Origin: Anaerolineales bacterium
GTDB lineage: Bacteria > Chloroflexota > Anaerolineae > Anaerolineales > UBA4823
Length of the DNA: 64,000 nucleotides
Reading direction: 5' to 3'
Assembly: GCA_016935755.1 (NCBI GenBank)
Contig: JAFGQI010000076.1
Location: 46,584-110,583 of the forward strand
The notes under the pieces were generated by a model that saw nothing but the letters and a program-made list of their open reading frames with translations, did no database searches and was not told the DNA's origin. This document shows, one piece after another, positions 1-64,000 of the stretch (position 1 is its first letter; every line of letters starts with the position of its first letter). The translations under genes and the position numbers were made by a program.

Positions 1-632
1 CTGGGGTTTTGTTGGCTGCGAACCTGGCGGATGGTTAGCATCATGGTGCGTAAAGCATGGGCGGAAAAGTATTCTGGCTGGGAGGGGATGATCAGCATAT
101 CGGCAGCTGCCAGGGCGTTAATCGTGACTGCTCCCATCAATGGCGGGCAGTCGAGGATGATGAAATCATAGGGCAGTGTCGGCTGCTCAGCTTGAGACCC
201 TTCGGAAATATTGCTCTGCCGGGGGAGGCGTAAACCAGCGCGTAGAATCGTCTCATAGTTTTTGCGCACAGGCAGGAAACGCTCAGCCAGATCCATCCCA
301 GAGTTTGAGGGGATCAGATCCAACCCTGGTATATCGGTTTGGCGGCTGACACTCAGCGGGGTGGCAGAATTAAAGAATACATCGGTGACGGCTCCTCGCA
401 GGCGGCTGGGATCCACGCCCAAAGCCAGGGTCAGGTTGGCCTGGGCATCCAGGTCGATCAGCAGAACCTCCTGATTGTGGTTGGTCAGGGCGCCGCCCAG
501 AGATACAACGGTGGTGGTCTTGGCAACACCACCTTTCTGGTTGGCAACGGCGATAATGAATGGCATTGACCGTGTAGAAGGCATCGAGGCATGTGCGGAT
601 CCAGGTAATGAGGTGTCGGCAGGCAGGTTCAT
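1..632 (-). CDS. ParA/Soj-family ATPase, 3' end truncated by the window edge
   Basis: Manual reverse-strand translation from ATG at 632: MNLPADTSLPGSAHASMPSTRSMPFIIAVANQKGGVAKTTTVVSLGGALTNHNQEVLLIDLDAQANLTLALG...YDFIILDCPPLMGAVTINALAAADMLIIPSQPEYFSAHALR. Deviant Walker A (KGGVAKTT), LIDLDAQAN and ILDCPP motifs. ATGA overlap with the upstream ORF stop at 629-631. Absent from the ORF track because it has no stop in the window. Confidence 0.93.
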   Translation of the reverse strand, partial: MNLPADTSLPGSAHASMPSTRSMPFIIAVANQKGGVAKTTTVVSLGGALTNHNQEVLLIDLDAQANLTLALGVDPSRLRGAVTDVFFNSATPLSVSRQTDIPGLDLIPSNSGMDLAERFLPVRKNYETILRAGLRLPRQSNISEGSQAEQPTLPYDFIILDCPPLMGAVTINALAAADMLIIPSQPEYFSAHALRTMMLTIRQVRSQQNP

Positions 633-2467
633 TGTTCTTGTCCTTCCCTACTATCATCCGGCGGATAATGGGCATCCGGCGGATACTGAACATCCGGCGG
701 ATATAAAACGTCCGTGGGTGTCGTCGTTATTGGTGGGGTGATGCTCACCTGAGCCTGGCTGGCTTGCAGAGCGCGCCGCAGCTCCTTTACGGCGGTCTCG
801 AGGATCGCCTGGGGGTTGTTGGTAGTGCGCATCCGGGCGGTGATTTCACCCGTCAGGCGTTCCCGTTCGGCTCTGCGGCGGGTCTCTTCGTAGAGTCTGG
901 CGCTTTCCAGGGCCACGCTCAGCTGGTCGCTCAAAGTTTGTATCAGCTCGATTTCTGTCTGGCTCCAGGGTGGGGCTTGAGCGGGTTTCTGCAGCCGCAA
1001 AACACCGGCTGGCGCCTGGCGAATGACAATTGGCATGAACAGGGTCTTTTGATCGCTGGAAGTAGTCAGGAGCGCTCGTTGCCCGGAGGGTTTCTCCTGC
1101 TGCTGGCTGGTTTCTGCGCGACGGTGTTCGCTGCCGTCCTGGGCGATCTCGGAGGCAGCGCCCTCTTCTGCCGCCGCGTAATCAAATGCTCCAGCTCGAT
1201 TCAAGAGTTCCAGCATTTTTGGGTGCCAATCGCCGGTAATAGCGGTCACTTCGGACCCGGTACTGCTGGTAGGCGCAGAGGACAGGTAGCCCAGCATGGG
1301 GCGAACCTGCAGCAGCTTGCGCCAGGCTTCGCGGCTTAGTTCACCATAAGCCTTTCGGCTGATATCCAGCGCTGCCCGCAGGTCGGCAACAATGGCCTGA
1401 TTTTCCAGGAACAGGTTTGCGTTTTCGATCGAGATGGCGATCTGGTTCGCCAGGATCTGCAGGGTGGCGATATCATCTTCGCTAAAGGCAGCCTCGGCTT
1501 CACTCTGCACATCCAGCACACCCCATAATCTATCACCAACCAGCAAGGGCAAGGCGAGCTCTGAGCGGGTCTTTGGCAGGAAGGGATTGCGGAAGTGAAC
1601 TGCGTCGTCCCCGACATCCATAGCCAGGCGCGGGCGGCGAGTATCGGCTACCGTGCCGACGATGCTGGTCTCGCTGACCGCCAACCGGTGGCCTCGGGCA
1701 AGCATTTTCTGTCCGCCTTCGCTGTTGCTGGCGCGCAGCACTGCATAATGATCACCGGCTTGATTTTCTTGTTCGCCTTCCATCAGGAAGATGCCCGCGT
1801 GATAGTAACCAAAGTATTCGCTGATCAGCTGGGTGACCTTGTTCAGCAGCTGGTCGATATCGCGGATAGTGGAAGCAACCTGGGCTACCTGGGCGGCAGC
1901 CTGCAGCTGCCGGGCACGATGCTCCATGGTCTGGGTGCGTTCGTTCACCTGATTTTGCAGGTTGTGCTGCATGGTAAACATATCGCTTGCCATGTTTTGG
2001 AAGGAGGTTGCCAGGGATTCGACTTCGTCGCCTGTGCGCGGCAAAAGTTGGGCAGACTCGGCAAGCTCGGGGAGGGCAACCCCAGGGCGTGATCCTTGAT
2101 CGTCGCCAGCAGCCAGGCCGGCAGCCGCGCCAACCTGATCCACTCCCGCTGCGCGCAGGCGTTCGACATACCGTTGGAGCTGGCGAATGGGACCCAGCAG
2201 CCCGGCGGAACTGAAGATAGCGATGATGCCAATGCCCATCCCGGTATAAATCAGATAGCTGATCAGCTCAACCCGCAGTGAATCATTTACCTGGACGATA
2301 GCTTCTTCTGGTATATTCCAAAAGGCGCCGTTTGCCAGGGTGCCACCCACCCGGAGTAAACTGCGGTTGAGGCTTAACAACCGGACGCTGGTCAGCAGGG
2401 TAGGGATGAGGCTGAGCAGGATGAAGAATAGCAGGATTTTATTGAATAAGGAACCACGTAGTTTCAT
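629..2467 (-). CDS. Membrane-anchored GAF-GAF sensor protein (array member 9), no catalytic output domain
   Basis: N-terminal TM pair, coiled coil (NERTQTMEHRARQLQAAAQVAQVASTI), GAF core (GHRLAVSETSIVGTVADTRRPRLAMDVGDDAVHFRNPFLPKTRSELALPL), YGELSREAW linker, second GAF-like region, C-terminal helix; no H-box, GGDEF, EAL or HD. Confidence 0.85.
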   Translation of the reverse strand: MKLRGSLFNKILLFFILLSLIPTLLTSVRLLSLNRSLLRVGGTLANGAFWNIPEEAIVQVNDSLRVELISYLIYTGMGIGIIAIFSSAGLLGPIRQLQRYVERLRAAGVDQVGAAAGLAAGDDQGSRPGVALPELAESAQLLPRTGDEVESLATSFQNMASDMFTMQHNLQNQVNERTQTMEHRARQLQAAAQVAQVASTIRDIDQLLNKVTQLISEYFGYYHAGIFLMEGEQENQAGDHYAVLRASNSEGGQKMLARGHRLAVSETSIVGTVADTRRPRLAMDVGDDAVHFRNPFLPKTRSELALPLLVGDRLWGVLDVQSEAEAAFSEDDIATLQILANQIAISIENANLFLENQAIVADLRAALDISRKAYGELSREAWRKLLQVRPMLGYLSSAPTSSTGSEVTAITGDWHPKMLELLNRAGAFDYAAAEEGAASEIAQDGSEHRRAETSQQQEKPSGQRALLTTSSDQKTLFMPIVIRQAPAGVLRLQKPAQAPPWSQTEIELIQTLSDQLSVALESARLYEETRRRAERERLTGEITARMRTTNNPQAILETAVKELRRALQASQAQVSITPPITTTPTDVLYPPDVQYPPDAHYPPDDSREGQEQ

Positions 2468-2491
2468 TTCTGGTAATCCTATTTACATGAG

Positions 2492-3628
2492 CTACGTTCC
2501 CAGGATGAATGTAAATGTAATCAAAAAGAACAAGACTACACCAAGCCAACCTGCCAGAGCAGCAACCAATGGGCGGCTGCCGGTGTTGATCACGCTGTCG
2601 ATGTCCACAGTCAGACCGATGCTGGTCAGGGTCGTGGCAAAAATTAACGGGGCGTAAGTTTTTAATGGTTGGAGTATCGTCCGGGAAGATGGAACAAACG
2701 AAATTAAAACTCCAACAATGATGAAGGGCAGCAGGAACCATACCCGCCCCAGTGAGCGAATAAATTGTGAAAAGACAGCTCCACTTGCAGGAACTTGCCT
2801 GGCAGCGCCAATAGTTCCTCGGTGCAGAAAGCTGGCAAACACGGCAATGGGGGCCAGCATGACGATGCGGATGGTTTTAACCGCCAGGGCAAAATCGGTG
2901 ATGCTCTGGTTTAGCCCGGCGATTGCCAGGCGCACAGTGCCGGTCTGGTGCAGGGTGCTGCCGCTCAGCACTGCGTATGCCTCATCGCTCAGCTGCAGGA
3001 ATTCTTTTAACAGGGGATAAGTCATCACGCCCAACAAAGCGACCGCGGTCACCGCCAACAAAGACACAGAGGTATCCTCTGGCTCTGCGTCGATGCTGGG
3101 GGTGAGCACAGCAATCGCCGAGGCGCCGCAGACTGCTGACCCGTAGGCGAGCAAAGCGCTGAGCTTAGGGCGTAATTTCCAAAGTACACGGTTGAGCGAA
3201 TAGATGATCACGAAGAACAAAACCATGCACAGCAGGGTGAAAATGATGATTTGAAGGGGCAAGGTAGCGAAACGGCTGAAATCGATATTGGTGCCATACG
3301 CAATGATGCCAACTGGGATCAGCAGCTTCACGCTGAATTGTATGCCAGGCTGTAAGGTGGGATTGTTCCCCAGGATGGCTTTGATCGTCATGCCCATCAG
3401 AATGCCTAATACCAGCGCGTCCAGGGAGTGATGCAGTGTGGACAGGTAAAAAGCCACGCCACCAATAGCAGCTGCCAGCAAGAAGCCTGGAATAACATTC
3501 GCAAACTGCTGCAGATAGCGGGAGGACCCTGACTGGGGAGTCTGGTTGGCTGCCCCAAGAAATGGGCGCTCTTCCGATGATTGATCCATACTTGCCGGTT
3601 GAGTCTCTGACGATCTTGAAACGCTCAT
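2492..3628 (-). CDS. YeiH/UPF0324-family membrane protein (putative sulfate exporter family)
   Basis: 378 aa, multi-TM; GVAFYLSTLHHSLDALVLGILMGMTIKAILGN and YGSAVCGASAIAVLTPSIDAEPEDTSVSLLAVTAVALLGVMTYPLL match YeiH family character. Confidence 0.85.
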   Translation of the reverse strand: MSVSRSSETQPASMDQSSEERPFLGAANQTPQSGSSRYLQQFANVIPGFLLAAAIGGVAFYLSTLHHSLDALVLGILMGMTIKAILGNNPTLQPGIQFSVKLLIPVGIIAYGTNIDFSRFATLPLQIIIFTLLCMVLFFVIIYSLNRVLWKLRPKLSALLAYGSAVCGASAIAVLTPSIDAEPEDTSVSLLAVTAVALLGVMTYPLLKEFLQLSDEAYAVLSGSTLHQTGTVRLAIAGLNQSITDFALAVKTIRIVMLAPIAVFASFLHRGTIGAARQVPASGAVFSQFIRSLGRVWFLLPFIIVGVLISFVPSSRTILQPLKTYAPLIFATTLTSIGLTVDIDSVINTGSRPLVAALAGWLGVVLFFLITFTFILGT

Positions 3629-5967
3629 AAGGTGCTCCCTTCGATCTCCGCTTGACCGGGTCGTAGATCTATTGGCTGACGATTCGCATGGATTTGTCCA
3701 GTCTCTGGCTGTTCAACACCAGCTTCGGGCAGGTCATGCACAACCCCTGTTTGTGGGATGCCCATGCGGACCTCAACTTCTTTAAGATCAAGAACCTGGC
3801 GAATTTCACGCACCGCGGTTTGTAGGATGGTATCGATATCGAGGGTGGCGCGCATGCGCCCGGTGATCTCACCGACCAGGCGCTCGCGCTCTGCCGACAT
3901 CTGAGTCTCTTCAAACAGGCGGGCGCTATCCAGGGTGACACCGAGCTGGTCAACCAGAGTTTCGAGTAAATTTAGTTCATCGGGGCGCAATGCAGCAGCT
4001 GGCTGATTTTCGCCTGAGGCTGTTCGTGGGCGAGCTTTTATCGTGCCAATCACCCGGCCGCGTGATTTGATCGGTAGAACCAAAGCTTCCGTTTCTCCTT
4101 TGGGATTAGCTCCCGAGGCGCTCGCGCTGCCCTCAAATTCCCGAATGTGCTTCAACCCTTGCGGATCACGCTGCAGGAGCAGGGGACGCCGGCGCAGGCG
4201 TTCCATCCAGGCCTGGTGGCTGAACTCGCCATAGGCCTGGCGCATGGCTTCCATGGTTTCTTGAGCCTGGGAGAACAGGCGGGCGTTATCCAGCGCGACT
4301 GCCACCTGATCTGCCATGGTTTGGAAGATGGCAATTGTTTCACGATCAAAGGCGCCCGACCGGGTGCTCTGAATGCTAATGGCGCCTAACACCTGGCCGC
4401 GCGAGCGCAAGGGGACCGCGGCCTCGGAGCGCGTGTCTGGTAGATCGGCAGTCGCCAGGCGGATGGGGTCTTCTCCAGCCTCCAGAGCGATACGAGGTTG
4501 GGCGTTGGCAATGCACCAGCCAATCATAGAAGAAGATCCAGGAGCGGCCTCAATTTTCAAGCGGTGGCCGCGAGCTAACATGGTTTCTCCGGCTTGCCCG
4601 GTGCCGGCGCGCAGCACCGCCCATTCGCGGTACTCATCTACCAGAAACAAGCCGACATAATACAGATCAAAACGCTGCTGGATCAGATCGACCACACGTT
4701 GGATCAGCTGGGAGGTATCCAGCACTGTAGCCACCGAACGGCTGACTTCTGCCGCGCCCAGCAGCTGTTCGTTACGGGTTTCAAACTGGCGGGTGCGCTG
4801 TGCGACACGTTCCTCCAGGCTGACGATTAACTCCCGTAAGCGGATGGTCATGGCGTTGAAGGCTTGCGAAAGCATGCCAATTTCATCGCCGCGGCGCAAG
4901 TTTAGCCGGCTGGAGGTCTGCTGCAGAGCCAGGTTGCCGCTGGCGACCTGGCTGGCTGTGGTGGTGAGTTCGGACAGGGGGCGGATGAGACTGGCGCCAA
5001 CAAAGAAGGCTGCCAGAACAGCCACCAGAGTGGAGGCGATGATAATGCTGGCCAGCAAACGGGTGGTGGTGATCAGCGTTCGCTGCGCTTCTACCTGCTC
5101 CTGTTCAGCTACGAGAGCTATCTCAAGATCGGGGAGCCAACGATAGGCGCTGTACACCGGGATGCCCTGGTAGTTCGAATAGAGGGCTGTGTCGGCTTGC
5201 TGGTAACGGATCGCATTCAGCACGCCCTCAGTGCGGATGGCAGATGAGCCGGTGATATTGGGATTATTTGGGTCATCTGAAACGCGCAGGTCGGTCAGAA
5301 GAACGTTATCAGCGTTGACCAGATAGGTTTCACCGGTTTCGCCCAGGGAAGCTTTTTCGGTCATCAGGGTGTTAAGTGTGCCCAGGGTAGCGCGGCCTGC
5401 CAACACCCCCAGTACTTCGCCCTGGTCAGAGAGAATAGGTTGAGAAAAGATGACCGAATATTGCATCAAGGAAACATCGAATACGGGGGGCTGCACGAAT
5501 TGACTGCGCAGGCCTCTTTCAAAGAAGCGCTGGGTGGCGAAGAGACGGCCTTCTTTGGCGGCATCTGTTGATAAGATGACTACACCCTCCGTATTCAAGA
5601 TAAAGAGTTCAACAAAGTCGGGGCGGGCGATCAGCGCTTCCTGGAAGTTTGCCAGTTGGGAGTCGTATACCACCCGAAAAACAGCGCTATCAAGATCAGA
5701 TTGCAGCAGGTTGGTCAGAAAGCGTGTGCCCTCGCTGCGTTGGATTTCGGCTTGCAGCGTCGTTTGGAGATCGGCAGCCCACCTCAACACCTCATTTTCT
5801 TTGAGGATGGCAACTGCGGTCAGGTTATTGTAAATATTCGTCTCAGCATCGGTGGATAGCACAGGCGTAACCACCAGGGCTAATACGCCAATGGGCAGCA
5901 GAGCGAAGAGCACCAGCAGGATGATCAGCCTCGTCCGAATACTGTTATACCAGTTGATCTGCCTCAT
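3625..5967 (-). CDS. dCache-like/HAMP/GAF/GAF sensor protein (array member 8), no catalytic output domain
   Basis: 780 aa; TM, ~280 aa extracytoplasmic region (VDLIF-type sensor text FVELFILNTEGVVILSTDAAKEGRLF), TM, HAMP, VAQRTRQFETRNEQLL coiled coil, GAF, YGEFSHQAW linker, second GAF. ATGA overlaps at both ends. Confidence 0.87.
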   Translation of the reverse strand: MRQINWYNSIRTRLIILLVLFALLPIGVLALVVTPVLSTDAETNIYNNLTAVAILKENEVLRWAADLQTTLQAEIQRSEGTRFLTNLLQSDLDSAVFRVVYDSQLANFQEALIARPDFVELFILNTEGVVILSTDAAKEGRLFATQRFFERGLRSQFVQPPVFDVSLMQYSVIFSQPILSDQGEVLGVLAGRATLGTLNTLMTEKASLGETGETYLVNADNVLLTDLRVSDDPNNPNITGSSAIRTEGVLNAIRYQQADTALYSNYQGIPVYSAYRWLPDLEIALVAEQEQVEAQRTLITTTRLLASIIIASTLVAVLAAFFVGASLIRPLSELTTTASQVASGNLALQQTSSRLNLRRGDEIGMLSQAFNAMTIRLRELIVSLEERVAQRTRQFETRNEQLLGAAEVSRSVATVLDTSQLIQRVVDLIQQRFDLYYVGLFLVDEYREWAVLRAGTGQAGETMLARGHRLKIEAAPGSSSMIGWCIANAQPRIALEAGEDPIRLATADLPDTRSEAAVPLRSRGQVLGAISIQSTRSGAFDRETIAIFQTMADQVAVALDNARLFSQAQETMEAMRQAYGEFSHQAWMERLRRRPLLLQRDPQGLKHIREFEGSASASGANPKGETEALVLPIKSRGRVIGTIKARPRTASGENQPAAALRPDELNLLETLVDQLGVTLDSARLFEETQMSAERERLVGEITGRMRATLDIDTILQTAVREIRQVLDLKEVEVRMGIPQTGVVHDLPEAGVEQPETGQIHANRQPIDLRPGQAEIEGSTL

Positions 5968-8405
5968 TGTATTTCTCCATCGCGTTGATCTGTACTGCTG
6001 CGGTGATCTTGTTCCTCCGGTGAGAGCTGGATGACCAGCTCTTCCAGATCGAGCACTTTATAGATCTCCTCAACGGCGGTTTGCAGAACTGCTTCGACAT
6101 CCATCGAAGTACGCATGCGGCTGGTAACCTCGCCGATCAGTCGTTCTTGTTCGGCTCTTTGCTGGGTCTCAGCGTACAGCCGGGCGCTGTCCAAAGCTAC
6201 ACCGAGTTGCTCAGTGATGTTCTCCAGGAAGGCGATTTCTTCAGCACCCCAATTGGTAGGAACTGCGGTGTCTGCCTGGCCTTCCTGACTGTTCGCCCCG
6301 CGGGTGATATGGATGACGCCAATGGTGCTCCCACGGATGTTAATTGGGACAGCGATTGACTCTGGTCGCTGGTCGGATGCCGCCTGTTCTAGCATTGTTG
6401 ATGGAACCGGGCGACCCTGCTGGAAGGCCATTTCCATCTCTGGATACCAGACAGGCGTAGCCGGGTGAACGCCGCTGGCATCGCCTCGTAAAGTAAGGCC
6501 TGCCTGGCCCTGGCTGGTTTCCTGAGCCCAATCCTGCCAGCTGTAGCGTGATCGAGCTGAATAAGCCTGGCGTTCAGCCTGGAGGGCCTGCTGACTCTCT
6601 GCGTAAAGTCGGGCATTTGAGATCGCCACAGCAAGCTGGTCTGCCAGGGATTGCAGCACTGCCAGCGAAACCTCATCAAAGGCATTGGGCTGGGCGCTCT
6701 GCACTGAAATCGCGCCTAGAACCTGACCGCGCGAGCGCAGCGGCAGAGCCGCTTCCGAACGCGTTTCGGGCAGTTCGGCGGTTGAGGCGCGCATCAGGTC
6801 GCTTTCTGCAAACTGGGCAATGCGGGCCTGACTGTTGGAAATGCACCAGCCGATCATCGAGCCTCGACCGATCAGCAGGCGGTGACCGCGGGTGATCATG
6901 GCCTGACCGGCCTGACCTGTGCCAGCGTGTAATACTGCCCATTCCTGGTTCTCATCCACCAGGAAAAGTCCAACATAATACAGGTTGAAGCGTTCACGGA
7001 TCAGCTCAACCGCCTCACGAATGAGCATTTCAGGGTCAAGAATCGAGGCTGCTACCTGGCTCACCTGGGCGGAGGCTTCCAGGTAGTTCGAGCGTTCAGA
7101 TAACTGCCGGGTGCGCTCTGCGACACGCTGCTCCAGGCTGTCGATCAGTGTGTTCAACTGTTTCGTCATGCTGGAAAAGGCCTGTTCCAGCACACCGATT
7201 TCGTCTCCCGAGGGATTGATCTCGACAACTGGCTCGGGAGGCGGGGCCTCCACTGGCTGTGTGATGATCGCTGGGACGGCTTCTTTTCGCGGCGCACCCA
7301 GCGTGAGTCTTTCGATGGCTGAGCGGCTCAACTGTTGGGCCGTCTCGGCCAGGTTGCTGACGGGGGAGGCGATGGTGTAGGTAACCATCAGGGCGATAAA
7401 CACTGCCACCAGGATGGATGCCAGCGCTACGCTGGAGTTGACTGCCAGGGTTGCCAGTGTAGTGCGGTTGGCCTCGGCCTGTTCTTGTTCAGCCAGGACA
7501 AGCACCTGCAGGTCGGTAATCCAGCGGTACACACCGGTGACCGGCACGCCATCCTGATTGGTGTAATTCAGAATCCCGCCTGCGCTGTCTGCTGCAAACT
7601 GGATGCCCTGGGTATTGACTTTTTGCCCCAGGTCTTCTTCGACTGGACCAACCAGCAAGGTGCGATCAGCTCCCACCAAATAAGTCACCCCGGTTTCGCC
7701 CAGCCCCAGAGAATTGTTCAGGATTTCAGATAATGGCGCCATCTTTACCCTGGCTGCCATCACGCCGATTACTTGGCCAGACTCCGTGTCACCCGATTGT
7801 TCTCCATCCGTATTCGCCTGACCAAAGATGGGCATACTGACATATAACTGTGTTTTGCCCAGGGCGTAGTTGTAGTCGGGGGTGCTGGTATATGGGGCTG
7901 CCAAACCCTGTGAGAAGAATGCGCTCTGGCTTAAATCCTGGCCTTCCTGGGTGTTATTGCTGGATAGGATTACCACTCCCCCGCGGTCGAGCAGGAAAAT
8001 CTCATCAAAATTTTGCGATTGCCTCAGGTTGTTAATGAAACGGTTGCGGACGATGTTGTAAGACTCCCGGATCAGGAGATAGTCCGGCGAAGTTGGAGGA
8101 GTCTGGATAATTTTAGCCACCAGGGTAGGGGTGTCTTCCCCCACCAGCGCACCAGCCAACTCGACTTTTAACCCATCCGCCCAGCTTGCGATCGCATTTT
8201 CTTTATAGCCGACCACAGTATCAAGCTGGGTGATGGCGGAATCACGCCCGCCTTGCGCCCCCGAGATGACCAGCACCAGGGAGATACCGGCGAAGGGCAG
8301 CATCGCTACCGCCAGGAATGCCAGAATCAAGCGGTATCTCAGCGAGGAGCGTGAAAGTTTGGTTTGTTCAGGTTGAACCAGTTCCGCAGATAGTTGTGAG
8401 TTCAT
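5964..8405 (-). CDS. dCache-like/HAMP/GAF/GAF sensor protein (array member 7), no catalytic output domain
   Basis: ORF open from 8528, but that start overlaps the upstream gene. MNSQLSAELVQPEQTKLSRSSLRYRLILAFLAVAMLPF begins at ATG 8405 and is the likely start. Same architecture as neighbours. Confidence 0.85.
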   Translation of the reverse strand: MNSQLSAELVQPEQTKLSRSSLRYRLILAFLAVAMLPFAGISLVLVISGAQGGRDSAITQLDTVVGYKENAIASWADGLKVELAGALVGEDTPTLVAKIIQTPPTSPDYLLIRESYNIVRNRFINNLRQSQNFDEIFLLDRGGVVILSSNNTQEGQDLSQSAFFSQGLAAPYTSTPDYNYALGKTQLYVSMPIFGQANTDGEQSGDTESGQVIGVMAARVKMAPLSEILNNSLGLGETGVTYLVGADRTLLVGPVEEDLGQKVNTQGIQFAADSAGGILNYTNQDGVPVTGVYRWITDLQVLVLAEQEQAEANRTTLATLAVNSSVALASILVAVFIALMVTYTIASPVSNLAETAQQLSRSAIERLTLGAPRKEAVPAIITQPVEAPPPEPVVEINPSGDEIGVLEQAFSSMTKQLNTLIDSLEQRVAERTRQLSERSNYLEASAQVSQVAASILDPEMLIREAVELIRERFNLYYVGLFLVDENQEWAVLHAGTGQAGQAMITRGHRLLIGRGSMIGWCISNSQARIAQFAESDLMRASTAELPETRSEAALPLRSRGQVLGAISVQSAQPNAFDEVSLAVLQSLADQLAVAISNARLYAESQQALQAERQAYSARSRYSWQDWAQETSQGQAGLTLRGDASGVHPATPVWYPEMEMAFQQGRPVPSTMLEQAASDQRPESIAVPINIRGSTIGVIHITRGANSQEGQADTAVPTNWGAEEIAFLENITEQLGVALDSARLYAETQQRAEQERLIGEVTSRMRTSMDVEAVLQTAVEEIYKVLDLEELVIQLSPEEQDHRSSTDQRDGEIQ

Positions 8406-8434
8406 TTTTCCATCATCGCAGGTACATAAATTGA

Positions 8435-9964
8435 TTACCGGAACAACGCGCTGCCCTGGGTGAGCAAGAAGTTGACAAAGAAGAAGCCAAAGAACAATAC
8501 GTTTCCAACCAGGGACAGGTATGACCACCAGGTGATTCGGGCTGGCTTGGGGAGCTGCCGGTTTAGATAAATCATCACCAGTGGGAAGATCAGGGCGGCA
8601 AAGTTTGAAAGGTTCCCAGAAATCACGGTTAGCTGGACGGGCAGAGCCAGATGAATGATGATGCTGATCACCACGATCAGCCCGATCATGATGGGATAGT
8701 ACAGCCTGCGCGGGTCTTGAACGATGCTCTCTTCGCTTGAATTTTCTGCGGCCGTCTCAGGCTGCTTTGAGCGCGCCCGCCTCCTGAATCCCAGAAGGCC
8801 ATCTGTCAGATTGCGGGCGAGCAGTTCCAGCACAACCATTTGAGTGGTATAGAGAATGAGAAAACCAGTCAAAAGCGTCCAGCCAGAGAGCAGCGGGCCG
8901 AACCTTTGACCCAGCTGCAGGGCGGCATATGTGGTGACACTGGCTTGCTCGGGCGGCTGCGCCCCTGGCAGACCGGCCAGGTAGCCGACCAGGATGCTGG
9001 GCAGCATCATGCCCAGGATAGCGCCCACAAAATAGATGCCCCACTGGTCAATCAGCAGATAACGGAACCAGCGCTTCCAGATGGCGGCGTTTTTCTCGTT
9101 CTCTGGGAAAATCTTGCCTACGCTGCTCAGCTTGCTGGCGCGCCCTCCGAGTAGACCTGGGAGATAGCCTGTGCGGCTTCCCATACCAAAGCCCTTGTCG
9201 CGATAATAGCCAATAAACATGAAATTCAAACCGGAGGCCAGCGCCGTGAAGCCTGCCAGAGCGCCCAACAAGGACATATCGGCCCCTTCAGGTAAACGAG
9301 AGGGGGTCACCAGCGAGAGCATGGCGCTGCCCCAATAACTGATTGGTACTACCACCAGGGTGACCAGGAGCAGGCCAATTAACACGTAGGGTAAAATCAA
9401 TCCCTGTACCGCTTCCATGGTGCGCTCGATCTTGCGACCGAACATGGTCACAACAAAGATTGAAGCCAGAAGCCCGATACCCATGATACGCACCAGTTCC
9501 AACTCATTGGCCTGGTAGACCCTGCCTGTAAAGAGAGCGAACAGGCTGGCGCCAGCGCTCACCGTCCACCCACCCAGGATGAAGGCCATGTAGAAGCTGA
9601 ACAGCGCCAGTGGGATCCACAACCAATAGCCTGGCGGCGTACGACCAAAAGCCAGGATGGGGGGCTCGCCGGTAGCAATGGTAAAGCGCGCCAGTTCGAT
9701 ATTATAGAGCACCTGGAGAACTGCTGATACCAGGATTACCCAGCCGATCCCCTGGAACCCCAGCTTACTCACATTCAACGGGCCCAACTGCCATTCACCG
9801 CTGCCGATAGAGATGCCCAGGGCGATCACTCCTGGCCCCAGGATAAAGAGGATTAACTCCTGCAGGCCGACCCGCTTTACTTTATATACTTCTTCTGGTG
9901 TGGGCAGGTCTTGCACTTCGAGCGGGGGCCGGCTTACGCCGATCTGTTTGTATTCTTTCTCCAT
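8435..9964 (-). CDS. Nramp-like APC-superfamily permease with non-canonical TM1 motif
   Basis: 509 aa, ~11 TM; GPGVIALGISIGSGEWQLGPLNVSKLG where canonical Nramp has DPGN. Start overlaps the stop of the upstream ORF by one base (TGATG). Confidence 0.72.
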   Translation of the reverse strand: MEKEYKQIGVSRPPLEVQDLPTPEEVYKVKRVGLQELILFILGPGVIALGISIGSGEWQLGPLNVSKLGFQGIGWVILVSAVLQVLYNIELARFTIATGEPPILAFGRTPPGYWLWIPLALFSFYMAFILGGWTVSAGASLFALFTGRVYQANELELVRIMGIGLLASIFVVTMFGRKIERTMEAVQGLILPYVLIGLLLVTLVVVPISYWGSAMLSLVTPSRLPEGADMSLLGALAGFTALASGLNFMFIGYYRDKGFGMGSRTGYLPGLLGGRASKLSSVGKIFPENEKNAAIWKRWFRYLLIDQWGIYFVGAILGMMLPSILVGYLAGLPGAQPPEQASVTTYAALQLGQRFGPLLSGWTLLTGFLILYTTQMVVLELLARNLTDGLLGFRRRARSKQPETAAENSSEESIVQDPRRLYYPIMIGLIVVISIIIHLALPVQLTVISGNLSNFAALIFPLVMIYLNRQLPKPARITWWSYLSLVGNVLFFGFFFVNFLLTQGSALFR

Positions 9965-11934
9965 CAGTTGGTCTCCTGCCGCTGGGCTTCGAGAGAATCT
10001 GTATTGCCGCCATCGCCTTCTGGCTTGCCCAGGCTGATCATCACTTCTGAAGCAGATAGGGCTTTCTGCACCTCCAGGATCGTGGTGCGTAAAACGGTTT
10101 CGATATCCAGGGTTTCACGGATACGACTGGTAGCGTCGGCGGTGAGCTGCTCGCGCTGCGCCATGCTTTGGGCAGATTGGTACAGACGAGCGCTTTCAAT
10201 TGCCTGAGCCACCTGGATCAGCACGGCCTGCAAGGTTTGGATCTCTCCCTCGCTCCAGCTGGGGTTTTCGCTGCCTGGGTTATCTGCCTCGGCAGAGCCA
10301 GGTCTGGACAGCCTCAGCACGCCAATTGCCATGTCGCGCACGAGTACTGGCAGAATTAATTGCTCGCCATCCTGCACCACCTGACCAGTTTGCATCGCCT
10401 GCCGCATGGCCGGGCTCCAATCACCTTCTACCAGCTTTGCCTGTCCCCCACGTTCTTCTTCCCAGCGGTACCCCAGGTTTGAGCGGGTGCGCAAGAGCTG
10501 CCTCCAGCCTTCCTGACCGACCTGTCCTACGATGCGGCGCTCGGCTTCTATCGCTTGTCGGCTTTCTGTGAACAGTCGAGCGTTATCCAGGGCGACTGCC
10601 ACCTGATCTGCCATCACTGCCAGCACGCGCAGGGTTTGTTCATCAAAGGCTCCCGCAGAAACGCTCTGCAGGGTTAAGGCTCCCAAAACCTGGCCGCGCG
10701 AACGCAGTGGTAGGGCGGCTTCCGCACGCGTCTCAGGCAGCTCGGGCGTAGCCAGGCGCAACCGGTCTTCCTCCGCAATTTGAGCGATGCGGGGTTGGGC
10801 ATTGGCAATGCTCCAACCGATCATCGAACCGCCTCCAACTCTCAGCCGGTGGCCGCGCTGCAGCATGGCTTCTCCTGCGGTTCCGGTGCCTGCTTGCAGG
10901 ATCGCCCATTCCCTTTTCTCATCCAACAGGAACAGACCCACGTAATACAGGTCCAAACGTTGGCGGATTTGCTCTACTGCCACGGTGATCAATTCTGACT
11001 GATCGAGGATCGTAGAGAGCATGCCGGAGAGTTGAGCGGTGGCTTCCAGGTAAGCTGTACGCTGCTCCAACTCCTGGGTGCGTTGGGCTACCCGATTTTC
11101 CAGGTCGCCTACGGTTTCCGCAAGCTGCGAGGTCATGGCGTTGAAATCGCCAGCCAGTTCTTCGAATTCAGCCGGTCTCAATCCTCCGACCCCTGTATCT
11201 CCAACAGCTACGCGATAATTCAGGTCGCCTTCGCGCACCCGCTTTGCTCCTTCAGTCAGCTGGTTGAGCGGCCTGGACAGGCCGTTGCCAAACAACCAGC
11301 CGAGTCCAGCCATCGCAGGGGTGATCAGGAGAAAAATTAGCAATGAAACCCATAAGAACTGTCGTTCATAACTGATCACAGTATCGACTGACATATCAAT
11401 GCCCAGCACAGCATCGCGTCTGCCGCCTGAGGTGTATAAGGGTGCATAGGCGGTAAGCCAGGTACCCCAGCGATCGGTGTAGAAATCCTCTTCCACGGAA
11501 GGCTCACCGAGCAGAGAAATTTTTTGCATCGTTTCAACATCCAGCTCGTAATAGACATCTCCCAGGTGGGAGACTTCTTCGGGGTCCGTCTCTGCGTCAA
11601 CGATGAAAACAACCTGCCCATCGGGGGCTGGTTCGCGCTGATAGCGCAATGAATACACATACACCAGTTCGGGATCAATATCGCGGATGGCTTGCAGCTG
11701 GCGTTGAATTTTCAGGTAATCCGCGTTGCCTTCCTGGGCAGGGTCTGTCAGGGTGGAATGCAGATCAACATCCACCTGCATGACTGCCAGGCTGACGATG
11801 TCAAGCAGGCGCTGGCGAGTGGCCTCGCGCGTCCGCTGGCGAGCAAATAGATAGAGGCTGGTGATAATCAGGGCAGCCATCAGAATTGCCAGCAGGGCTA
11901 TGTTGGTCGCCAGGATGGAGCGTAATTTTCTCAT
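9964..11934 (-). CDS. Cache-like/HAMP/GAF/GAF sensor protein (array member 6), no catalytic output domain
   Basis: 656 aa; TM, ~140 aa periplasmic region, TM, HAMP (NGLSRPLNQLTEGAKRVREGDLNYRV), AQRTQELEQRTAYLEATAQLSGML, GAF, Trp linker, second GAF, C-terminal helix. Confidence 0.86.
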   Translation of the reverse strand: MRKLRSILATNIALLAILMAALIITSLYLFARQRTREATRQRLLDIVSLAVMQVDVDLHSTLTDPAQEGNADYLKIQRQLQAIRDIDPELVYVYSLRYQREPAPDGQVVFIVDAETDPEEVSHLGDVYYELDVETMQKISLLGEPSVEEDFYTDRWGTWLTAYAPLYTSGGRRDAVLGIDMSVDTVISYERQFLWVSLLIFLLITPAMAGLGWLFGNGLSRPLNQLTEGAKRVREGDLNYRVAVGDTGVGGLRPAEFEELAGDFNAMTSQLAETVGDLENRVAQRTQELEQRTAYLEATAQLSGMLSTILDQSELITVAVEQIRQRLDLYYVGLFLLDEKREWAILQAGTGTAGEAMLQRGHRLRVGGGSMIGWSIANAQPRIAQIAEEDRLRLATPELPETRAEAALPLRSRGQVLGALTLQSVSAGAFDEQTLRVLAVMADQVAVALDNARLFTESRQAIEAERRIVGQVGQEGWRQLLRTRSNLGYRWEEERGGQAKLVEGDWSPAMRQAMQTGQVVQDGEQLILPVLVRDMAIGVLRLSRPGSAEADNPGSENPSWSEGEIQTLQAVLIQVAQAIESARLYQSAQSMAQREQLTADATSRIRETLDIETVLRTTILEVQKALSASEVMISLGKPEGDGGNTDSLEAQRQETN

Positions 11935-11938
11935 CTTA

Positions 11939-14524
11939 TCACTCCGTTACTATCCCAAGCCGAATTTCTACCGAGGGAGGTTCTTTCTGCCCGGCAGATG
12001 CTTCGGGGATTTCACCGAGACTCAAGGATCGGCCTATTTCCCGAACAGCAGCCTGCAGCACAGCATCCAAATCCAGGCTTGACCGCACCTGGGTGGAAAT
12101 TTGGCCTACCAGTTGCTCACGCTGCGCCAGCCTCTGTGCTTCTTGCAGCAGCCGGGCGCTCTCCAGAACCAATGCCAGCCGGGAGGCAGCTTCTTCAGCC
12201 AGGATGGCCAGATCTTGAGGCACATCGGCGGTATCCAACTGTAAATTGAGCACCCCGATCACCTGATTGCGCAGGATAATCGGCGCTGCCAGGCGGGCAT
12301 TGTCGTGGGGAGCAGTCGCCGTCTCGCCCATATCCGATGTGTGGGCGGCATCTTGGGTTACCACTTTTCCTTGTCGGATTGCCAGGACAGCTTCAGGGGT
12401 CAGGGTTGCCACATCCGGGCTGGACAGGGGCTGCAATCTTCCCTGATAGTAGCGGTATCCAAGGGCGGCAGCTGCGGTAGGGGCGAGTCTGCGGCTCATG
12501 ATCGAGCGCTCTCTGGTGTAAGAATCCCAGGACTCGCGCGTGTATTGCTGATAAGCCAGTTCCAGTTCCTGCACACTTCTCCGGGATGCATCCATCAGTC
12601 GGGCGTTTGAGATGGCGATGGCTAACTGGTCAGCGATAATCTGTAGAACGATGACATCATCCTCGTGGAAGGCTACTGGCTCCCGGCTTTGCACATCCAG
12701 CACGCCAATTACCATTGATCTCCGTTCGGGACGTCCCCCCGGTTGTGAACCAGATGATAGTTCATCCGCTATCGGAGCAGTCAGGGCTCGAAGAGGCAGA
12801 GCCAACTCTGAGCGAGTTTCGGGCAGAAGAGGGTTGCGGAAGTATTCGCTGTCCGCCTCGACATCGGAAGCGATGCGCGCCTGTCCCGTATTGATCACTC
12901 GCCCAACGAGGCCCTGGCTGAGAATACCTGATCTCCGGTCGGGAGATGCTCGCAGCCGCCAGCCTTGCTCCAGCATCTGCTGGGCTGCCGGGCTGGCTGC
13001 TGCACGCAGGACAGCATATTCACCGGCCTCATCCAGCAAAAATAAACCGGCGTGATAAAAATTAAACCGTTCACGGATCAACCCCACTGCTTCGCGGAAC
13101 AGCTCATCCAGATCGGTAGAACCGATGCTGGTGATATCTCGTCCTACCTCAGCGGCTGCCTGGAGCTGATTGGAGCGACGTTCCAGCAATTGGGTTCGTT
13201 CTGTCACCCGCTGCTCCAGGTTGCCTACCAGCTCGCGCAGTTGGATGGTCATCGTACTAAAGCTGCTGGCTAGCTGCTCGATTTCATCACCACGTCTTGC
13301 GGCTTGCGGTGTTGGTCCGGGTTCTTTCGGAGTTGGTTTAAATCGACTGAACAGCTTCCCTGCGGTCAGCCTCTGCAGCCAGGCGGGCTGTTGGCGAGGT
13401 TTTTTAACTCGGGCTGTCCTGCGCCGCTGCGGCACCTGTCGCTGCAGATCACCTGCGGCGATGGCTGAGGCCACCTCGGTTAGTTGCTGGACGGGGCGCA
13501 CGACCAGACGAGTAAACCCGATCAGCGCCAGACTTCCCAACAGCATGCCTAAGCCGCCGACCACCAGGGCAGTGGTTATCCGACCGGTCAGTTGTTGAAC
13601 AACCAGGGTGCGGTCGGTAACTACATCAACAATGGCTACGATCGTGCCTGTGTAATCGCGCAGTGGCACACTGAGGATCGCATAGGACGAAGATCCAATG
13701 CCTCCCAGGTTGCCAATTTGCCGGCTAGAGGCAACCACGTCGCCTCGCAGAGCCACTTCATAGGGGCTTTCTGCCCCTTCTTCGGCTTTGGCCAGGATCG
13801 GTTCAGACATTGTGGATGTCAACAGATATAGGTCAGCTGGCAGTGCCTCGCTTACGCTTGCTGGGACGGCTCCGACTGGGGTGTACCCGGCCAACCGCAT
13901 GGCCCGTTGGCTGAGCAGGATGTGCCATTCGGCGCCATATTGAATTTTTAAGCGGCTTAGCAGGGTGCGATCCAGGCGAACAGCATATTCTACGGAACCC
14001 AATAGCGTACCGGAGCTCAAGCCGCCGCCTGGGTTAATCGGGGCAATGCCTCGCACAGTCAATCCTTCGGCGGTCAGTTCCACTCCGGTCACATCGCGAT
14101 TTTGCGCGTTGACGATGTAAACAGGCAGACGGGTAGCTAACAGGTTGTCGCCAAATTTATCCGGCTGCTCGACTCGCAAGAAGGAAGTGGCTGGCGGGAC
14201 ATGAAATTGGAATTGGATGATGTTGTACAGACTGCTCAACTTGCGATAAGACTCCTGGGTCAGCAGCAGCAATTGCTCGCGGTCACCCGCCGCTAGCGCA
14301 GCCTGGATATCAGGATTATTGGCAGTTCCGGTGGCTAAGGCTAAGGTCAGGTCTTCCAGGGAGGCGATCTGGCTTTCCAAACCCTGGCGCAAGCGATCCA
14401 ACTCCCGGGTCTCCTCTTCCTGCATGGAAACAGAGAAGCTCTGAGTGAAGTGGGCAATCAAGCCCACCAGGAGGATGGCGAATATGAGCAGGGTTGGCAG
14501 CAGTAGTTTAGTTAATACTCTCAT
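11939..14524 (-). CDS. Double-Cache/CHASE4-like, HAMP, GAF, GAF sensor protein (array member 5), no catalytic output domain
   Basis: 861 aa; ~280 aa periplasmic region, HAMP (VRPVQQLTEVASAIAAGDLQRQV), basic Pro-rich insert inside the HAMP region, GAF, linker YQQYTRESWDSY, second GAF. Confidence 0.86.
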   Translation of the reverse strand: MRVLTKLLLPTLLIFAILLVGLIAHFTQSFSVSMQEEETRELDRLRQGLESQIASLEDLTLALATGTANNPDIQAALAAGDREQLLLLTQESYRKLSSLYNIIQFQFHVPPATSFLRVEQPDKFGDNLLATRLPVYIVNAQNRDVTGVELTAEGLTVRGIAPINPGGGLSSGTLLGSVEYAVRLDRTLLSRLKIQYGAEWHILLSQRAMRLAGYTPVGAVPASVSEALPADLYLLTSTMSEPILAKAEEGAESPYEVALRGDVVASSRQIGNLGGIGSSSYAILSVPLRDYTGTIVAIVDVVTDRTLVVQQLTGRITTALVVGGLGMLLGSLALIGFTRLVVRPVQQLTEVASAIAAGDLQRQVPQRRRTARVKKPRQQPAWLQRLTAGKLFSRFKPTPKEPGPTPQAARRGDEIEQLASSFSTMTIQLRELVGNLEQRVTERTQLLERRSNQLQAAAEVGRDITSIGSTDLDELFREAVGLIRERFNFYHAGLFLLDEAGEYAVLRAAASPAAQQMLEQGWRLRASPDRRSGILSQGLVGRVINTGQARIASDVEADSEYFRNPLLPETRSELALPLRALTAPIADELSSGSQPGGRPERRSMVIGVLDVQSREPVAFHEDDVIVLQIIADQLAIAISNARLMDASRRSVQELELAYQQYTRESWDSYTRERSIMSRRLAPTAAAALGYRYYQGRLQPLSSPDVATLTPEAVLAIRQGKVVTQDAAHTSDMGETATAPHDNARLAAPIILRNQVIGVLNLQLDTADVPQDLAILAEEAASRLALVLESARLLQEAQRLAQREQLVGQISTQVRSSLDLDAVLQAAVREIGRSLSLGEIPEASAGQKEPPSVEIRLGIVTE

Positions 14525-14526
14525 AA

Positions 14527-16419
14527 TTACGACCTATCACCTGCATCTTTACCGGTTGTGAGGACAATAGAGGCTTCAATTACGGAAGGAATCTGTCCCA
14601 GTTCGCTGGCTGCAGCTTGCAGCACAACATCTGTATCCAACGAGCGGGTAACATTTGCTGTCAGGCGGTTGATGGTCTGCTCGCGTCCTGCACGGCTCTG
14701 GGCTTCTTCAAACAGGCGTGCGCTTTCCAGGATTTGGCCGATTCGGCTGGCAAGGTTGGTGAGCAGAAATACTTGATCGGAAGGCAGTTCACCCTGTTCA
14801 GGAGTCAGTTCCAGGTTGCCAATCACCTGTCCGCCGACTTGCAGGGGAATGGACACAGGGACGCTGGAGCTGTATCTGGCCGATTCTGCTCCTGTCTGCT
14901 CGGCAGTCTTACTCTCGATGGGCGTCAGATTAATCCCATCAAATTGATAGCCGAGTACCCCGCCTGTGGCAGCCCATGCGCTCCAGGCCTGCTGGCGATA
15001 TGTGCCATAGAAACGCTCCATTTCGCCCAGGTTTTCCTGAAGCTCATCCAACAAGCGAGCATTGTAAATTGCCGTAGCCAGTTGGTCGGCAATTACCTGT
15101 AAAATGGTCAAGTCTTCTTCATCGAAAGCCGCTTCTTGCTGGCTCTGGATATCCAGCGCGCCAATCACTTCATTCCCAATCCTCAGGGGCAGAGCAGCTT
15201 CGGAACGTGTTTCTGGTAGAAGTGGATTCCTGAAATGTACCGCGTCCTGCCCAACATCCAGAGCGATGCGTGGATGACCGGTGTGCGTGACGTAACCTAC
15301 CAGCCCTGTTTCCCCGACCCCCAATTTGTGGCCCTGGGAGAGCATTTGCGCTCCAGCTTCGCCTGTTGCAGCGCGCAGGTGAGCGTATTCACGCCGCTCA
15401 TCAACCAGGAACACTCCGGCGTGATAGAAACCGAACCGCTCACGCACCAGGTTCACAGTAAAGTTGAGCAGATCTGCTAACTCGCGCCGGGTAGTGATAT
15501 CACGCGCCACTTGAGAAGCCGCTTGCACCTGCTGCGTGCGGCGTTCCAATTCCTGGGTGCGCTCGTTGACTCGTCTCTCCAATGATCCATAGGATTCACG
15601 CAGCCAGTCCGTCATCAGGATAATTGCCCGGGTGAGTTCACCGACTTCGTCTGCCCTGTGCTCATATGCGCGCAGCTCTGCGGATTGCGAGAGCTGGACC
15701 AGGGGGGCTTGTTCGGTGGCGGCGCTTTTCGCCGCTGTGATCTGCCTGACTTCCACGCTCAACCTGGTGAGAGGTTGGATGAGATCGCGCCGAGACAGGA
15801 AAAGGATTACCATTGACAGGGCAATTGCTGCCAGGATCAGCGCTCCCCAGGCAATCAACGTGGCTGATCGGGTTCGCTCAACCTGGTCGGCAGATAGAGC
15901 AACCTCATTCTGGATGTTCTGATTCAGTTGGGCCAACTTTTCTTGCATTTGCGGTTGCAAGGGGCTGATAAATGTCTGGTGCTGGGTTGTGGCGCTGCCC
16001 CAGCGGCCTTGCTGGATGTAGCTGTTGAATTCTGTAATGGCTTGATTGAACTGGGCGTAAATTCCATCTATCTCGTTGACCAGGGGTTGATTATTGAATC
16101 TGCCGACTTCGCTAACCCCTGGCGGTTGGGCAACCAGATCTTGCAGCTGCTCCGTGAAGCTCTGTACAGAAGTGTCTAGCTGGTTTTGGTAGGTAGTATA
16201 GGAGCGGGTGATCAGCAGGTTGTTAATGTTATCGACAATGGACGACCAGCCGTTTTGCAGCTCGCGCACACGCTCCTGCTCGCTGCCAGCCTGGCGAAAA
16301 GCTGTCAGGCTGCGACCGGCAGCCTGGCTGAGGATAAACCCACCGGCGCTGGCGGCAATCACCATCAGCACGATGAAGACGAACGATAGAGTCAGCCGGG
16401 TAAATAGGGAAGTTCTCAT
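14527..16419 (-). CDS. Four-helix-bundle-type sensor/HAMP/GAF/GAF protein (array member 4), no catalytic output domain
   Basis: 630 aa; TM-flanked all-helical periplasmic segment (FRQAGSEQERVRELQNGWSSIVDNINNLLITRSYTTYQNQLDTSVQSF), HAMP, VNERTQELERRTQQVQAASQVARDI, GAF, YGTYRQQAWSAW linker, short second GAF. Confidence 0.86.
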   Translation of the reverse strand: MRTSLFTRLTLSFVFIVLMVIAASAGGFILSQAAGRSLTAFRQAGSEQERVRELQNGWSSIVDNINNLLITRSYTTYQNQLDTSVQSFTEQLQDLVAQPPGVSEVGRFNNQPLVNEIDGIYAQFNQAITEFNSYIQQGRWGSATTQHQTFISPLQPQMQEKLAQLNQNIQNEVALSADQVERTRSATLIAWGALILAAIALSMVILFLSRRDLIQPLTRLSVEVRQITAAKSAATEQAPLVQLSQSAELRAYEHRADEVGELTRAIILMTDWLRESYGSLERRVNERTQELERRTQQVQAASQVARDITTRRELADLLNFTVNLVRERFGFYHAGVFLVDERREYAHLRAATGEAGAQMLSQGHKLGVGETGLVGYVTHTGHPRIALDVGQDAVHFRNPLLPETRSEAALPLRIGNEVIGALDIQSQQEAAFDEEDLTILQVIADQLATAIYNARLLDELQENLGEMERFYGTYRQQAWSAWAATGGVLGYQFDGINLTPIESKTAEQTGAESARYSSSVPVSIPLQVGGQVIGNLELTPEQGELPSDQVFLLTNLASRIGQILESARLFEEAQSRAGREQTINRLTANVTRSLDTDVVLQAAASELGQIPSVIEASIVLTTGKDAGDRS

Positions 16420-18770
16420 TGACCATCTCCATCGCCAGGTGGCGTTTCTTGCTCCGTTGGGGCGCTCTGTGCAATCGTCAAACGCACCCTGGCGCCGCTG
16501 ACAGCCAGGCCGATGTCTCGAACGGCATTCTTCATCACGGTCTCCAGGTTCATCGAGCTTTGCGCCCGGCTAATGACCTGATTAATAAACTCTTCCTGTG
16601 AGGCGCGCTGCTGCACTTCTTCCAGCAGGCGAGCATTGTCCAGGGCTAGTGCCACCTGGTTGAGTGTTTCCTCGATCAGCCTGCGCTCTTGCGGCGTCCA
16701 GGGAGCGGCTCGCTGGAGGGAGATTGCGCCAAGCTTTTCCCCGCGCAGCATGATAGGCCATTCTTCGGACAATGCTCTATCCTTTTTCGTCGCCTCTGGT
16801 AGATGCTGTCCGGATCGCTCGTCCTGCCCTGCCCGGTGTTCACCGCCGGGAGAGACCCTGCCTGCATGCAGAGAGTATGCCATTCCACCACCTTCTGCAG
16901 AGAGCAGACGTGTTTGCCATCGCTGGGCGGTCTGCTTACTCAGCAATACCTGAAGTTCTTGAGTAGTCTGGCGGCTTTCATCGATCAGGAGCGAATTCTG
17001 GATGGCAAGGGCGATCTGGTCAGCCAGAATCTGCAGGATTTCAACATCCTCCTGGGTGAAGGCGGATTGTTCGGTGGATTGAACATCCAGAACACCAATG
17101 ACCTGTTCTTGCACTTTGAGGGGCAGGCCCATTTCTGAGCGGGTCAATGGCAGGTCGGGGTTGTTGAAGAAGACTGCATCCTGGCCCACATCCAGAGCAA
17201 TGCGGGGACTGCCTGATCCTGCGACGTAGCCGACGATGCCGATGGGGCGCACCTGGCGATCAGTGCTGCTCCGCATCGTTCCCCCACCCAGGCGCATAGA
17301 TTCTGGCGAAGCCACAGCCAGGCGGTGCCCGCGGGCTAACATGCGCTGTCCGCCTTCCGATGAGGCTGCTTTGAGGACTGCAAAACCTGGGCTGCCCGAT
17401 TGACCAGACCCGCTATCCAGAAGGAAGATGCCAGCATGATAAAAACCGAAGCGTTCAGAGATCAATTTCACCATGTCCTGCATCAGGCGGTCGCCAGAAC
17501 TACGCTCCTGGCCGCTGATGGCAGAAGTTGTCCCAAAGGAGGCCGCCTCGCGTGCTACTTCAGCCGTCACCTGCAGCTGCACCAGACGGCGTTCCAACGC
17601 TGATGTACGTTCAGCGACGCGCTCTTCCAGTGCTGTGATGAACTGGCGCAGTTGAGCAGTCATACGGTTGAAGGTGTTTGCCAGCAAACCGATCTCATCC
17701 TGGCTTTGGACCGGGGCGGCGCGGGAAAGGTCGCCAGCAGAAATGGCCGCAGCAGTCTCGGTGAGGCTGCGGATAGGCTGGATGCTCCGGCGGAGGCTGA
17801 GATAAGTGAGGATGAATAAGAGAACTGCACTTACCCCCAACGCTGTCCAGGCGATCTGTTGGTAGGTGCGTATGGGCGCCAGCAACTCATTCTCAGGCTG
17901 CTGGACAATGACTCCCCAGTCAGCACTCAGGCGGGACAGATGAGCGCGCCAGACCAATCCACTCTGATCGGTGAACTGATAAGCTCCTTCTATTCCGCTC
18001 CGCAGCGCCTTCACCGGGTTATATGTGCTGAAGTCCTGAATGGCAGCTGGGGCATTTGGGTCAACAGCCAATTCTGGCGCGTTTTGCACATCGGCTGGGC
18101 TGGCGACTACTCTGTCTTCGGAGTCAAAGATGTAAGCAAAACCTTGCTGCCCAGCCCGGGCGGTTTGCACCTGCTGGCTGATTGCGGTTAATTCGCTGGC
18201 AAACATGGCTACACCGATCACCTGGCCCTGATCGTCTCGGATAGGAACTGAAAGCACCAGGGCGGGGCGGCCACTGGTGCGGCCGATCAGGAGTTGGTAG
18301 GACCATGGGGAGTCACCCGACGCAGCATTGCGATACCATAACCGGTCACTGTAATCGGTTAGTTTGCCATCATCATTGCGGGCAATGTTCATGCCCTGCA
18401 GATCGGTTGTGCTGACCAGATACATCTGTGGATAGGCGGCGGCCATGGCTTTTAGTGCGGGTGTCTGCTGTTCTGGATCCATGCTGCGGATAGCAGGCAG
18501 CGCAGCCAGGGTCTGCAAAACGCTGACATGGGTGTCCAACCACAGCGATATCGTGGAACCAACGGCATTATTCAGCGCCCGCAGGTTTGTTGCTGCATCT
18601 TGTTCAAGCTGGGTACGGGCTCGTTCGATCAGGAAGAAGGCCATGACAGCCAAAATGGGCAGCGCGATTAATAAGGTTAACGCGGTCAATCTCACCAGCA
18701 GCGAGTTTCTGGCGCGCAGCCCTGTACTTTGCTCCCTCATTAGTCCACCCCCGGCCTGATATGTGCTCAT
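16416..18770 (-). CDS. dCache_1-like/HAMP/GAF/GAF sensor protein (array member 3), no catalytic output domain
   Basis: 784 aa; periplasmic ~280 aa (AAAYPQMYLVSTTDLQGMNIARNDDGKLTDYSDRLWYRNAASGD is dCache-like), HAMP, GAF, linker, second GAF. ATGA overlaps at both ends. Confidence 0.87.
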   Translation of the reverse strand: MSTYQAGGGLMREQSTGLRARNSLLVRLTALTLLIALPILAVMAFFLIERARTQLEQDAATNLRALNNAVGSTISLWLDTHVSVLQTLAALPAIRSMDPEQQTPALKAMAAAYPQMYLVSTTDLQGMNIARNDDGKLTDYSDRLWYRNAASGDSPWSYQLLIGRTSGRPALVLSVPIRDDQGQVIGVAMFASELTAISQQVQTARAGQQGFAYIFDSEDRVVASPADVQNAPELAVDPNAPAAIQDFSTYNPVKALRSGIEGAYQFTDQSGLVWRAHLSRLSADWGVIVQQPENELLAPIRTYQQIAWTALGVSAVLLFILTYLSLRRSIQPIRSLTETAAAISAGDLSRAAPVQSQDEIGLLANTFNRMTAQLRQFITALEERVAERTSALERRLVQLQVTAEVAREAASFGTTSAISGQERSSGDRLMQDMVKLISERFGFYHAGIFLLDSGSGQSGSPGFAVLKAASSEGGQRMLARGHRLAVASPESMRLGGGTMRSSTDRQVRPIGIVGYVAGSGSPRIALDVGQDAVFFNNPDLPLTRSEMGLPLKVQEQVIGVLDVQSTEQSAFTQEDVEILQILADQIALAIQNSLLIDESRQTTQELQVLLSKQTAQRWQTRLLSAEGGGMAYSLHAGRVSPGGEHRAGQDERSGQHLPEATKKDRALSEEWPIMLRGEKLGAISLQRAAPWTPQERRLIEETLNQVALALDNARLLEEVQQRASQEEFINQVISRAQSSMNLETVMKNAVRDIGLAVSGARVRLTIAQSAPTEQETPPGDGDGQ

Positions 18771-20779
18771 GAAGAGGCCTCCCCGGACAGGTATTGTCCT
18801 TGCTCAGTTTCGCTGGTATCACCACCCAGCTCGATCCACCCATCGGTTGCTTGTAGAGCAGATCCCAATTCTTGTATCGTGACCCGCAAGACGGTATCGA
18901 TATCTGGAGATGCCCATACTCGAGAAGTTATGGTCGACACCAGACTTTCTGCTTCTGCTCTGCGTTGGGTTTCAGTAATCAGCCGGGCGTTCTCCAATGC
19001 CAGCGCCAGTTGGTCGGTGACTGCTTCTACCAATTTCTCATCCTCTGAAGATAAATCGCGGCCATCCGCTGCTTCAATCTCCAACACCAGGTTGCCAATC
19101 ACCTGGTCGCGTATGCGGATGGGAACCTGCAGGCTGTGCAGGTCTGCGCTCTCACCTGTCAGGCTCTCTTCTTCGGTAGTGGTGGCTTGCATCTGATCGG
19201 GTTCGTAGCTCACCCGGATGGGGCCCTGGGAAGCAATCGCTTCTGACCAACCTGTTTGCAGGTATTGACGGTGGAGAGCGCGAATTTCCTGCAGACTGGC
19301 TTGCTGCTCGCTAAAGAGGCGGGCTGTTTCAATCCCCAAAGCCAGACTGTCAGCTATGCCTTGCAGAACAGTGATGTCATCTTGATCAAATGCAGATGGC
19401 TGGTGGGATTGGATCGTCAATGCTCCCAGCACCACGCTGCCAGTTTTTTCGGTGCCTGCAAGAATAGGAAGCGCCAACTCTGACCGTGTATCGGGCAGCA
19501 GGGGGTTATTAAAGCGCACAAGCTGCGCCACCGCTTCAGCGCCCGAGTCGTCCGCTGGTCGTACATCGGAGGCAATTCGCGCCTGGCCAAAATCGGTTGC
19601 CCAACCAATCATTGAGTCTCCACCAACTTCGAGCTTGTGACCTTGGGCAAGCATTCTGGCGCCAGCCTCGCCAGTACCAGCTGCCAGGACAGCGTAGCGG
19701 GTCTGGATATCTGTTACGGAGCGTTCTGAACGTGCTCCCATGACGCCCATCCTGGTTTCTGGATTACGAGCCGGGGCAGGCTCATCTACCAGGAAAATAC
19801 CCACATAATACAGATCAAAGCGCTCACGCACCAATTCGCATACCCGCGGCAAAAGCTCCTGCAAACCGCCTTGCGGCGCGGCTGGATTCAGCAGGATGCC
19901 GATCGAACGGCTGACATCGGCAGCGGTGCGGATTTCGACCAGACGGCGTTGAACATCCTGGGTGCGCTCGTCTACGCGCCGTTCCAGGGATTCTCGCTCT
20001 ATTAATATTTCGCCAGCAAGCTTCTGCTGACTGTGCAGACTCGTCTCTATGTTTTGAATCAACAGCCCAGAACCCAGCGCAGAGATGACAGCCATGAAGA
20101 TGAAGCTTATACTGGCAATAATCCATGACAGTAAGCTGGTATTACCTGTTCCCTCCTTCAAAACAGGGGGAGGGATCAGGGGCGGTTTCATGCTCATCAT
20201 CAAGCCAACAGCTACCAGGGAGATAATACTTAGTAAGAGAGTGACCGTAAGCCTGCGTCCAGAAAGCAGTAGGCTGGCGATCAGGGGTACAGTGATCAGG
20301 TAAATGCGGCCATTTCCATATAACCCATCAGATGTTAGAGTTGTAACACCCAATAGAAACAGGATTAAGAGGATCACCATACTGCGTAAATTATTGGATA
20401 GCCATCGACCGCGCTCAATTACCAGTCCGATAGCGATCAGTACCATCAGCGTGTACAGCGCCAGGTTCACCCACTGGTTGTTCTCGAAGATGATCGGCAG
20501 GTTTACCAGGTAGACCACGCCGCCCATTATGGAGAATATAATGATGACCCTGTTGAGCAACCTGCGCCGGATCGAGTATAACTCATCTGATATCGAACTG
20601 GCTGTGCCTGGCTGTCCCAGTTTCAGGCCTGCAGATCTTCGGCTGGCATCATCCAAAATTACCTGGGCTCCATCTTCTTCGAATGGGTTGAAAGCATTGG
20701 GGGACCCCGGCTCAACAGTACTGCGCTCAGGCGGCGGATGTTTTTTGTCGTCAGGGGATCGGAAGTATGATAATTTCAT
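18767..20779 (-). CDS. Polytopic (multi-TM) GAF/GAF sensor protein (array member 2), no HAMP, no catalytic output domain
   Basis: 670 aa; several N-terminal TM helices (VIIIFSIMGGVVYLVNLPIIF...LALYTLMVLIAIGLVI...MVILLILFLLGVTTL...VPLIASLLLSG), coiled coil VDERTQDVQRRLVEIRTAADVSRSIG, GAF, YLQTGW linker, second GAF. Confidence 0.85.
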   Translation of the reverse strand: MKLSYFRSPDDKKHPPPERSTVEPGSPNAFNPFEEDGAQVILDDASRRSAGLKLGQPGTASSISDELYSIRRRLLNRVIIIFSIMGGVVYLVNLPIIFENNQWVNLALYTLMVLIAIGLVIERGRWLSNNLRSMVILLILFLLGVTTLTSDGLYGNGRIYLITVPLIASLLLSGRRLTVTLLLSIISLVAVGLMMSMKPPLIPPPVLKEGTGNTSLLSWIIASISFIFMAVISALGSGLLIQNIETSLHSQQKLAGEILIERESLERRVDERTQDVQRRLVEIRTAADVSRSIGILLNPAAPQGGLQELLPRVCELVRERFDLYYVGIFLVDEPAPARNPETRMGVMGARSERSVTDIQTRYAVLAAGTGEAGARMLAQGHKLEVGGDSMIGWATDFGQARIASDVRPADDSGAEAVAQLVRFNNPLLPDTRSELALPILAGTEKTGSVVLGALTIQSHQPSAFDQDDITVLQGIADSLALGIETARLFSEQQASLQEIRALHRQYLQTGWSEAIASQGPIRVSYEPDQMQATTTEEESLTGESADLHSLQVPIRIRDQVIGNLVLEIEAADGRDLSSEDEKLVEAVTDQLALALENARLITETQRRAEAESLVSTITSRVWASPDIDTVLRVTIQELGSALQATDGWIELGGDTSETEQGQYLSGEASS

Positions 20780-20789
20780 CGCACGCTCC

Positions 20790-22856
20790 TTAACCGCCGA
20801 GGGGCGTTTCCTGCCCCTGTTCCTGATCTGTGTGATGGTATCCCTGGCTGTCAGCGAGAGGCAGGTCTGTAAAGCCGTCTTCTGCGGGCTGGCCTAAAGG
20901 ATTAATTTCAATGTGGGCGCGGCGGACCTTCAAAGCTGCGCCAAGCTCCTGTGTCGTAGCTCTGAGGATGGATTCGATATCCGCAGATTGGCGGATCCTG
21001 GCGGTGATGAGGTTTACTCGTCGCTCCAGTTCTGCCTGCCGCCGAGAGTTTTCCAGCAGACGGGCGTTGCGTAAAACAATGGCTACCTGGCTGGCAACTG
21101 TGCTGAGCAGGCGTTCATCTTCTTCATCGAACCGGTGCTCCCGTTGAGTATCTTCAATGAGGATAACTCCCAAGGTTTCCCCAGCCAGGATCAGAGGCAC
21201 CCCTAATAACGATTTCGCTGGTTCGCCAACGATTTTTGCGCCCAAGGCCTGCAGTGTGTCGTGTGTGTCTTCAACAACGCGCAGTGGTTTGCCGCTGCGG
21301 ATAATCACCGATGTGATGCCTTCTCCGTAGGGGAAGGGGGGTATTTGCAGGAATTCTCCGTTTTCAACCATATAGGGAACTCGAATAGTACCTGCTCCGA
21401 GTTCCCCCGGGGTTTTTGATGTTTTGCCTATCCCTTGTTCTGGCGGCTCATATAAGGCAATTACAAATGAGCTAATTTCGCCCATCGCCATGAGAATCTG
21501 CTGGTGGATGGTTTGATACAGGTTGGTCAGGTCGCTCTCTGCGGACTGAAGCTCCAGGGATATTTTTTGGCTGATATTCCAGAGCGTTTCCAGTTCAGTC
21601 AGGCGCCGGCGAGTCAAATGGAGCGACTCCAGGTCTTCTGTAGGGATTCGTAAGCTATCTCCGGTGGGCGGAGTGATTTGCCAGGGCAGGTCGGGAATGA
21701 CGGGTGGCGTCTCCGGTAGGGCCTCAGCCACGGCAGTGTCTGCAGGTCGTTCAGGGAAGTCGAAGGCAGCGCCGCCTGCTTCTTTGCGCCCGATAGAGAA
21801 CGTATCAATGGCAAAAGCCAGGTTGGTGGCTAATATTTGCATTTCAGCCTGCACCGGCGGCGGTAATTGCAAACGGCTTCCAGCATCTGGGGTGGCGTTT
21901 TGGGCCGTTGATAAGCGGCTGCCGCTCCTGGTAGTGGGCATATAGATCACGATCACGCCCAGTACCTGATCCCTGAGCGCAATGGGAACAACCGCCTGCC
22001 AGATTTCGACCAGGTCGGTGGGCGGGTCCGGTAAGATTTCAACCTGGGTGTGGTTGGTACGGATAGCCTGTAAAGCCAGGGGCAGTGGTGAGATTGAGCC
22101 AGCTGACTGCTGTTGGGGCAGGTCGGAATTTTCGCCAGAGGCGAGATCAATGCTCTCAGGCAGACGTTTCTCGAATTCAGAAGATCCTACTTTGTATCGC
22201 AATGTCATTGTGCCGGTAGTTGGCTGTTGAGCGCCTGGTAGATTTTTTGCCCATTCTGGTGAGGACTCACTGCCTGCTGTTTCCACAACATAAACAGCCA
22301 GATAATAATAGGTGGAACTCTTAATCACCTGATTCAGTGTATGACGCAGCACTTCGTGGAGATTGGGGGAGGTGGCAGTTATCCAGGACAACTGAGCCAG
22401 GCTTTGAAGCTTATTGCGGGATTCATTGGCGCGGGTTTCCAGGCGGCGGTTGAGTTCGATCACTTCATCGGCGATAAGATCGAAGGATTGAGCCAGCGTA
22501 CCAATTTCATTCAATCCCAGACCAGCTTGTTTTTCGAAACTCATGCGCTGTTCCCAGTTTCCATCTGCAAACAGCCGGGTTGTCTTCGTCAGCGTCCCCA
22601 ATGATTTAACCAGGCTACGGAAAAATATCCCAGCCAGCACCCAGGGTATGAGCAGTGCGATAGCCAGGAAGATCAGGCCGTAATGCAGTTCGAGCAGATT
22701 ACGACCGTAGAGGTACGCCAGGGTCCCGATGAGCGCCAGTTGGATCAGCGAGAGCGGCAGGATGAAGAGCAGGAGCATGCGCGACAGTTGGCCACGAGGC
22801 AGCCGATTGGGGGCAGGAATGGCCGATGACATGAATAAGATCTCCTCATCGTTCAA
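20790..22856 (-). CDS. Two-TM/HAMP-like/GAF-GAF sensor protein (array member 1), no catalytic output domain
   Basis: 688 aa; two TM with a very short loop, HAMP-like segment, two GAF-like regions, the last (EGITSVIIRSGKPLRVVEDTHDTLQALGAKIVGEPAKSLLGVPLILAGETLGVILIEDTQREHRFDEEDERLLSTVASQVAIVLRNARL) the most canonical. Confidence 0.84.
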   Translation of the reverse strand: MNDEEILFMSSAIPAPNRLPRGQLSRMLLLFILPLSLIQLALIGTLAYLYGRNLLELHYGLIFLAIALLIPWVLAGIFFRSLVKSLGTLTKTTRLFADGNWEQRMSFEKQAGLGLNEIGTLAQSFDLIADEVIELNRRLETRANESRNKLQSLAQLSWITATSPNLHEVLRHTLNQVIKSSTYYYLAVYVVETAGSESSPEWAKNLPGAQQPTTGTMTLRYKVGSSEFEKRLPESIDLASGENSDLPQQQSAGSISPLPLALQAIRTNHTQVEILPDPPTDLVEIWQAVVPIALRDQVLGVIVIYMPTTRSGSRLSTAQNATPDAGSRLQLPPPVQAEMQILATNLAFAIDTFSIGRKEAGGAAFDFPERPADTAVAEALPETPPVIPDLPWQITPPTGDSLRIPTEDLESLHLTRRRLTELETLWNISQKISLELQSAESDLTNLYQTIHQQILMAMGEISSFVIALYEPPEQGIGKTSKTPGELGAGTIRVPYMVENGEFLQIPPFPYGEGITSVIIRSGKPLRVVEDTHDTLQALGAKIVGEPAKSLLGVPLILAGETLGVILIEDTQREHRFDEEDERLLSTVASQVAIVLRNARLLENSRRQAELERRVNLITARIRQSADIESILRATTQELGAALKVRRAHIEINPLGQPAEDGFTDLPLADSQGYHHTDQEQGQETPLGG

Positions 22857-22891
22857 GTGAATATGGCATTAACTTTTAATTAACAAATTAT

Positions 22892-22917
22892 CCCTCCCAC
22901 TTGAGAAATTGGGAGGG
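22892..22917. other. Intercistronic hairpin between the response-regulator pair and the sensor array
   Basis: ccctccca-cttgagaaat-tgggaggg, 8-bp perfect stem in the 171-bp gap between 22856 and 23028. Confidence 0.55.
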
Positions 22918-23027
22918 TTTTCTGACAGATTTGATAGTCAAATTTACGCAAACTCTACTTGCAGTTAGATAAATGGGGGGGAAGCTGGCTGATTGGATCT
23001 CATTGGAAAAAAGATCGTACCGTGACA

Positions 23028-23531
23028 CTAACTGAGCTCCCAAACTGGTTCTCCAGCCAGGATCCGGCGAATCTGATCTGGAAAATGGTCAGGATCCAGC
23101 GGCTTGGCAATGAAACCATCGAAGCTGGACTCGCGTGCTTTATTGAGCTGCTCGGCTGTGCCTTCTGCGGTGACAGCAACCACCAGGGTCTCTTTCAGGT
23201 GAGGGGAGGAGCGGATTTTTTTAAGCGCGCTGTACCCATCTTCATAGGGCAAGCGAATATCCATCAAGATCAAATCCAGGCGCGGCAGTGTATCGGCATA
23301 TTCTACGACTTCATAGCCAGAGGTCTTCCATTCGCAGTGAATGCCCATGTATCCCAGCATGCGAGCAATCAAGACGAAATTGGCCACATTATCTTCCACC
23401 ACCAATACTGTGGCTCCCTGTGCTATTGGCCCTTTATTATCGGCTGTTTCTTTATCGCCAGCCAGGCCGCCCCGAAGGGGTCCGGTATTCATACTGATAG
23501 GGCCTGTCCGGCCAGGGTTCTGGCTTGCCAT
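23028..23531 (-). CDS. Stand-alone REC-domain response regulator
   Basis: VLVVEDN, LDLILMDIRLPYEDG, AVTAEG, AKPLD; no output domain. Confidence 0.92.
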   Translation of the reverse strand: MASQNPGRTGPISMNTGPLRGGLAGDKETADNKGPIAQGATVLVVEDNVANFVLIARMLGYMGIHCEWKTSGYEVVEYADTLPRLDLILMDIRLPYEDGYSALKKIRSSPHLKETLVVAVTAEGTAEQLNKARESSFDGFIAKPLDPDHFPDQIRRILAGEPVWELS

Positions 23532-23552
23532 AAAAACGCCTCGTGTGCGGGT

Positions 23553-23951
23553 TTACCGTTTCAGTGATAGGAAGCGCCTGATTTGCGTTGGCAATGTATC
23601 CACATCGATCGGTTTTTGGATATAGCCATCGCACCCGGCTTCCAGACTTCGCTCGCGATCGCCCTTCATCACGTTTGCAGTCAGCGCGATGATGGGTACG
23701 TTGAACAATTCGGGAACATCTTTCAATTGAGATGTCAGGGTGTACCCATCGATATCGGGCATATTGATGTCCATGAGGATGAGATCCGGGACCTGGTCTC
23801 GGACAACCTCCAGGGCTTGAGCAGCGCTGCCCGCTTCTAAGACGGTAAAATCGTATGCCATCAGGATGCGACGGACGAGCGTCCGGTTATCCGGATTGTC
23901 TTCTACATACAGGATGATCGGTTGGTTTTCATCTGACAGAAAATTGTCCAT
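23553..23951 (-). CDS. Stand-alone REC-domain response regulator (CheY/DivK-like)
   Basis: ILYVEDNPDNRTLVRRIL, LILMDINMPDIDGYTL, IALTANVMKGD, QKPID; 132 aa, REC only. Confidence 0.94.
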   Translation of the reverse strand: MDNFLSDENQPIILYVEDNPDNRTLVRRILMAYDFTVLEAGSAAQALEVVRDQVPDLILMDINMPDIDGYTLTSQLKDVPELFNVPIIALTANVMKGDRERSLEAGCDGYIQKPIDVDTLPTQIRRFLSLKR

Positions 23952-24066
23952 ACTCCTATTTTACAACAAAATCGCTAGATTACATATAAAAGTGACCAAA
24001 AAATTACAATCTTGTTAAATATTGCCTGCCTGAGCGATGCCCAGGCAGTTATAATCGGCTACTGAG

Positions 24067-24139
24067 AGCGGGTGATGGGATTCGAACCCACGAAATGGTA
24101 GCTTGGGAAGCTACTGCCTTACCACTTGGCGACACCCGC
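24067..24139 (-). tRNA. tRNA-Gly (anticodon CCC)
   Basis: Reverse complement gcgggtgtcgccaagtggtaaggcagtagcttcccaagctaccatttcgtgggttcgaatcccatcacccgct folds as a cloverleaf: acceptor GCGGGTG/CACCCGC, anticodon stem GTAGC/GCTAC with loop TTCCCAA, T-loop GGTTCGAATCC. Confidence 0.95.
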
Positions 24140-24243
24140 ATATTCTTGCGCAAAGCGTGTTATATCGCATGTTGGAATTGTTGTCAAGCAGCTATTAAGG
24201 TCAAAATCCAGTTATAATTGCCGAGTCACTGCTTGGAGTAGAT

Positions 24244-25020
24244 ATGGGTTTTTTAGAAATCAGGCTTTCTCAATTTGAGGCGCGTTTGCAGTCTTTGATT
24301 GAAGGCAGCGCAGCGCTCCTGTTTCCGCTAAAATTGATGCCGGTGAATCTGGCAGAGCGGTTAATCCAGGCGATGAAGGATGGGATCCACACTGACTTAT
24401 CCGGCGAGCTTCTGGCGCCTAACTTGTTTGTGATCTCCGTTCACCCGGATGCCCATCAAGCGATCAACGATGACCCGTTATTACTCGACCAGTTGGCGGA
24501 TAGTTTGCAGCAGGCTGGAACAGAATTTGGCTTGGTTTTTTCCAGCCATCCGGTTGTTCGATTAGAGGCAGATGCGCACATACCCACAGGGGAAATGCGG
24601 GTAAAAGCGTTAGACAGCCTGGCAAATTTGGATCATACCGGCACAATTGAGGCTTTACCTGAACAGGCAGGCACGCCCGTTCTCCCCAAGGCATACTTAA
24701 TTGTTGATGGCACCCGGGTGTGTCCGCTTCAACAGCCTGTGGTGAACATCGGGCGACGTTCTGATAATCAGTTGGTGATCGATGATCCGCGCATTTCCCG
24801 CCTGCATGCACAGCTGCGCCTTTCGGGCAGCCGCTATATCCTTTTTGATCTGGATTCAAGCGGGGGAACCTGGGTCAATGGACAGCGCATTACCCAATGC
24901 AGCCTCTCCCCTGGGGATGTTATATCTTTATCTGGCGTTCCGCTGATTTTTGGTCAGGATTTGATTGACTTGGGCGAAACTCAGGAGCATCGCCCGGTGG
25001 ATCATAACGAAATCCCATGA
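24244..25020 (+). CDS. FhaA-like protein: DUF3662 N-terminal domain plus FHA domain
   Basis: N-term FEARLQSLIEGSAALLFPLKLMPVNLAERLIQAMKDG (DUF3662 type), C-term FHA (VNIGRRSDNQLVIDDPRISRLHAQLRLSGSRYILFDLDSSGGTWVNGQRI). Confidence 0.9.
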   Translation: MGFLEIRLSQFEARLQSLIEGSAALLFPLKLMPVNLAERLIQAMKDGIHTDLSGELLAPNLFVISVHPDAHQAINDDPLLLDQLADSLQQAGTEFGLVFSSHPVVRLEADAHIPTGEMRVKALDSLANLDHTGTIEALPEQAGTPVLPKAYLIVDGTRVCPLQQPVVNIGRRSDNQLVIDDPRISRLHAQLRLSGSRYILFDLDSSGGTWVNGQRITQCSLSPGDVISLSGVPLIFGQDLIDLGETQEHRPVDHNEIP

Positions 25021-25481
25021 GTGGGCCTGTCTTATTCCTGTTGCGGCTCTTGCTGGTCGGCGCCCTATACGCCTTTTTAGGGTGGGTGATCTGGATCTTG
25101 TGGCAAGACTTGCGCAAATCGGCCACAGCTCAATTGCCTCCTCATCTGGCTCAGATAGATTTAGTGGTGCGAGCGGGAGGCGCGGCGAAAACGCTCTCTT
25201 TCCGTATGCCTGAGGTGGTGATTGGGCGTGATCCAGCCTGTGATTGTGTCTTAGAAGATGCGGCTATTTCGGCGCGCCACGCTCGATTATCTTATCATCA
25301 TAACCAGTGGTGGGTTGAAGATTTACATTCGCGGAATGGTACACATTTGAATCAGATGCCGGTCAATGAGCCAGTTGTAGTTACTACGGGCGATCAGCTG
25401 CAATGTGGTCCAGTAATTTTGGATATCGTGTTAGGCGAATCGCCGATAGCTACAGTGGAACGAGAAAAGGTGCAAGCATGA
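25017..25481 (+). CDS. FhaB/FipA-like protein: one TM plus FHA domain
   Basis: N-terminal TM, FHA core VVIGRDPACDCVLEDAAISARHARLSYHHNQWWVEDLHSRNGTHLNQMPV; ATGA overlap with the upstream gene. Confidence 0.9.
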   Translation: MSGPVLFLLRLLLVGALYAFLGWVIWILWQDLRKSATAQLPPHLAQIDLVVRAGGAAKTLSFRMPEVVIGRDPACDCVLEDAAISARHARLSYHHNQWWVEDLHSRNGTHLNQMPVNEPVVVTTGDQLQCGPVILDIVLGESPIATVEREKVQA

Positions 25482-25499
25482 TCGAGAGGAGATAGTCTG

Positions 25500-26378
25500 A
25501 TGGATAAACAAGCTGCATTGGCGATCATTGGCGGATCTGGGTTATACAGCATGCCCTCCTTGACGGAGGTGAAAGAATATGATCTGGCGACGCCGTTTGG
25601 CAAACCCAGCGCGCCGATTGTTGTTGGTCTTCTAGAGGGGACTCGAGTGGCTTTCCTGGCGCGCCATGGCATCGGGCATCATATTTCACCCAGTGAAGTC
25701 AACTACCGGGCAAATATCTATGCTTTGAAAATGTTAGGTGTTGAAAGGATTGTCAGCATCAGCGCCTGCGGTTCGCTGCGCGAAGATTTCGCTCCAGGCC
25801 AGATTGTCGTCCCAGATCAGCTGTTTGATTTCACCCGCGATCGCAAGCGCAGTTTCTTTGGGGATGGCCTGGTGGTGCATATCAGCATTGCCGATCCTTT
25901 CTGCCAGGATCTCTCTCAGCAGGTATTTGAAGCCACCCGTCAGGCTGGTGCGCAGGTGCATTGGGGCGGGTCTTTCATCACCATCGAAGGGCCGCGTTTT
26001 TCGACGCGAGCTGAGTCAAATACTTACCGCTCCTGGGGCATGTCCCTGATCGGGATGACCACCTCTCCAGAGGCTTTCCTGGCCCGCGAGGCTGAGATTT
26101 GTTATGCAGTGATGGCTCGCGTGACTGATTATGACGTCTGGCATACCAGCGAAGAACCGGTCACCGTAGAACGGGTGATTGAGATTCTCAATCGAAATAC
26201 TCAATTGGCCCAACAGGCCGTGCAGAATCTGGTGCCCCTGGTTGCCGCCGAGCGTACCTGCTTGTGCGGCCAGGCGCTGCGGGACGCATTAATTACCCGC
26301 CCGGATGTGATCCCCCTGGAAACGCGCCAGCGTTTGAGCTTGCTGGTTGGAAAATATGTTGGATCGGTGGAAGGATAG
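25500..26378 (+). CDS. mtnP: S-methyl-5'-thioadenosine phosphorylase
   Basis: IIGGSGLY, NYRANIYALKMLGVERIVSISACGSL, GMTTSPEAFLAREAEICYAVMARVTDYDVWH. Confidence 0.9.
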   Translation: MDKQAALAIIGGSGLYSMPSLTEVKEYDLATPFGKPSAPIVVGLLEGTRVAFLARHGIGHHISPSEVNYRANIYALKMLGVERIVSISACGSLREDFAPGQIVVPDQLFDFTRDRKRSFFGDGLVVHISIADPFCQDLSQQVFEATRQAGAQVHWGGSFITIEGPRFSTRAESNTYRSWGMSLIGMTTSPEAFLAREAEICYAVMARVTDYDVWHTSEEPVTVERVIEILNRNTQLAQQAVQNLVPLVAAERTCLCGQALRDALITRPDVIPLETRQRLSLLVGKYVGSVEG

Positions 26379-26389
26379 AGGGTTTCTGC

Positions 26390-28837
26390 TTGACCAAGCG
26401 GATTGAAAGCCGCCTGCTGGTTTTTGCGGCTTCATTTCTATTCATCTACTGTCTTGCCCTCAGCCTCTCGCCGGCTGCACGAGCCCGGTCATGGGAGGTG
26501 GTTTTTCTCTGGAGCCATTGGGCCGGCTTTTTATCCTGGGCGGTGGTTTTCTGGTTTGCCCATCACCAGTGCAGCCGCTGGCTGCCTGATCGTGATCCTT
26601 ATCTGCTGCCTATCGCCGGGCTGCTCAGCGGCTGGGGCATCTTGACCATCTGGCGGCTCTTGCCAGGCTTTGGCGCACGCCAGAGTGTGTGGCTGCTGGT
26701 GGGGATGGGGGTGCTGATTGCAGGGCTGAGGCTGCCTTCAACGCTCGGTTTTTTACGCAAGTATAAATACCTGTGGTTGACTGGCAGTTTGCTGCTAACG
26801 GGCCTGACCTTCTTCTTGGGCACCAACCCGATGGGTGATGGGCCGCGCATGTGGCTGGGCTGCTGCGGGGTCTATCTGCAGCCGTCCGAGCCGCTGAAAC
26901 TACTGCTCATCGCTTATCTGGCTGCTCACCTGGCCGAGCGGTATCCTTACTGGGCTTTATCAGCCAAGACGCTGCCCCTTGGCGGGGAGAAGAAGCCAGG
27001 CAGGCTGGCTCACCTCCTGGCGCAATCGCCTGTTCCCTTGCTGGCGCCGACTTTCATCATGACTGGCCTGGCGATGGCTTTGCTGCTGATGCAGCGCGAC
27101 CTGGGGACAGCTACAGTTTTCCTGCTGCTCTTTGCGGTGATGGTCTATATTTCCACCGGCCAAAAGGCTGTTCTGGCGGCGACCGGGATATTTGTCGGCC
27201 TTGCCGGGCTGGTGGGTTATCGCCTGTTAGATGTGGTGCGTGTGCGGGTGGATGCCTGGGTCAACCCCTGGCTGGATCCCAGCGGGGGCTCCTACCAGAT
27301 TGTCCAGTCGCTGATCGCCATCGCCAATGGCGGATTTATGGGGCGTGGACCTGGAATGGGGAATCCTGGGCTGGTACCGGTGGCGCATTCTGACCTGATT
27401 TTTGCTGCCATAGCCGAGGAACACGGCCTGCTCGGCGTGATGGGGCTGTTCATCTTGCTGGCTATGCTGGCAGTACGCGGGCTGCGCGCAGCTGAAAATG
27501 CTGCGGATGCCTATCGCCGCTACCTGGCGGCTGGTTTGACGGCCTATCTGGTAGGTCAGGGCTTGATGATTATCGGCGGCAGCCTGCGCCTGCTGCCCCT
27601 GACTGGGATCACCTTGCCGTTTGTTTCCTACGGCGGTTCTTCTTTGCTGACTTCCATGCTGTCTTTATTGCTTCTTTTGCATATCAGTCAAAAAAATGAC
27701 AGTATTTCAACTGCAATTCCGAACGCGCAGGTGTACCACCGGCTGGGCGCGCTGTTCCTGGGGGGTGTGGCTGTTGCAGCCCTGGCAGCTGGATGGTGGG
27801 CGATCTACCGCGGGCCGGATCTGCTCACCCGCACGGACAACCCCCGCCGCTCCATTGATGACCGTTCTGTGCGCCGTGGTTCGATCCTGGACCGTGGCGA
27901 TGAACCGATCAACCTGACCCAGGGAGAGCCTGGCAGCTATATCCGGCGGACGCTCTTCCCGGATCTAAGCAATGTGACTGGCTACACCGATCCGACTTAT
28001 GGTCAGTTTGGGTTGGAGGCCAGCCTGGATGGTTACTTACGTGGGCTGCAGGGCAACACTGGTTTGAATATCTGGTGGAATCACCTTTTTTATGGACAGC
28101 CGCCACCTGGGTCGGATGTGCGCTTGAGCCTGGACCTGACGCTGCAAGCTGCAGCTCATCAGTGGATGCAGGGGCAGCGGGGCGCTCTGGTGCTGCTCAA
28201 CGCCGGAACGGGGGAAATATTGGTGATGGCCTCTCATCCTACCTTTGACGCTAACCAGCTTGCGGAGCAGTGGTCGGGATTGATCCAGGATGAAAATGCG
28301 CCGCTGTTGAACCGTGCTGTGCTGGGGCTCTATCCAGTGGATGAACTGGAGGGGCGATTGCTCCCGGTGGAACTGGCTTCGGAGGAGTTCGGCCGTGTCC
28401 CGCAAATACGCCTGCCCTTAGGTGCGCCTGCTGATATCGAGGCAGAATTTCCAGGTTTCAGCCCGCTGCAGGTTGCCCTGGTGGCTGCCACCATCAGCAG
28501 CGGAGGAACGCGGCCTGCTGCTCTCCTGGTAACGGCGGTAAATACATCCATCTCTGGGTGGGTTTTGCTTCCAGCTTTGGAGACTGAGCGCCGTGTGATC
28601 TCGCTGGAGCGAGCGCAGGCAGTGGCTAACTCCCTGGCGCTGGATGCCCTGGGCATCTGGCAAATAACCGCAGCGCCGCAGTCAGCCCTCGGTGTGGCAG
28701 TGACCTGGTACGTGGGCGGCTCACTCCCCAGTTGGGGTGGCGAGCCATTTGCCCTGGCTATCCTGTTAGAGGTGGATGACCCTCAGCGCGCCATACAGAT
28801 TGGCCAGGCTATGCTCCAAATGGTCATGTTCCCCTGA
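26390..28837 (+). CDS. SEDS (FtsW/RodA-type) glycosyltransferase fused to a penicillin-binding-protein-like transpeptidase domain that lacks catalytic motifs
   Basis: ORF is open from 26264, but TTG 26390 (LTKRIESRLLVF...) is the first start beyond the mtnP stop (26378). SEDS motifs HSDLIFAAIAEEHGLLG and LPFVSYGGSSLL; PBP-like C-term RRGSILDRGDEPI...RLSLDLTLQAAAHQWM...GALVLLNAGTGEILVMASHPTFDAN...LNRAVLGLYPVDELEGR. Confidence 0.85.
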   Translation: MTKRIESRLLVFAASFLFIYCLALSLSPAARARSWEVVFLWSHWAGFLSWAVVFWFAHHQCSRWLPDRDPYLLPIAGLLSGWGILTIWRLLPGFGARQSVWLLVGMGVLIAGLRLPSTLGFLRKYKYLWLTGSLLLTGLTFFLGTNPMGDGPRMWLGCCGVYLQPSEPLKLLLIAYLAAHLAERYPYWALSAKTLPLGGEKKPGRLAHLLAQSPVPLLAPTFIMTGLAMALLLMQRDLGTATVFLLLFAVMVYISTGQKAVLAATGIFVGLAGLVGYRLLDVVRVRVDAWVNPWLDPSGGSYQIVQSLIAIANGGFMGRGPGMGNPGLVPVAHSDLIFAAIAEEHGLLGVMGLFILLAMLAVRGLRAAENAADAYRRYLAAGLTAYLVGQGLMIIGGSLRLLPLTGITLPFVSYGGSSLLTSMLSLLLLLHISQKNDSISTAIPNAQVYHRLGALFLGGVAVAALAAGWWAIYRGPDLLTRTDNPRRSIDDRSVRRGSILDRGDEPINLTQGEPGSYIRRTLFPDLSNVTGYTDPTYGQFGLEASLDGYLRGLQGNTGLNIWWNHLFYGQPPPGSDVRLSLDLTLQAAAHQWMQGQRGALVLLNAGTGEILVMASHPTFDANQLAEQWSGLIQDENAPLLNRAVLGLYPVDELEGRLLPVELASEEFGRVPQIRLPLGAPADIEAEFPGFSPLQVALVAATISSGGTRPAALLVTAVNTSISGWVLLPALETERRVISLERAQAVANSLALDALGIWQITAAPQSALGVAVTWYVGGSLPSWGGEPFALAILLEVDDPQRAIQIGQAMLQMVMFP

Positions 28838-28841
28838 AACT

Positions 28842-29783
28842 TCAATCCACCACCAATCTGGTCTTTCTCTGCGATAATCCGATGGTTGCAACCGAGCCTG
28901 TGTTGAACGGAAGGTAATCTGATTCGATGCCATCGCTGAATATGGCTCCACCTTCGGGCATCTCGGAGTGGATGATGATCGGATTCTCAGGTGTGATCAG
29001 GCCGCAAACCAGTTTGGCGGAAGATGTTTTGCTGACGAACGGCTCCCGCACGATGAAAACCAGGCGCTCTGCTTCCCAGTCCAATCTCAACGGCGGGAGG
29101 GGAGGATTATGCTCAGCAGGCAACCCGCCGAAAGTCTCCAAGATCCCATTGGCCATGTTGAACAGGCTGCTCAACCAGCCTGTAGAACCTGCTCCGGTCG
29201 AGATGATGATCCCGCTGGATGAGTGCTTTTCGTGCTCACCTGCAGCCTGGATGGTATAGCGGGCGGAAACGTGGCTGCGCGCGCCAACAAAAAGGTCATT
29301 GAAGGCCAGCAGCAACTGTCCATCGTTGAGGCGCACTTCTGCCATGCTGATCAGACGGTATTTGGCCTGTCCGGATAATACCCGCCGCACTGCCTGGGAC
29401 GCCTGGGAGAGGCTGAAAGGCAGCAATATGCCGTCAATATGCGTAGGGTCCGGGTTGACCGCCACGAGGGGCTGTCCGCTAAGATACTTGGCTGTATTAA
29501 CCACCAGCCCATCAATGCCTGCGGTGACGACCAGGTCGCTGTCTGTGAATAAAAAATTGGGCAGGAAGCTGCGTTCAATCACCTGGGTTTTTGCCAACCG
29601 CGACAGTGACTTCTGCAGTCCTTCCAGGGCGGTGTAGTAGGTCTCGTGTTCTTGCTCATACCAGGCATAATCGCCGCCGCTGTGTTCGAGATAGAACTTT
29701 GCCTGGCCGCGGGTGTTGAAACGCTCGATTAACGCCTCGAGGCGGGTCTTGCGGGTGACCAGGACAATCTTCTCGTAATCCAT
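28842..29783 (-). CDS. NAD-kinase-fold (NAD kinase/diacylglycerol kinase superfamily) protein with altered GGDGT motif
   Basis: DSDLVVTAGIDGLVVNTAKYLSGQPLVAVNPDP corresponds to the GGDGT region; SSGIIISTGAGSTGWLSS corresponds to the DGLIVSTPTGSTAY region. Confidence 0.65.
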   Translation of the reverse strand: MDYEKIVLVTRKTRLEALIERFNTRGQAKFYLEHSGGDYAWYEQEHETYYTALEGLQKSLSRLAKTQVIERSFLPNFLFTDSDLVVTAGIDGLVVNTAKYLSGQPLVAVNPDPTHIDGILLPFSLSQASQAVRRVLSGQAKYRLISMAEVRLNDGQLLLAFNDLFVGARSHVSARYTIQAAGEHEKHSSSGIIISTGAGSTGWLSSLFNMANGILETFGGLPAEHNPPLPPLRLDWEAERLVFIVREPFVSKTSSAKLVCGLITPENPIIIHSEMPEGGAIFSDGIESDYLPFNTGSVATIGLSQRKTRLVVD

Positions 29784-30797
29784 TTATTTCTCATGCAGAA
29801 GCGTTTCCAACAGTTCAGGCGAGATATTCAGATTGCCGATCCGGCTGGCATTCTGGGCGAGGTCTTTGAAAGCCATGCTGACCATCCGGCGGGGATCGGC
29901 GGACTGCACGGCCAGCATCCGGGTCAGATCCGGGTTGAGCTGGAGCAGTGGGCGTAAACTGGCCTCCAGGGCATAGGCCTGAATATCCGCGTCAGCGTGG
30001 GCATTCTCGGTGCGAGCTGCCACCAGGCGCTTGCGTTCCTGCTCCAGGGCGATTTGGCCTTCCAGGCGAGCCTGGCGCACCTGCTGCTCGCGGCCCTCGA
30101 CTGCCAGGTCGGCTGCTATCTTGGTTTCGCGGATCTGGCGTTTTTTCTCCTCGACGGCAACTTCAGTGTTCAGCTCGTTCTCTTTGATGCGCCGTTCCTG
30201 CTCAACCGATGCGTTTCTGCGGTCGTAGATGGCCTGGTCGGCCTGGCGCAGCAGCTCTTCACGCGCTTCGGCTTCCAGAGCACGCGCCATTTCGGGGCTG
30301 GGTCGGATGGCCTGAATGGAAAGCGACAGCACCTCCATCCCCAGGGCTGCCAGGGAGGGGTGACCGGCAAATTTATCCAGCACTGTGGAGGCGACCATTT
30401 CCGAGGCGTGAATGGCCTCTCGCAAAGGCAGATGCTGTACAACGCCGCGCACCAGGGTCTGGAGCAGATTAACCAAACGTTGGGCTAGTTTTTGTGGATC
30501 CTCTGAGGCATACTTGTCCACAGAGCCATCCACGGTGAAATCGAGCAGGCTGGCTACCAGTTGGGGGTCGTGTATGCGGTAAGAGAGCATCCCCTGGACT
30601 GTCACGGGCTGGAAATCGCTGCTGGTCTCATTAAAGATAAAAGGGACATCCGCGCTGCCGATGGGGATTACCGTGATGGATGAGGCGGGACTGTAGTAGA
30701 AGAATGCCAGCCCGGTACCGGCTTTTTTCAGACGGCCGCGCTGATAGTGCATAACGTAATGGGTGGGGGTGGTCTTGAGATACTGAATGCCAAGCAT
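29784..30797 (-). CDS. SPFH/band-7 domain protein
   Basis: N-terminal SPFH-like fold (VTVQGMLSYRIHDPQLVASLLDF...), then EAEAREELLRQADQAIYDRRNASVEQERRIKENELNTEVAVEEKKRQIRETKIAADLAVE coiled coil typical of band-7 proteins. Immediately upstream of and contiguous with the NAD-kinase-like gene. Confidence 0.85.
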   Translation of the reverse strand: MLGIQYLKTTPTHYVMHYQRGRLKKAGTGLAFFYYSPASSITVIPIGSADVPFIFNETSSDFQPVTVQGMLSYRIHDPQLVASLLDFTVDGSVDKYASEDPQKLAQRLVNLLQTLVRGVVQHLPLREAIHASEMVASTVLDKFAGHPSLAALGMEVLSLSIQAIRPSPEMARALEAEAREELLRQADQAIYDRRNASVEQERRIKENELNTEVAVEEKKRQIRETKIAADLAVEGREQQVRQARLEGQIALEQERKRLVAARTENAHADADIQAYALEASLRPLLQLNPDLTRMLAVQSADPRRMVSMAFKDLAQNASRIGNLNISPELLETLLHEK

Positions 30798-30818
30798 TGG
30801 TTAACCTCCAGAACAGAT

Positions 30819-30835
30819 AATGTATATATTACACT
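30819..30835. promoter_or_regulatory. Operator-like palindrome proximal to the SPFH gene
   Basis: Minus strand agtgta-atata-tacatt (6-5-6, one mismatch), 22 bp upstream of the ATG; same layout as the element at 30875-30891. Confidence 0.45.
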
Positions 30836-30874
30836 AATGAGCCGGTAAAATAATGGGCTGAAAACAGCCCTTAT

Positions 30875-30891
30875 AGTGTATTGGTTACACT
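30875..30891. promoter_or_regulatory. Operator-like palindrome distal to the SPFH gene
   Basis: Minus strand agtgta-accaa-tacact, perfect 6-5-6 palindrome. Confidence 0.5.
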
Positions 30892-30923
30892 TATTATAAT
30901 CGGAATTACCATTCTGTCAAGAT

Positions 30924-30954
30924 AGAAAAAGGGCGGACAATTTTATCCGCCCTT
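30924..30954 (-). terminator. Rho-independent terminator for the S8 protease gene ending at 30980
   Basis: Minus strand aagggcgga-taaaattg-tccgccctt followed by tttctat; 9-bp stem directly downstream of the stop. Confidence 0.8.
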
Positions 30955-30979
30955 GATTCGAAGCAGCATCTTGTGAGAA

Positions 30980-33900
30980 CTACCCTTCGCGTTTCAGCAC
31001 CGGCAGGTAGATATCGAAGTAAGTACGCGCCATTTCTGGCCCTGCCCAGTCCACTTCGCCGCCTATGATTTGAATCTCAAGCCAATAATAGTAGACGACG
31101 CCGGGCTCGGCGGTAGTATCCAGATAGGTGTAGGTGTTAATCGGGGGAAACTCGGGGTCTTTGACTTCGATCAACCCGCTGATCTTTTCGCCGTGCTCGA
31201 GGCTGTTCATCGAGCGGTAGACATAATACCCATCAATATCACCCTCCCGGTCGATGCTCCACTGCACCAGGATGCCTTCATCCACCTCGCGGGCCTGGAA
31301 GCCAAAGACAAGTTCACCGGTTGGGCTGTTGCCAGCGGTGAATTCGGAAAAGCTGCTCACATCCATGCTGAAGCGATTGTTGATCGTATCCACCGGATTG
31401 CCCCACTGAGCCACGCTGCTGTCGAATTTCATCCCGCGCAGCAGGCTTTCCTCCCCAGCGACATCCGCCTGCAGGTAGTCGAAGGTGGCTGCGCCGGAAA
31501 AGCCGCTGATCCCGCTGGAGGTCACTTCCCAATAGCGCGTCAGGTGGTTGTAGGCAGTGTTATCGGGATGGGTGGCGTTGCTCAGGCGCAGGCAGGCCTG
31601 GGCGGAGGCAAACGTGCCCGCCGTGAAAGACAGGCTGGCAGGGGAGTATTCAACGGCGCCCGTATCATCGCCAATTGGATAGGTAAAAGCCAGTGGGAAG
31701 GTGGGTGAATTGGGAAACTGTTTGCACATGAGGCCAGTGCTGTTGGCTAAAATCATGCGGTTAGCATCGAAAGCTCCGCTGATGGAAGCGCTGCTGCCCA
31801 GGGTCAGCGTGTAAGCGCCCAGGGTCAGACGCCCATTGGTGAGGGTCAGGGTTCCAATGGCATTTTCGTTTTGCGCCAGGACGACCCCGGCGGAGTTGTT
31901 GACGGTCAGGTTGTAAAAGGTGGCTGGTTGTGTGCCGCCGATCGACTGGGCGGTCGAGCCGATGAACTGGATCGTGCCGTTACCATGCGTAAAGCCGCCT
32001 TGCAGGTCCCAGTTCCCTGATAGCTGGTGGGCATAGCTGCTCGCGCTCAAGGCAGCGCCTGAACGGATGGTGAGATTCCCGTCGATCTCCAGGGCGCTCA
32101 AGGCTGAGACGGTCTGCGTGCTGCTGCCATCGCCGACTTGCAGATGGTAAAACTGCCCATTCGTACCGGCAGGCATGTTAATCGTCTGGGCAGAGCTGCC
32201 CTTGAAGACAACCGTTCCACCGCTGGCGTTCATCTGCCCGCTGCCCTGGGCATCCCAATTGCCGCACACCCCCAGCGTATTGGCGCTCATGTTCACCTGC
32301 GCGCCGCTCTGGATGGTCAGGTTGCCCACCTCCAGGTTGCTGTTGACCTGGGGGAAGTTGCCCCCGGCAGGCGTGGCCGGGATGATCACATTGGTGGCGC
32401 AGGTGGGAACCGCTCCGCTGCTCCAGTTGCTGGTGGTATTCCAGGCGGTGGTTTTGCCCAGCCACCACGTCCTGGTGACGGTCAGGCAGATGTCCAGGCT
32501 GATATCATCTACAAAGAAAGATGTTATATTCCGCTGACTTGTTGTGGCGTAGAAATAGATGCGTACGGTTTGCCCGGCCCAAGGGGTTAGATCCATATTC
32601 TCGGATTTCATCCACTGCCCCGTTTGCCAGCCTTCGGAGCGGTAATCTAAGGCCGCCAGAACGGTGCCAGAAGTATTTCGCACTTCGGCGTAGAAGCGAT
32701 CATCTGGGAGCCCCAGTGGTTCAGCAGTAGTCATATACCACCAGAAGGACAGGTCTGCTTTGGAGACGCCTGCCGGGATGCTGACTGTCTGATAAGCAGT
32801 ATGGCTGGCGCGGTTGGCACCCCCAAGACGGAGAGAATAGCTGCCATGTCCCGTGGCGGGGGCAGCCACCCGAGCTGCTCCACTCAAAGTCCAGGAACTG
32901 GTATCACTTTCAAAACCACCGTTGATAATCTGCTGCGCGCAGGTGCTGGTCTCAACCACCGGGTAGCGCACAGAATAAACTAACCCATAAGTTTGGGGGC
33001 CTTGAGGCACGGTTAGCCCGCGCACGCGCACTGTCCAGACCCCTGCTGCGGGGTTAGTCAGCAGCACCTGCTCTTGGTTATCGCGGTTGTTGACGCCAGT
33101 AGTCGCAGTCTGGTAAGGCGCGGCGGGATTGAGGCTCCAGGGGTAGTAGGTTGTCCCGCCAGGGGAAACCACTTCCAAATCCAGGTTGTTGACCAGCGCG
33201 ATGGCTGAGTAGGCCGCGGCGGCATAGTCGTCCCAGGCCAGGCTGATCTTGAACTCGGCGATATCCGCCGGGACGGTCACCTGGAACGAGTCAACTGCCC
33301 CCTGCGTGATCGAGTCGGTACCCCAATTGGTCGGGCCGTATCCTCCCAGCGGCCGCCCGTCGCGGATCAGGTCAACCGCAGCTTTGGCATCCACCTCGCC
33401 ATAGCCGTAGATGTAATCCGGGCCGTCCTGACCCAGATCACGGGCGGTGTGCATCAGCATGGCCTTGAACAAAGCCGGCAGGGGCCGGTCATTGGCGCCG
33501 CCATAGCCCTGCGCCCGCCAGTCCTGCATCATCAGCGCCACAACCCCGGCAGTAGCCGGAGTAGCCATGGACGTACCGCACCATCCCGACCCGCCGTAGG
33601 CGCTGTCGCTGGTGTTCAGCGATGAGTAGATATAGGTCTCCCCACTGGCTCGGCCCAGCTCACAGCCTGGCGCTGAGACGATCGGTTTTAATCGTCCATC
33701 ATCACAGGGCCCCCAGCTGCTGAAGGAAGTCATCGAGTCATAATCCGAATTGGTCGCTCCGACCTGAATGGGGTTCTTGGCGCAGGAGGGTGGGGCGGTG
33801 GTCAGGTAGTTCGACCCGCAGCGTGCGCTGCCCCCGGTGCGTTCATTGCCGTTGGCCCAGGTCATCAGCACCGCGCTGCCGACAGTCAGGTTGTCGCCGC

Positions 33901-35056
33901 GCACAATGCCATCCAGCATATTCGAGCTGACGCCGTAGTTGCCCTCGCGCTCGCAGGGGTAGCCATTGCTGGCAGTATTGCTGCCGATGGAGTTGGTGGC
34001 GAAGTCAATATTATAGGTATTGCGGGCAGTGGCGTAATCAGCTTGGATATCCCCGGCATTATCCCAGAAGAGCATTGTGCCCGCGGTTTGCTGATATTCA
34101 GCGGAAACGATCGTCGCTGAGGGGGCTACTCCCTGGCCGCGCCCGCCGTCTCCATCTCCAGCAACCGTACCCGCAACATGGGTGGGGTGATCCGCTGTTG
34201 TGGTTCCTCCAAATCGTGTCACCCGAGCGCCAGGGTTAAATGTATTATGGGTGGTTCGCACCCAGCCGCCATCGAAGACAAAGACGCGCACGCCGCTGCC
34301 GTTCAGGCTGTAGGGGGCGCTGTACAGCGGTGTGACCTGCATGGTAGTGCGCACGCCGTCGTTATTGGGAGTGAGCGGCGCAGGGCCTTCTTCGATCCAG
34401 ACCACTTCTTCCTCTCCCGCCAGGGAGAGCAGATTTTCGGGCGGGATCCACACGGTCATGCCGTGGATGCCCTCGATCGGCGGCATGGCCACGCCGCCAT
34501 GCGCCTCGGCCAGGGAGGCGCCGCGCGCCAGGGGGACATCTTCGTGCAGCAGCATCATCACCATAACCGCGTTGACCTCGGGATGGATGGCATAGGAGCC
34601 CCACTCATTTTTCCGGATGCTCGGGTGCAGCTTGTCCTCGGCTGTCCACCTGCCAGCCCAACGCACCTGTGGGTTGCTCAGCACATTCACTGGCTGGTCA
34701 GCCGGGATGGAGGCCATCCAGGTGTAATAGGGCACGTACTGCAGCAGTTCGATGCCAGCTTTACGCAGAGCCTCGATCTGGTCGTCTGTAGGATATTCGT
34801 ATAGCTGAACCAGGGAGTGGATGCGGGTAAGCCCCTGCTCCAGAGCCGCCTGTCCTTGTGCAGCCAGGGCGGTCTTACTCTGCTGCTGAATGCCGCGGGC
34901 AGGAGCGAGGGTTCCAGATAAGAGGTGAATCTGGTAGGGGGGTGTTTGATCTGGAAAAGCAGAAGCGGAGGTAGAGCCCCCGAAACCTATCAGCAGGAAT
35001 AGAATACCCAGCGCCAGGATCAGGGGCATTCTGCGGAAAATTCTATATCTGTTCAT
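30980..35056 (-). CDS. Secreted subtilisin-like (S8) serine protease with large C-terminal beta-rich region
   Basis: 1358 aa; signal peptide, VFVFDGGWV (Asp), HPTHVAGTVAGDG (His), GTSMATPATAGVVALM (Ser), jelly-roll-like domain, repeat region, Fn3-like segment (GYYVYRSMNS), C-terminal IYLPVLKREG. Confidence 0.92.
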   Translation of the reverse strand: MNRYRIFRRMPLILALGILFLLIGFGGSTSASAFPDQTPPYQIHLLSGTLAPARGIQQQSKTALAAQGQAALEQGLTRIHSLVQLYEYPTDDQIEALRKAGIELLQYVPYYTWMASIPADQPVNVLSNPQVRWAGRWTAEDKLHPSIRKNEWGSYAIHPEVNAVMVMMLLHEDVPLARGASLAEAHGGVAMPPIEGIHGMTVWIPPENLLSLAGEEEVVWIEEGPAPLTPNNDGVRTTMQVTPLYSAPYSLNGSGVRVFVFDGGWVRTTHNTFNPGARVTRFGGTTTADHPTHVAGTVAGDGDGGRGQGVAPSATIVSAEYQQTAGTMLFWDNAGDIQADYATARNTYNIDFATNSIGSNTASNGYPCEREGNYGVSSNMLDGIVRGDNLTVGSAVLMTWANGNERTGGSARCGSNYLTTAPPSCAKNPIQVGATNSDYDSMTSFSSWGPCDDGRLKPIVSAPGCELGRASGETYIYSSLNTSDSAYGGSGWCGTSMATPATAGVVALMMQDWRAQGYGGANDRPLPALFKAMLMHTARDLGQDGPDYIYGYGEVDAKAAVDLIRDGRPLGGYGPTNWGTDSITQGAVDSFQVTVPADIAEFKISLAWDDYAAAAYSAIALVNNLDLEVVSPGGTTYYPWSLNPAAPYQTATTGVNNRDNQEQVLLTNPAAGVWTVRVRGLTVPQGPQTYGLVYSVRYPVVETSTCAQQIINGGFESDTSSWTLSGAARVAAPATGHGSYSLRLGGANRASHTAYQTVSIPAGVSKADLSFWWYMTTAEPLGLPDDRFYAEVRNTSGTVLAALDYRSEGWQTGQWMKSENMDLTPWAGQTVRIYFYATTSQRNITSFFVDDISLDICLTVTRTWWLGKTTAWNTTSNWSSGAVPTCATNVIIPATPAGGNFPQVNSNLEVGNLTIQSGAQVNMSANTLGVCGNWDAQGSGQMNASGGTVVFKGSSAQTINMPAGTNGQFYHLQVGDGSSTQTVSALSALEIDGNLTIRSGAALSASSYAHQLSGNWDLQGGFTHGNGTIQFIGSTAQSIGGTQPATFYNLTVNNSAGVVLAQNENAIGTLTLTNGRLTLGAYTLTLGSSASISGAFDANRMILANSTGLMCKQFPNSPTFPLAFTYPIGDDTGAVEYSPASLSFTAGTFASAQACLRLSNATHPDNTAYNHLTRYWEVTSSGISGFSGAATFDYLQADVAGEESLLRGMKFDSSVAQWGNPVDTINNRFSMDVSSFSEFTAGNSPTGELVFGFQAREVDEGILVQWSIDREGDIDGYYVYRSMNSLEHGEKISGLIEVKDPEFPPINTYTYLDTTAEPGVVYYYWLEIQIIGGEVDWAGPEMARTYFDIYLPVLKREG

Positions 35057-35084
35057 CCTTCCCTCCTTATGGTGATAAGGGGAA

Positions 35085-35103
35085 AATATTGATCATCAAT
35101 ATT
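35085..35103. promoter_or_regulatory. Perfect 19-nt palindrome upstream of the first S8 protease gene
   Basis: aatattgat-c-atcaatatt, 28 bp upstream of the start codon at 35056. Confidence 0.5.
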
Positions 35104-35202
35104 CATTTTACCTTATTCTGGCATACCAGTAGCCAGCGATTTTACCATCCTGACAGGATATGATATTGGGTAAGTGAGGGTATGGGCAGTTTTTGTGGCG
35201 CC

Positions 35203-38200
35203 TTACGGCTGCGGCTGCTGGATTGCCGGCAGGAAGAGGCTGTTAAAGCGCGCTCCCGCCAGCGGGCCAAAGTATTGAGCCACCCCTCCGCTGACCACCT
35301 CGATCCAATAATAATATACCAGGCCGATTGTTCCGCTGTCATCCTCGAAGGAATACAGCGTGCCAGCGCCTGTGGCTGGGATCAGATCGTCACCGTTCAA
35401 TTTGGTGAGTAAGCCATCCAGGCTGGTTGAACGATATACATTGAAACCATCCAGCCCGGTTTCCTGGCTGGTTTCCCAGCTAAGGGTGACCTGATCCAGG
35501 CTGCTCGTGAGGCTGAAATCCGCTAAGCGGACGATATCCGGCTCGTCAAGCCCGGCGGTGAAGGCGGAGAAGCTGGTCAGAACCGCGCTGATACGGTGAT
35601 TGAGGGCATCCACCGGGTTGAGCATGCTCCACCAGACGCCATCGTACTGTTTGCCAGATAAATTCGCCTCGACGCCAACCACATCGGCAGGCAGATAATT
35701 GAACGCAGCTGTGCAGGAGAAACCACTGATCCCGTTTTGGGAGATTTCCCAGTAGCGGGTCAGGTAGTCGCTGGAGGTGGGGTTTAGTGGATGAGCAGTA
35801 TCTACCAGGCGAACACCGGCATAAGCGTTATTGAAGCTCCCACTGGTGAAGTTCAAAGTCACAGGCGAGTATTCTGCTATACCATCACTGTCACCAATCG
35901 GGAAAGTGAAAGAGCCTGTCCCGCTGAAGGTTTTGCGCAGTTCGCCTGAGTCCGTAGCAATTACCATGTTAGCTGCCGATGGGCTGCCCGCAACGCTGGA
36001 GGCTGCACCCAGGGTCAGGTTGTATTTCCCCAAAGTAAGCAGACCATTGCTCAGGGTCAGGTTCCCGTTTATATTTACCGGCTGGCCTAATGCGACGCCG
36101 CTAATATTGTTAATCGTGAGGTGGTTGAAAGCTGCCGGTGGGCTGCCGCCGATCCACTGCGGGGAAGATCCGGCAAAGGCCACCGTGCTGCTGCCAGGGT
36201 TGAAGCTGCCGCCGTTCAAATATAAGTTTCCAGTCAGGGTTAGCGTGCCAGCAGGAGCGTTGAATACGCCGTCAGAGATCGACAGGCTGCTGATGGTGGC
36301 GCTGCCCAACACCTGCACGGTGGCGTTCTTGCTTAAGGAAACTGCCTCGTTGAACACTTTTGGATAAACATGCACACTGCCGCCCGTGCGCACCTCATTG
36401 ATGGCGATTTGCAGGCTGGTGTAGCAGGGGGTGTTCCCTGCGCACAGGCCATCCGGGTCAGCATAGGTATCGGCGGCAATGAAGCTGCGCGCCTGAGCCA
36501 GATAGAGATCGAAGTTTTCACTCAGATTGAACAGAGTCTGGGCGAAACCCAGGCTGCCATAGCTGGGGTTCTGGCTGTCGGGCGGGTTCTTAGAATAGAG
36601 CAGGGTTGGCCCGGTAAAGTTGAACCCGTTGAGGGTGGTGTTCAGCCAGAGCAGGCGCGGCGCGCCGGCGTTACCAGATGCATTGAAGGGAGGATCGTCC
36701 ACCGTGGCAGTGGACTGGTAGGTCAAATTGGGAGCGCCGCCCGCCGCCGGGATGCGCAGCAAGTAGACATTTGCCCCACGCAGGCTGTCTTTATAGGCCA
36801 GGTAAGAGATATAGGTATATGATCCATCGCCAGTGATCATGTTGGCGTTCTGCTCGGCGATGCGCTCGATAAACGGGCCGTAGGTGACCGGGAAGCTTGG
36901 ATTGGGTAAAGAGCCAGTGGAACGGGTATAGTACAGGCGAGGGGTTGGATTGCTGTAGTCCACATACCGGTGCCAGCTTACCCACAGGGAGTCTGTGGCG
37001 GCGATATAGGCAACCGCAGGCCGCGATTCGCGCTCTCCAGTGCCTGCTACAGTGATATTCCTCACCCCGGCGGCATCCCAGGCGTTGCTGTCGCCATCCC
37101 AACGCTTGAGGCGGACGTCGCGGTTGTAGTCAAGCACCCGGTGGGAATAAGCCATCCAGACATCATTGCGGGCGGTGTCCAGAGTGAGTTGAGCGTAGCG
37201 ACTGGGTGCATTCGTGCCCGTCGCATCGGGTATGGCTGCAACCGTTGTCCAGCTGGCTCCGTTGTTGGTTGACTGAGCGGAATAAACCCCAGATGTATAA
37301 TTGGTGCCGCGATAAGCGAACCAGACCACCAGGATATCGCCGTTATTATCGTAGATCACATCCGGTTCATACAGGGTTTCGTCGTTGTTGTATGTAGCCA
37401 GGGTCTGGATAGCCCCCCAGCCGCTTCCATTCGTCCAGGTGCGAGCGTACATCGCGGTTGAATCGCTGCGATGCCAGGCCACAGTGACGCTGGAGCCATC
37501 CGCTTTTCCGGCGATAACTGGGAAGGCGTAATACGCGCCATCATTGGCATCCACCTGACCCATCTTGCTCCAGGTTTGCCCGCCGTTGGTGGAGCGGGCA
37601 GTCCAGATTTTTGCTTCGCTGTTGTTGTGGTTTTCAGCCGTGAGGTAGGTGATCCACAGGGTTTGTCCACTTCCCCAGGCATCCGGGGCGAACTGTGGAG
37701 CGCTGTCAGCGATAATGTGCGTTTCGTTCAGCAAGGAGGATGGTGTGAGTACATTCAGGCCGAGCACCTGGGCATCCTTGCGGCTGCCAGCGCCAGCGGA
37801 AGCGGCAGTCAGGGCAACATCATAGGCGCCGCTGGAAGCCCCCAGAGCTACTTTGACCGTCACCTGTACATCTTGAGATGCGCCTGAAGCTAAAGCGATT
37901 GGGCCGGAGGGGTTATATGTCACCGTGATGCCGGAGGCGCTGACGCCATTCATATTCGTGACCGCATAGCTCAGGCTGAAGGTATCCGCATTGGTGCCCC
38001 AGTTTGTTAAACGAACCGAGGTGGTGAAGGCGCTGCCCGGAGCAGTATGTTCTTGCGTGCCGGAGAGAGGCCGGAGGGAGGGGAAATACGGTTGGGATGA
38101 AGTGCCTGCCCGTCCGCTGGGGTCAGATCGCGTGTAGGACGGGGTGACCCCGAGGCCACCCGAGACAACCAGGGCATAGGGCTGGGTGCTGGAATTGATC

Positions 38201-40533
38201 GTAGTGGCGATGGTCTGCAGGGTCCACTGCCCGGCAGGCGGGTTCTGCACATAAACCGCCTCGGTGTTGTTCTTGGCGTCCGCGCTGCCGCCGGTGGTTG
38301 ACCAGGATCCGTTGAATACGTTGCCGCGATACTGCATCCCTCCGGGAGCAGTGACCAGCAGATCCAGGTTGTTTACGGCATAGCCATCTGAGCCAAGCTG
38401 GCGGTCCGTCCAGGTCAACGTGATCTTGAGCGGTTCGTTTGAATCGATCACATTGAAGGTATACTGGCGTGTGCTGCCTGAAGTAGTAAATCCAATGCTG
38501 GATGTCTTCTGACCAGCAGTGATGTTGGTGAAATCATCATAGAAGAAGGAGCGCGGGGCGCGCGGAGTAATGGATTGCTCCAGGTTGACCATGCCCCAGC
38601 CCTGCATGTTGCGCCCGCCATACGGAGCAGTGGTCAGATTTTCGTAGCCGTAGCCCGTATCCACTGCGCCGTTAAGCAAGAACGCCTTGACCAGGGCGGC
38701 GCTGGGTGGTGTGCTGCTGCCCAACCATTGGATATCCTGCAGGTAATCGCGCACAATCGTAGCCGCGCCGGTGGCGTTGGGGGCGGACATGGAGGTGCCG
38801 CCCGACCACCAGTAATCCATATGCCCATCGCCATTCCCATCACCGGGTTCATTGGACCACAGGGTGAAGGTGTCTTCGTCGATAAATGTGGTGCGGGTGG
38901 AGAGAATATCTGCCCCAGGAGCGACAATGTCGGGTTTGAAGCGCCCATCCGAGGGAGGGTTGACCGGGCCGCGGCTGCTGAAATCCGTCAGCACCACAGC
39001 GGTATCACTGCTGTTCCACAAAGAGCGGTGGTTGCCGCTTGCGCCCACCGAGAGGATGTTCTTGGCTGTGCCAGGCTGCCCGACTGTGTTCCAGTTGGGG
39101 CCATCGTTGCGGGCAGAGGCCAGCACCAGGTAGTCCTGGTAATCCCACATGATCTCATCAGCCTCGGTGGCATCCTGTCCATAGCTGTAGTACGGCGCTC
39201 CCCAGGAGTTGTTGACATTGCGCGCCCCGTTGTCGTAAACGCTCTTCCAGGTCAGATAAACATCCCCTAAGCCGCACAGAGTGCCTTGAGTTAAGTAGTA
39301 GTGGCCAGCAACGTAGGAAAACACCATCCGGGCTTCCGGCGCTTGCCCCACGCCAAAGGCGTAGTCGAAGAAGGGATTTGCACCGCGCGCCTGGTTCTGC
39401 AAGCCACGCTGCAGCAGTGAGTTATAGCCGTTACCCAGGATCGTTCCAGCAACATGTGTGCCATGACCAGAGGCATTTTCACTATCTGAATTGTAGCAGA
39501 AGCACGGGCTGGAACAGCCTTGCCCGGGAAGTGCGGCGGAGATGCGCGAAGTCTTGATCCCATTGGTAAAGTCGTAGAAGTCATTGATATTAGGAGTTGT
39601 GTTATTGGCATCCAGACCAGAATCGACCATGCCCGCGATCTGCCCTTCGCCGGTCAGGTCCTGCAGCAGCCCATTGCGGGAAGCGCTGCGCACATCCCAG
39701 GTGCGAGTGACCTGGCTGGCGCGCTCATTGTCGAAGGTGGGCGGGATATATGGCTCGAGACGATAGACGCCTGGGATGGCTGCCAGGGCAGGTATCTGCT
39801 CTGGCGTTGCCCAGATGCGCATGACCTGCAGTTCACGGCTGGCGACCCACTCTATGGAAGCCCCAACGCCTGCCACCTTCTCCTGCAGGGCGGTGGGGTC
39901 CTGGCCCGGAAAAGAGCGCAGGTTCAGGGCGATCAGGCCGTCTTGGGCGAATGCCAGCTGCAGCTCCTGCGCGGAGGCCAGTCGATATGCGGGGTGGTAG
40001 GGGCCAACCCACTGCACAGCATGCGCTTGCTGCACCTTGGGCAGCAAGGCTGGATCCATGCGGACGATAAACGTGAAGTTCGGATGATAGCCCAGGAAGG
40101 CAACCCCCATTGATTCTAATTCTTTCAGCCATTCCGCCTTGGTAGGGCCGTAAAACTGGATCAGAAAGTACGGGTCTTCTGGCGCAGAGCGCAGGTCAGC
40201 GGAGAGTTTCGGTTCGCCTTGGGAGGTGTCGAAAGTCGTCCCATTGAGCGAGATGACTGTGCGCTCTGGCAAGAAATCGACGACATAATCTTGCTCCAGG
40301 GCGCGCAGGTCGGTAGTGGTTGCTTCTGCCAGTACGAAAGCCTCATAATATTCCAGGATGCGCAGGTTTGCAGGCAGCGCCCTGGTGCCAGAGGTGTTCG
40401 CCAGCACCAGTTGAGTCTGGGTGGCTGAGCGCGCTGGGATGATTGCCAGCAGGGCGATCATGCTCAGGGTGAGCAGGATGAAAATGCTTTGCCAAAAGGG
40501 GAAACGGTGGAATAAGAAACGGCGCGGCTGCAT
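35203..40533 (-). CDS. Giant secreted subtilisin-like (S8) protease with BNR/Asp-box region and C-terminal beta-rich repeats
   Basis: 1776 aa; signal peptide, IAGMVDSGLDANN (Asp), GHGTHVAGTILGNG (His), GGTSMSAPNATGAATIV (Ser), Asp-box-like RSTNGGQTWSKMG and QSTNNGASWTTV, C-terminal LFLPAIQQPQP. Confidence 0.92.
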   Translation of the reverse strand: MQPRRFLFHRFPFWQSIFILLTLSMIALLAIIPARSATQTQLVLANTSGTRALPANLRILEYYEAFVLAEATTTDLRALEQDYVVDFLPERTVISLNGTTFDTSQGEPKLSADLRSAPEDPYFLIQFYGPTKAEWLKELESMGVAFLGYHPNFTFIVRMDPALLPKVQQAHAVQWVGPYHPAYRLASAQELQLAFAQDGLIALNLRSFPGQDPTALQEKVAGVGASIEWVASRELQVMRIWATPEQIPALAAIPGVYRLEPYIPPTFDNERASQVTRTWDVRSASRNGLLQDLTGEGQIAGMVDSGLDANNTTPNINDFYDFTNGIKTSRISAALPGQGCSSPCFCYNSDSENASGHGTHVAGTILGNGYNSLLQRGLQNQARGANPFFDYAFGVGQAPEARMVFSYVAGHYYLTQGTLCGLGDVYLTWKSVYDNGARNVNNSWGAPYYSYGQDATEADEIMWDYQDYLVLASARNDGPNWNTVGQPGTAKNILSVGASGNHRSLWNSSDTAVVLTDFSSRGPVNPPSDGRFKPDIVAPGADILSTRTTFIDEDTFTLWSNEPGDGNGDGHMDYWWSGGTSMSAPNATGAATIVRDYLQDIQWLGSSTPPSAALVKAFLLNGAVDTGYGYENLTTAPYGGRNMQGWGMVNLEQSITPRAPRSFFYDDFTNITAGQKTSSIGFTTSGSTRQYTFNVIDSNEPLKITLTWTDRQLGSDGYAVNNLDLLVTAPGGMQYRGNVFNGSWSTTGGSADAKNNTEAVYVQNPPAGQWTLQTIATTINSSTQPYALVVSGGLGVTPSYTRSDPSGRAGTSSQPYFPSLRPLSGTQEHTAPGSAFTTSVRLTNWGTNADTFSLSYAVTNMNGVSASGITVTYNPSGPIALASGASQDVQVTVKVALGASSGAYDVALTAASAGAGSRKDAQVLGLNVLTPSSLLNETHIIADSAPQFAPDAWGSGQTLWITYLTAENHNNSEAKIWTARSTNGGQTWSKMGQVDANDGAYYAFPVIAGKADGSSVTVAWHRSDSTAMYARTWTNGSGWGAIQTLATYNNDETLYEPDVIYDNNGDILVVWFAYRGTNYTSGVYSAQSTNNGASWTTVAAIPDATGTNAPSRYAQLTLDTARNDVWMAYSHRVLDYNRDVRLKRWDGDSNAWDAAGVRNITVAGTGERESRPAVAYIAATDSLWVSWHRYVDYSNPTPRLYYTRSTGSLPNPSFPVTYGPFIERIAEQNANMITGDGSYTYISYLAYKDSLRGANVYLLRIPAAGGAPNLTYQSTATVDDPPFNASGNAGAPRLLWLNTTLNGFNFTGPTLLYSKNPPDSQNPSYGSLGFAQTLFNLSENFDLYLAQARSFIAADTYADPDGLCAGNTPCYTSLQIAINEVRTGGSVHVYPKVFNEAVSLSKNATVQVLGSATISSLSISDGVFNAPAGTLTLTGNLYLNGGSFNPGSSTVAFAGSSPQWIGGSPPAAFNHLTINNISGVALGQPVNINGNLTLSNGLLTLGKYNLTLGAASSVAGSPSAANMVIATDSGELRKTFSGTGSFTFPIGDSDGIAEYSPVTLNFTSGSFNNAYAGVRLVDTAHPLNPTSSDYLTRYWEISQNGISGFSCTAAFNYLPADVVGVEANLSGKQYDGVWWSMLNPVDALNHRISAVLTSFSAFTAGLDEPDIVRLADFSLTSSLDQVTLSWETSQETGLDGFNVYRSTSLDGLLTKLNGDDLIPATGAGTLYSFEDDSGTIGLVYYYWIEVVSGGVAQYFGPLAGARFNSLFLPAIQQPQP

Positions 40534-40611
40534 ATTTCCTCATAAGCACGATGGGATGAATGAAAAACAGCCTCTATTTTAGCACTGAAAAAGACCGAAA
40601 CGTGGTGGATA

Positions 40612-41265
40612 TTAGCTATAGGCAGTTGCCGCGATCACGGCTGTGGCGGCCGCGGATTCAATTTCCTCGATCACCTGCGCCACTGCTTCGCCGAATATTT
40701 CACCTTTGACCAGTGCTTTGATGCCGCGGGAAGCCATCTTGCGTTCGTCGCGGGTAAACACCAGTCCGGACATCTGGCAAGCCTGTGCCAGGCTGAGTAA
40801 AATCACCCCGCGCGGCTCGGGTTTTTCGGCAGCCAGGATCATGGCGCGCATGTGCTGCTTGATCCAGTATTTGGCGGAGGCGTCTTGCTGTGGATAGGCC
40901 ACATAGGGAATAACCCAGATGTATTTCTTCTCCTGGCGCTGCAGGATGCCTTTCTGTACCAGGCGGGCTGCGACGCGTTTGCGATATTTCTTATCACCCA
41001 GGGTATTGACCCACACTGTCAGTTTGCGCGGCTTTTTAGAAGCGGCGATATAGGCCATAGCATCATCCAGTAGTTCATCTCCACTGGATGTGTCATCTAG
41101 AATGATCAGCTTGCGATCATGATCCAGGCCAACCTTTCCCGCCAATGCCAATTCAGCCAAAATTGCGCCGGCCAGACCATAGGGCAGATAGGATGTAGCG
41201 CCATGCAAGGTGCCTTTTTCATCGTTTAAAGCCAATAAAAAGAGTTCTTCAGCTAAGTTGAGCAT
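40612..41265 (-). CDS. GPP34 (GOLPH3/Vps74-like) family phosphoprotein
   Basis: MLNLAEELFLLALNDEKGTLHGATSYLPYGLAGAILAELALAGKVGLDHDRKLIILD... matches GPP34 N-terminal character. GGAGGAG precedes ATG at 41265, so this start is preferred over 41286. Confidence 0.85.
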   Translation of the reverse strand: MLNLAEELFLLALNDEKGTLHGATSYLPYGLAGAILAELALAGKVGLDHDRKLIILDDTSSGDELLDDAMAYIAASKKPRKLTVWVNTLGDKKYRKRVAARLVQKGILQRQEKKYIWVIPYVAYPQQDASAKYWIKQHMRAMILAAEKPEPRGVILLSLAQACQMSGLVFTRDERKMASRGIKALVKGEIFGEAVAQVIEEIESAAATAVIAATAYS

Positions 41266-41404
41266 ATCTCCTCCATAAACGTACATAAGCAGCTGGTTGC
41301 AGCCTGGATTTCATTGTACCTGAAATCATGTTTACATGGTTAATGCTTTGTTATTAATTTAACCAGACACTATCCATCCTGGAGCGCTCAGGATTAAATA
41401 AAAG

Positions 41405-41426
41405 GCGCCCTCTGCGGGGAGGGCGC
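41405..41426 (-). terminator. Isolated terminator-like hairpin upstream of the GPP34 gene
   Basis: gcgccctc-tgcggg-gagggcgc, 8-bp perfect GC stem; minus strand continues cttttattt. No annotated minus-strand gene ends here. Confidence 0.5.
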
Positions 41427-41589
41427 GAAAAAACTCACCGCAGAGGTAGATTTACTCGCGATAATAATAGGAACCAAGCGTAGAACTGCATCTGGTGTGC
41501 ATAAGGTGATTTTAGCGGATTTCCCAGAAGATGGAAAGGGTGAAGTCGTTTTGACATCAGCACGCTAACGCAAATAAATATTCCCGTGC

Positions 41590-41595
41590 TATAAT
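41590..41595 (+). promoter_or_regulatory. Candidate -10 hexamer for the HNH endonuclease gene
   Basis: TATAAT 23 bp upstream of the preferred GTG start; a clear -35 at correct spacing was not identified. Confidence 0.4.
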
Positions 41596-41617
41596 GGGCA
41601 ATATTTTGGAGGGAACC

Positions 41618-42121
41618 GTGTTAGAACCGGTGCTGGTGCTCAATGCAAACTTTGAGCCCATTAATGTGTGTAATATGCGCCGGGCGGTTGGCTTGATTTT
41701 GAATGGTAAAGCCAGCCTGGTGCTCAATGGTCGCGGGGAGATTCGCACGATCACCCGCTCCTTTCCACGTCCATCCATCATCCGCCTGGATAAAATGATC
41801 AAGCGCCCTCGGCCTATTGTGCGCCTCACCAAACGTGAAATCCTGCGCCGGGATGATTTCACCTGCCAGTACTGTGGGCAAAGGGTCAGTTATTTAACCG
41901 TGGATCACGTGCTGCCTCGCCGGTTGGGGGGCGAATATTCCTGGCAGAACCTGGTTGCTGCCTGCCCCAACTGCAATCACCACAAAGGAGGCCGCACTCT
42001 GGAACAAGCCCAGATGCGCCTGCTGCGATTGCCGCATGAGCCGCCTGCTTCTGCGCAGTATTTCTTTGCTCGCCATCTGAGCGACAATACTGAATGGCTG
42101 CCGTTTATTGAAGGCTGGTAA
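41618..42121 (+). CDS. HNH endonuclease
   Basis: GTG start preferred (GGAGGG 5' of it): MLEPVLVLNANFEPINVCNMRRAVGLILNGKASLVLN...RDDFTCQYCGQRVSYLTVDHVLPRRLGGEYSWQNLVAACPNCNHHKGGRT. Confidence 0.88.
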   Translation: MLEPVLVLNANFEPINVCNMRRAVGLILNGKASLVLNGRGEIRTITRSFPRPSIIRLDKMIKRPRPIVRLTKREILRRDDFTCQYCGQRVSYLTVDHVLPRRLGGEYSWQNLVAACPNCNHHKGGRTLEQAQMRLLRLPHEPPASAQYFFARHLSDNTEWLPFIEGW

Positions 42122-42178
42122 GGTGAATAATCCCTGGCCGGAATAACTGTCCTTCGCCGGGCGTTTTCCCCGCTGAAA

Positions 42179-42934
42179 TTATAAATCGATTGACATGAAA
42201 TCTTCCGCCAGGGTGACCGGACCAGAAAAAGTCTGTCTGGCTTCGTCTTCCAGGCTGTGGGAGTCAAAATCGCCGGTGGGATAATGCACCAGGTAGAGAT
42301 GTCCGGCTCCGGCGCGCCCCGCAATTTCGCCTGCCTGACCAGCGGAGGTATGTCCGTTCGTCGCGCCGCCGGATTCATGGATAAGCACGTCTGCTCCCTG
42401 GGCCAGGCGCACAACTTCATCACAGGGGGCTGTATCGCCGGAATAGGCCAGGATTTTGCCATTTTGTGCCAGTTCGATGCGCACACCGATTGCAGGGATC
42501 ATATGCCGTACAGGGGAGGTAAACAGGCGGAACTGCGGAGTCTCCAATGCCAGGTGCATCTCCTGTTCGACTAACCGGTGGAACTGCACGGGGAAAAAGT
42601 TGGGCCAGCTCCCCCAATCGTAAAACTCCATCACCTTTTCAATGCGATCCAGGGTATGAGCCAGGCCATAGATATGCAGCAGGCTGCGGCGGCCTGCCAG
42701 CCAACTGTGCATCAGCAGAGAGGGCACCCCAGAGACGTGGTCGGGATGAAAATGGGTCAGCACCAGATCGGTCAGGTGTTGATAGTTCACTCCTGCGTGT
42801 CCCAGCCGTACTACGGCGTTGTGAACACAGTCGATCATCAACAAACGATCATCATAGGATAAAGCCAGATGGGTGTTTTCATGGTGTTCGTCTGGCAGGG
42901 CATTGCCTGTCCCCAAGAAAATAAGCCGGGTCAT
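42179..42934 (-). CDS. MBL-fold hydrolase (ribonuclease Z-like)
   Basis: MTRLIFLGTGNALPDEHHENTHLAL start at 42934; LVLTHFHPDHVSGVPSLL motif, LAYSGDTAPCDEVVRLA, LIHESGG. Confidence 0.85.
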   Translation of the reverse strand: MTRLIFLGTGNALPDEHHENTHLALSYDDRLLMIDCVHNAVVRLGHAGVNYQHLTDLVLTHFHPDHVSGVPSLLMHSWLAGRRSLLHIYGLAHTLDRIEKVMEFYDWGSWPNFFPVQFHRLVEQEMHLALETPQFRLFTSPVRHMIPAIGVRIELAQNGKILAYSGDTAPCDEVVRLAQGADVLIHESGGATNGHTSAGQAGEIAGRAGAGHLYLVHYPTGDFDSHSLEDEARQTFSGPVTLAEDFMSIDL

Positions 42935-42959
42935 CTTTATTCTTTCCTTTTCCAGTTTC

Positions 42960-44381
42960 TTACCTGCCCAGAAGCCATACTGCCACCTGGGGGGTAATGA
43001 AAACCTCGGCAATGGCTGCCAGCAGGAACAAGGGCAGCACGATAATCAGCATCGTTTTGACCCACTGGGCCAACGCTCCAAGCCAGGCTTCTCCAATCGT
43101 CTTGCCTCTGGCTGGGGCAGCCAGTGTGGCTCCCAGCTTGAGCACTGCTGCTCCTGCCAGGATGATCGCGGGGATTTCCACCACGCCGTGCGGCAGCACC
43201 AGAGCGGTCAGAAAGGTGAAGACGGAATACCCGGCAGCAGCCACATTCGTTGCCAGATAGCTGATCAGCATTAAGGGTAAGGCCAGGACTAAAACCCCGA
43301 TGACCCCGAAGGAGAAAATCCCTAACAGAGTAGCGATCAACACCGCGCGTAAATTATGCCACCAGATCAGACCCACTCCAGCTGGCGACAGAAAGCGTAT
43401 TTCGTCCAGTCCCTGGATGAAGCCTTGCCCCAGGTTATCCAGGTTCAGCAAGTTCGCGGGCAAGGGCAGAATCCTGGCAGTATGCACCCCTGCCAGGATG
43501 CCTATCGTGAGGGTTGCCAACATGACCAGGGTTGGCAGGCGCAACTCGAGCAGGACAGCAGGAATCTCATGGCGCAGCCATGCACCCAATGAGTGAGCCT
43601 GTCCGGTGATGGCGCGTTTGAACACTTTCCAGCCCCAGGACAAATTGAGCACGTCCAGCTCCCGCCCAAGCATTTCCTCCCGGTTGAAATAGGCCAGGCC
43701 GGTGCGGATCAACAGCCCGGCGATCACCAGCTGTCCGACAATCGCCCACCAGAGCACATCGTAGATCGCCCAGAACATCACGATGCTCTCGCCCTGGATC
43801 AGCATAGCCATCGGCACGATGATAAATGATGCCAGCAAGTTCGCTGCTCGCACCGAGGTGGTTTGCGATGAGACGACCACCGCGCCGCTGACCATTACCA
43901 CCGCCTGTACCGTAGTCAGAATCAGGATCTGGATGATCAGGGTAGTATCTGGCTGCCAGTTAATGTTCCGGAAGACTCCTGCCAGATATACGGTGATGCC
44001 CAGGTAGCTGCCCAGCAGGGGAGGCACCATAGCGGCCAGCAGTTTGCCCAGATAGAGCTGCCCATCGGTCAATGGGCTGCTGAGCAGGGGCTCAATGCTG
44101 CGCCTCTCTTTTTCTCCCACGAAACTTTCCAGGGCAATTACCAGTGAGACCGAGATGGGGAAAAACCCTACTACCATCAACAAGAAAGGGATCAGCCGTT
44201 CGCCCACCACCGGGGCGTTGTAGCGCTGAACAAAGTTTACCGCCTGGTCAGCGGTGAAGTTCATCAGCCCGGGAAAGAAAAGCGTCAGAACGATTACCGG
44301 GAAGATGATCCGCCAGTCGCTAAATTGGTCGCGCACCTCGCGGTATGTGATCACCAGAGCCATACGCAGGCTATTTAGCAT
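42960..44381 (-). CDS. ABC-2 type transporter permease
   Basis: MLNSLRMALVITYREVRDQFSDWRIIFPVI..., GEKERRSIEPLLSSPLTDGQLYLGKLLAAMV; multi-TM; start at 44381 overlapping the ATPase gene end. Confidence 0.85.
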   Translation of the reverse strand: MLNSLRMALVITYREVRDQFSDWRIIFPVIVLTLFFPGLMNFTADQAVNFVQRYNAPVVGERLIPFLLMVVGFFPISVSLVIALESFVGEKERRSIEPLLSSPLTDGQLYLGKLLAAMVPPLLGSYLGITVYLAGVFRNINWQPDTTLIIQILILTTVQAVVMVSGAVVVSSQTTSVRAANLLASFIIVPMAMLIQGESIVMFWAIYDVLWWAIVGQLVIAGLLIRTGLAYFNREEMLGRELDVLNLSWGWKVFKRAITGQAHSLGAWLRHEIPAVLLELRLPTLVMLATLTIGILAGVHTARILPLPANLLNLDNLGQGFIQGLDEIRFLSPAGVGLIWWHNLRAVLIATLLGIFSFGVIGVLVLALPLMLISYLATNVAAAGYSVFTFLTALVLPHGVVEIPAIILAGAAVLKLGATLAAPARGKTIGEAWLGALAQWVKTMLIIVLPLFLLAAIAEVFITPQVAVWLLGR

Positions 44382-45312
44382 GGATTGCCTCCAGATCATC
44401 CGGGGCGGCAATCGCTTGCAGATAAACTTGCTCCAGGCTGCGAGGCACTTCCTGCAGGCCAATCACGGGCAAACCCTGTTCTAAGAAGGATCGCAGGATG
44501 AGCGGGTTGCCCTCCGCGGGATCATCCACGCGAAAGCGCACCCAATCATCGCCGCGGGTGGTCACCTGGGAACCCGGCGGAACAGCGAAAGCAACCCCGT
44601 TCAGGTTCCTGGCCAGGCGCAGCTCGTACTCAGCCGGGCCCAACAGACGGGCCTTGAGCGATTGCGGCGAACCCAGGGCGATTATCCTGCCGCGCCGGAT
44701 GATGGCAATCTGGTCGGCCAATTCTTCCGCTTCAGCCAGATTGTGGGTGCAGATGATGATGGCGCGTTCAGCTGAACGCAGGTTGCGGATGGCATCCCGC
44801 ACCAGGCGGGCGCTTTCCGGGTCCATGGCAGAGGTCGGTTCATCGAGCAATAGCACAGGAGGATCATGCAGCAAGGCACGCGCCAGGGCCAGCTTCTGAC
44901 GCATTCCTTTGGAATATTCGCCAATCTGTTTGCGGCTGTGGATGGGCAGGCTAAAATGCTCCAGCAGTTCCTGAATGCGCCGCTGGCGAATTTCAGGAGC
45001 CTGCTGGTAGATCTGGCCATAGAAATCCAGATAATCCTCTGCTGGCATGCGATTGTACAACCCGTGATTCTCGGTCAGCACACCCACGTGGGCGCGCACT
45101 TGCTGCGCCTGGGTGATGATATCGAAGCCAGCCACGCGCGCTGAGCCGCGCGTGGGGCGCAGCACGGAGGTAAGCATGCGTACAGTGGTGGTCTTCCCGG
45201 CGCCATTTGGGCCCAGCAAAGCCAGCACTTCACCCGCCCCCACCTTTAGAGTGACATCGTCGACAGCCAGGAATTCATCAAACTGCTTGCTAAGGTTATT
45301 GGTGAAAATCAT
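44371..45312 (-). CDS. ABC transporter ATP-binding protein
   Basis: Walker A LLGPNGAGKTTTVRML, signature YSKGMRQKLALARAL, Walker B VLLLDEPTSAMD. Confidence 0.95.
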   Translation of the reverse strand: MIFTNNLSKQFDEFLAVDDVTLKVGAGEVLALLGPNGAGKTTTVRMLTSVLRPTRGSARVAGFDIITQAQQVRAHVGVLTENHGLYNRMPAEDYLDFYGQIYQQAPEIRQRRIQELLEHFSLPIHSRKQIGEYSKGMRQKLALARALLHDPPVLLLDEPTSAMDPESARLVRDAIRNLRSAERAIIICTHNLAEAEELADQIAIIRRGRIIALGSPQSLKARLLGPAEYELRLARNLNGVAFAVPPGSQVTTRGDDWVRFRVDDPAEGNPLILRSFLEQGLPVIGLQEVPRSLEQVYLQAIAAPDDLEAIHAK

Positions 45313-45382
45313 ATTTCCAATCTACCGATAAAAGAATCATACAACATCTTTATGGTTTGCCCTTTACACTTTCGCAAGCAGC

Positions 45383-46327
45383 TTATTGGTTTTCTTCAGT
45401 GGCAGTATCATCTTCAGTTGAGGGCAACACAGCCTCTACCACTTCATTCACCTCGGCAGCAGTCTCATCGGTTATGATTTCCGATGTTTCATCAACAATG
45501 GATGCTTCGTTCTCAGAAGCCGGTCCTTCCCAGTTGCGATGGCGCAGATACAGCACCACGCCAGCCGCTAAGGCGATTGCTAACATCACCCATTGATTGA
45601 TGTTGATGCCGATAACCATCGAGGCATCCAGGCGTAAGAACTCCAGCAAGAAGCGTCCGATAGGGTAAACCATCAAATAGATAAAGAATATGTCCCCCTC
45701 TCTGATCTGGTCTTTGAACCGCCGTCCGAGGCCGAGCAGTAGGCCCATATTTGCCAGGTTCCAAAGAGACTCGTACAGGAAGAGCGGATGGTAATAAGCT
45801 TCGTTTTCGAAGCCGGCCAGTCGGTACTGCGGATCGATGCGGATCGCCCAGGGTAAATTGGTTGGAGCGCCATACAGCTCCTGATTGATAAAGTTGCCCC
45901 AGCGACCAATGGCCTGGGCTAAAGCTACTCCGGGTGCGGCGATATCGCACCACATCAAGAAGCTGAGCTGGCGTTTGCGGGTAAAAAGATACAGGGCAGC
46001 AGCTCCGCCCAATACTGCGCCCATGATGCCCAGCCCGCCATTCCAGATAGATAGGGCGTCTAAGGGATGGGTGAGGTACCACTGGGTAGTGATGCCCTGG
46101 GCTACCATCGATGGAGGTGGGGTGAGGATATGCCAGATGCGCGCCCCAATAATGCCACCAATCAAACACCAGATCAACCCGTCCCAGACAATCTCGGTAT
46201 CCTGGCCGCGCTGCCGGGCTTCGGAGGCTGCCATATAGGCGGCTGCCAGTGCGCCGGACATCAAGATCAGCCCGTAGAAGCGGATGTACAAAAAACCAAT
46301 GTGAATTCCAAATGCATCAATTGACAT
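45383..46327 (-). CDS. lgt: Prolipoprotein diacylglyceryl transferase
   Basis: AIGRWGNFINQELYGAPTNLPWAI and GRFLLEFLRLD motifs; 7-TM layout. Confidence 0.93.
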   Translation of the reverse strand: MSIDAFGIHIGFLYIRFYGLILMSGALAAAYMAASEARQRGQDTEIVWDGLIWCLIGGIIGARIWHILTPPPSMVAQGITTQWYLTHPLDALSIWNGGLGIMGAVLGGAAALYLFTRKRQLSFLMWCDIAAPGVALAQAIGRWGNFINQELYGAPTNLPWAIRIDPQYRLAGFENEAYYHPLFLYESLWNLANMGLLLGLGRRFKDQIREGDIFFIYLMVYPIGRFLLEFLRLDASMVIGININQWVMLAIALAAGVVLYLRHRNWEGPASENEASIVDETSEIITDETAAEVNEVVEAVLPSTEDDTATEENQ

Positions 46328-46400
46328 GTCAACTCCTGATTAGTCAGTTTTTGAGACAGCAGGTTTGCCAGGCTATGCCCGTTTGTTATCCTACCAGGCG

Positions 46401-47027
46401 CTATGTTCCGGTGATAGAGGGGGGAGTTTGGCTGCTTTTGCCCAGGCGAAGGATTTGCGCTCGCGAGTACAGCAGTCTTTGCACGGCAGTGATGTGTGAG
46501 ATCAGGCCGACCAGCCAGACCAGGTACTCGGCGATGGTGTTAGCACCCAGTCCCAGAGCGATAATTGCACCAAAGGTGAGCAGCAGCTTCTCCGCCCGTC
46601 CAGCGATTCCAACGGTACAGTCTGATAAACCGCCGGCTGACTCGGCCTTGGCGCGTACATATGAAGCCATAACTACTCCAGAGGTGGCAAACATTACCCC
46701 CGCTGGAGTGACCCAGCCGCCAAGCATCAGACCGCTCAGAATGATGTACTCAGCATAACGGTCCACCACATGATCCAGGATGGTGCCGAAGCGGCTGCTC
46801 AAGCCCGCAGCTCTGGCGGTGGCGCCATCCAGCATATCCGCTACGTACATTAAGAACGAACAAACTAAGCCCCACCAAAAATAGCCTCTCATCAGCAAGT
46901 AACCAGATAATATGGCCAGGGCCAGGCTGGTGAGAGTCCAGAAGTCGGGCGAGAAGCCCATCCGGGCGCTGAACTGTCCAATTGGCATGACGATTTTGTT
47001 ATATATAGGCCGTAATCTTGCGAACAT
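46401..47027 (-). CDS. CDP-alcohol phosphatidyltransferase family protein
   Basis: DMLDGATARAAGLSSRFGTILDHVVDR (DGxxAR...G...D...D motif). Confidence 0.9.
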   Translation of the reverse strand: MFARLRPIYNKIVMPIGQFSARMGFSPDFWTLTSLALAILSGYLLMRGYFWWGLVCSFLMYVADMLDGATARAAGLSSRFGTILDHVVDRYAEYIILSGLMLGGWVTPAGVMFATSGVVMASYVRAKAESAGGLSDCTVGIAGRAEKLLLTFGAIIALGLGANTIAEYLVWLVGLISHITAVQRLLYSRAQILRLGKSSQTPPSITGT

Positions 47028-47044
47028 GAAATTCGGGATCCTCC

Positions 47045-47983
47045 TTACAGTTTGAGAGCGAGTGGGCCGCTTAGCAGCATTTCTGAGCGGCGCTCAGCTT
47101 CCTGGCGGGTGAGTGGAAAATCAGGCCCGCTGTTCTCCACCATCACAGAAGCGACAGAAGAAGCAAAACACCCAACCTGACGAAGGTCTTGGGGCGTCTC
47201 GAGATATTTCACCATAAAACCAGCCGCGTAGGTGTCGCCTGCGCCGGTAGGGTCGATGGCGAGCGTGGTGTAGGGCGGGATGTGGATAATCTCTCGCCCA
47301 TCGTAGATCACCGAACCAACCTCTGCCAGGGTGACGATGGCGATCTGGCAGCCAAACTCGGACAACTTTTGAACAGCCTGATCGGGCTGCTGGCGAGGGT
47401 CGATCCCGGTCACCACATGCGTCTCGACTTCGTTGGCTTTCACAATCGTGGATAGGCGGGCGATCTCGCTGAAGGCGCGCGTTTTCTCGTGCACCACCTG
47501 CCCATCGCGCAGGCCGCGCAGCAGCCCCTGCGGGTCGAGCAAGATGGGCGCGGAAATCCGCTTCTTGATCTCTTGCACCAGTTCAAGCGATACTTCGCCC
47601 AAGATGGGGCCAAGTAATACGATATCGACTTCAGGTGAAAATCCATCCGCCTCAGCAGGAATAGGCTCCGCCACGCCCAGCACGGATAATTCCCGGTTGC
47701 CGGTATCATCATAGATTAGTGAAAAACCGCCTGTCTGAGGGGATGGGTACAAGCTGCTCAGGATGCCCAACCGGTCGAGATGGACGGTCATTGGCGCGCG
47801 GTAATCCTCTCCGACTGTGCCGACCAGGGTAGCTGTCTCGCCCAGCATAGCCGCGGCCAGGCAGGCATTGGTGGAACAGCCGGACAGGACGCGGTCGGTG
47901 CGGCGCAGGTAGGGGGTCGAGATCACATCATAAACAGGATTACCGAAGGCCAGGATATGTTTACGAGGCAAAGTGTTCTCCAA
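47045..47983 (-). CDS. PfkB-family carbohydrate kinase
   Basis: GCSTNACLAAAMLG and IDPTGAGDTYAAGFMVKYL motifs. Confidence 0.9.
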   Translation of the reverse strand: MENTLPRKHILAFGNPVYDVISTPYLRRTDRVLSGCSTNACLAAAMLGETATLVGTVGEDYRAPMTVHLDRLGILSSLYPSPQTGGFSLIYDDTGNRELSVLGVAEPIPAEADGFSPEVDIVLLGPILGEVSLELVQEIKKRISAPILLDPQGLLRGLRDGQVVHEKTRAFSEIARLSTIVKANEVETHVVTGIDPRQQPDQAVQKLSEFGCQIAIVTLAEVGSVIYDGREIIHIPPYTTLAIDPTGAGDTYAAGFMVKYLETPQDLRQVGCFASSVASVMVENSGPDFPLTRQEAERRSEMLLSGPLALKL

Positions 47984-48126
47984 TCATGGATCAGTTTGTT
48001 AGGATGTCATATCTATTCAACAAATAATTCCATACACTGGGCAGGATCAGCGACCACAGCGCCAGACTGCCCAATTCTACCAGTTGTAAGCGCGGCTTTG
48101 GGCTAAAGCAGAGCAAGAGTCTGGTC

Positions 48127-49026
48127 TTATCCATCATGTTTCGCATTCGAGGATGGTTGTGGCTTCTTGTGCGCCCGGCTGAGGAGAACGACCAGCATTC
48201 CTGGGATCAGCAGGTTAAAGAACATAGCCAGCAGCCCCATTACCCGGCTGACCGGATTTTCGGGAGTACGGTGATCTCCCTGGCTTTTGCGCACGAACTT
48301 ATCCCGGCTGTATTCTCCAGCAGTTAGATTGCGCAAGTCGGTTGACAGCGGGTAGGCGCTGGAGTCTTCAAGTGTCAGCAGGCGGGTGAGGTGGTTCCAG
48401 GTTTGAGCGAGCGCCTTTACATGCTGGCCATCAAAGAGCAGTTCCAAACCAGGGGTTTCTGAGACGAATTCGCCATTTTGTTTGGTGATGCGCTGGTCGT
48501 ACAAACCATCCGGGCGAAGGTTATAACGGGCGATGAGATGCTCGCTGATCATCACGTTATAATCTTCCTGAGGGCTGGTTTCAAACATTAACCCGCTGAC
48601 CATCCCATCAGAGCGCCGTACACTCATCTGCAGATATTCGATATCGCGGATTGGGTAGCCGTAGTAAGCTGCCCGGAAGAGGGCGTAGGCTTTGTGGATG
48701 ATGGGGTTGGGATGGATTTCATTTTCCCAAACATGATAATACACCAGATCCAGGTTGTCTCCGGCGGAGACTGCTTCGTACCACACCCAAAGCAGGGGTG
48801 GAGAGAGTATCTCCGGGCGCAGGTGCATGATCGGCTGATAGGCGATCGCCAGGTCGTGGACATCGATGCGGTCACCAGCAATTTCCAGGGTGTAATCCGG
48901 CGCGATGGTTGGGTAAGCGCGTTGTGTTCGCCCAGTCAGGGAGGCGGCTGCCAGCAGCAGCAGCAGAAAGAGCAGGTAATACAGAATGCCCTGGCAGAGC
49001 AAGCCAGCAATACTTTTAAATTCCAT
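48127..49026 (-). CDS. Hypothetical membrane-anchored protein
   Basis: 299 aa ORF with N- and C-terminal TM segments; no family recognised. Confidence 0.7.
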   Translation of the reverse strand: MEFKSIAGLLCQGILYYLLFLLLLLAAASLTGRTQRAYPTIAPDYTLEIAGDRIDVHDLAIAYQPIMHLRPEILSPPLLWVWYEAVSAGDNLDLVYYHVWENEIHPNPIIHKAYALFRAAYYGYPIRDIEYLQMSVRRSDGMVSGLMFETSPQEDYNVMISEHLIARYNLRPDGLYDQRITKQNGEFVSETPGLELLFDGQHVKALAQTWNHLTRLLTLEDSSAYPLSTDLRNLTAGEYSRDKFVRKSQGDHRTPENPVSRVMGLLAMFFNLLIPGMLVVLLSRAHKKPQPSSNAKHDG

Positions 49027-49172
49027 CCGCTTTCATCCTGAATGCCGGGAATACCCGTCGATGTATTTGCGCTCGTAGTTGGATCAAAATAGGCCCGAGC
49101 GAAAATTCAATGTATTATACTCCATGCTGAAATGGGGGAGGTATTTACCGCATGAGAGTAGTAAAGCTCGGA

Positions 49173-49784
49173 TCAGCCGTGTAAATGACAGGTATCGTTC
49201 ATCGACACCAGGGTGAATTCGCCTGCTTCAGCCTGGATGACGTTAATAGCGCAGGTATCCTGGTGCAGCCGCCAGAAGCGCCGGTTCCCTAACCCTAATA
49301 TCCCCAGCAGAATGATGCGGTTGATGACCGTGTGTCCAACGATCGCAATGGTTTCATTGGGATGTTTTTCTACCAGCTCATCGACAACACTCATGGCGCG
49401 CCCACGCAAATCTGCCAGGGTTTCACCGCCGGGAATGCGTGTCCGTTCTGGATGGTTGTACCAGTTATCAATTTGATCTGGCCAGCGCTGCCGGGCATCC
49501 TCTGGGGTCATCCCTTGCCAGTCGCCATAATCAATATCGGCTAAATCTGGGTGGATCTGTACTGGCAGGTCAAAATGCACCGCAATTGCTTGTGCTGTTT
49601 TGACGGCGCGTACGAGCGGGCTGGAGTAAATCGCTGTGAGCTGCCATTCTTTCGCCACACGCTGCCCGGTGGCTTCAGCCTGAGCCAGCCCCACATCATT
49701 CAAGGGGACATCAGCCCGGCCGCGGAAACGCTCAACGCGATTCCATTCGGTTTGGCCGTGACGAACGAGAAGAATGCGAGTCAC
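49173..49784 (-). CDS. Histidine phosphatase (phosphoglycerate mutase-like) family protein
   Basis: ILLVRHGQTEWNRVERFRGRADVPLNDVG, IYSSPLVRAVKTAQ, IVGHTVINR. Confidence 0.93.
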   Translation of the reverse strand: MTRILLVRHGQTEWNRVERFRGRADVPLNDVGLAQAEATGQRVAKEWQLTAIYSSPLVRAVKTAQAIAVHFDLPVQIHPDLADIDYGDWQGMTPEDARQRWPDQIDNWYNHPERTRIPGGETLADLRGRAMSVVDELVEKHPNETIAIVGHTVINRIILLGILGLGNRRFWRLHQDTCAINVIQAEAGEFTLVSMNDTCHLHG

Positions 49785-50176
49785 GGTTGACCGTTCGAAG
49801 AATCGGGCGGGGCACCTGGCTCTTCGCCAGAGGGCGGTTTTGACCAGTTATCGATGGCTTTTTGCAGTTCGGTGTTGATTGTGCGCAGGACAGTAAACAG
49901 TTCCTGGCGGGCGCGCTGTTGGGCTTCTCCATTGCGCAGCTGCTCTCCCAGTTGTTCCACATCGACGCGCAGCTGCTGCCCGGAGGGGCTGCTGGTAAAA
50001 TTGTCGGCTTCTTGTTTCAGCGTCGCGCCCAGTTCAGTTAGGTTCGTCTCCAACTCCTGCTGCAAGCGCCTGCGCTCAGGGGAATCCCAGGCAGAGCGTA
50101 ATGCTTCGACCAGGTTCTTGCCCAGGGAACGGAACTCATCCGCCAGATCCTCTTCAGGTGTGGGTTTTTCAGTCAT
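49781..50176 (-). CDS. Small amphipathic/coiled-coil hypothetical protein
   Basis: MTEKPTPEEDLADEFRSLGKNLVEALRSAWDSPERRRLQQELETNLTELGATL...; start at 50176; ATGA overlap with the histidine phosphatase gene. Confidence 0.75.
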   Translation of the reverse strand: MTEKPTPEEDLADEFRSLGKNLVEALRSAWDSPERRRLQQELETNLTELGATLKQEADNFTSSPSGQQLRVDVEQLGEQLRNGEAQQRARQELFTVLRTINTELQKAIDNWSKPPSGEEPGAPPDSSNGQP

Positions 50177-50368
50177 CCGATGCCTCCATATTTTATATTG
50201 CGCAGGACTTACGCAGTTAGTTTTTCCCCTGAAGTGCGTAACTCCTACAGCTGATATTGTGCCGCATTTCAATGGGATATGCAAGGGTCGGTTTTGATCT
50301 TGCTCAGGAATTCAGCCTGTGGGATACTTAGGCAGTGCAAAATCGCGCCTAAATCAGGAGGTATTGAT

Positions 50369-52144
50369 ATGCGCAGGCGACAATCGCTGGGCTTCCTTGG
50401 CCTGGCGCTGCTGGGTCTGGGATTGTATCGTTTCCGCCGCCATCTGCTTGGCTACTGGTTGGGCTTACGCCCGCATCGCCATGCAGTCACTGTCCGGCGT
50501 GGGCTGAAAATCGCTATGCCCGATGGTGTCCAACTGGCTGCTGACCATTATGCCCCCAGCAGCACACGGCTTTACCCGACAGTTTTGATCCGCACGCCTT
50601 ACGGGCGCAGTCAGGCAGCTGGCCTGAGCGGGGTGATGCCCGATTTCATTGCCCGGCGCTTTGCTGAGCGCGGTTACAACGTGCTGGTGCAGGATGTGCG
50701 CGGCCGCTTCGATTCGCAGGGTGAATTTGAGCCTTTCGTCCACGAAGAAAGCGATGGGAGAACAACTCTGGACTGGCTCGAGAAGCAGGCCTGGTTCAAC
50801 GGCGTTTTAGGCATGTGGGGCCAGAGCTATTTGGGTTATGTGCAGTGGGCAATCGCCCCCGGCGCGCCGCTCTATCTGAAGGCGCTGCTGCCCGCAGTAA
50901 CAGGCTCGCAGCTTCCACAGGCGGATCGCCAGGATGGCGCCCTGGGGCTGGATATGCTGCTGCGCTGGTTCATTCAAATGGATGACATGGATCGTTTGAA
51001 GGGTCGCACTGGCATATTCCAGACCTGGCGTTTCAACGCAGCCTTGCAAGAGCGCCGCCTGCAGCGTGCTGCCCGGCGCCTGCCCCTGGGAGAGGCTGAT
51101 CAGGTCGCGACCGGGAGAAGCATCCCCTATTATCAGGATGTGCTGAGGGGCCTGGATGCCCAGACTGCTCCTACGAATCAGGCAGTTCCCTCTCCCAGGG
51201 TTAAGCATCTGACCGCGGCTGTGCACCTGGTCTCCGGATGGCAGGATTTTCTGCTGCGCCAGCTGCTAGCAGATTACGAAGATATGCGCCTCAGCGGGCA
51301 GCACCCCTACCTGACGATTGGACCCTGGAATCATCTCGATCTGGAGTGCCTGTGGGAGACCCTGCGCCAGGGGCTGACCTGGTTCGATGCCTGCTTGAAG
51401 GGAGATCGCAGCGGGCTGCGGGAGAATCCGGTGCGCATCTATGTGATGGGCAAGAACCAGTGGCGAGAGATGGAAAGCTGGCCTCCATTCTCCAACCCGG
51501 TACGGTATTATCTGCACGCCGCGCAAGATGGACGGCCTGCCTGTAGCGGGCGGCTGCTGCTGGATGCTCCTGCAGAAAGCTCTCCCCCCGATACCTATAC
51601 CTATGACCCTGCTCATCCCACCCCCTCCCTGGGGGGTGCATTAATGACCTGGCAGGGTGGTGTGGTGGATAACCGCACCCTGGAGAAGAGGGCGGATGTC
51701 ATAACCTATACCTCATCTATCCTGGAGAAGGAACTGGAGATCATCGGCCCAGTGCAACTGGTGCTGTATGTGCGCTCCAGCCTGGAATACACCGATTTCT
51801 TTGCCCGGCTGTGTGATGTAACCCCGGCTGGTCGCTCGCTGAATGTCTGCGATGGTTTGCTGCGCCTGAGACCAGGCTTGGGCGTACCCCAGCCGGATGG
51901 CAGTTTGCGGCTGCAGGTGGAACTTTGGCCGACGGCCTACTGTTTCTTGCCAGGGCATTGTCTGCGTCTGCAGGTCTCCAGCGGAGCGCACCCGCGCTGG
52001 AACCGCAATCTGGGCACAGGTGAGCCTGTGCTGACGGGTGTGCGCATGCTTAAAGCTGAACAGACTCTGTATCATGATCAGGAACATCCAGCTGAACTGA
52101 TCTTGCCTGGCACTGAGGAGGTATCAAATGCATCACCCGCTTGA
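50369..52144 (+). CDS. CocE/NonD-type (X-Pro dipeptidyl-peptidase-like) alpha/beta hydrolase
   Basis: GGAGG before ATG 50369; VLIRTPYGR, VQDVRGRFDSQGEFEPF, GMWGQSYLGYVQW (nucleophile elbow), C-terminal beta-jelly-roll region. Confidence 0.9.
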   Translation: MRRRQSLGFLGLALLGLGLYRFRRHLLGYWLGLRPHRHAVTVRRGLKIAMPDGVQLAADHYAPSSTRLYPTVLIRTPYGRSQAAGLSGVMPDFIARRFAERGYNVLVQDVRGRFDSQGEFEPFVHEESDGRTTLDWLEKQAWFNGVLGMWGQSYLGYVQWAIAPGAPLYLKALLPAVTGSQLPQADRQDGALGLDMLLRWFIQMDDMDRLKGRTGIFQTWRFNAALQERRLQRAARRLPLGEADQVATGRSIPYYQDVLRGLDAQTAPTNQAVPSPRVKHLTAAVHLVSGWQDFLLRQLLADYEDMRLSGQHPYLTIGPWNHLDLECLWETLRQGLTWFDACLKGDRSGLRENPVRIYVMGKNQWREMESWPPFSNPVRYYLHAAQDGRPACSGRLLLDAPAESSPPDTYTYDPAHPTPSLGGALMTWQGGVVDNRTLEKRADVITYTSSILEKELEIIGPVQLVLYVRSSLEYTDFFARLCDVTPAGRSLNVCDGLLRLRPGLGVPQPDGSLRLQVELWPTAYCFLPGHCLRLQVSSGAHPRWNRNLGTGEPVLTGVRMLKAEQTLYHDQEHPAELILPGTEEVSNASPA

Positions 52145-52685
52145 GAATATCCCGCTCGAATGGCGCTCTAAGGTGTTCTGGTTGCTGTTGGCCCTGACCC
52201 TGGCGCTGATGGTTGTTTTTAACCTCACCGGCGCTTCCCTGGCGACGCCGGCTGCGCCTCTGGGCATCGTATCGTATGAACTGGCGGGCAGCCCGCTTCA
52301 AGCGCAGGCCATGCTCGATTCCTGGGATCAAAAAGCGAAGCTGGCTGCCGCCTTTGGCCTGGGCCTGGATTACCTGTTCATGGCTGCCTATTCGACTACC
52401 GTCGGTCTGGGCTGCATCTGGGCAGGAGATGCGCTGCTGCGGCAGCGCTGGCCGCTATCTGGTTTAGGCGTCTGGCTGGCCTGGGGCCTGTGGCTGGCGG
52501 CGGCCCTGGACGCGATTGAAAACCTGGCCCTGACGGTGATTATGCTTGGAACGGTGGCATCCCCCTGGCCCGAAATCGCCCGTTGGTGCGCCTTGGTCAA
52601 GTTTGGCTTGCTTTTCGTGGGATTGGTGTATGCATTCCTGGGGCTGGTGGTTAACCTCTCTGGCCGGCTGCTGAGGGATCGCTGA
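52128..52685 (+). CDS. Hypothetical membrane protein
   Basis: 185 aa, several TM helices; GAGG RBS; overlaps the hydrolase 3' end by 17 nt. Confidence 0.75.
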   Translation: MHHPLENIPLEWRSKVFWLLLALTLALMVVFNLTGASLATPAAPLGIVSYELAGSPLQAQAMLDSWDQKAKLAAAFGLGLDYLFMAAYSTTVGLGCIWAGDALLRQRWPLSGLGVWLAWGLWLAAALDAIENLALTVIMLGTVASPWPEIARWCALVKFGLLFVGLVYAFLGLVVNLSGRLLRDR

Positions 52686-52758
52686 TCACGCGACCATAAT
52701 CTGTTAATCACGTATAGTAGTTACAGTAAGGAATTATCCTGAAATATTGGAGGTGCAT

Positions 52759-53622
52759 ATGTTACGTAAACCAATCTTTGTCTTTTGTATGACCCTGGCG
52801 CTGGTGTCTATGGCTTGCAGCCTGACGATCAACCTGCCCGTCGACCAGGTCACCGCTGGCCCCACCCAGGAGCAAGAAATCCTGGTCAAAGAACCCGATG
52901 CCGCTTCCGCCGATGTCAGCCTATCCTTTGGGGCGGGCGAACTGGCCATCGCCCCGGGAGCCCAGGCTGCCTTAATCAGCGGTAAAGCGATTTACAATGT
53001 GGAAGATTTTAAACCCAACCTGAGTGAAGATGGCAATAAAATCAAGCTTACGACCGGCAATCTGGAACTGGGAGGTATCCCCAATTTTGATAACGAGATA
53101 AAAAATGAGTGGGATTTGAAGCTGGGTGATATGCCGATGCATCTGACGATCAGCGCTGGCGCTTACCAGGGCAGTTATGAATTGGGCGGTCTCTCGCTGC
53201 AGTCCCTGGACATCAGTGACGGCGCCTCGGATGTGAGCCTGGCGTTCTCCGAACCTAACCTGATCGAGATGGATTCGCTGCGCTATTCCACTGGCGCCTC
53301 CAATGTCAAACTGAAAGGCTTATCGAACGCCAACTTCAAATCGATGATTTTTCGCGGCGGCGCTGGTGATTACACCCTGGATTTCAGCGGCAAATTGCGC
53401 ATGGATGCGGTGGCTACCGTCGAAGCAGGCATCAGCCATGTAGTTATCATCGTTCCAAAAGATATGAATGTCAAGCTAATCTTCAAAGGGGGGCTGGCTA
53501 ACATTGATGTCTCGAAGGACTGGGATCACACAGGAAATCAATATGTTATGCAGGGTCAGGGGCCTCTGTTGACCATCAACGTGGATATGGGGGCAGGAAA
53601 TCTGGAGCTGAAAACGCAGTAA
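52759..53622 (+). CDS. Lipoprotein with toast_rack/LiaF-like beta-repeat domain
   Basis: GGAGGTGCAT before ATG 52759; lipobox region LALVSMACSL; repetitive beta pattern GGLSLQSLDISDGASDVSLAFSEPNLIEMDSLRYSTGASNVKLKGLSNANFKSMIFRGGAGDYTLDFSG. Confidence 0.8.
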   Translation: MLRKPIFVFCMTLALVSMACSLTINLPVDQVTAGPTQEQEILVKEPDAASADVSLSFGAGELAIAPGAQAALISGKAIYNVEDFKPNLSEDGNKIKLTTGNLELGGIPNFDNEIKNEWDLKLGDMPMHLTISAGAYQGSYELGGLSLQSLDISDGASDVSLAFSEPNLIEMDSLRYSTGASNVKLKGLSNANFKSMIFRGGAGDYTLDFSGKLRMDAVATVEAGISHVVIIVPKDMNVKLIFKGGLANIDVSKDWDHTGNQYVMQGQGPLLTINVDMGAGNLELKTQ

Positions 53623-53635
53623 TCTTGTTTGAATC

Positions 53636-53665
53636 AAAAAGGCAGCCCGGTGGCTGCCTTTTTTT
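53636..53665. terminator. Bidirectional Rho-independent terminator between convergent genes
   Basis: aaaaaggcagcc-cggt-ggctgccttttt. Confidence 0.9.
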
Positions 53666-53677
53666 GATTTCAGGGAT

Positions 53678-54076
53678 TTACTCCAGAGCTTTGTAGCCAG
53701 GACCCTTCTGGAAATAATCGTAGTTGGCTTGAATATCCTGGGTCAGGTCAACCACCTCGCCAGCAGTGAGTTTCTTGGCGCAGTCCAGAACAACAGCTTC
53801 GCCGTGGTGATTGGTGCCTTCGTAGTGCTCAGTCAAGCCCAGGCGGCTGATATACTCGCCGCCCTTGGCGGTGTAGGCAGCTGGAACCTCGTCTTCGGGG
53901 AAGATGGCTTCCCAGGGGCACTCGGGAATGCAGGCGCCGCAGTCAATGCAGGTATCAGGGTCAATGTAGTACCAGGGCCACTTGTCAACGGGCTTCCCAG
54001 GAACAATGCACTCGACCGGGCAGACTTCTACACAACCGGAGTCACGCAAACAAAGGCTGGTGATAATATGACTCAT
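53678..54076 (-). CDS. Ferredoxin-type 4Fe-4S protein
   Basis: CLRDSGCVEVCPVECIVPGKP...PDTCIDCGACIPECPWEAIF. Confidence 0.92.
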   Translation of the reverse strand: MSHIITSLCLRDSGCVEVCPVECIVPGKPVDKWPWYYIDPDTCIDCGACIPECPWEAIFPEDEVPAAYTAKGGEYISRLGLTEHYEGTNHHGEAVVLDCAKKLTAGEVVDLTQDIQANYDYFQKGPGYKALE

Positions 54077-54241
54077 GTGATTTCTTCCTCCTGTAGGTTT
54101 GAATATTTTTTGGATGGTTGAATATTTTCGATGTCAGCAAATGATAAGCTGACATCATTCTATCAAAGATTTTAGTCTTCCCGATGACCTTTGTCAAGCA
54201 GAGGATGTCATAATCTAGGTGGGATAAATATCATCAGAATC

Positions 54242-54271
54242 AAAAGAGTGCAGACAACTGCCTGCACTCTT
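54242..54271 (-). terminator. Rho-independent terminator for the superoxide dismutase gene
   Basis: Minus strand aagagtgcag-gcagttgt-ctgcactctttt. Confidence 0.8.
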
Positions 54272-54294
54272 CGGTTATCGGATATATTGATCTG

Positions 54295-54903
54295 CTACTT
54301 GAGAGCGGCAAACCGGCGGGCTACTTCGGCCCAGTTGACCACGTTCCACCAGTTGGCGACATATTCCGCCCGGCGGTTCTGGTACTTGAGATAGTAGGCG
54401 TGCTCCCAGACATCAATGCCCAGCAGGGGTTTCAACCCTTCCATCATCGGCACGTCTTGGTTGGGCATGGAGATGACCGCCAGGCGTCCATTCTGAAAGC
54501 CCAGCCAGGCCCACCCGCTGCCAAAGCGGCCCATGGCGGCTTTCTCGAAGGTTTCTTTGAAGGTGGCGATGCTACCGAAGGCGCTGGCAATGGCTGTAGC
54601 GAGTTCACCCTGAGGTTCGCCGCCGGCATTGGGCGCCATCAGATGCCAGAACAGAGTGTGGTTGAAATGACCGCCGCCGTTGTTGCGCACTGCTGTGCGG
54701 ATATCTTCCGGCACGCCAGCCAGATCTCCCACCAGATCTTCGAGCGTCTTAGCGGACAGCTCTGGGTGCTTTTCCAGGGCTGCGTTCAGGTTGCTAACGT
54801 ACGCCGCGTGGTGCTTGCCATGGTGAATTTCCATGGTGCGGGCGTCGATGGATGGTTCAAGCGCATCAAATGCGTAGGGTAAAGATGGTAATTGAAATGA
54901 CAT
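54295..54903 (-). CDS. Superoxide dismutase (Fe/Mn type)
   Basis: [66 protein letters not shown]. Confidence 0.96.
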
Positions 54904-55069
54904 GTGGCTCTCCTTTTTTTCTTGATCGAACAGGCCTTGACCTGAGCGTAATAAACTAATCAGCTAATGTTGGTAAAGATTATATCTTTTTGTATAAGTA
55001 TTGTCAAGGTATTTAATATAAGAAAATGATGAGTCTTTTTGTCTGAACTGCTGATACAATTCGACAAAT

Positions 55070-56038
55070 ATGCTGATGGACAAAAAACCGGCTATCCCAC
55101 CTCTGCCCGGCTTATTTTTTGGCCTGCTGGCGGTATCGACCGCCTCGGTCTTCATCCGTTACGCCCAGCAGGAGGCGCCCTCTCTGGTGATCGCCGCCAG
55201 CCGGCTGACCATCGCCAGCCTAGTGCTGGCGCCTATCGTGCTGAAGTGGCGCCGGGCGGAGCTGCGCCGCCTGAGCGCTGGCGACCTGCGGTTGGCGCTG
55301 CTGTCTGGTTTCTTCCTGGCGCTGCATTTTGCCACCTGGATTTCCTCGCTGGAATATACCACTGTTGCCAGTTCGGTGGTGCTGGTGACCACCACGCCGC
55401 TGTGGGTAGCGCTGCTCGCCCCGCTCACGTTGAAAGAATCGATCAGCCGTCTGGTGCTGATCGGCATGGCGCTGGCGCTGGCTGGAGGTGTGGTGGTGGG
55501 GATGAGCGACGCCTGCCTCCTACAGGCGGGCCGCCTGGTCTGCCCATCTGCAGCCGAGTTCTTCCAGGGTCAGGCCTTCCTGGGCGACCTGCTGGCTCTG
55601 GCTGGGGCGCTCATGGCAGCCTGCTACATCATCATCGGGCGCAGGCTGCGCGCCAGGGTATCCCTGCTCAGCTATATCTTTGTGGTCTACGGCATGGCGG
55701 CGGTGGTGCTGGTGGTCATCATGCTGGGCGCGGGGCAGACGCCCCTGGGCTACTCGGGCATGACCTATATCTGGTTCATCCTGCTGGCCCTGGTGCCGCA
55801 GCTGCTGGGTCATTCCTCTTTCAATTGGGCCTTGGGCTATCTTTCAGCCGCGTATGTCTCGATTGCTCTGCTGGGCGAACCCATTGGTTCGACCATCCTG
55901 GCCTATATCTTCCTGGACGAGGCCCCCACAGCGATCAAGATTTTTGGTGCTATACTTATCTTGAGCGGTATTTATATCGCCTCGCGCAGCGAAGCCTCTC
56001 CCAGGAACGGAGAGGCGATGGAAAGCGCAGAAACTTAA
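55070..56038 (+). CDS. EamA/DMT-family transporter
   Basis: 10-TM pattern with two EamA-type halves; SLEYTTVASSVVLVTTTPLWVALLAPLTLKE, YLSAAYVSIALLGEPIGSTILAYIFLDEAPTAIKIFGAILILSGIY. Confidence 0.92.
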   Translation: MLMDKKPAIPPLPGLFFGLLAVSTASVFIRYAQQEAPSLVIAASRLTIASLVLAPIVLKWRRAELRRLSAGDLRLALLSGFFLALHFATWISSLEYTTVASSVVLVTTTPLWVALLAPLTLKESISRLVLIGMALALAGGVVVGMSDACLLQAGRLVCPSAAEFFQGQAFLGDLLALAGALMAACYIIIGRRLRARVSLLSYIFVVYGMAAVVLVVIMLGAGQTPLGYSGMTYIWFILLALVPQLLGHSSFNWALGYLSAAYVSIALLGEPIGSTILAYIFLDEAPTAIKIFGAILILSGIYIASRSEASPRNGEAMESAET

Positions 56039-56052
56039 CCGGGAATATCAAG

Positions 56053-57219
56053 ATGCCATCCACTCTTGGCGTGAACGTAGCGATCATTGATCAGGGCAAG
56101 ATCTTGCTCACCCAGCGAGAAGATTTCGAAGTCTGGTGCCTGCCTGGCGGCGGGATTGACCCAGGCGAAAGTGCTGCCCAGGCCGCTGTGCGCGAAGCCT
56201 GGGAGGAAACTGGCTTGCAAGTGGAACTGACCCGCCTGGTGGGGGCTTACTCGCGCCCGCGCAGCGGGCAGTGGGGTGGGCATATCTTCCTTTTCGCCGC
56301 CCGCCCATTGTCAGGCAAGCCCAGTCCACAGGCAGGAGAAGTGATTGGTATCGACTTCTTTTCACCCACTGATCTGCCCACTCCCCTCGTCCCCTGGATG
56401 CCCCGGCGCATCACTGACGCGCTGGATGAATCCATCACTGGCGTCGCCTGGCGGCACAGCCGCGAGTGGCTCTTCCCGCCAGATTACACGATGAAGGATG
56501 TCCTGCAGCAGCGCGACCAATCCGGGCTGAGCCGGCGAGATTTTTACCTGCGCTTTTTTGGCCAGCCAGGCGAAGAAGGCGATGTCTGCGAGGTTCCCGG
56601 TCTGAACGGGAGGGGGATTGAGGCATCCTCGGTGCACGCATCTGACGAGAGCCTCGGAGCGCAGGAGCCTGCCATTCGAGTTAACACGGCAGTCCTGCAG
56701 GATGGCAAAGTTTTGCTCGTCCGCCGCGAGGATTTCGATCTTTGGGCGCTGCCAGGGGGGCGCGTTGAGGCTGGCGAAACCCTGGCGCAGGCCGCCCGCC
56801 GGGAGGTCTATGAAGAGAGCGGGCTGGAGGTGCGCCTGAGCCGCCTGCTGGGGGTGTATTCTGACCCTGGCTGGTTCCAGCGCGGGCTGCATGTGGCTGT
56901 ATTTATAGGCAATGCAACCGGCGGCAGTTTGCGCCAGCACACCAGCGAGACGACCGGGGCGCGCTTCTTCCCTCTGGACGCGCTGCCAGACGACCTCCAA
57001 CCCGAGCACCGCTGCCGGCTGGAGCATGTCCGGCAGGGGCTGGCGCATGGGGTCGCCTGGCGGCAGAGTTCAGGCTGGCGTTTCGACTCGCAGATGACTC
57101 GCCAGCAAATCTATGCCCTGCGCGACCACTCTGGTCTGGAGCGGGCAGAATTTTACCGGCGTCATTTCATCCAATCCGGGCCGTTAGAAGAAGAACTGGA
57201 GGTGGGTGGAGATGGCTGA
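56053..57219 (+). CDS. Tandem Nudix hydrolase (two intact Nudix domains)
   Basis: ATG 56053 MPSTLGVNVAIIDQGKILLTQRED; Nudix boxes GGGIDPGESAAQAAVREAWEETGL and GGRVEAGETLAQAARREVYEESGL. The ORF-track start at 55039 is out-of-frame sequence over the DMT gene. Confidence 0.93.
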   Translation: MPSTLGVNVAIIDQGKILLTQREDFEVWCLPGGGIDPGESAAQAAVREAWEETGLQVELTRLVGAYSRPRSGQWGGHIFLFAARPLSGKPSPQAGEVIGIDFFSPTDLPTPLVPWMPRRITDALDESITGVAWRHSREWLFPPDYTMKDVLQQRDQSGLSRRDFYLRFFGQPGEEGDVCEVPGLNGRGIEASSVHASDESLGAQEPAIRVNTAVLQDGKVLLVRREDFDLWALPGGRVEAGETLAQAARREVYEESGLEVRLSRLLGVYSDPGWFQRGLHVAVFIGNATGGSLRQHTSETTGARFFPLDALPDDLQPEHRCRLEHVRQGLAHGVAWRQSSGWRFDSQMTRQQIYALRDHSGLERAEFYRRHFIQSGPLEEELEVGGDG

Positions 57220-59461
57220 GAAAAAGTTCATCCCGCCTGCACAGGCCTCCGCGCCGCCGCCTGGCCGGTGGGAGAGCCTGCTGCGTCTGCTGGGCCGTTT
57301 TCAGCGCTTTTTTAGCGAAATTGGCGGAGTGGTCTGCCTGGCGCTGGCCTTGATGACCTTGCTGGGGATCGTCGCGCCAGGCCTGGCGGGCGGCCTGCTG
57401 TCTGCCTGGGCGGGCTTTTTGAAGCTCTGGCTGGGCTGGGGCAGCCTGTATGCTGTCGTCCTGATCTTCGTGCTCGGCGTGTGGCTGCTGCGCCGCCGCA
57501 GTGGAACTGCTCAGCGCAAACCGACGGCTGTGGATTGGGGGCGCCTGCTGCTTTTCGAAGGGATCGCGTTTGCCTCGCTGGCTTTCCTGTCGGTAGTGGG
57601 CGGGGCTGATCTGACACGGGCCGAACAAGGCCTGGATGGGGGCAGGCTCGGCTGGGCGCTGGTCGAACTGCTGCGCGTGGCCCTGGCGCCCATCGGGCTG
57701 GGGGGGCTAATCTGGCAGGGGTTGGTATACGGCGCCTTGCTGATCATTTTCTTGATCTTTGCGTTGGGGCTGCATAAGCCCTTGATAGCCTGGAGCCGCC
57801 GCCAGTCGCGGTCTTTACCGGCAGGGATGAACGGGATCGGGCCGGTGGTCAGCGAAGCGCCTCTCCAATCTCCTGAGGCGATCTCTGCGACAGCCGCGGC
57901 GCGCAAACGGCGCACGGCCTTGCCGCCCGAATTCCGCAAGAATTTTCGCCTCGACCAGGGCCAACCCGCTTCTCCAACCGCGCTGCCTGAACGCAGCGAC
58001 CACCTGCCTCCGCTGGAGCTGCTGGTCAATGAACAGTTCAACCGCGCCGATGAGCGCGATATCAACACCACCGCCGGGCTGATCGAGAAGACCCTGGCGG
58101 ATTTCGGCATCCCCGCCCATGTGGTCGGCTTTCGCGTCGGCCCCACCGTGACCCAGTTCGCGGTGGAACCGGGCTACCTGGACAAGGAGAAGAACGGCGA
58201 CGAAATCGAAGCCGCCACCCGCCACAAGGTGCGCGTCTCGCAGATTTCAGGCCTGGGGCGCGATCTGGCCCTGGCCCTGGCGGCGGAACGCCTGCGCATC
58301 GAAGCGCCTGTGCCGGGGCGGCCCTATGTGGGCATCGAAGTGCCCAATGCGCGCGCCTCCATCGTGCGCTTGCGCCCGGTGCTGGAGTCGGAGATTTTCT
58401 ACAAGGTCGGCTCGCAGTTAGCCATCGCCCTGGGGCGGGATGTCTCCGGCGCGCCGGTGGTAGCGGATTTGGGGCGCATGCCGCATTTGCTGATCGCTGG
58501 CACCACCGGCTCGGGCAAATCGGTCTGCATCGCCGCCCTGACCGCCTGCCTGGTGATGAACAACCTGCCCGAAGACCTGCGCCTGGTGATGATCGACCCC
58601 AAGATGGTCGAGCTGGTGCGCTTCAACGGTCTACCGCACCTGCTGGGCAAGGTGGAGACCGACCTGGAGCGCATCCTGGCGGTGCTGCGCTGGACGGTGG
58701 CGGAGATGGATCGCCGCTACAAGGTGCTGGAAGCCTCCCGCTCGCGCAATATCGACAGCTACAACCGCAAGATCCGCCGCCGCAAGGGCGAGCAGCCCCT
58801 GCCGCGCATCGTGGTGATGATTGACGAGCTGGCCGATCTGATGATGTCGGCTCCCGACCAGACCGAGCACAACCTGGTGCGCCTGGCGCAGATGGCGCGC
58901 GCCACCGGCATCCACCTGGTGCTGGCGACCCAGCGTCCCAGCACGGATGTGGTCACCGGGCTGATCAAGGCCAACTTCCCGGCGCGCATCTCCTTTGCCG
59001 TGGCCTCGGCCATCGATTCGCGCGTCATCCTGGACTCCGGCGGCGCCGAGACCCTGCTGGGCCGCGGCGACATGCTCTTCCAGCCGCCGGAAGCCGCCGC
59101 GCCCATCCGCGTGCAGGGGGTGATGGTCAGCGATCAGGAGGTGGAGCGGGTGATCACCTTCTGGCAGAAAGCCCTGCCCGCCCCCGAGCAGGCCGAGACC
59201 CCGCCCTGGGAGGAGATGATGGCTCAGGAGCAGGTGCTGGCGGATCGCGATAACCTGGTGGAAAAAGCGATTGAGGTGGTGCGCCAGGAGCAGCGCGCCA
59301 GCGCTTCGCTGCTGCAGCGCCGGCTGCGCGTCGGCTACCCGCGCGCCGCCCGCCTGGTGGACGAGCTGGAGGAGCTGGGCGTGATCGGCCCGGCGGTCCA
59401 CGGCGGCAAGGAGCGCGAGGTGCTGGTGGGGCCGGAAGACGATCTGGAGCAGGAGGGGTAA
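57212..59461 (+). CDS. ftsK: FtsK/SpoIIIE-family DNA translocase
   Basis: N-terminal TM segments; LIAGTTGSGKSVCIAALTACLV, VMIDPKMVELVRFNGLPHLL, MIDELADLMM, ATQRPSTDVVTGLIKANFPARISFAV, C-terminal gamma-like winged helix SASLLQRRLRVGYPRAARLVDELEELGVIGP. Confidence 0.96.
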   Translation: MAEKKFIPPAQASAPPPGRWESLLRLLGRFQRFFSEIGGVVCLALALMTLLGIVAPGLAGGLLSAWAGFLKLWLGWGSLYAVVLIFVLGVWLLRRRSGTAQRKPTAVDWGRLLLFEGIAFASLAFLSVVGGADLTRAEQGLDGGRLGWALVELLRVALAPIGLGGLIWQGLVYGALLIIFLIFALGLHKPLIAWSRRQSRSLPAGMNGIGPVVSEAPLQSPEAISATAAARKRRTALPPEFRKNFRLDQGQPASPTALPERSDHLPPLELLVNEQFNRADERDINTTAGLIEKTLADFGIPAHVVGFRVGPTVTQFAVEPGYLDKEKNGDEIEAATRHKVRVSQISGLGRDLALALAAERLRIEAPVPGRPYVGIEVPNARASIVRLRPVLESEIFYKVGSQLAIALGRDVSGAPVVADLGRMPHLLIAGTTGSGKSVCIAALTACLVMNNLPEDLRLVMIDPKMVELVRFNGLPHLLGKVETDLERILAVLRWTVAEMDRRYKVLEASRSRNIDSYNRKIRRRKGEQPLPRIVVMIDELADLMMSAPDQTEHNLVRLAQMARATGIHLVLATQRPSTDVVTGLIKANFPARISFAVASAIDSRVILDSGGAETLLGRGDMLFQPPEAAAPIRVQGVMVSDQEVERVITFWQKALPAPEQAETPPWEEMMAQEQVLADRDNLVEKAIEVVRQEQRASASLLQRRLRVGYPRAARLVDELEELGVIGPAVHGGKEREVLVGPEDDLEQEG

Positions 59462-59487
59462 TAGGACTATTTCCGCCAGCAGGCGGT

Positions 59488-59493
59488 TATAAT
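59488..59493 (+). promoter_or_regulatory. Candidate -10 hexamer upstream of the kinase pair
   Basis: TATAAT in gcggttataattgg, 60 bp upstream of ATG 59553; no convincing -35 identified. Confidence 0.35.
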
Positions 59494-59552
59494 TGGCAGA
59501 GCATGGTTAGCATAGCTCCTCACAGCTGATCTTCAAATTTCTTGGGAGGGAT

Positions 59553-61028
59553 ATGGCCGTTCCGCTGGGCCAGGCGCTCAACAATCGCTATCGCATCGAC
59601 AAACTGCTCGGCCAGGGCGGCTTTGGCGCGGTTTACCTTGCCTGGGATAATAATTTCCAGCTGCCCTGCGCGATCAAAGAGAACCGCGAGACCTCGCCGG
59701 AGGCGCAGCGCCAGTTTTTGCGCGAGGCGCAGATCCTGCACAATCTGCGCCATCCCAACCTGCCGCTGGTCAAGGATTACTTCATCCTGCCCGGGCAGGG
59801 CCAATACCTGGTGATGGATTATATTGAGGGGGAAGACCTGCAGAGCCTGCTGGAGAAATCCGGCGGGCCGCTGCCTGAGGCGCAGGTGCTGCCCTGGATC
59901 GAGCAGGTCTGCCAGGCGCTGAGCTACATCCATTCCCAGACCCCGCCAGTCATCCACCGCGACATCAAGCCCGCCAACATCAAGATCACCCCCCAGGGCA
60001 AGGCCGTGCTGGTGGATTTCGGCATCGCCAAGCTGTACGACCCCCAGGCGCTGACCACCGGCGGGGCGCGCGCCGTCACCCCCGGCTACTCCCCGCCCGA
60101 GCAGTACAGCCAGGGCCTGACCGACCCGCGCAGCGACCTGTATTCCCTGGCGGCGACGCTGTACACCCTGCTGACCGGCGTACGCCCGCCGGAGAGCGTG
60201 CTGCTGGTGGGTAAGAACGGCCCGCAGCGGCAGCCGGCGCGGTCGCTCAACCCGGCCGTCTCGCCCGCCGTGGCAGAGGCGATCGAGCGCGGCCTGCAGG
60301 CCGACCGCAACCTGCGCTTCGCCAGCGTGGAGCAGTTCCAGGCCGCCCTGAACAGCCCCCCGCCTGCTGCTCCTGCTCTGCAAAGTAAGCCGCAGCCGAA
60401 GCGCGCCCTGCCGCGGCTGACCTCCGCCCAGAAGCGCTGGCTGATTCTGGGCGCGGCCGCCTGGCTGATGGTTATGCTGGGGCTGGGTTTTGTGGCTGGC
60501 TATCAAATCCTGGCCGGGGTGGATGGCTCGCTGGCGGCAGCCGCCACCCTCACCCCGCTCCCCAGCCTCACCCCCACCCTGGGGCGCACCGAGCCGGTCG
60601 ACGCCCCAGCCCCGACCGTCCTGCCAACCCTGGCGCCTTCTCCCACCGCGCTGCCCAGCAAGACGCCCCTCCTGCCCTCCAGCACCTCGACCGCCACCCT
60701 GGAGGTCACCCCCAGCCCGACGGTCAACTCCCTGCCCATCGCCATTGTGGGGGCCAATTCGGCCAACATCCGCACCGGGCCGGATAACGATTACCCGGTG
60801 ATGAAGATTGTGCTCAAGGGGGTGGAGCTGCAGGTGATGGGGCGCAGCCGGGCGGGCAGCTGGCTGCTGGTGCTGCTGGAGGATGGCTCGCAGGGCTGGA
60901 TCATCCTGACGGCGGTGATTTTCGATCACGATGTGACCAGCCTGCCGGAGGCGACCGCCGCCCCGCCGCCCACCAGGACGCCCTCCTCAGATGACGGCAG
61001 GTTCCAGAGACCAGGAGGCAAAGGATGA
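59553..61028 (+). CDS. PknB-type Ser/Thr protein kinase with one TM and extracytoplasmic SH3b-like domain
   Basis: LGQGGFGAVYLAWD, PCAIKENRE, VIHRDIKPANI, DFGIAKLYD, TM LILGAAAWLMVMLGLGFVAGYQIL, Pro/Thr-rich stalk, SH3b-like IAIVGANSANIRTGPDNDYPVMKIVLKGVELQVMGRSRAGSWLLVLLEDGSQGWI. Confidence 0.94.
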   Translation: MAVPLGQALNNRYRIDKLLGQGGFGAVYLAWDNNFQLPCAIKENRETSPEAQRQFLREAQILHNLRHPNLPLVKDYFILPGQGQYLVMDYIEGEDLQSLLEKSGGPLPEAQVLPWIEQVCQALSYIHSQTPPVIHRDIKPANIKITPQGKAVLVDFGIAKLYDPQALTTGGARAVTPGYSPPEQYSQGLTDPRSDLYSLAATLYTLLTGVRPPESVLLVGKNGPQRQPARSLNPAVSPAVAEAIERGLQADRNLRFASVEQFQAALNSPPPAAPALQSKPQPKRALPRLTSAQKRWLILGAAAWLMVMLGLGFVAGYQILAGVDGSLAAAATLTPLPSLTPTLGRTEPVDAPAPTVLPTLAPSPTALPSKTPLLPSSTSTATLEVTPSPTVNSLPIAIVGANSANIRTGPDNDYPVMKIVLKGVELQVMGRSRAGSWLLVLLEDGSQGWIILTAVIFDHDVTSLPEATAAPPPTRTPSSDDGRFQRPGGKG

Positions 61029-62821
61029 CCCTATCTACCGGAGAAATGCTCAACAACCGCTACCGGGTGGTGCGCCTGCTGGGGCAGGGCGGCTTCGGGG
61101 CGGTCTACCGCGGCTGGGACACCCTGCTGGAGCGTCCCTGCGCCATCAAGGAGAACCTGGATGTCTCGCCGGAGGCGCAGCGCCAGTTTCTGCGCGAGGC
61201 CAAGCTGCTGGCCAATCTGGTGCACGCCAACCTGCCACGGGTCAGCGACACCTTCATTGTGCCGGGGCAGGGCCAGTACCTGGTGATGGACTACGTGGAG
61301 GGCGAGGATCTGCAGGAGAAGCTGACCCAGGCGGGCGGGCCGCTGCCCGAGGCGCAGGTGCTGCCCTGGATTCTGCAGGTCTGCGAGGCGCTGGAATATT
61401 TACACCAGCAGACCCCACCGGTGATCCACCGCGACATCAAACCGGCCAATATCCGCATCACCCCGCAGGGGCGCGCCATGCTGGTGGATTTCGGCATCGC
61501 CAAGCTGTACGACCCCAACCTGCGCACCATGTCCGGGGCGCGGGCGGTCACTCCGGGCTACTCGCCGCCCGAGCAGTACGGGCAGGGCAGCACCGACGCC
61601 CGCTCGGACATCTACGCCCTGGGGGCGACGTTATACGCCCTGCTGACCGGCAGGGCCATGCCGGACAGCGTGGACATCATGAGCGGGGACGCGCCCGTCC
61701 CGCCTCCCGCCATCCGGCTGAACCCGGCCCTGCGCAAAGAGGTCAGCGCGGCGATCGAGAAGGCCACCCAGATCAGCCGGGCGCAGCGCTATGCCGGTGT
61801 GGCGGAATTTCGGCAAGCTTTGACTCCGGTTGCCAGGCCGGCGGCTGTTTCTTCGCCGACGCCCAGGCTTCCCCAGGCAGCCCCTCCGCAGTACCAAACG
61901 CCGCTTCAACCCACCGAGGTAGTACCATCTGGCCCGGCTGTGGCAGGGCGATCGCGAACGCCGCGCCGGTTCCGGCCTCGGATTTCCCGCAAAGTTCTGG
62001 TCAGGGCGCTGGTGGGTATAGCTGTTCTGGGCTTGATCTGCCTGTTATTCATCTGGTACAGCGCTTTGGGAGGAAAAATTTTACTGACCACACTCACGGC
62101 AGATTATCGGGATGAAAAAGGTGTTCCGATGGCGCTCATCCCAGCCGGGGAGTTCCAGATGGGCAGCGAGAATGGCGGGGACAGCGAGAAGCCGGTGCAT
62201 ACCGTCTACCTGGATGCCTTCTATATGGATATGTACGAAGTGACCAACGTCCAGTATGAAAAATGCGTCCAGGCGGGGGTTTGCACAGCGCCGGATAGTT
62301 ACAGTTCTTACGAACGTAGAAGCTATTACGGCGATTCTGACTTTGCTGACTACCCGGTGATCTATGTGGATTGGGAGCAGGCCAGAACCTTCTGCGAGGA
62401 TTGGCGCGGGGCGCGCCTGCCCACCGAGGCGGAGTGGGAGAAAGCCGCCCGCGGCGGGCTGAAGGGAGGGGAATATCCCTGGGGAAATGTAATCCCAGAT
62501 TGTTCGCGGGCTAATTATTATGGCTGTGTGAACGACACCCGCCGGGTGGGCAGCTACCCGGCCAACGGCTATGGGCTGTACGATATGGCCGGCAATGTCT
62601 GGGAGTGGGTCTGGGATTGGTACGATGATAACTATTACAGCAGCTCGCCTGACAGCAATCCGCAGGGGCCGGATTCTGGGTCTTATCGGGTGCTGCGCGG
62701 GGGTGGCTGGTATTTGGGTCCTAACTACCTGCGCGTGGCGATCCGCGGCACCGGCTCCCCCGACGGTCAGGCCATCTACATCGGGTTCCGTTGTGGGGTT
62801 AGTGTGCTGCCAGGACGCTGA
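61025..62821 (+). CDS. PknB-type Ser/Thr protein kinase with one TM and FGE-sulfatase (SUMF1-like) domain
   Basis: LGQGGFGAVYRGWD, HRDIKPANI, DFGIAKLYD, TM, then MALIPAGEFQMGSENGGDSEKPVHTVYLDAFYMDMYEVTNVQYEKCV...ARLPTEAEWEKAARGG...WEWVWDWY...RVLRGGGW. ATGA overlap with the upstream kinase. Confidence 0.95.
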   Translation: MTLSTGEMLNNRYRVVRLLGQGGFGAVYRGWDTLLERPCAIKENLDVSPEAQRQFLREAKLLANLVHANLPRVSDTFIVPGQGQYLVMDYVEGEDLQEKLTQAGGPLPEAQVLPWILQVCEALEYLHQQTPPVIHRDIKPANIRITPQGRAMLVDFGIAKLYDPNLRTMSGARAVTPGYSPPEQYGQGSTDARSDIYALGATLYALLTGRAMPDSVDIMSGDAPVPPPAIRLNPALRKEVSAAIEKATQISRAQRYAGVAEFRQALTPVARPAAVSSPTPRLPQAAPPQYQTPLQPTEVVPSGPAVAGRSRTPRRFRPRISRKVLVRALVGIAVLGLICLLFIWYSALGGKILLTTLTADYRDEKGVPMALIPAGEFQMGSENGGDSEKPVHTVYLDAFYMDMYEVTNVQYEKCVQAGVCTAPDSYSSYERRSYYGDSDFADYPVIYVDWEQARTFCEDWRGARLPTEAEWEKAARGGLKGGEYPWGNVIPDCSRANYYGCVNDTRRVGSYPANGYGLYDMAGNVWEWVWDWYDDNYYSSSPDSNPQGPDSGSYRVLRGGGWYLGPNYLRVAIRGTGSPDGQAIYIGFRCGVSVLPGR

Positions 62822-62880
62822 GATGCTGGACTTCTGTTTTCTGAACTTCTGACCGGGGGGGGCTTGCCCCCCAACGGCCG

Positions 62881-62951
62881 TCAACGAAAAGAGCAAACGA
62901 ATAAACGAATAAAGACGGTCGGAATTCGTTTATTCGTTTTGCATTCGTTGA
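62881..62951. repeat. Imperfect inverted repeat built from tandem ACGAAT(AA) units
   Basis: tcaacgaaaagagcaaacgaataaacgaataaag / reverse complement of the right arm tcaacgaatgcaaaacgaataaacgaattcc. Confidence 0.8.
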
Positions 62952-63000
62952 TGGCTCTCGCCGCCGGGTATGCGGGGTAAGGCGCAGGGCCTACCGCCGT

Positions 63001-63450
63001 CCGCGAATGAATTGCGGGCTGATATGGGAAGCATGCTCAAGCATGCTGCAGCAGCCCACCTGGGTGGGCATGGTGTACCAGCGCCGGGTTTCAACCCGTG
63101 CGGGTTCGTGCCGGTACGCGGTCCGCCCCCAGGGGCGCCTGGGCTGCCGCCGTCAAAGAAAAGAGCAGCTGACAACGGATTACCCACGGATTGCACGGAT
63201 GGCGCGCTGGTGAAATCCGCTCAATCCGTTCCAAAAATCCGTTGTCCAAGCATCCCCGCCCGCGAATGGATTGCGGGCTGGTACAAAAAACCGAAGGGTT
63301 TGGCATGCCGCAGCGCCAGCGCCGGGTTTTAATCTGTGCGGGTTCAGGCTGGGCGGACTCCGTCCGCCCCTACGACGGGCATATCGGGTAGGGGCGCATT
63401 GTGTGCGCCCAAGGCCTGCCGCTGCCAGCGAATGAATTGCGGGCTGATAT
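63001..63450. repeat. Interleaved short direct repeats A-B-A-B-A in a non-coding region
   Basis: A: cgcgaatgaattgcgggctg at ~63001, 63261 (one mismatch), 63426. B: gcgccgggttt(c/t)aa(c/t)c(c/t)gtgcgggttc at 63081 and 63319. Confidence 0.8.
63171..63246. repeat. Imperfect inverted repeat built from ACGGATT units
   Basis: Left arm gacaacggattacccacggattgcacggat; reverse complement of right arm gacaacggatttttggaacggattgagcggatt. Confidence 0.8.
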
Positions 63451-63531
63451 ATCTGGTTTATAATACCTCCCATCCCAACCGCCGCCTGCGCTGCAGACCG
63501 GCAGCCTACTGGAGAAAACAAAAGCGACGCC

Positions 63532-64000
63532 ATGACATCTACCTCCTCCTTACCCCCACTGGAATCAGCCTACCAGGACTTCCTGCAATCCTATCCCAGC
63601 TATCTGGACACCCGCTCCCTGGACGATCTGCGCCAGGGCGAATACGCCCGCCTGGATGCGGCCGGGCAGGTCTACCTGGATTACACCGGCGGCGGGCTGT
63701 ACGCCGAGACACAGCTGCGCCAGCATATCGAATTGCTGCGCCAGCATGTCTTCGGCAACCCGCATTCCACCAGCCCGGCCTCCGACCTGTCCACCCGCCT
63801 GGTGGAACAGGCGCGCCAGGCGGTGCTGCGCTTCTTCAACGCCGCTCCGGATGAATACGCCGCCATCTTCACCGCCAACGCCAGCAGCGCCCTCAAGCTG
63901 GTGGGCGAGTCCTTCCCCTTTGGGCCGGGCGATCACTACCTGCTGACCTTCGACAACCATAACTCGGTCAACGGCATCCGTGAGTTTGCCCGCGCCCACG
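63532..64000 (+). CDS. Class-V aminotransferase/cysteine desulfurase-like protein, truncated by the window edge
   Basis: MTSTSSLPPLESAYQDFL...YLDYTGGGLYAETQLRQHIELLRQHVFGNPHSTSPASDLSTRLVEQARQAVLRFFNA...FTANASSALKLVGESFPFGPGDHYLLTFDNHNSVNGIREFARAH. Confidence 0.88.
   Translation, partial: MTSTSSLPPLESAYQDFLQSYPSYLDTRSLDDLRQGEYARLDAAGQVYLDYTGGGLYAETQLRQHIELLRQHVFGNPHSTSPASDLSTRLVEQARQAVLRFFNAAPDEYAAIFTANASSALKLVGESFPFGPGDHYLLTFDNHNSVNGIREFARAH

Follow-up and report, generated by a model that had tools for sequence, protein, structure and literature searches.

A conserved run of output-less GAF sensors with a ParA-type ATPase and a single hybrid histidine kinase in Anaerolineae: a candidate many-receptor, one-kinase array

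The window analysed here is a stretch of 64,000 nucleotides, positions 46584-110583 of contig C126, from the 4.1 Mb draft genome (G000, 87.5% complete) of an Anaerolineales bacterium. An earlier sequence-only reading had described nine large paralogous sensor genes on its minus strand, and a check of the open reading frames finds all nine at the coordinates then given. The genes of the run, including those outside the window, are as follows.

23553..23951, minus strand: REC-only (CheY-like) protein 1; REC-like by HMMER
23028..23531, minus strand: REC-only protein 2; Pfam Response_reg, 69.6 bits
20790..22856, minus strand: first, atypical kinase-less GAF protein; 2 TM, weak HAMP, GAF; Pfam GAF, 65 bits
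18767..20779, minus strand: kinase-less sensor with MASE11 input (Pfam)
16416..18770, minus strand: kinase-less sensor, dCache_1-HAMP-GAF-half-GAF (Pfam); A2 profile, 467 bits
14527..16419, minus strand: kinase-less sensor, 2 TM, GAF-half-GAF (Pfam); A2 profile, 498 bits
11939..14524, minus strand: kinase-less sensor, dCache_3-HAMP-GAF-half-GAF (Pfam)
9964..11934, minus strand: kinase-less sensor, 2 TM, HAMP-GAF-half-GAF (Pfam)
8435..9964, minus strand: Nramp-family transporter within the array; NCBIfam NF037982, 134 bits (cut-off 50)
5964..8405, minus strand: kinase-less sensor, dCache_1-GAF-half-GAF (Pfam); open frame reaches 8528
3625..5967, minus strand: kinase-less sensor, dCache_1-HAMP-GAF-half-GAF (Pfam); cytoplasmic half modelled with AlphaFold
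2492..3628, minus strand: YeiH/Cons_hypoth698 membrane transporter within the array; Pfam PF03601, 204 bits
629..2467, minus strand: kinase-less sensor, 2 TM, GAF-half-GAF (Pfam); A2 profile, 498 bits
1..632, minus strand: ParA-type ATPase, 5' part in the window (whole gene C126:46241-47215); Pfam AAA_31, 145 bits
C126:42580-46221, outside the window, minus strand: hybrid histidine kinase; Pfam HisKA, HATPase_c, REC
C126:40522-42441 (L011:522-2441), outside the window, minus strand: PALP-REC protein; Pfam PALP and REC

Junctions within the run measure -4 to +29 nt, in keeping with the ATGA overlaps and gaps under 30 nt noted earlier. The nine genes had been said to lie head-to-tail and almost without gaps; the tight junctions bear this out, but two transporter genes (2492-3628 and 8435-9964) are interposed. 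Nor does the run end at 629: the ParA gene overlaps the sensor gene 629-2467 by 4 nt and the run continues past the window edge, where the hybrid kinase gene starts 19 nt after the ParA gene and is followed by the PALP-REC gene. The description "kinase-less" is consequently correct gene by gene but not for the locus, whose run includes a hybrid histidine kinase. The TTG start of 20790-22856 is doubtful, an ATG about 24 nt further in being the likely one. A promoter and terminator scan came out near the shuffled expectation and is uninformative.

GAF domains are present in all nine array sensors, and dCache_1, dCache_3, MASE11 and HAMP are found among their input domains (Pfam). Eight of the nine share a full cytoplasmic module made up of a coil, a GAF domain, a helix with an invariant Trp, a half-GAF and a C-terminal helix. 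Strongly related cytoplasmic halves had been reported for the whole set, but 20790-22856 matches only the C-terminal part of the module (96 bits with the A2 profile vs 461-518 for the other eight). The cytoplasmic halves in G000 are similar in 28 of 28 within-genome pairs, the input halves in only 2 of 28, and the same holds in other genomes, where all within-genome pairs of cytoplasmic halves are similar and few pairs of input halves. Across 60 sensors the Trp is invariant and some 40 further columns nearly so. Sensor reading frames are intact, and the inputs found in relatives are varied (dCache, MCP-like PDC, 4HB). Chemoreceptors follow this pattern too, with inputs that vary and a module that stays constant. 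Other GAF proteins of G000 match the sensor profile at 250-260 bits. This genome has 95 GAF_2 matches, which looks many for 4.1 Mb.

No kinase, GGDEF, EAL, HD, PP2C or MCP domain was detected in the nine sensors (Pfam, E<=0.001), as the sequence-only reading had maintained, and a domain search of 60 sensors from relatives likewise found no output domain. HisKA and HATPase_c are absent from the nine by Pfam, and from an AlphaFold model of one of them, the cytoplasmic half of 3625-5967 (14 sequences, mean pLDDT 72.7). The model places, in order, a coil, a GAF domain, a long helix, a half-GAF, a long helix, a short helix and a disordered tail; it contains no output domain and its C-terminal end is composed of helices and the tail. 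Foldseek matches of this half in the PDB are GAF proteins, some of them multi-domain. A hidden output domain was thus not found by Pfam, by NCBIfam or by structural modelling.

The hybrid kinase (1213 aa) combines GAF, HisKA, HATPase_c and REC domains; its H, N, G1 and G2 boxes are all intact, and its REC match falls just under the Pfam cut-off (29.9 vs 30.2 bits). It has no transmembrane segment by hydropathy and no CheW domain by Pfam, and is not of the CheA type. Downstream of a short N-terminal tag described below, its N-terminus aligns to the C-terminal module of the sensors (hhalign probability 99); its best domain scores 191 bits against the sensor profile, below the values of the other G000 GAF proteins. 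This similarity may reflect shared docking or just generic homology of tandem GAF proteins, and for the latter reason was set aside as proof of specific docking. The PALP-REC protein, a threonine-synthase-like PALP domain fused to REC, follows the kinase in relatives whose runs were read that far. It may be an output of the system. A role as sole threonine synthase was rejected, since other thrC matches exist in these genomes.

The gene order REC, REC, sensors, ParA, kinase, PALP-REC (R-R-[S]n-A-K-P) recurs in relatives of different genera with n ranging from 1 to 12; it is seen in other genomes of the source family, in f3 and in each of the ten f2 genomes that were fetched. Two single-contig genomes, G027 and G214, carry 12 and 9 sensors, respectively, and G269 and G270 one sensor each. 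Wherever the run of a relative with this order extends as far as the kinase, exactly one kinase is present. The REC-only pair heads the run in most complete relatives, and in complete cases the RECs and the kinase flank the array. The sensor module is present in 53 of 250 Anaerolineae genomes (E<=1e-85) and in one genome outside Anaerolineae, G296. Because it recurs in many genomes, the array layout is far beyond chance.

Conservation was read from fetched stretches only, in which an absence is not an absence from the genome. With this scope, no ParA of the present clade was called in the stretches of G296, G006, G004, G220 and G240, nor any ParA in the run of G251; in G234 the gene is present, though masked in the gene calls by a longer overlapping frame. 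A variant in f12 has a HAMP kinase upstream of ParA and the sensors downstream, with the tag on a soluble GAF protein. Given the five genomes without a called clade ParA and the differing f12 arrangement, the coupling of ParA and kinase is not universal.

In a tree of 92 cytoplasmic halves drawn from 16 genomes, the sequences do not cluster by genome (73 label changes vs a shuffled mean of 71.7). The input halves find reciprocal best matches across genera, and those of G000 and G280 lie in the same order (rho 1.0 over five pairs). The MASE11 sensor 18767..20779, for instance, has counterparts heading the sensor run in G280, G255, G284 and G252. Since the sensors group with their counterparts in other genomes and not with their arraymates, the sequences indicate an old, maintained ensemble and not a recent one-off expansion. 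The latter, which the sequence-only reading had named, beside an output domain in the sensors, as an outcome that would speak against it, is rejected on the strength of the tree together with the recurrence of the array beside ParA and REC genes in relatives. Concerted evolution of the cytoplasmic halves within a genome, considered as evidence of co-adaptation, is not seen in the tree. In G284 and G255 the first array gene (L126:5343-7541 and L122:8532-10718) differs from the 2-TM version of G000: its product is a double-GAF protein whose N-terminus weakly matches a zinc ribbon.

The ParA-type ATPase carries the Walker motif KGGVAKTT, and its nearest named relatives belong to Anaerolineae (phylum Chloroflexota), among them UTCFX2 and bin917. 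Members of its clade are also found directly ahead of CheW in the chemotaxis operons of other Anaerolineae. At L160 (G051) and L020 a ParA of the clade accompanies a tagged CheW protein in or beside chemotaxis operons, and at L018 a CheW protein follows a ParA relative. The tag is an [LI]xxLF motif within the first 65 residues of the next gene product: it occurs in 37 of 39 cases after ParAs scoring above 320 bits, in 2 of 60 after lower-scoring ParAs and in 114 of 1600 background ORFs, a descriptive statistic given that the motif was spotted in the same loci before counting. The two exceptions, G269 and G270, have the looser forms LENLLF and LENILL. In G000 the kinase N-terminus reads MPTVKKKKEK..RIEQLF; over the 39 loci the net charge of the tag segment ranges from -3 to +7 (median +3), some segments being neutral or acidic. 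Tagged products include kinases, GAF proteins, PAS proteins and, in chemotaxis operons, CheW proteins. ParA/MinD ATPases are known to be activated by short N-terminal peptides of basic character (PMC7993993). Chemosensory arrays are positioned by ParA-like proteins, with TlpT the suggested partner of PpfA (PMC5706961). The locus thus has a ParA/MinD-family ATPase beside signalling genes and a partner with a short basic N-terminal extension, as in ParA-positioned clusters.

In several respects the locus resembles the chemosensory arrays built of MCP, CheW and CheA: many receptors with varied inputs, a constant cytoplasmic module, REC partners and, by gene content, one kinase for many receptors. 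However, GAF modules take the place of the MCP hairpin, CheW is missing, and a HisKA-type hybrid kinase replaces CheA. The MCP signalling domain (PF00015) is missing from the window sensors, from the 60 others and from the whole G000 assembly, and CheW (PF01584) from G000 and nine others of 16 genomes. In total, neither MCP nor CheW has a match in 10 of the 16 array-clade genomes checked, G000 and the single-contig genomes G027 and G214 among them; G000 being incomplete, its own absences weigh less than those of the single-contig genomes. Service to an ordinary chemotaxis system is therefore unlikely. Several other systems invite comparison. PpfA/TlpT of Rhodobacter sphaeroides and ParC/ParP of Vibrio likewise pair a ParA with a neighbour bearing an N-terminal tag (PMC5706961, PMC7993993). 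PomZ/PomX and McdA/McdB also join a ParA/MinD ATPase to a partner with a short, mostly basic N-terminal peptide (PMC7993993), but the proposed partner here is a histidine kinase and the peptide has an [LI]xxLF core. In the RetS/LadS-GacS multikinase networks several sensors are also proposed to converge on one hybrid kinase (PMC5992135, PMC4866733); those accessory sensors are themselves histidine kinases, whereas the present ones lack a kinase and are encoded as one array. Finally, classical hybrid two-component kinases with HAMP-GAF inputs share the GAF-HisKA-HATPase_c-REC order and intact boxes, yet hydropathy shows no membrane segment in the kinase of this run, whose presumed transmembrane inputs are encoded by genes of their own. 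The layout has no published description in the open-access literature searched.

Transporter genes occur within these arrays sporadically, while ParA and kinase are nearly constant across loci. The same Nramp family found here is also present within the G284 array. In both G000 (8435-9964, then 5964-8405) and G284 (L127:428-1999) the Nramp-family gene precedes a sensor; in G280 the counterpart of 5964-8405 follows an uncharacterised 536-aa gene of similar length (L129:16236-17843). Transporter and sensor are possibly paired. Arrays of relatives also hold genes for solute-binding proteins (SBP_bac_8, NMT1, Peripla_BP_6) adjoining sensors, at L122:14320-15414, L123:3970-5010, L126:11184-12197 and L127:4296-5483.

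In this context, we put forward as the probable explanation that the genes of the run jointly specify a single signalling machine in which many inputs share one kinase, a many-receptor, one-kinase array positioned by ParA. Gene content, conservation and architecture lend support to such a machine. Through the shared module, sensors of different kinds would come together in a mixed cluster able to dock on the kinase and switch it; phosphate would go from the kinase to the REC domain that it carries, the two free RECs and the PALP-REC protein. By analogy with PpfA/TlpT, ParC/ParP and PomZ/PomX, the N-terminal [LI]xxLF tag of the kinase would bind and activate ParA, which in turn might position or partition the sensor-kinase cluster. 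Contact between sensors and kinase with its switching, clustering of the sensors and positioning by ParA are thus what we infer. The earlier suggestion that the sensors may assemble into a mixed receptor complex and signal by way of a partner in trans gains support, the candidate partner being the single, membrane-segment-free histidine kinase of the same run, which is retained by all relatives whose runs were read to that point. More tentatively, in a proposal that we regard as close to evenly balanced, this could be a second, independently built kind of receptor array, in which numerous and varied transmembrane sensors with a common GAF-based module feed one soluble histidine kinase under dedicated ParA positioning, in many hosts without chemotaxis proteins.

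Alternatively, the sensors might modify the kinase one at a time by forming heterodimers, in the manner of RetS on GacS, in which case no higher-order array would exist and ParA would merely position the kinase. Homologous GAF modules in sensors and kinase, as well as loci with n as low as 1, agree with this scenario, which we nonetheless consider unlikely: RetS is itself a histidine kinase, unlike these sensors, and a cytoplasmic module held constant on as many as 12 sensors suits a shared docking surface and single partners equally well. Less probable still is that the sensors are ligand-responsive scaffolds or regulators of adjoining transporters and binding proteins, with the kinase a conserved neighbour served by its own cytoplasmic inputs. 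The Nramp, YeiH and solute-binding genes within arrays, and the kinase's own GAF domains, agree with such a scheme; however, the sporadic transporter genes contrast with the near-constant ParA and kinase, and a common cytoplasmic module on unrelated inputs is unexpected if each sensor served a transporter of its own.

That a decayed sensor kinase was passively duplicated in tandem, its copies having no concerted function, is strongly disfavoured and, in our view, highly improbable. All sensors are indeed homologous, and loss of the kinase is a frequent form of decay. Against it stand the grouping of sensors with their counterparts across genera, the conservation of the Trp and of the nearly invariant columns, the intact reading frames and the flanking of complete arrays by RECs and kinase.

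Should the one-machine explanation be true, the logic of chemotaxis arrays, namely many receptors, one kinase and ParA-like positioning, would have arisen a second time, out of an ordinary hybrid kinase and GAF sensors, providing a natural comparison by which to tell what features a receptor array requires. It would also account for the large stock of seemingly output-less sensors in Anaerolineae, and imply a modular layout, with a constant module accepting freely differing input domains. Few genes would be needed to test it in genus g178, where the minimal version has a single sensor.

Further along the window, genes for FhaA-like and FHA proteins and for a phosphorylase lie within 24244-28837, together with an 857-aa ORF in which FtsW/RodA is joined to a short piece of transpeptidase, either a fusion or a broken gene. 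Adjacent genes at 30980-35056 and 35203-40533 code for subtilase-family proteins of very large size, 1358 and 1776 aa respectively.
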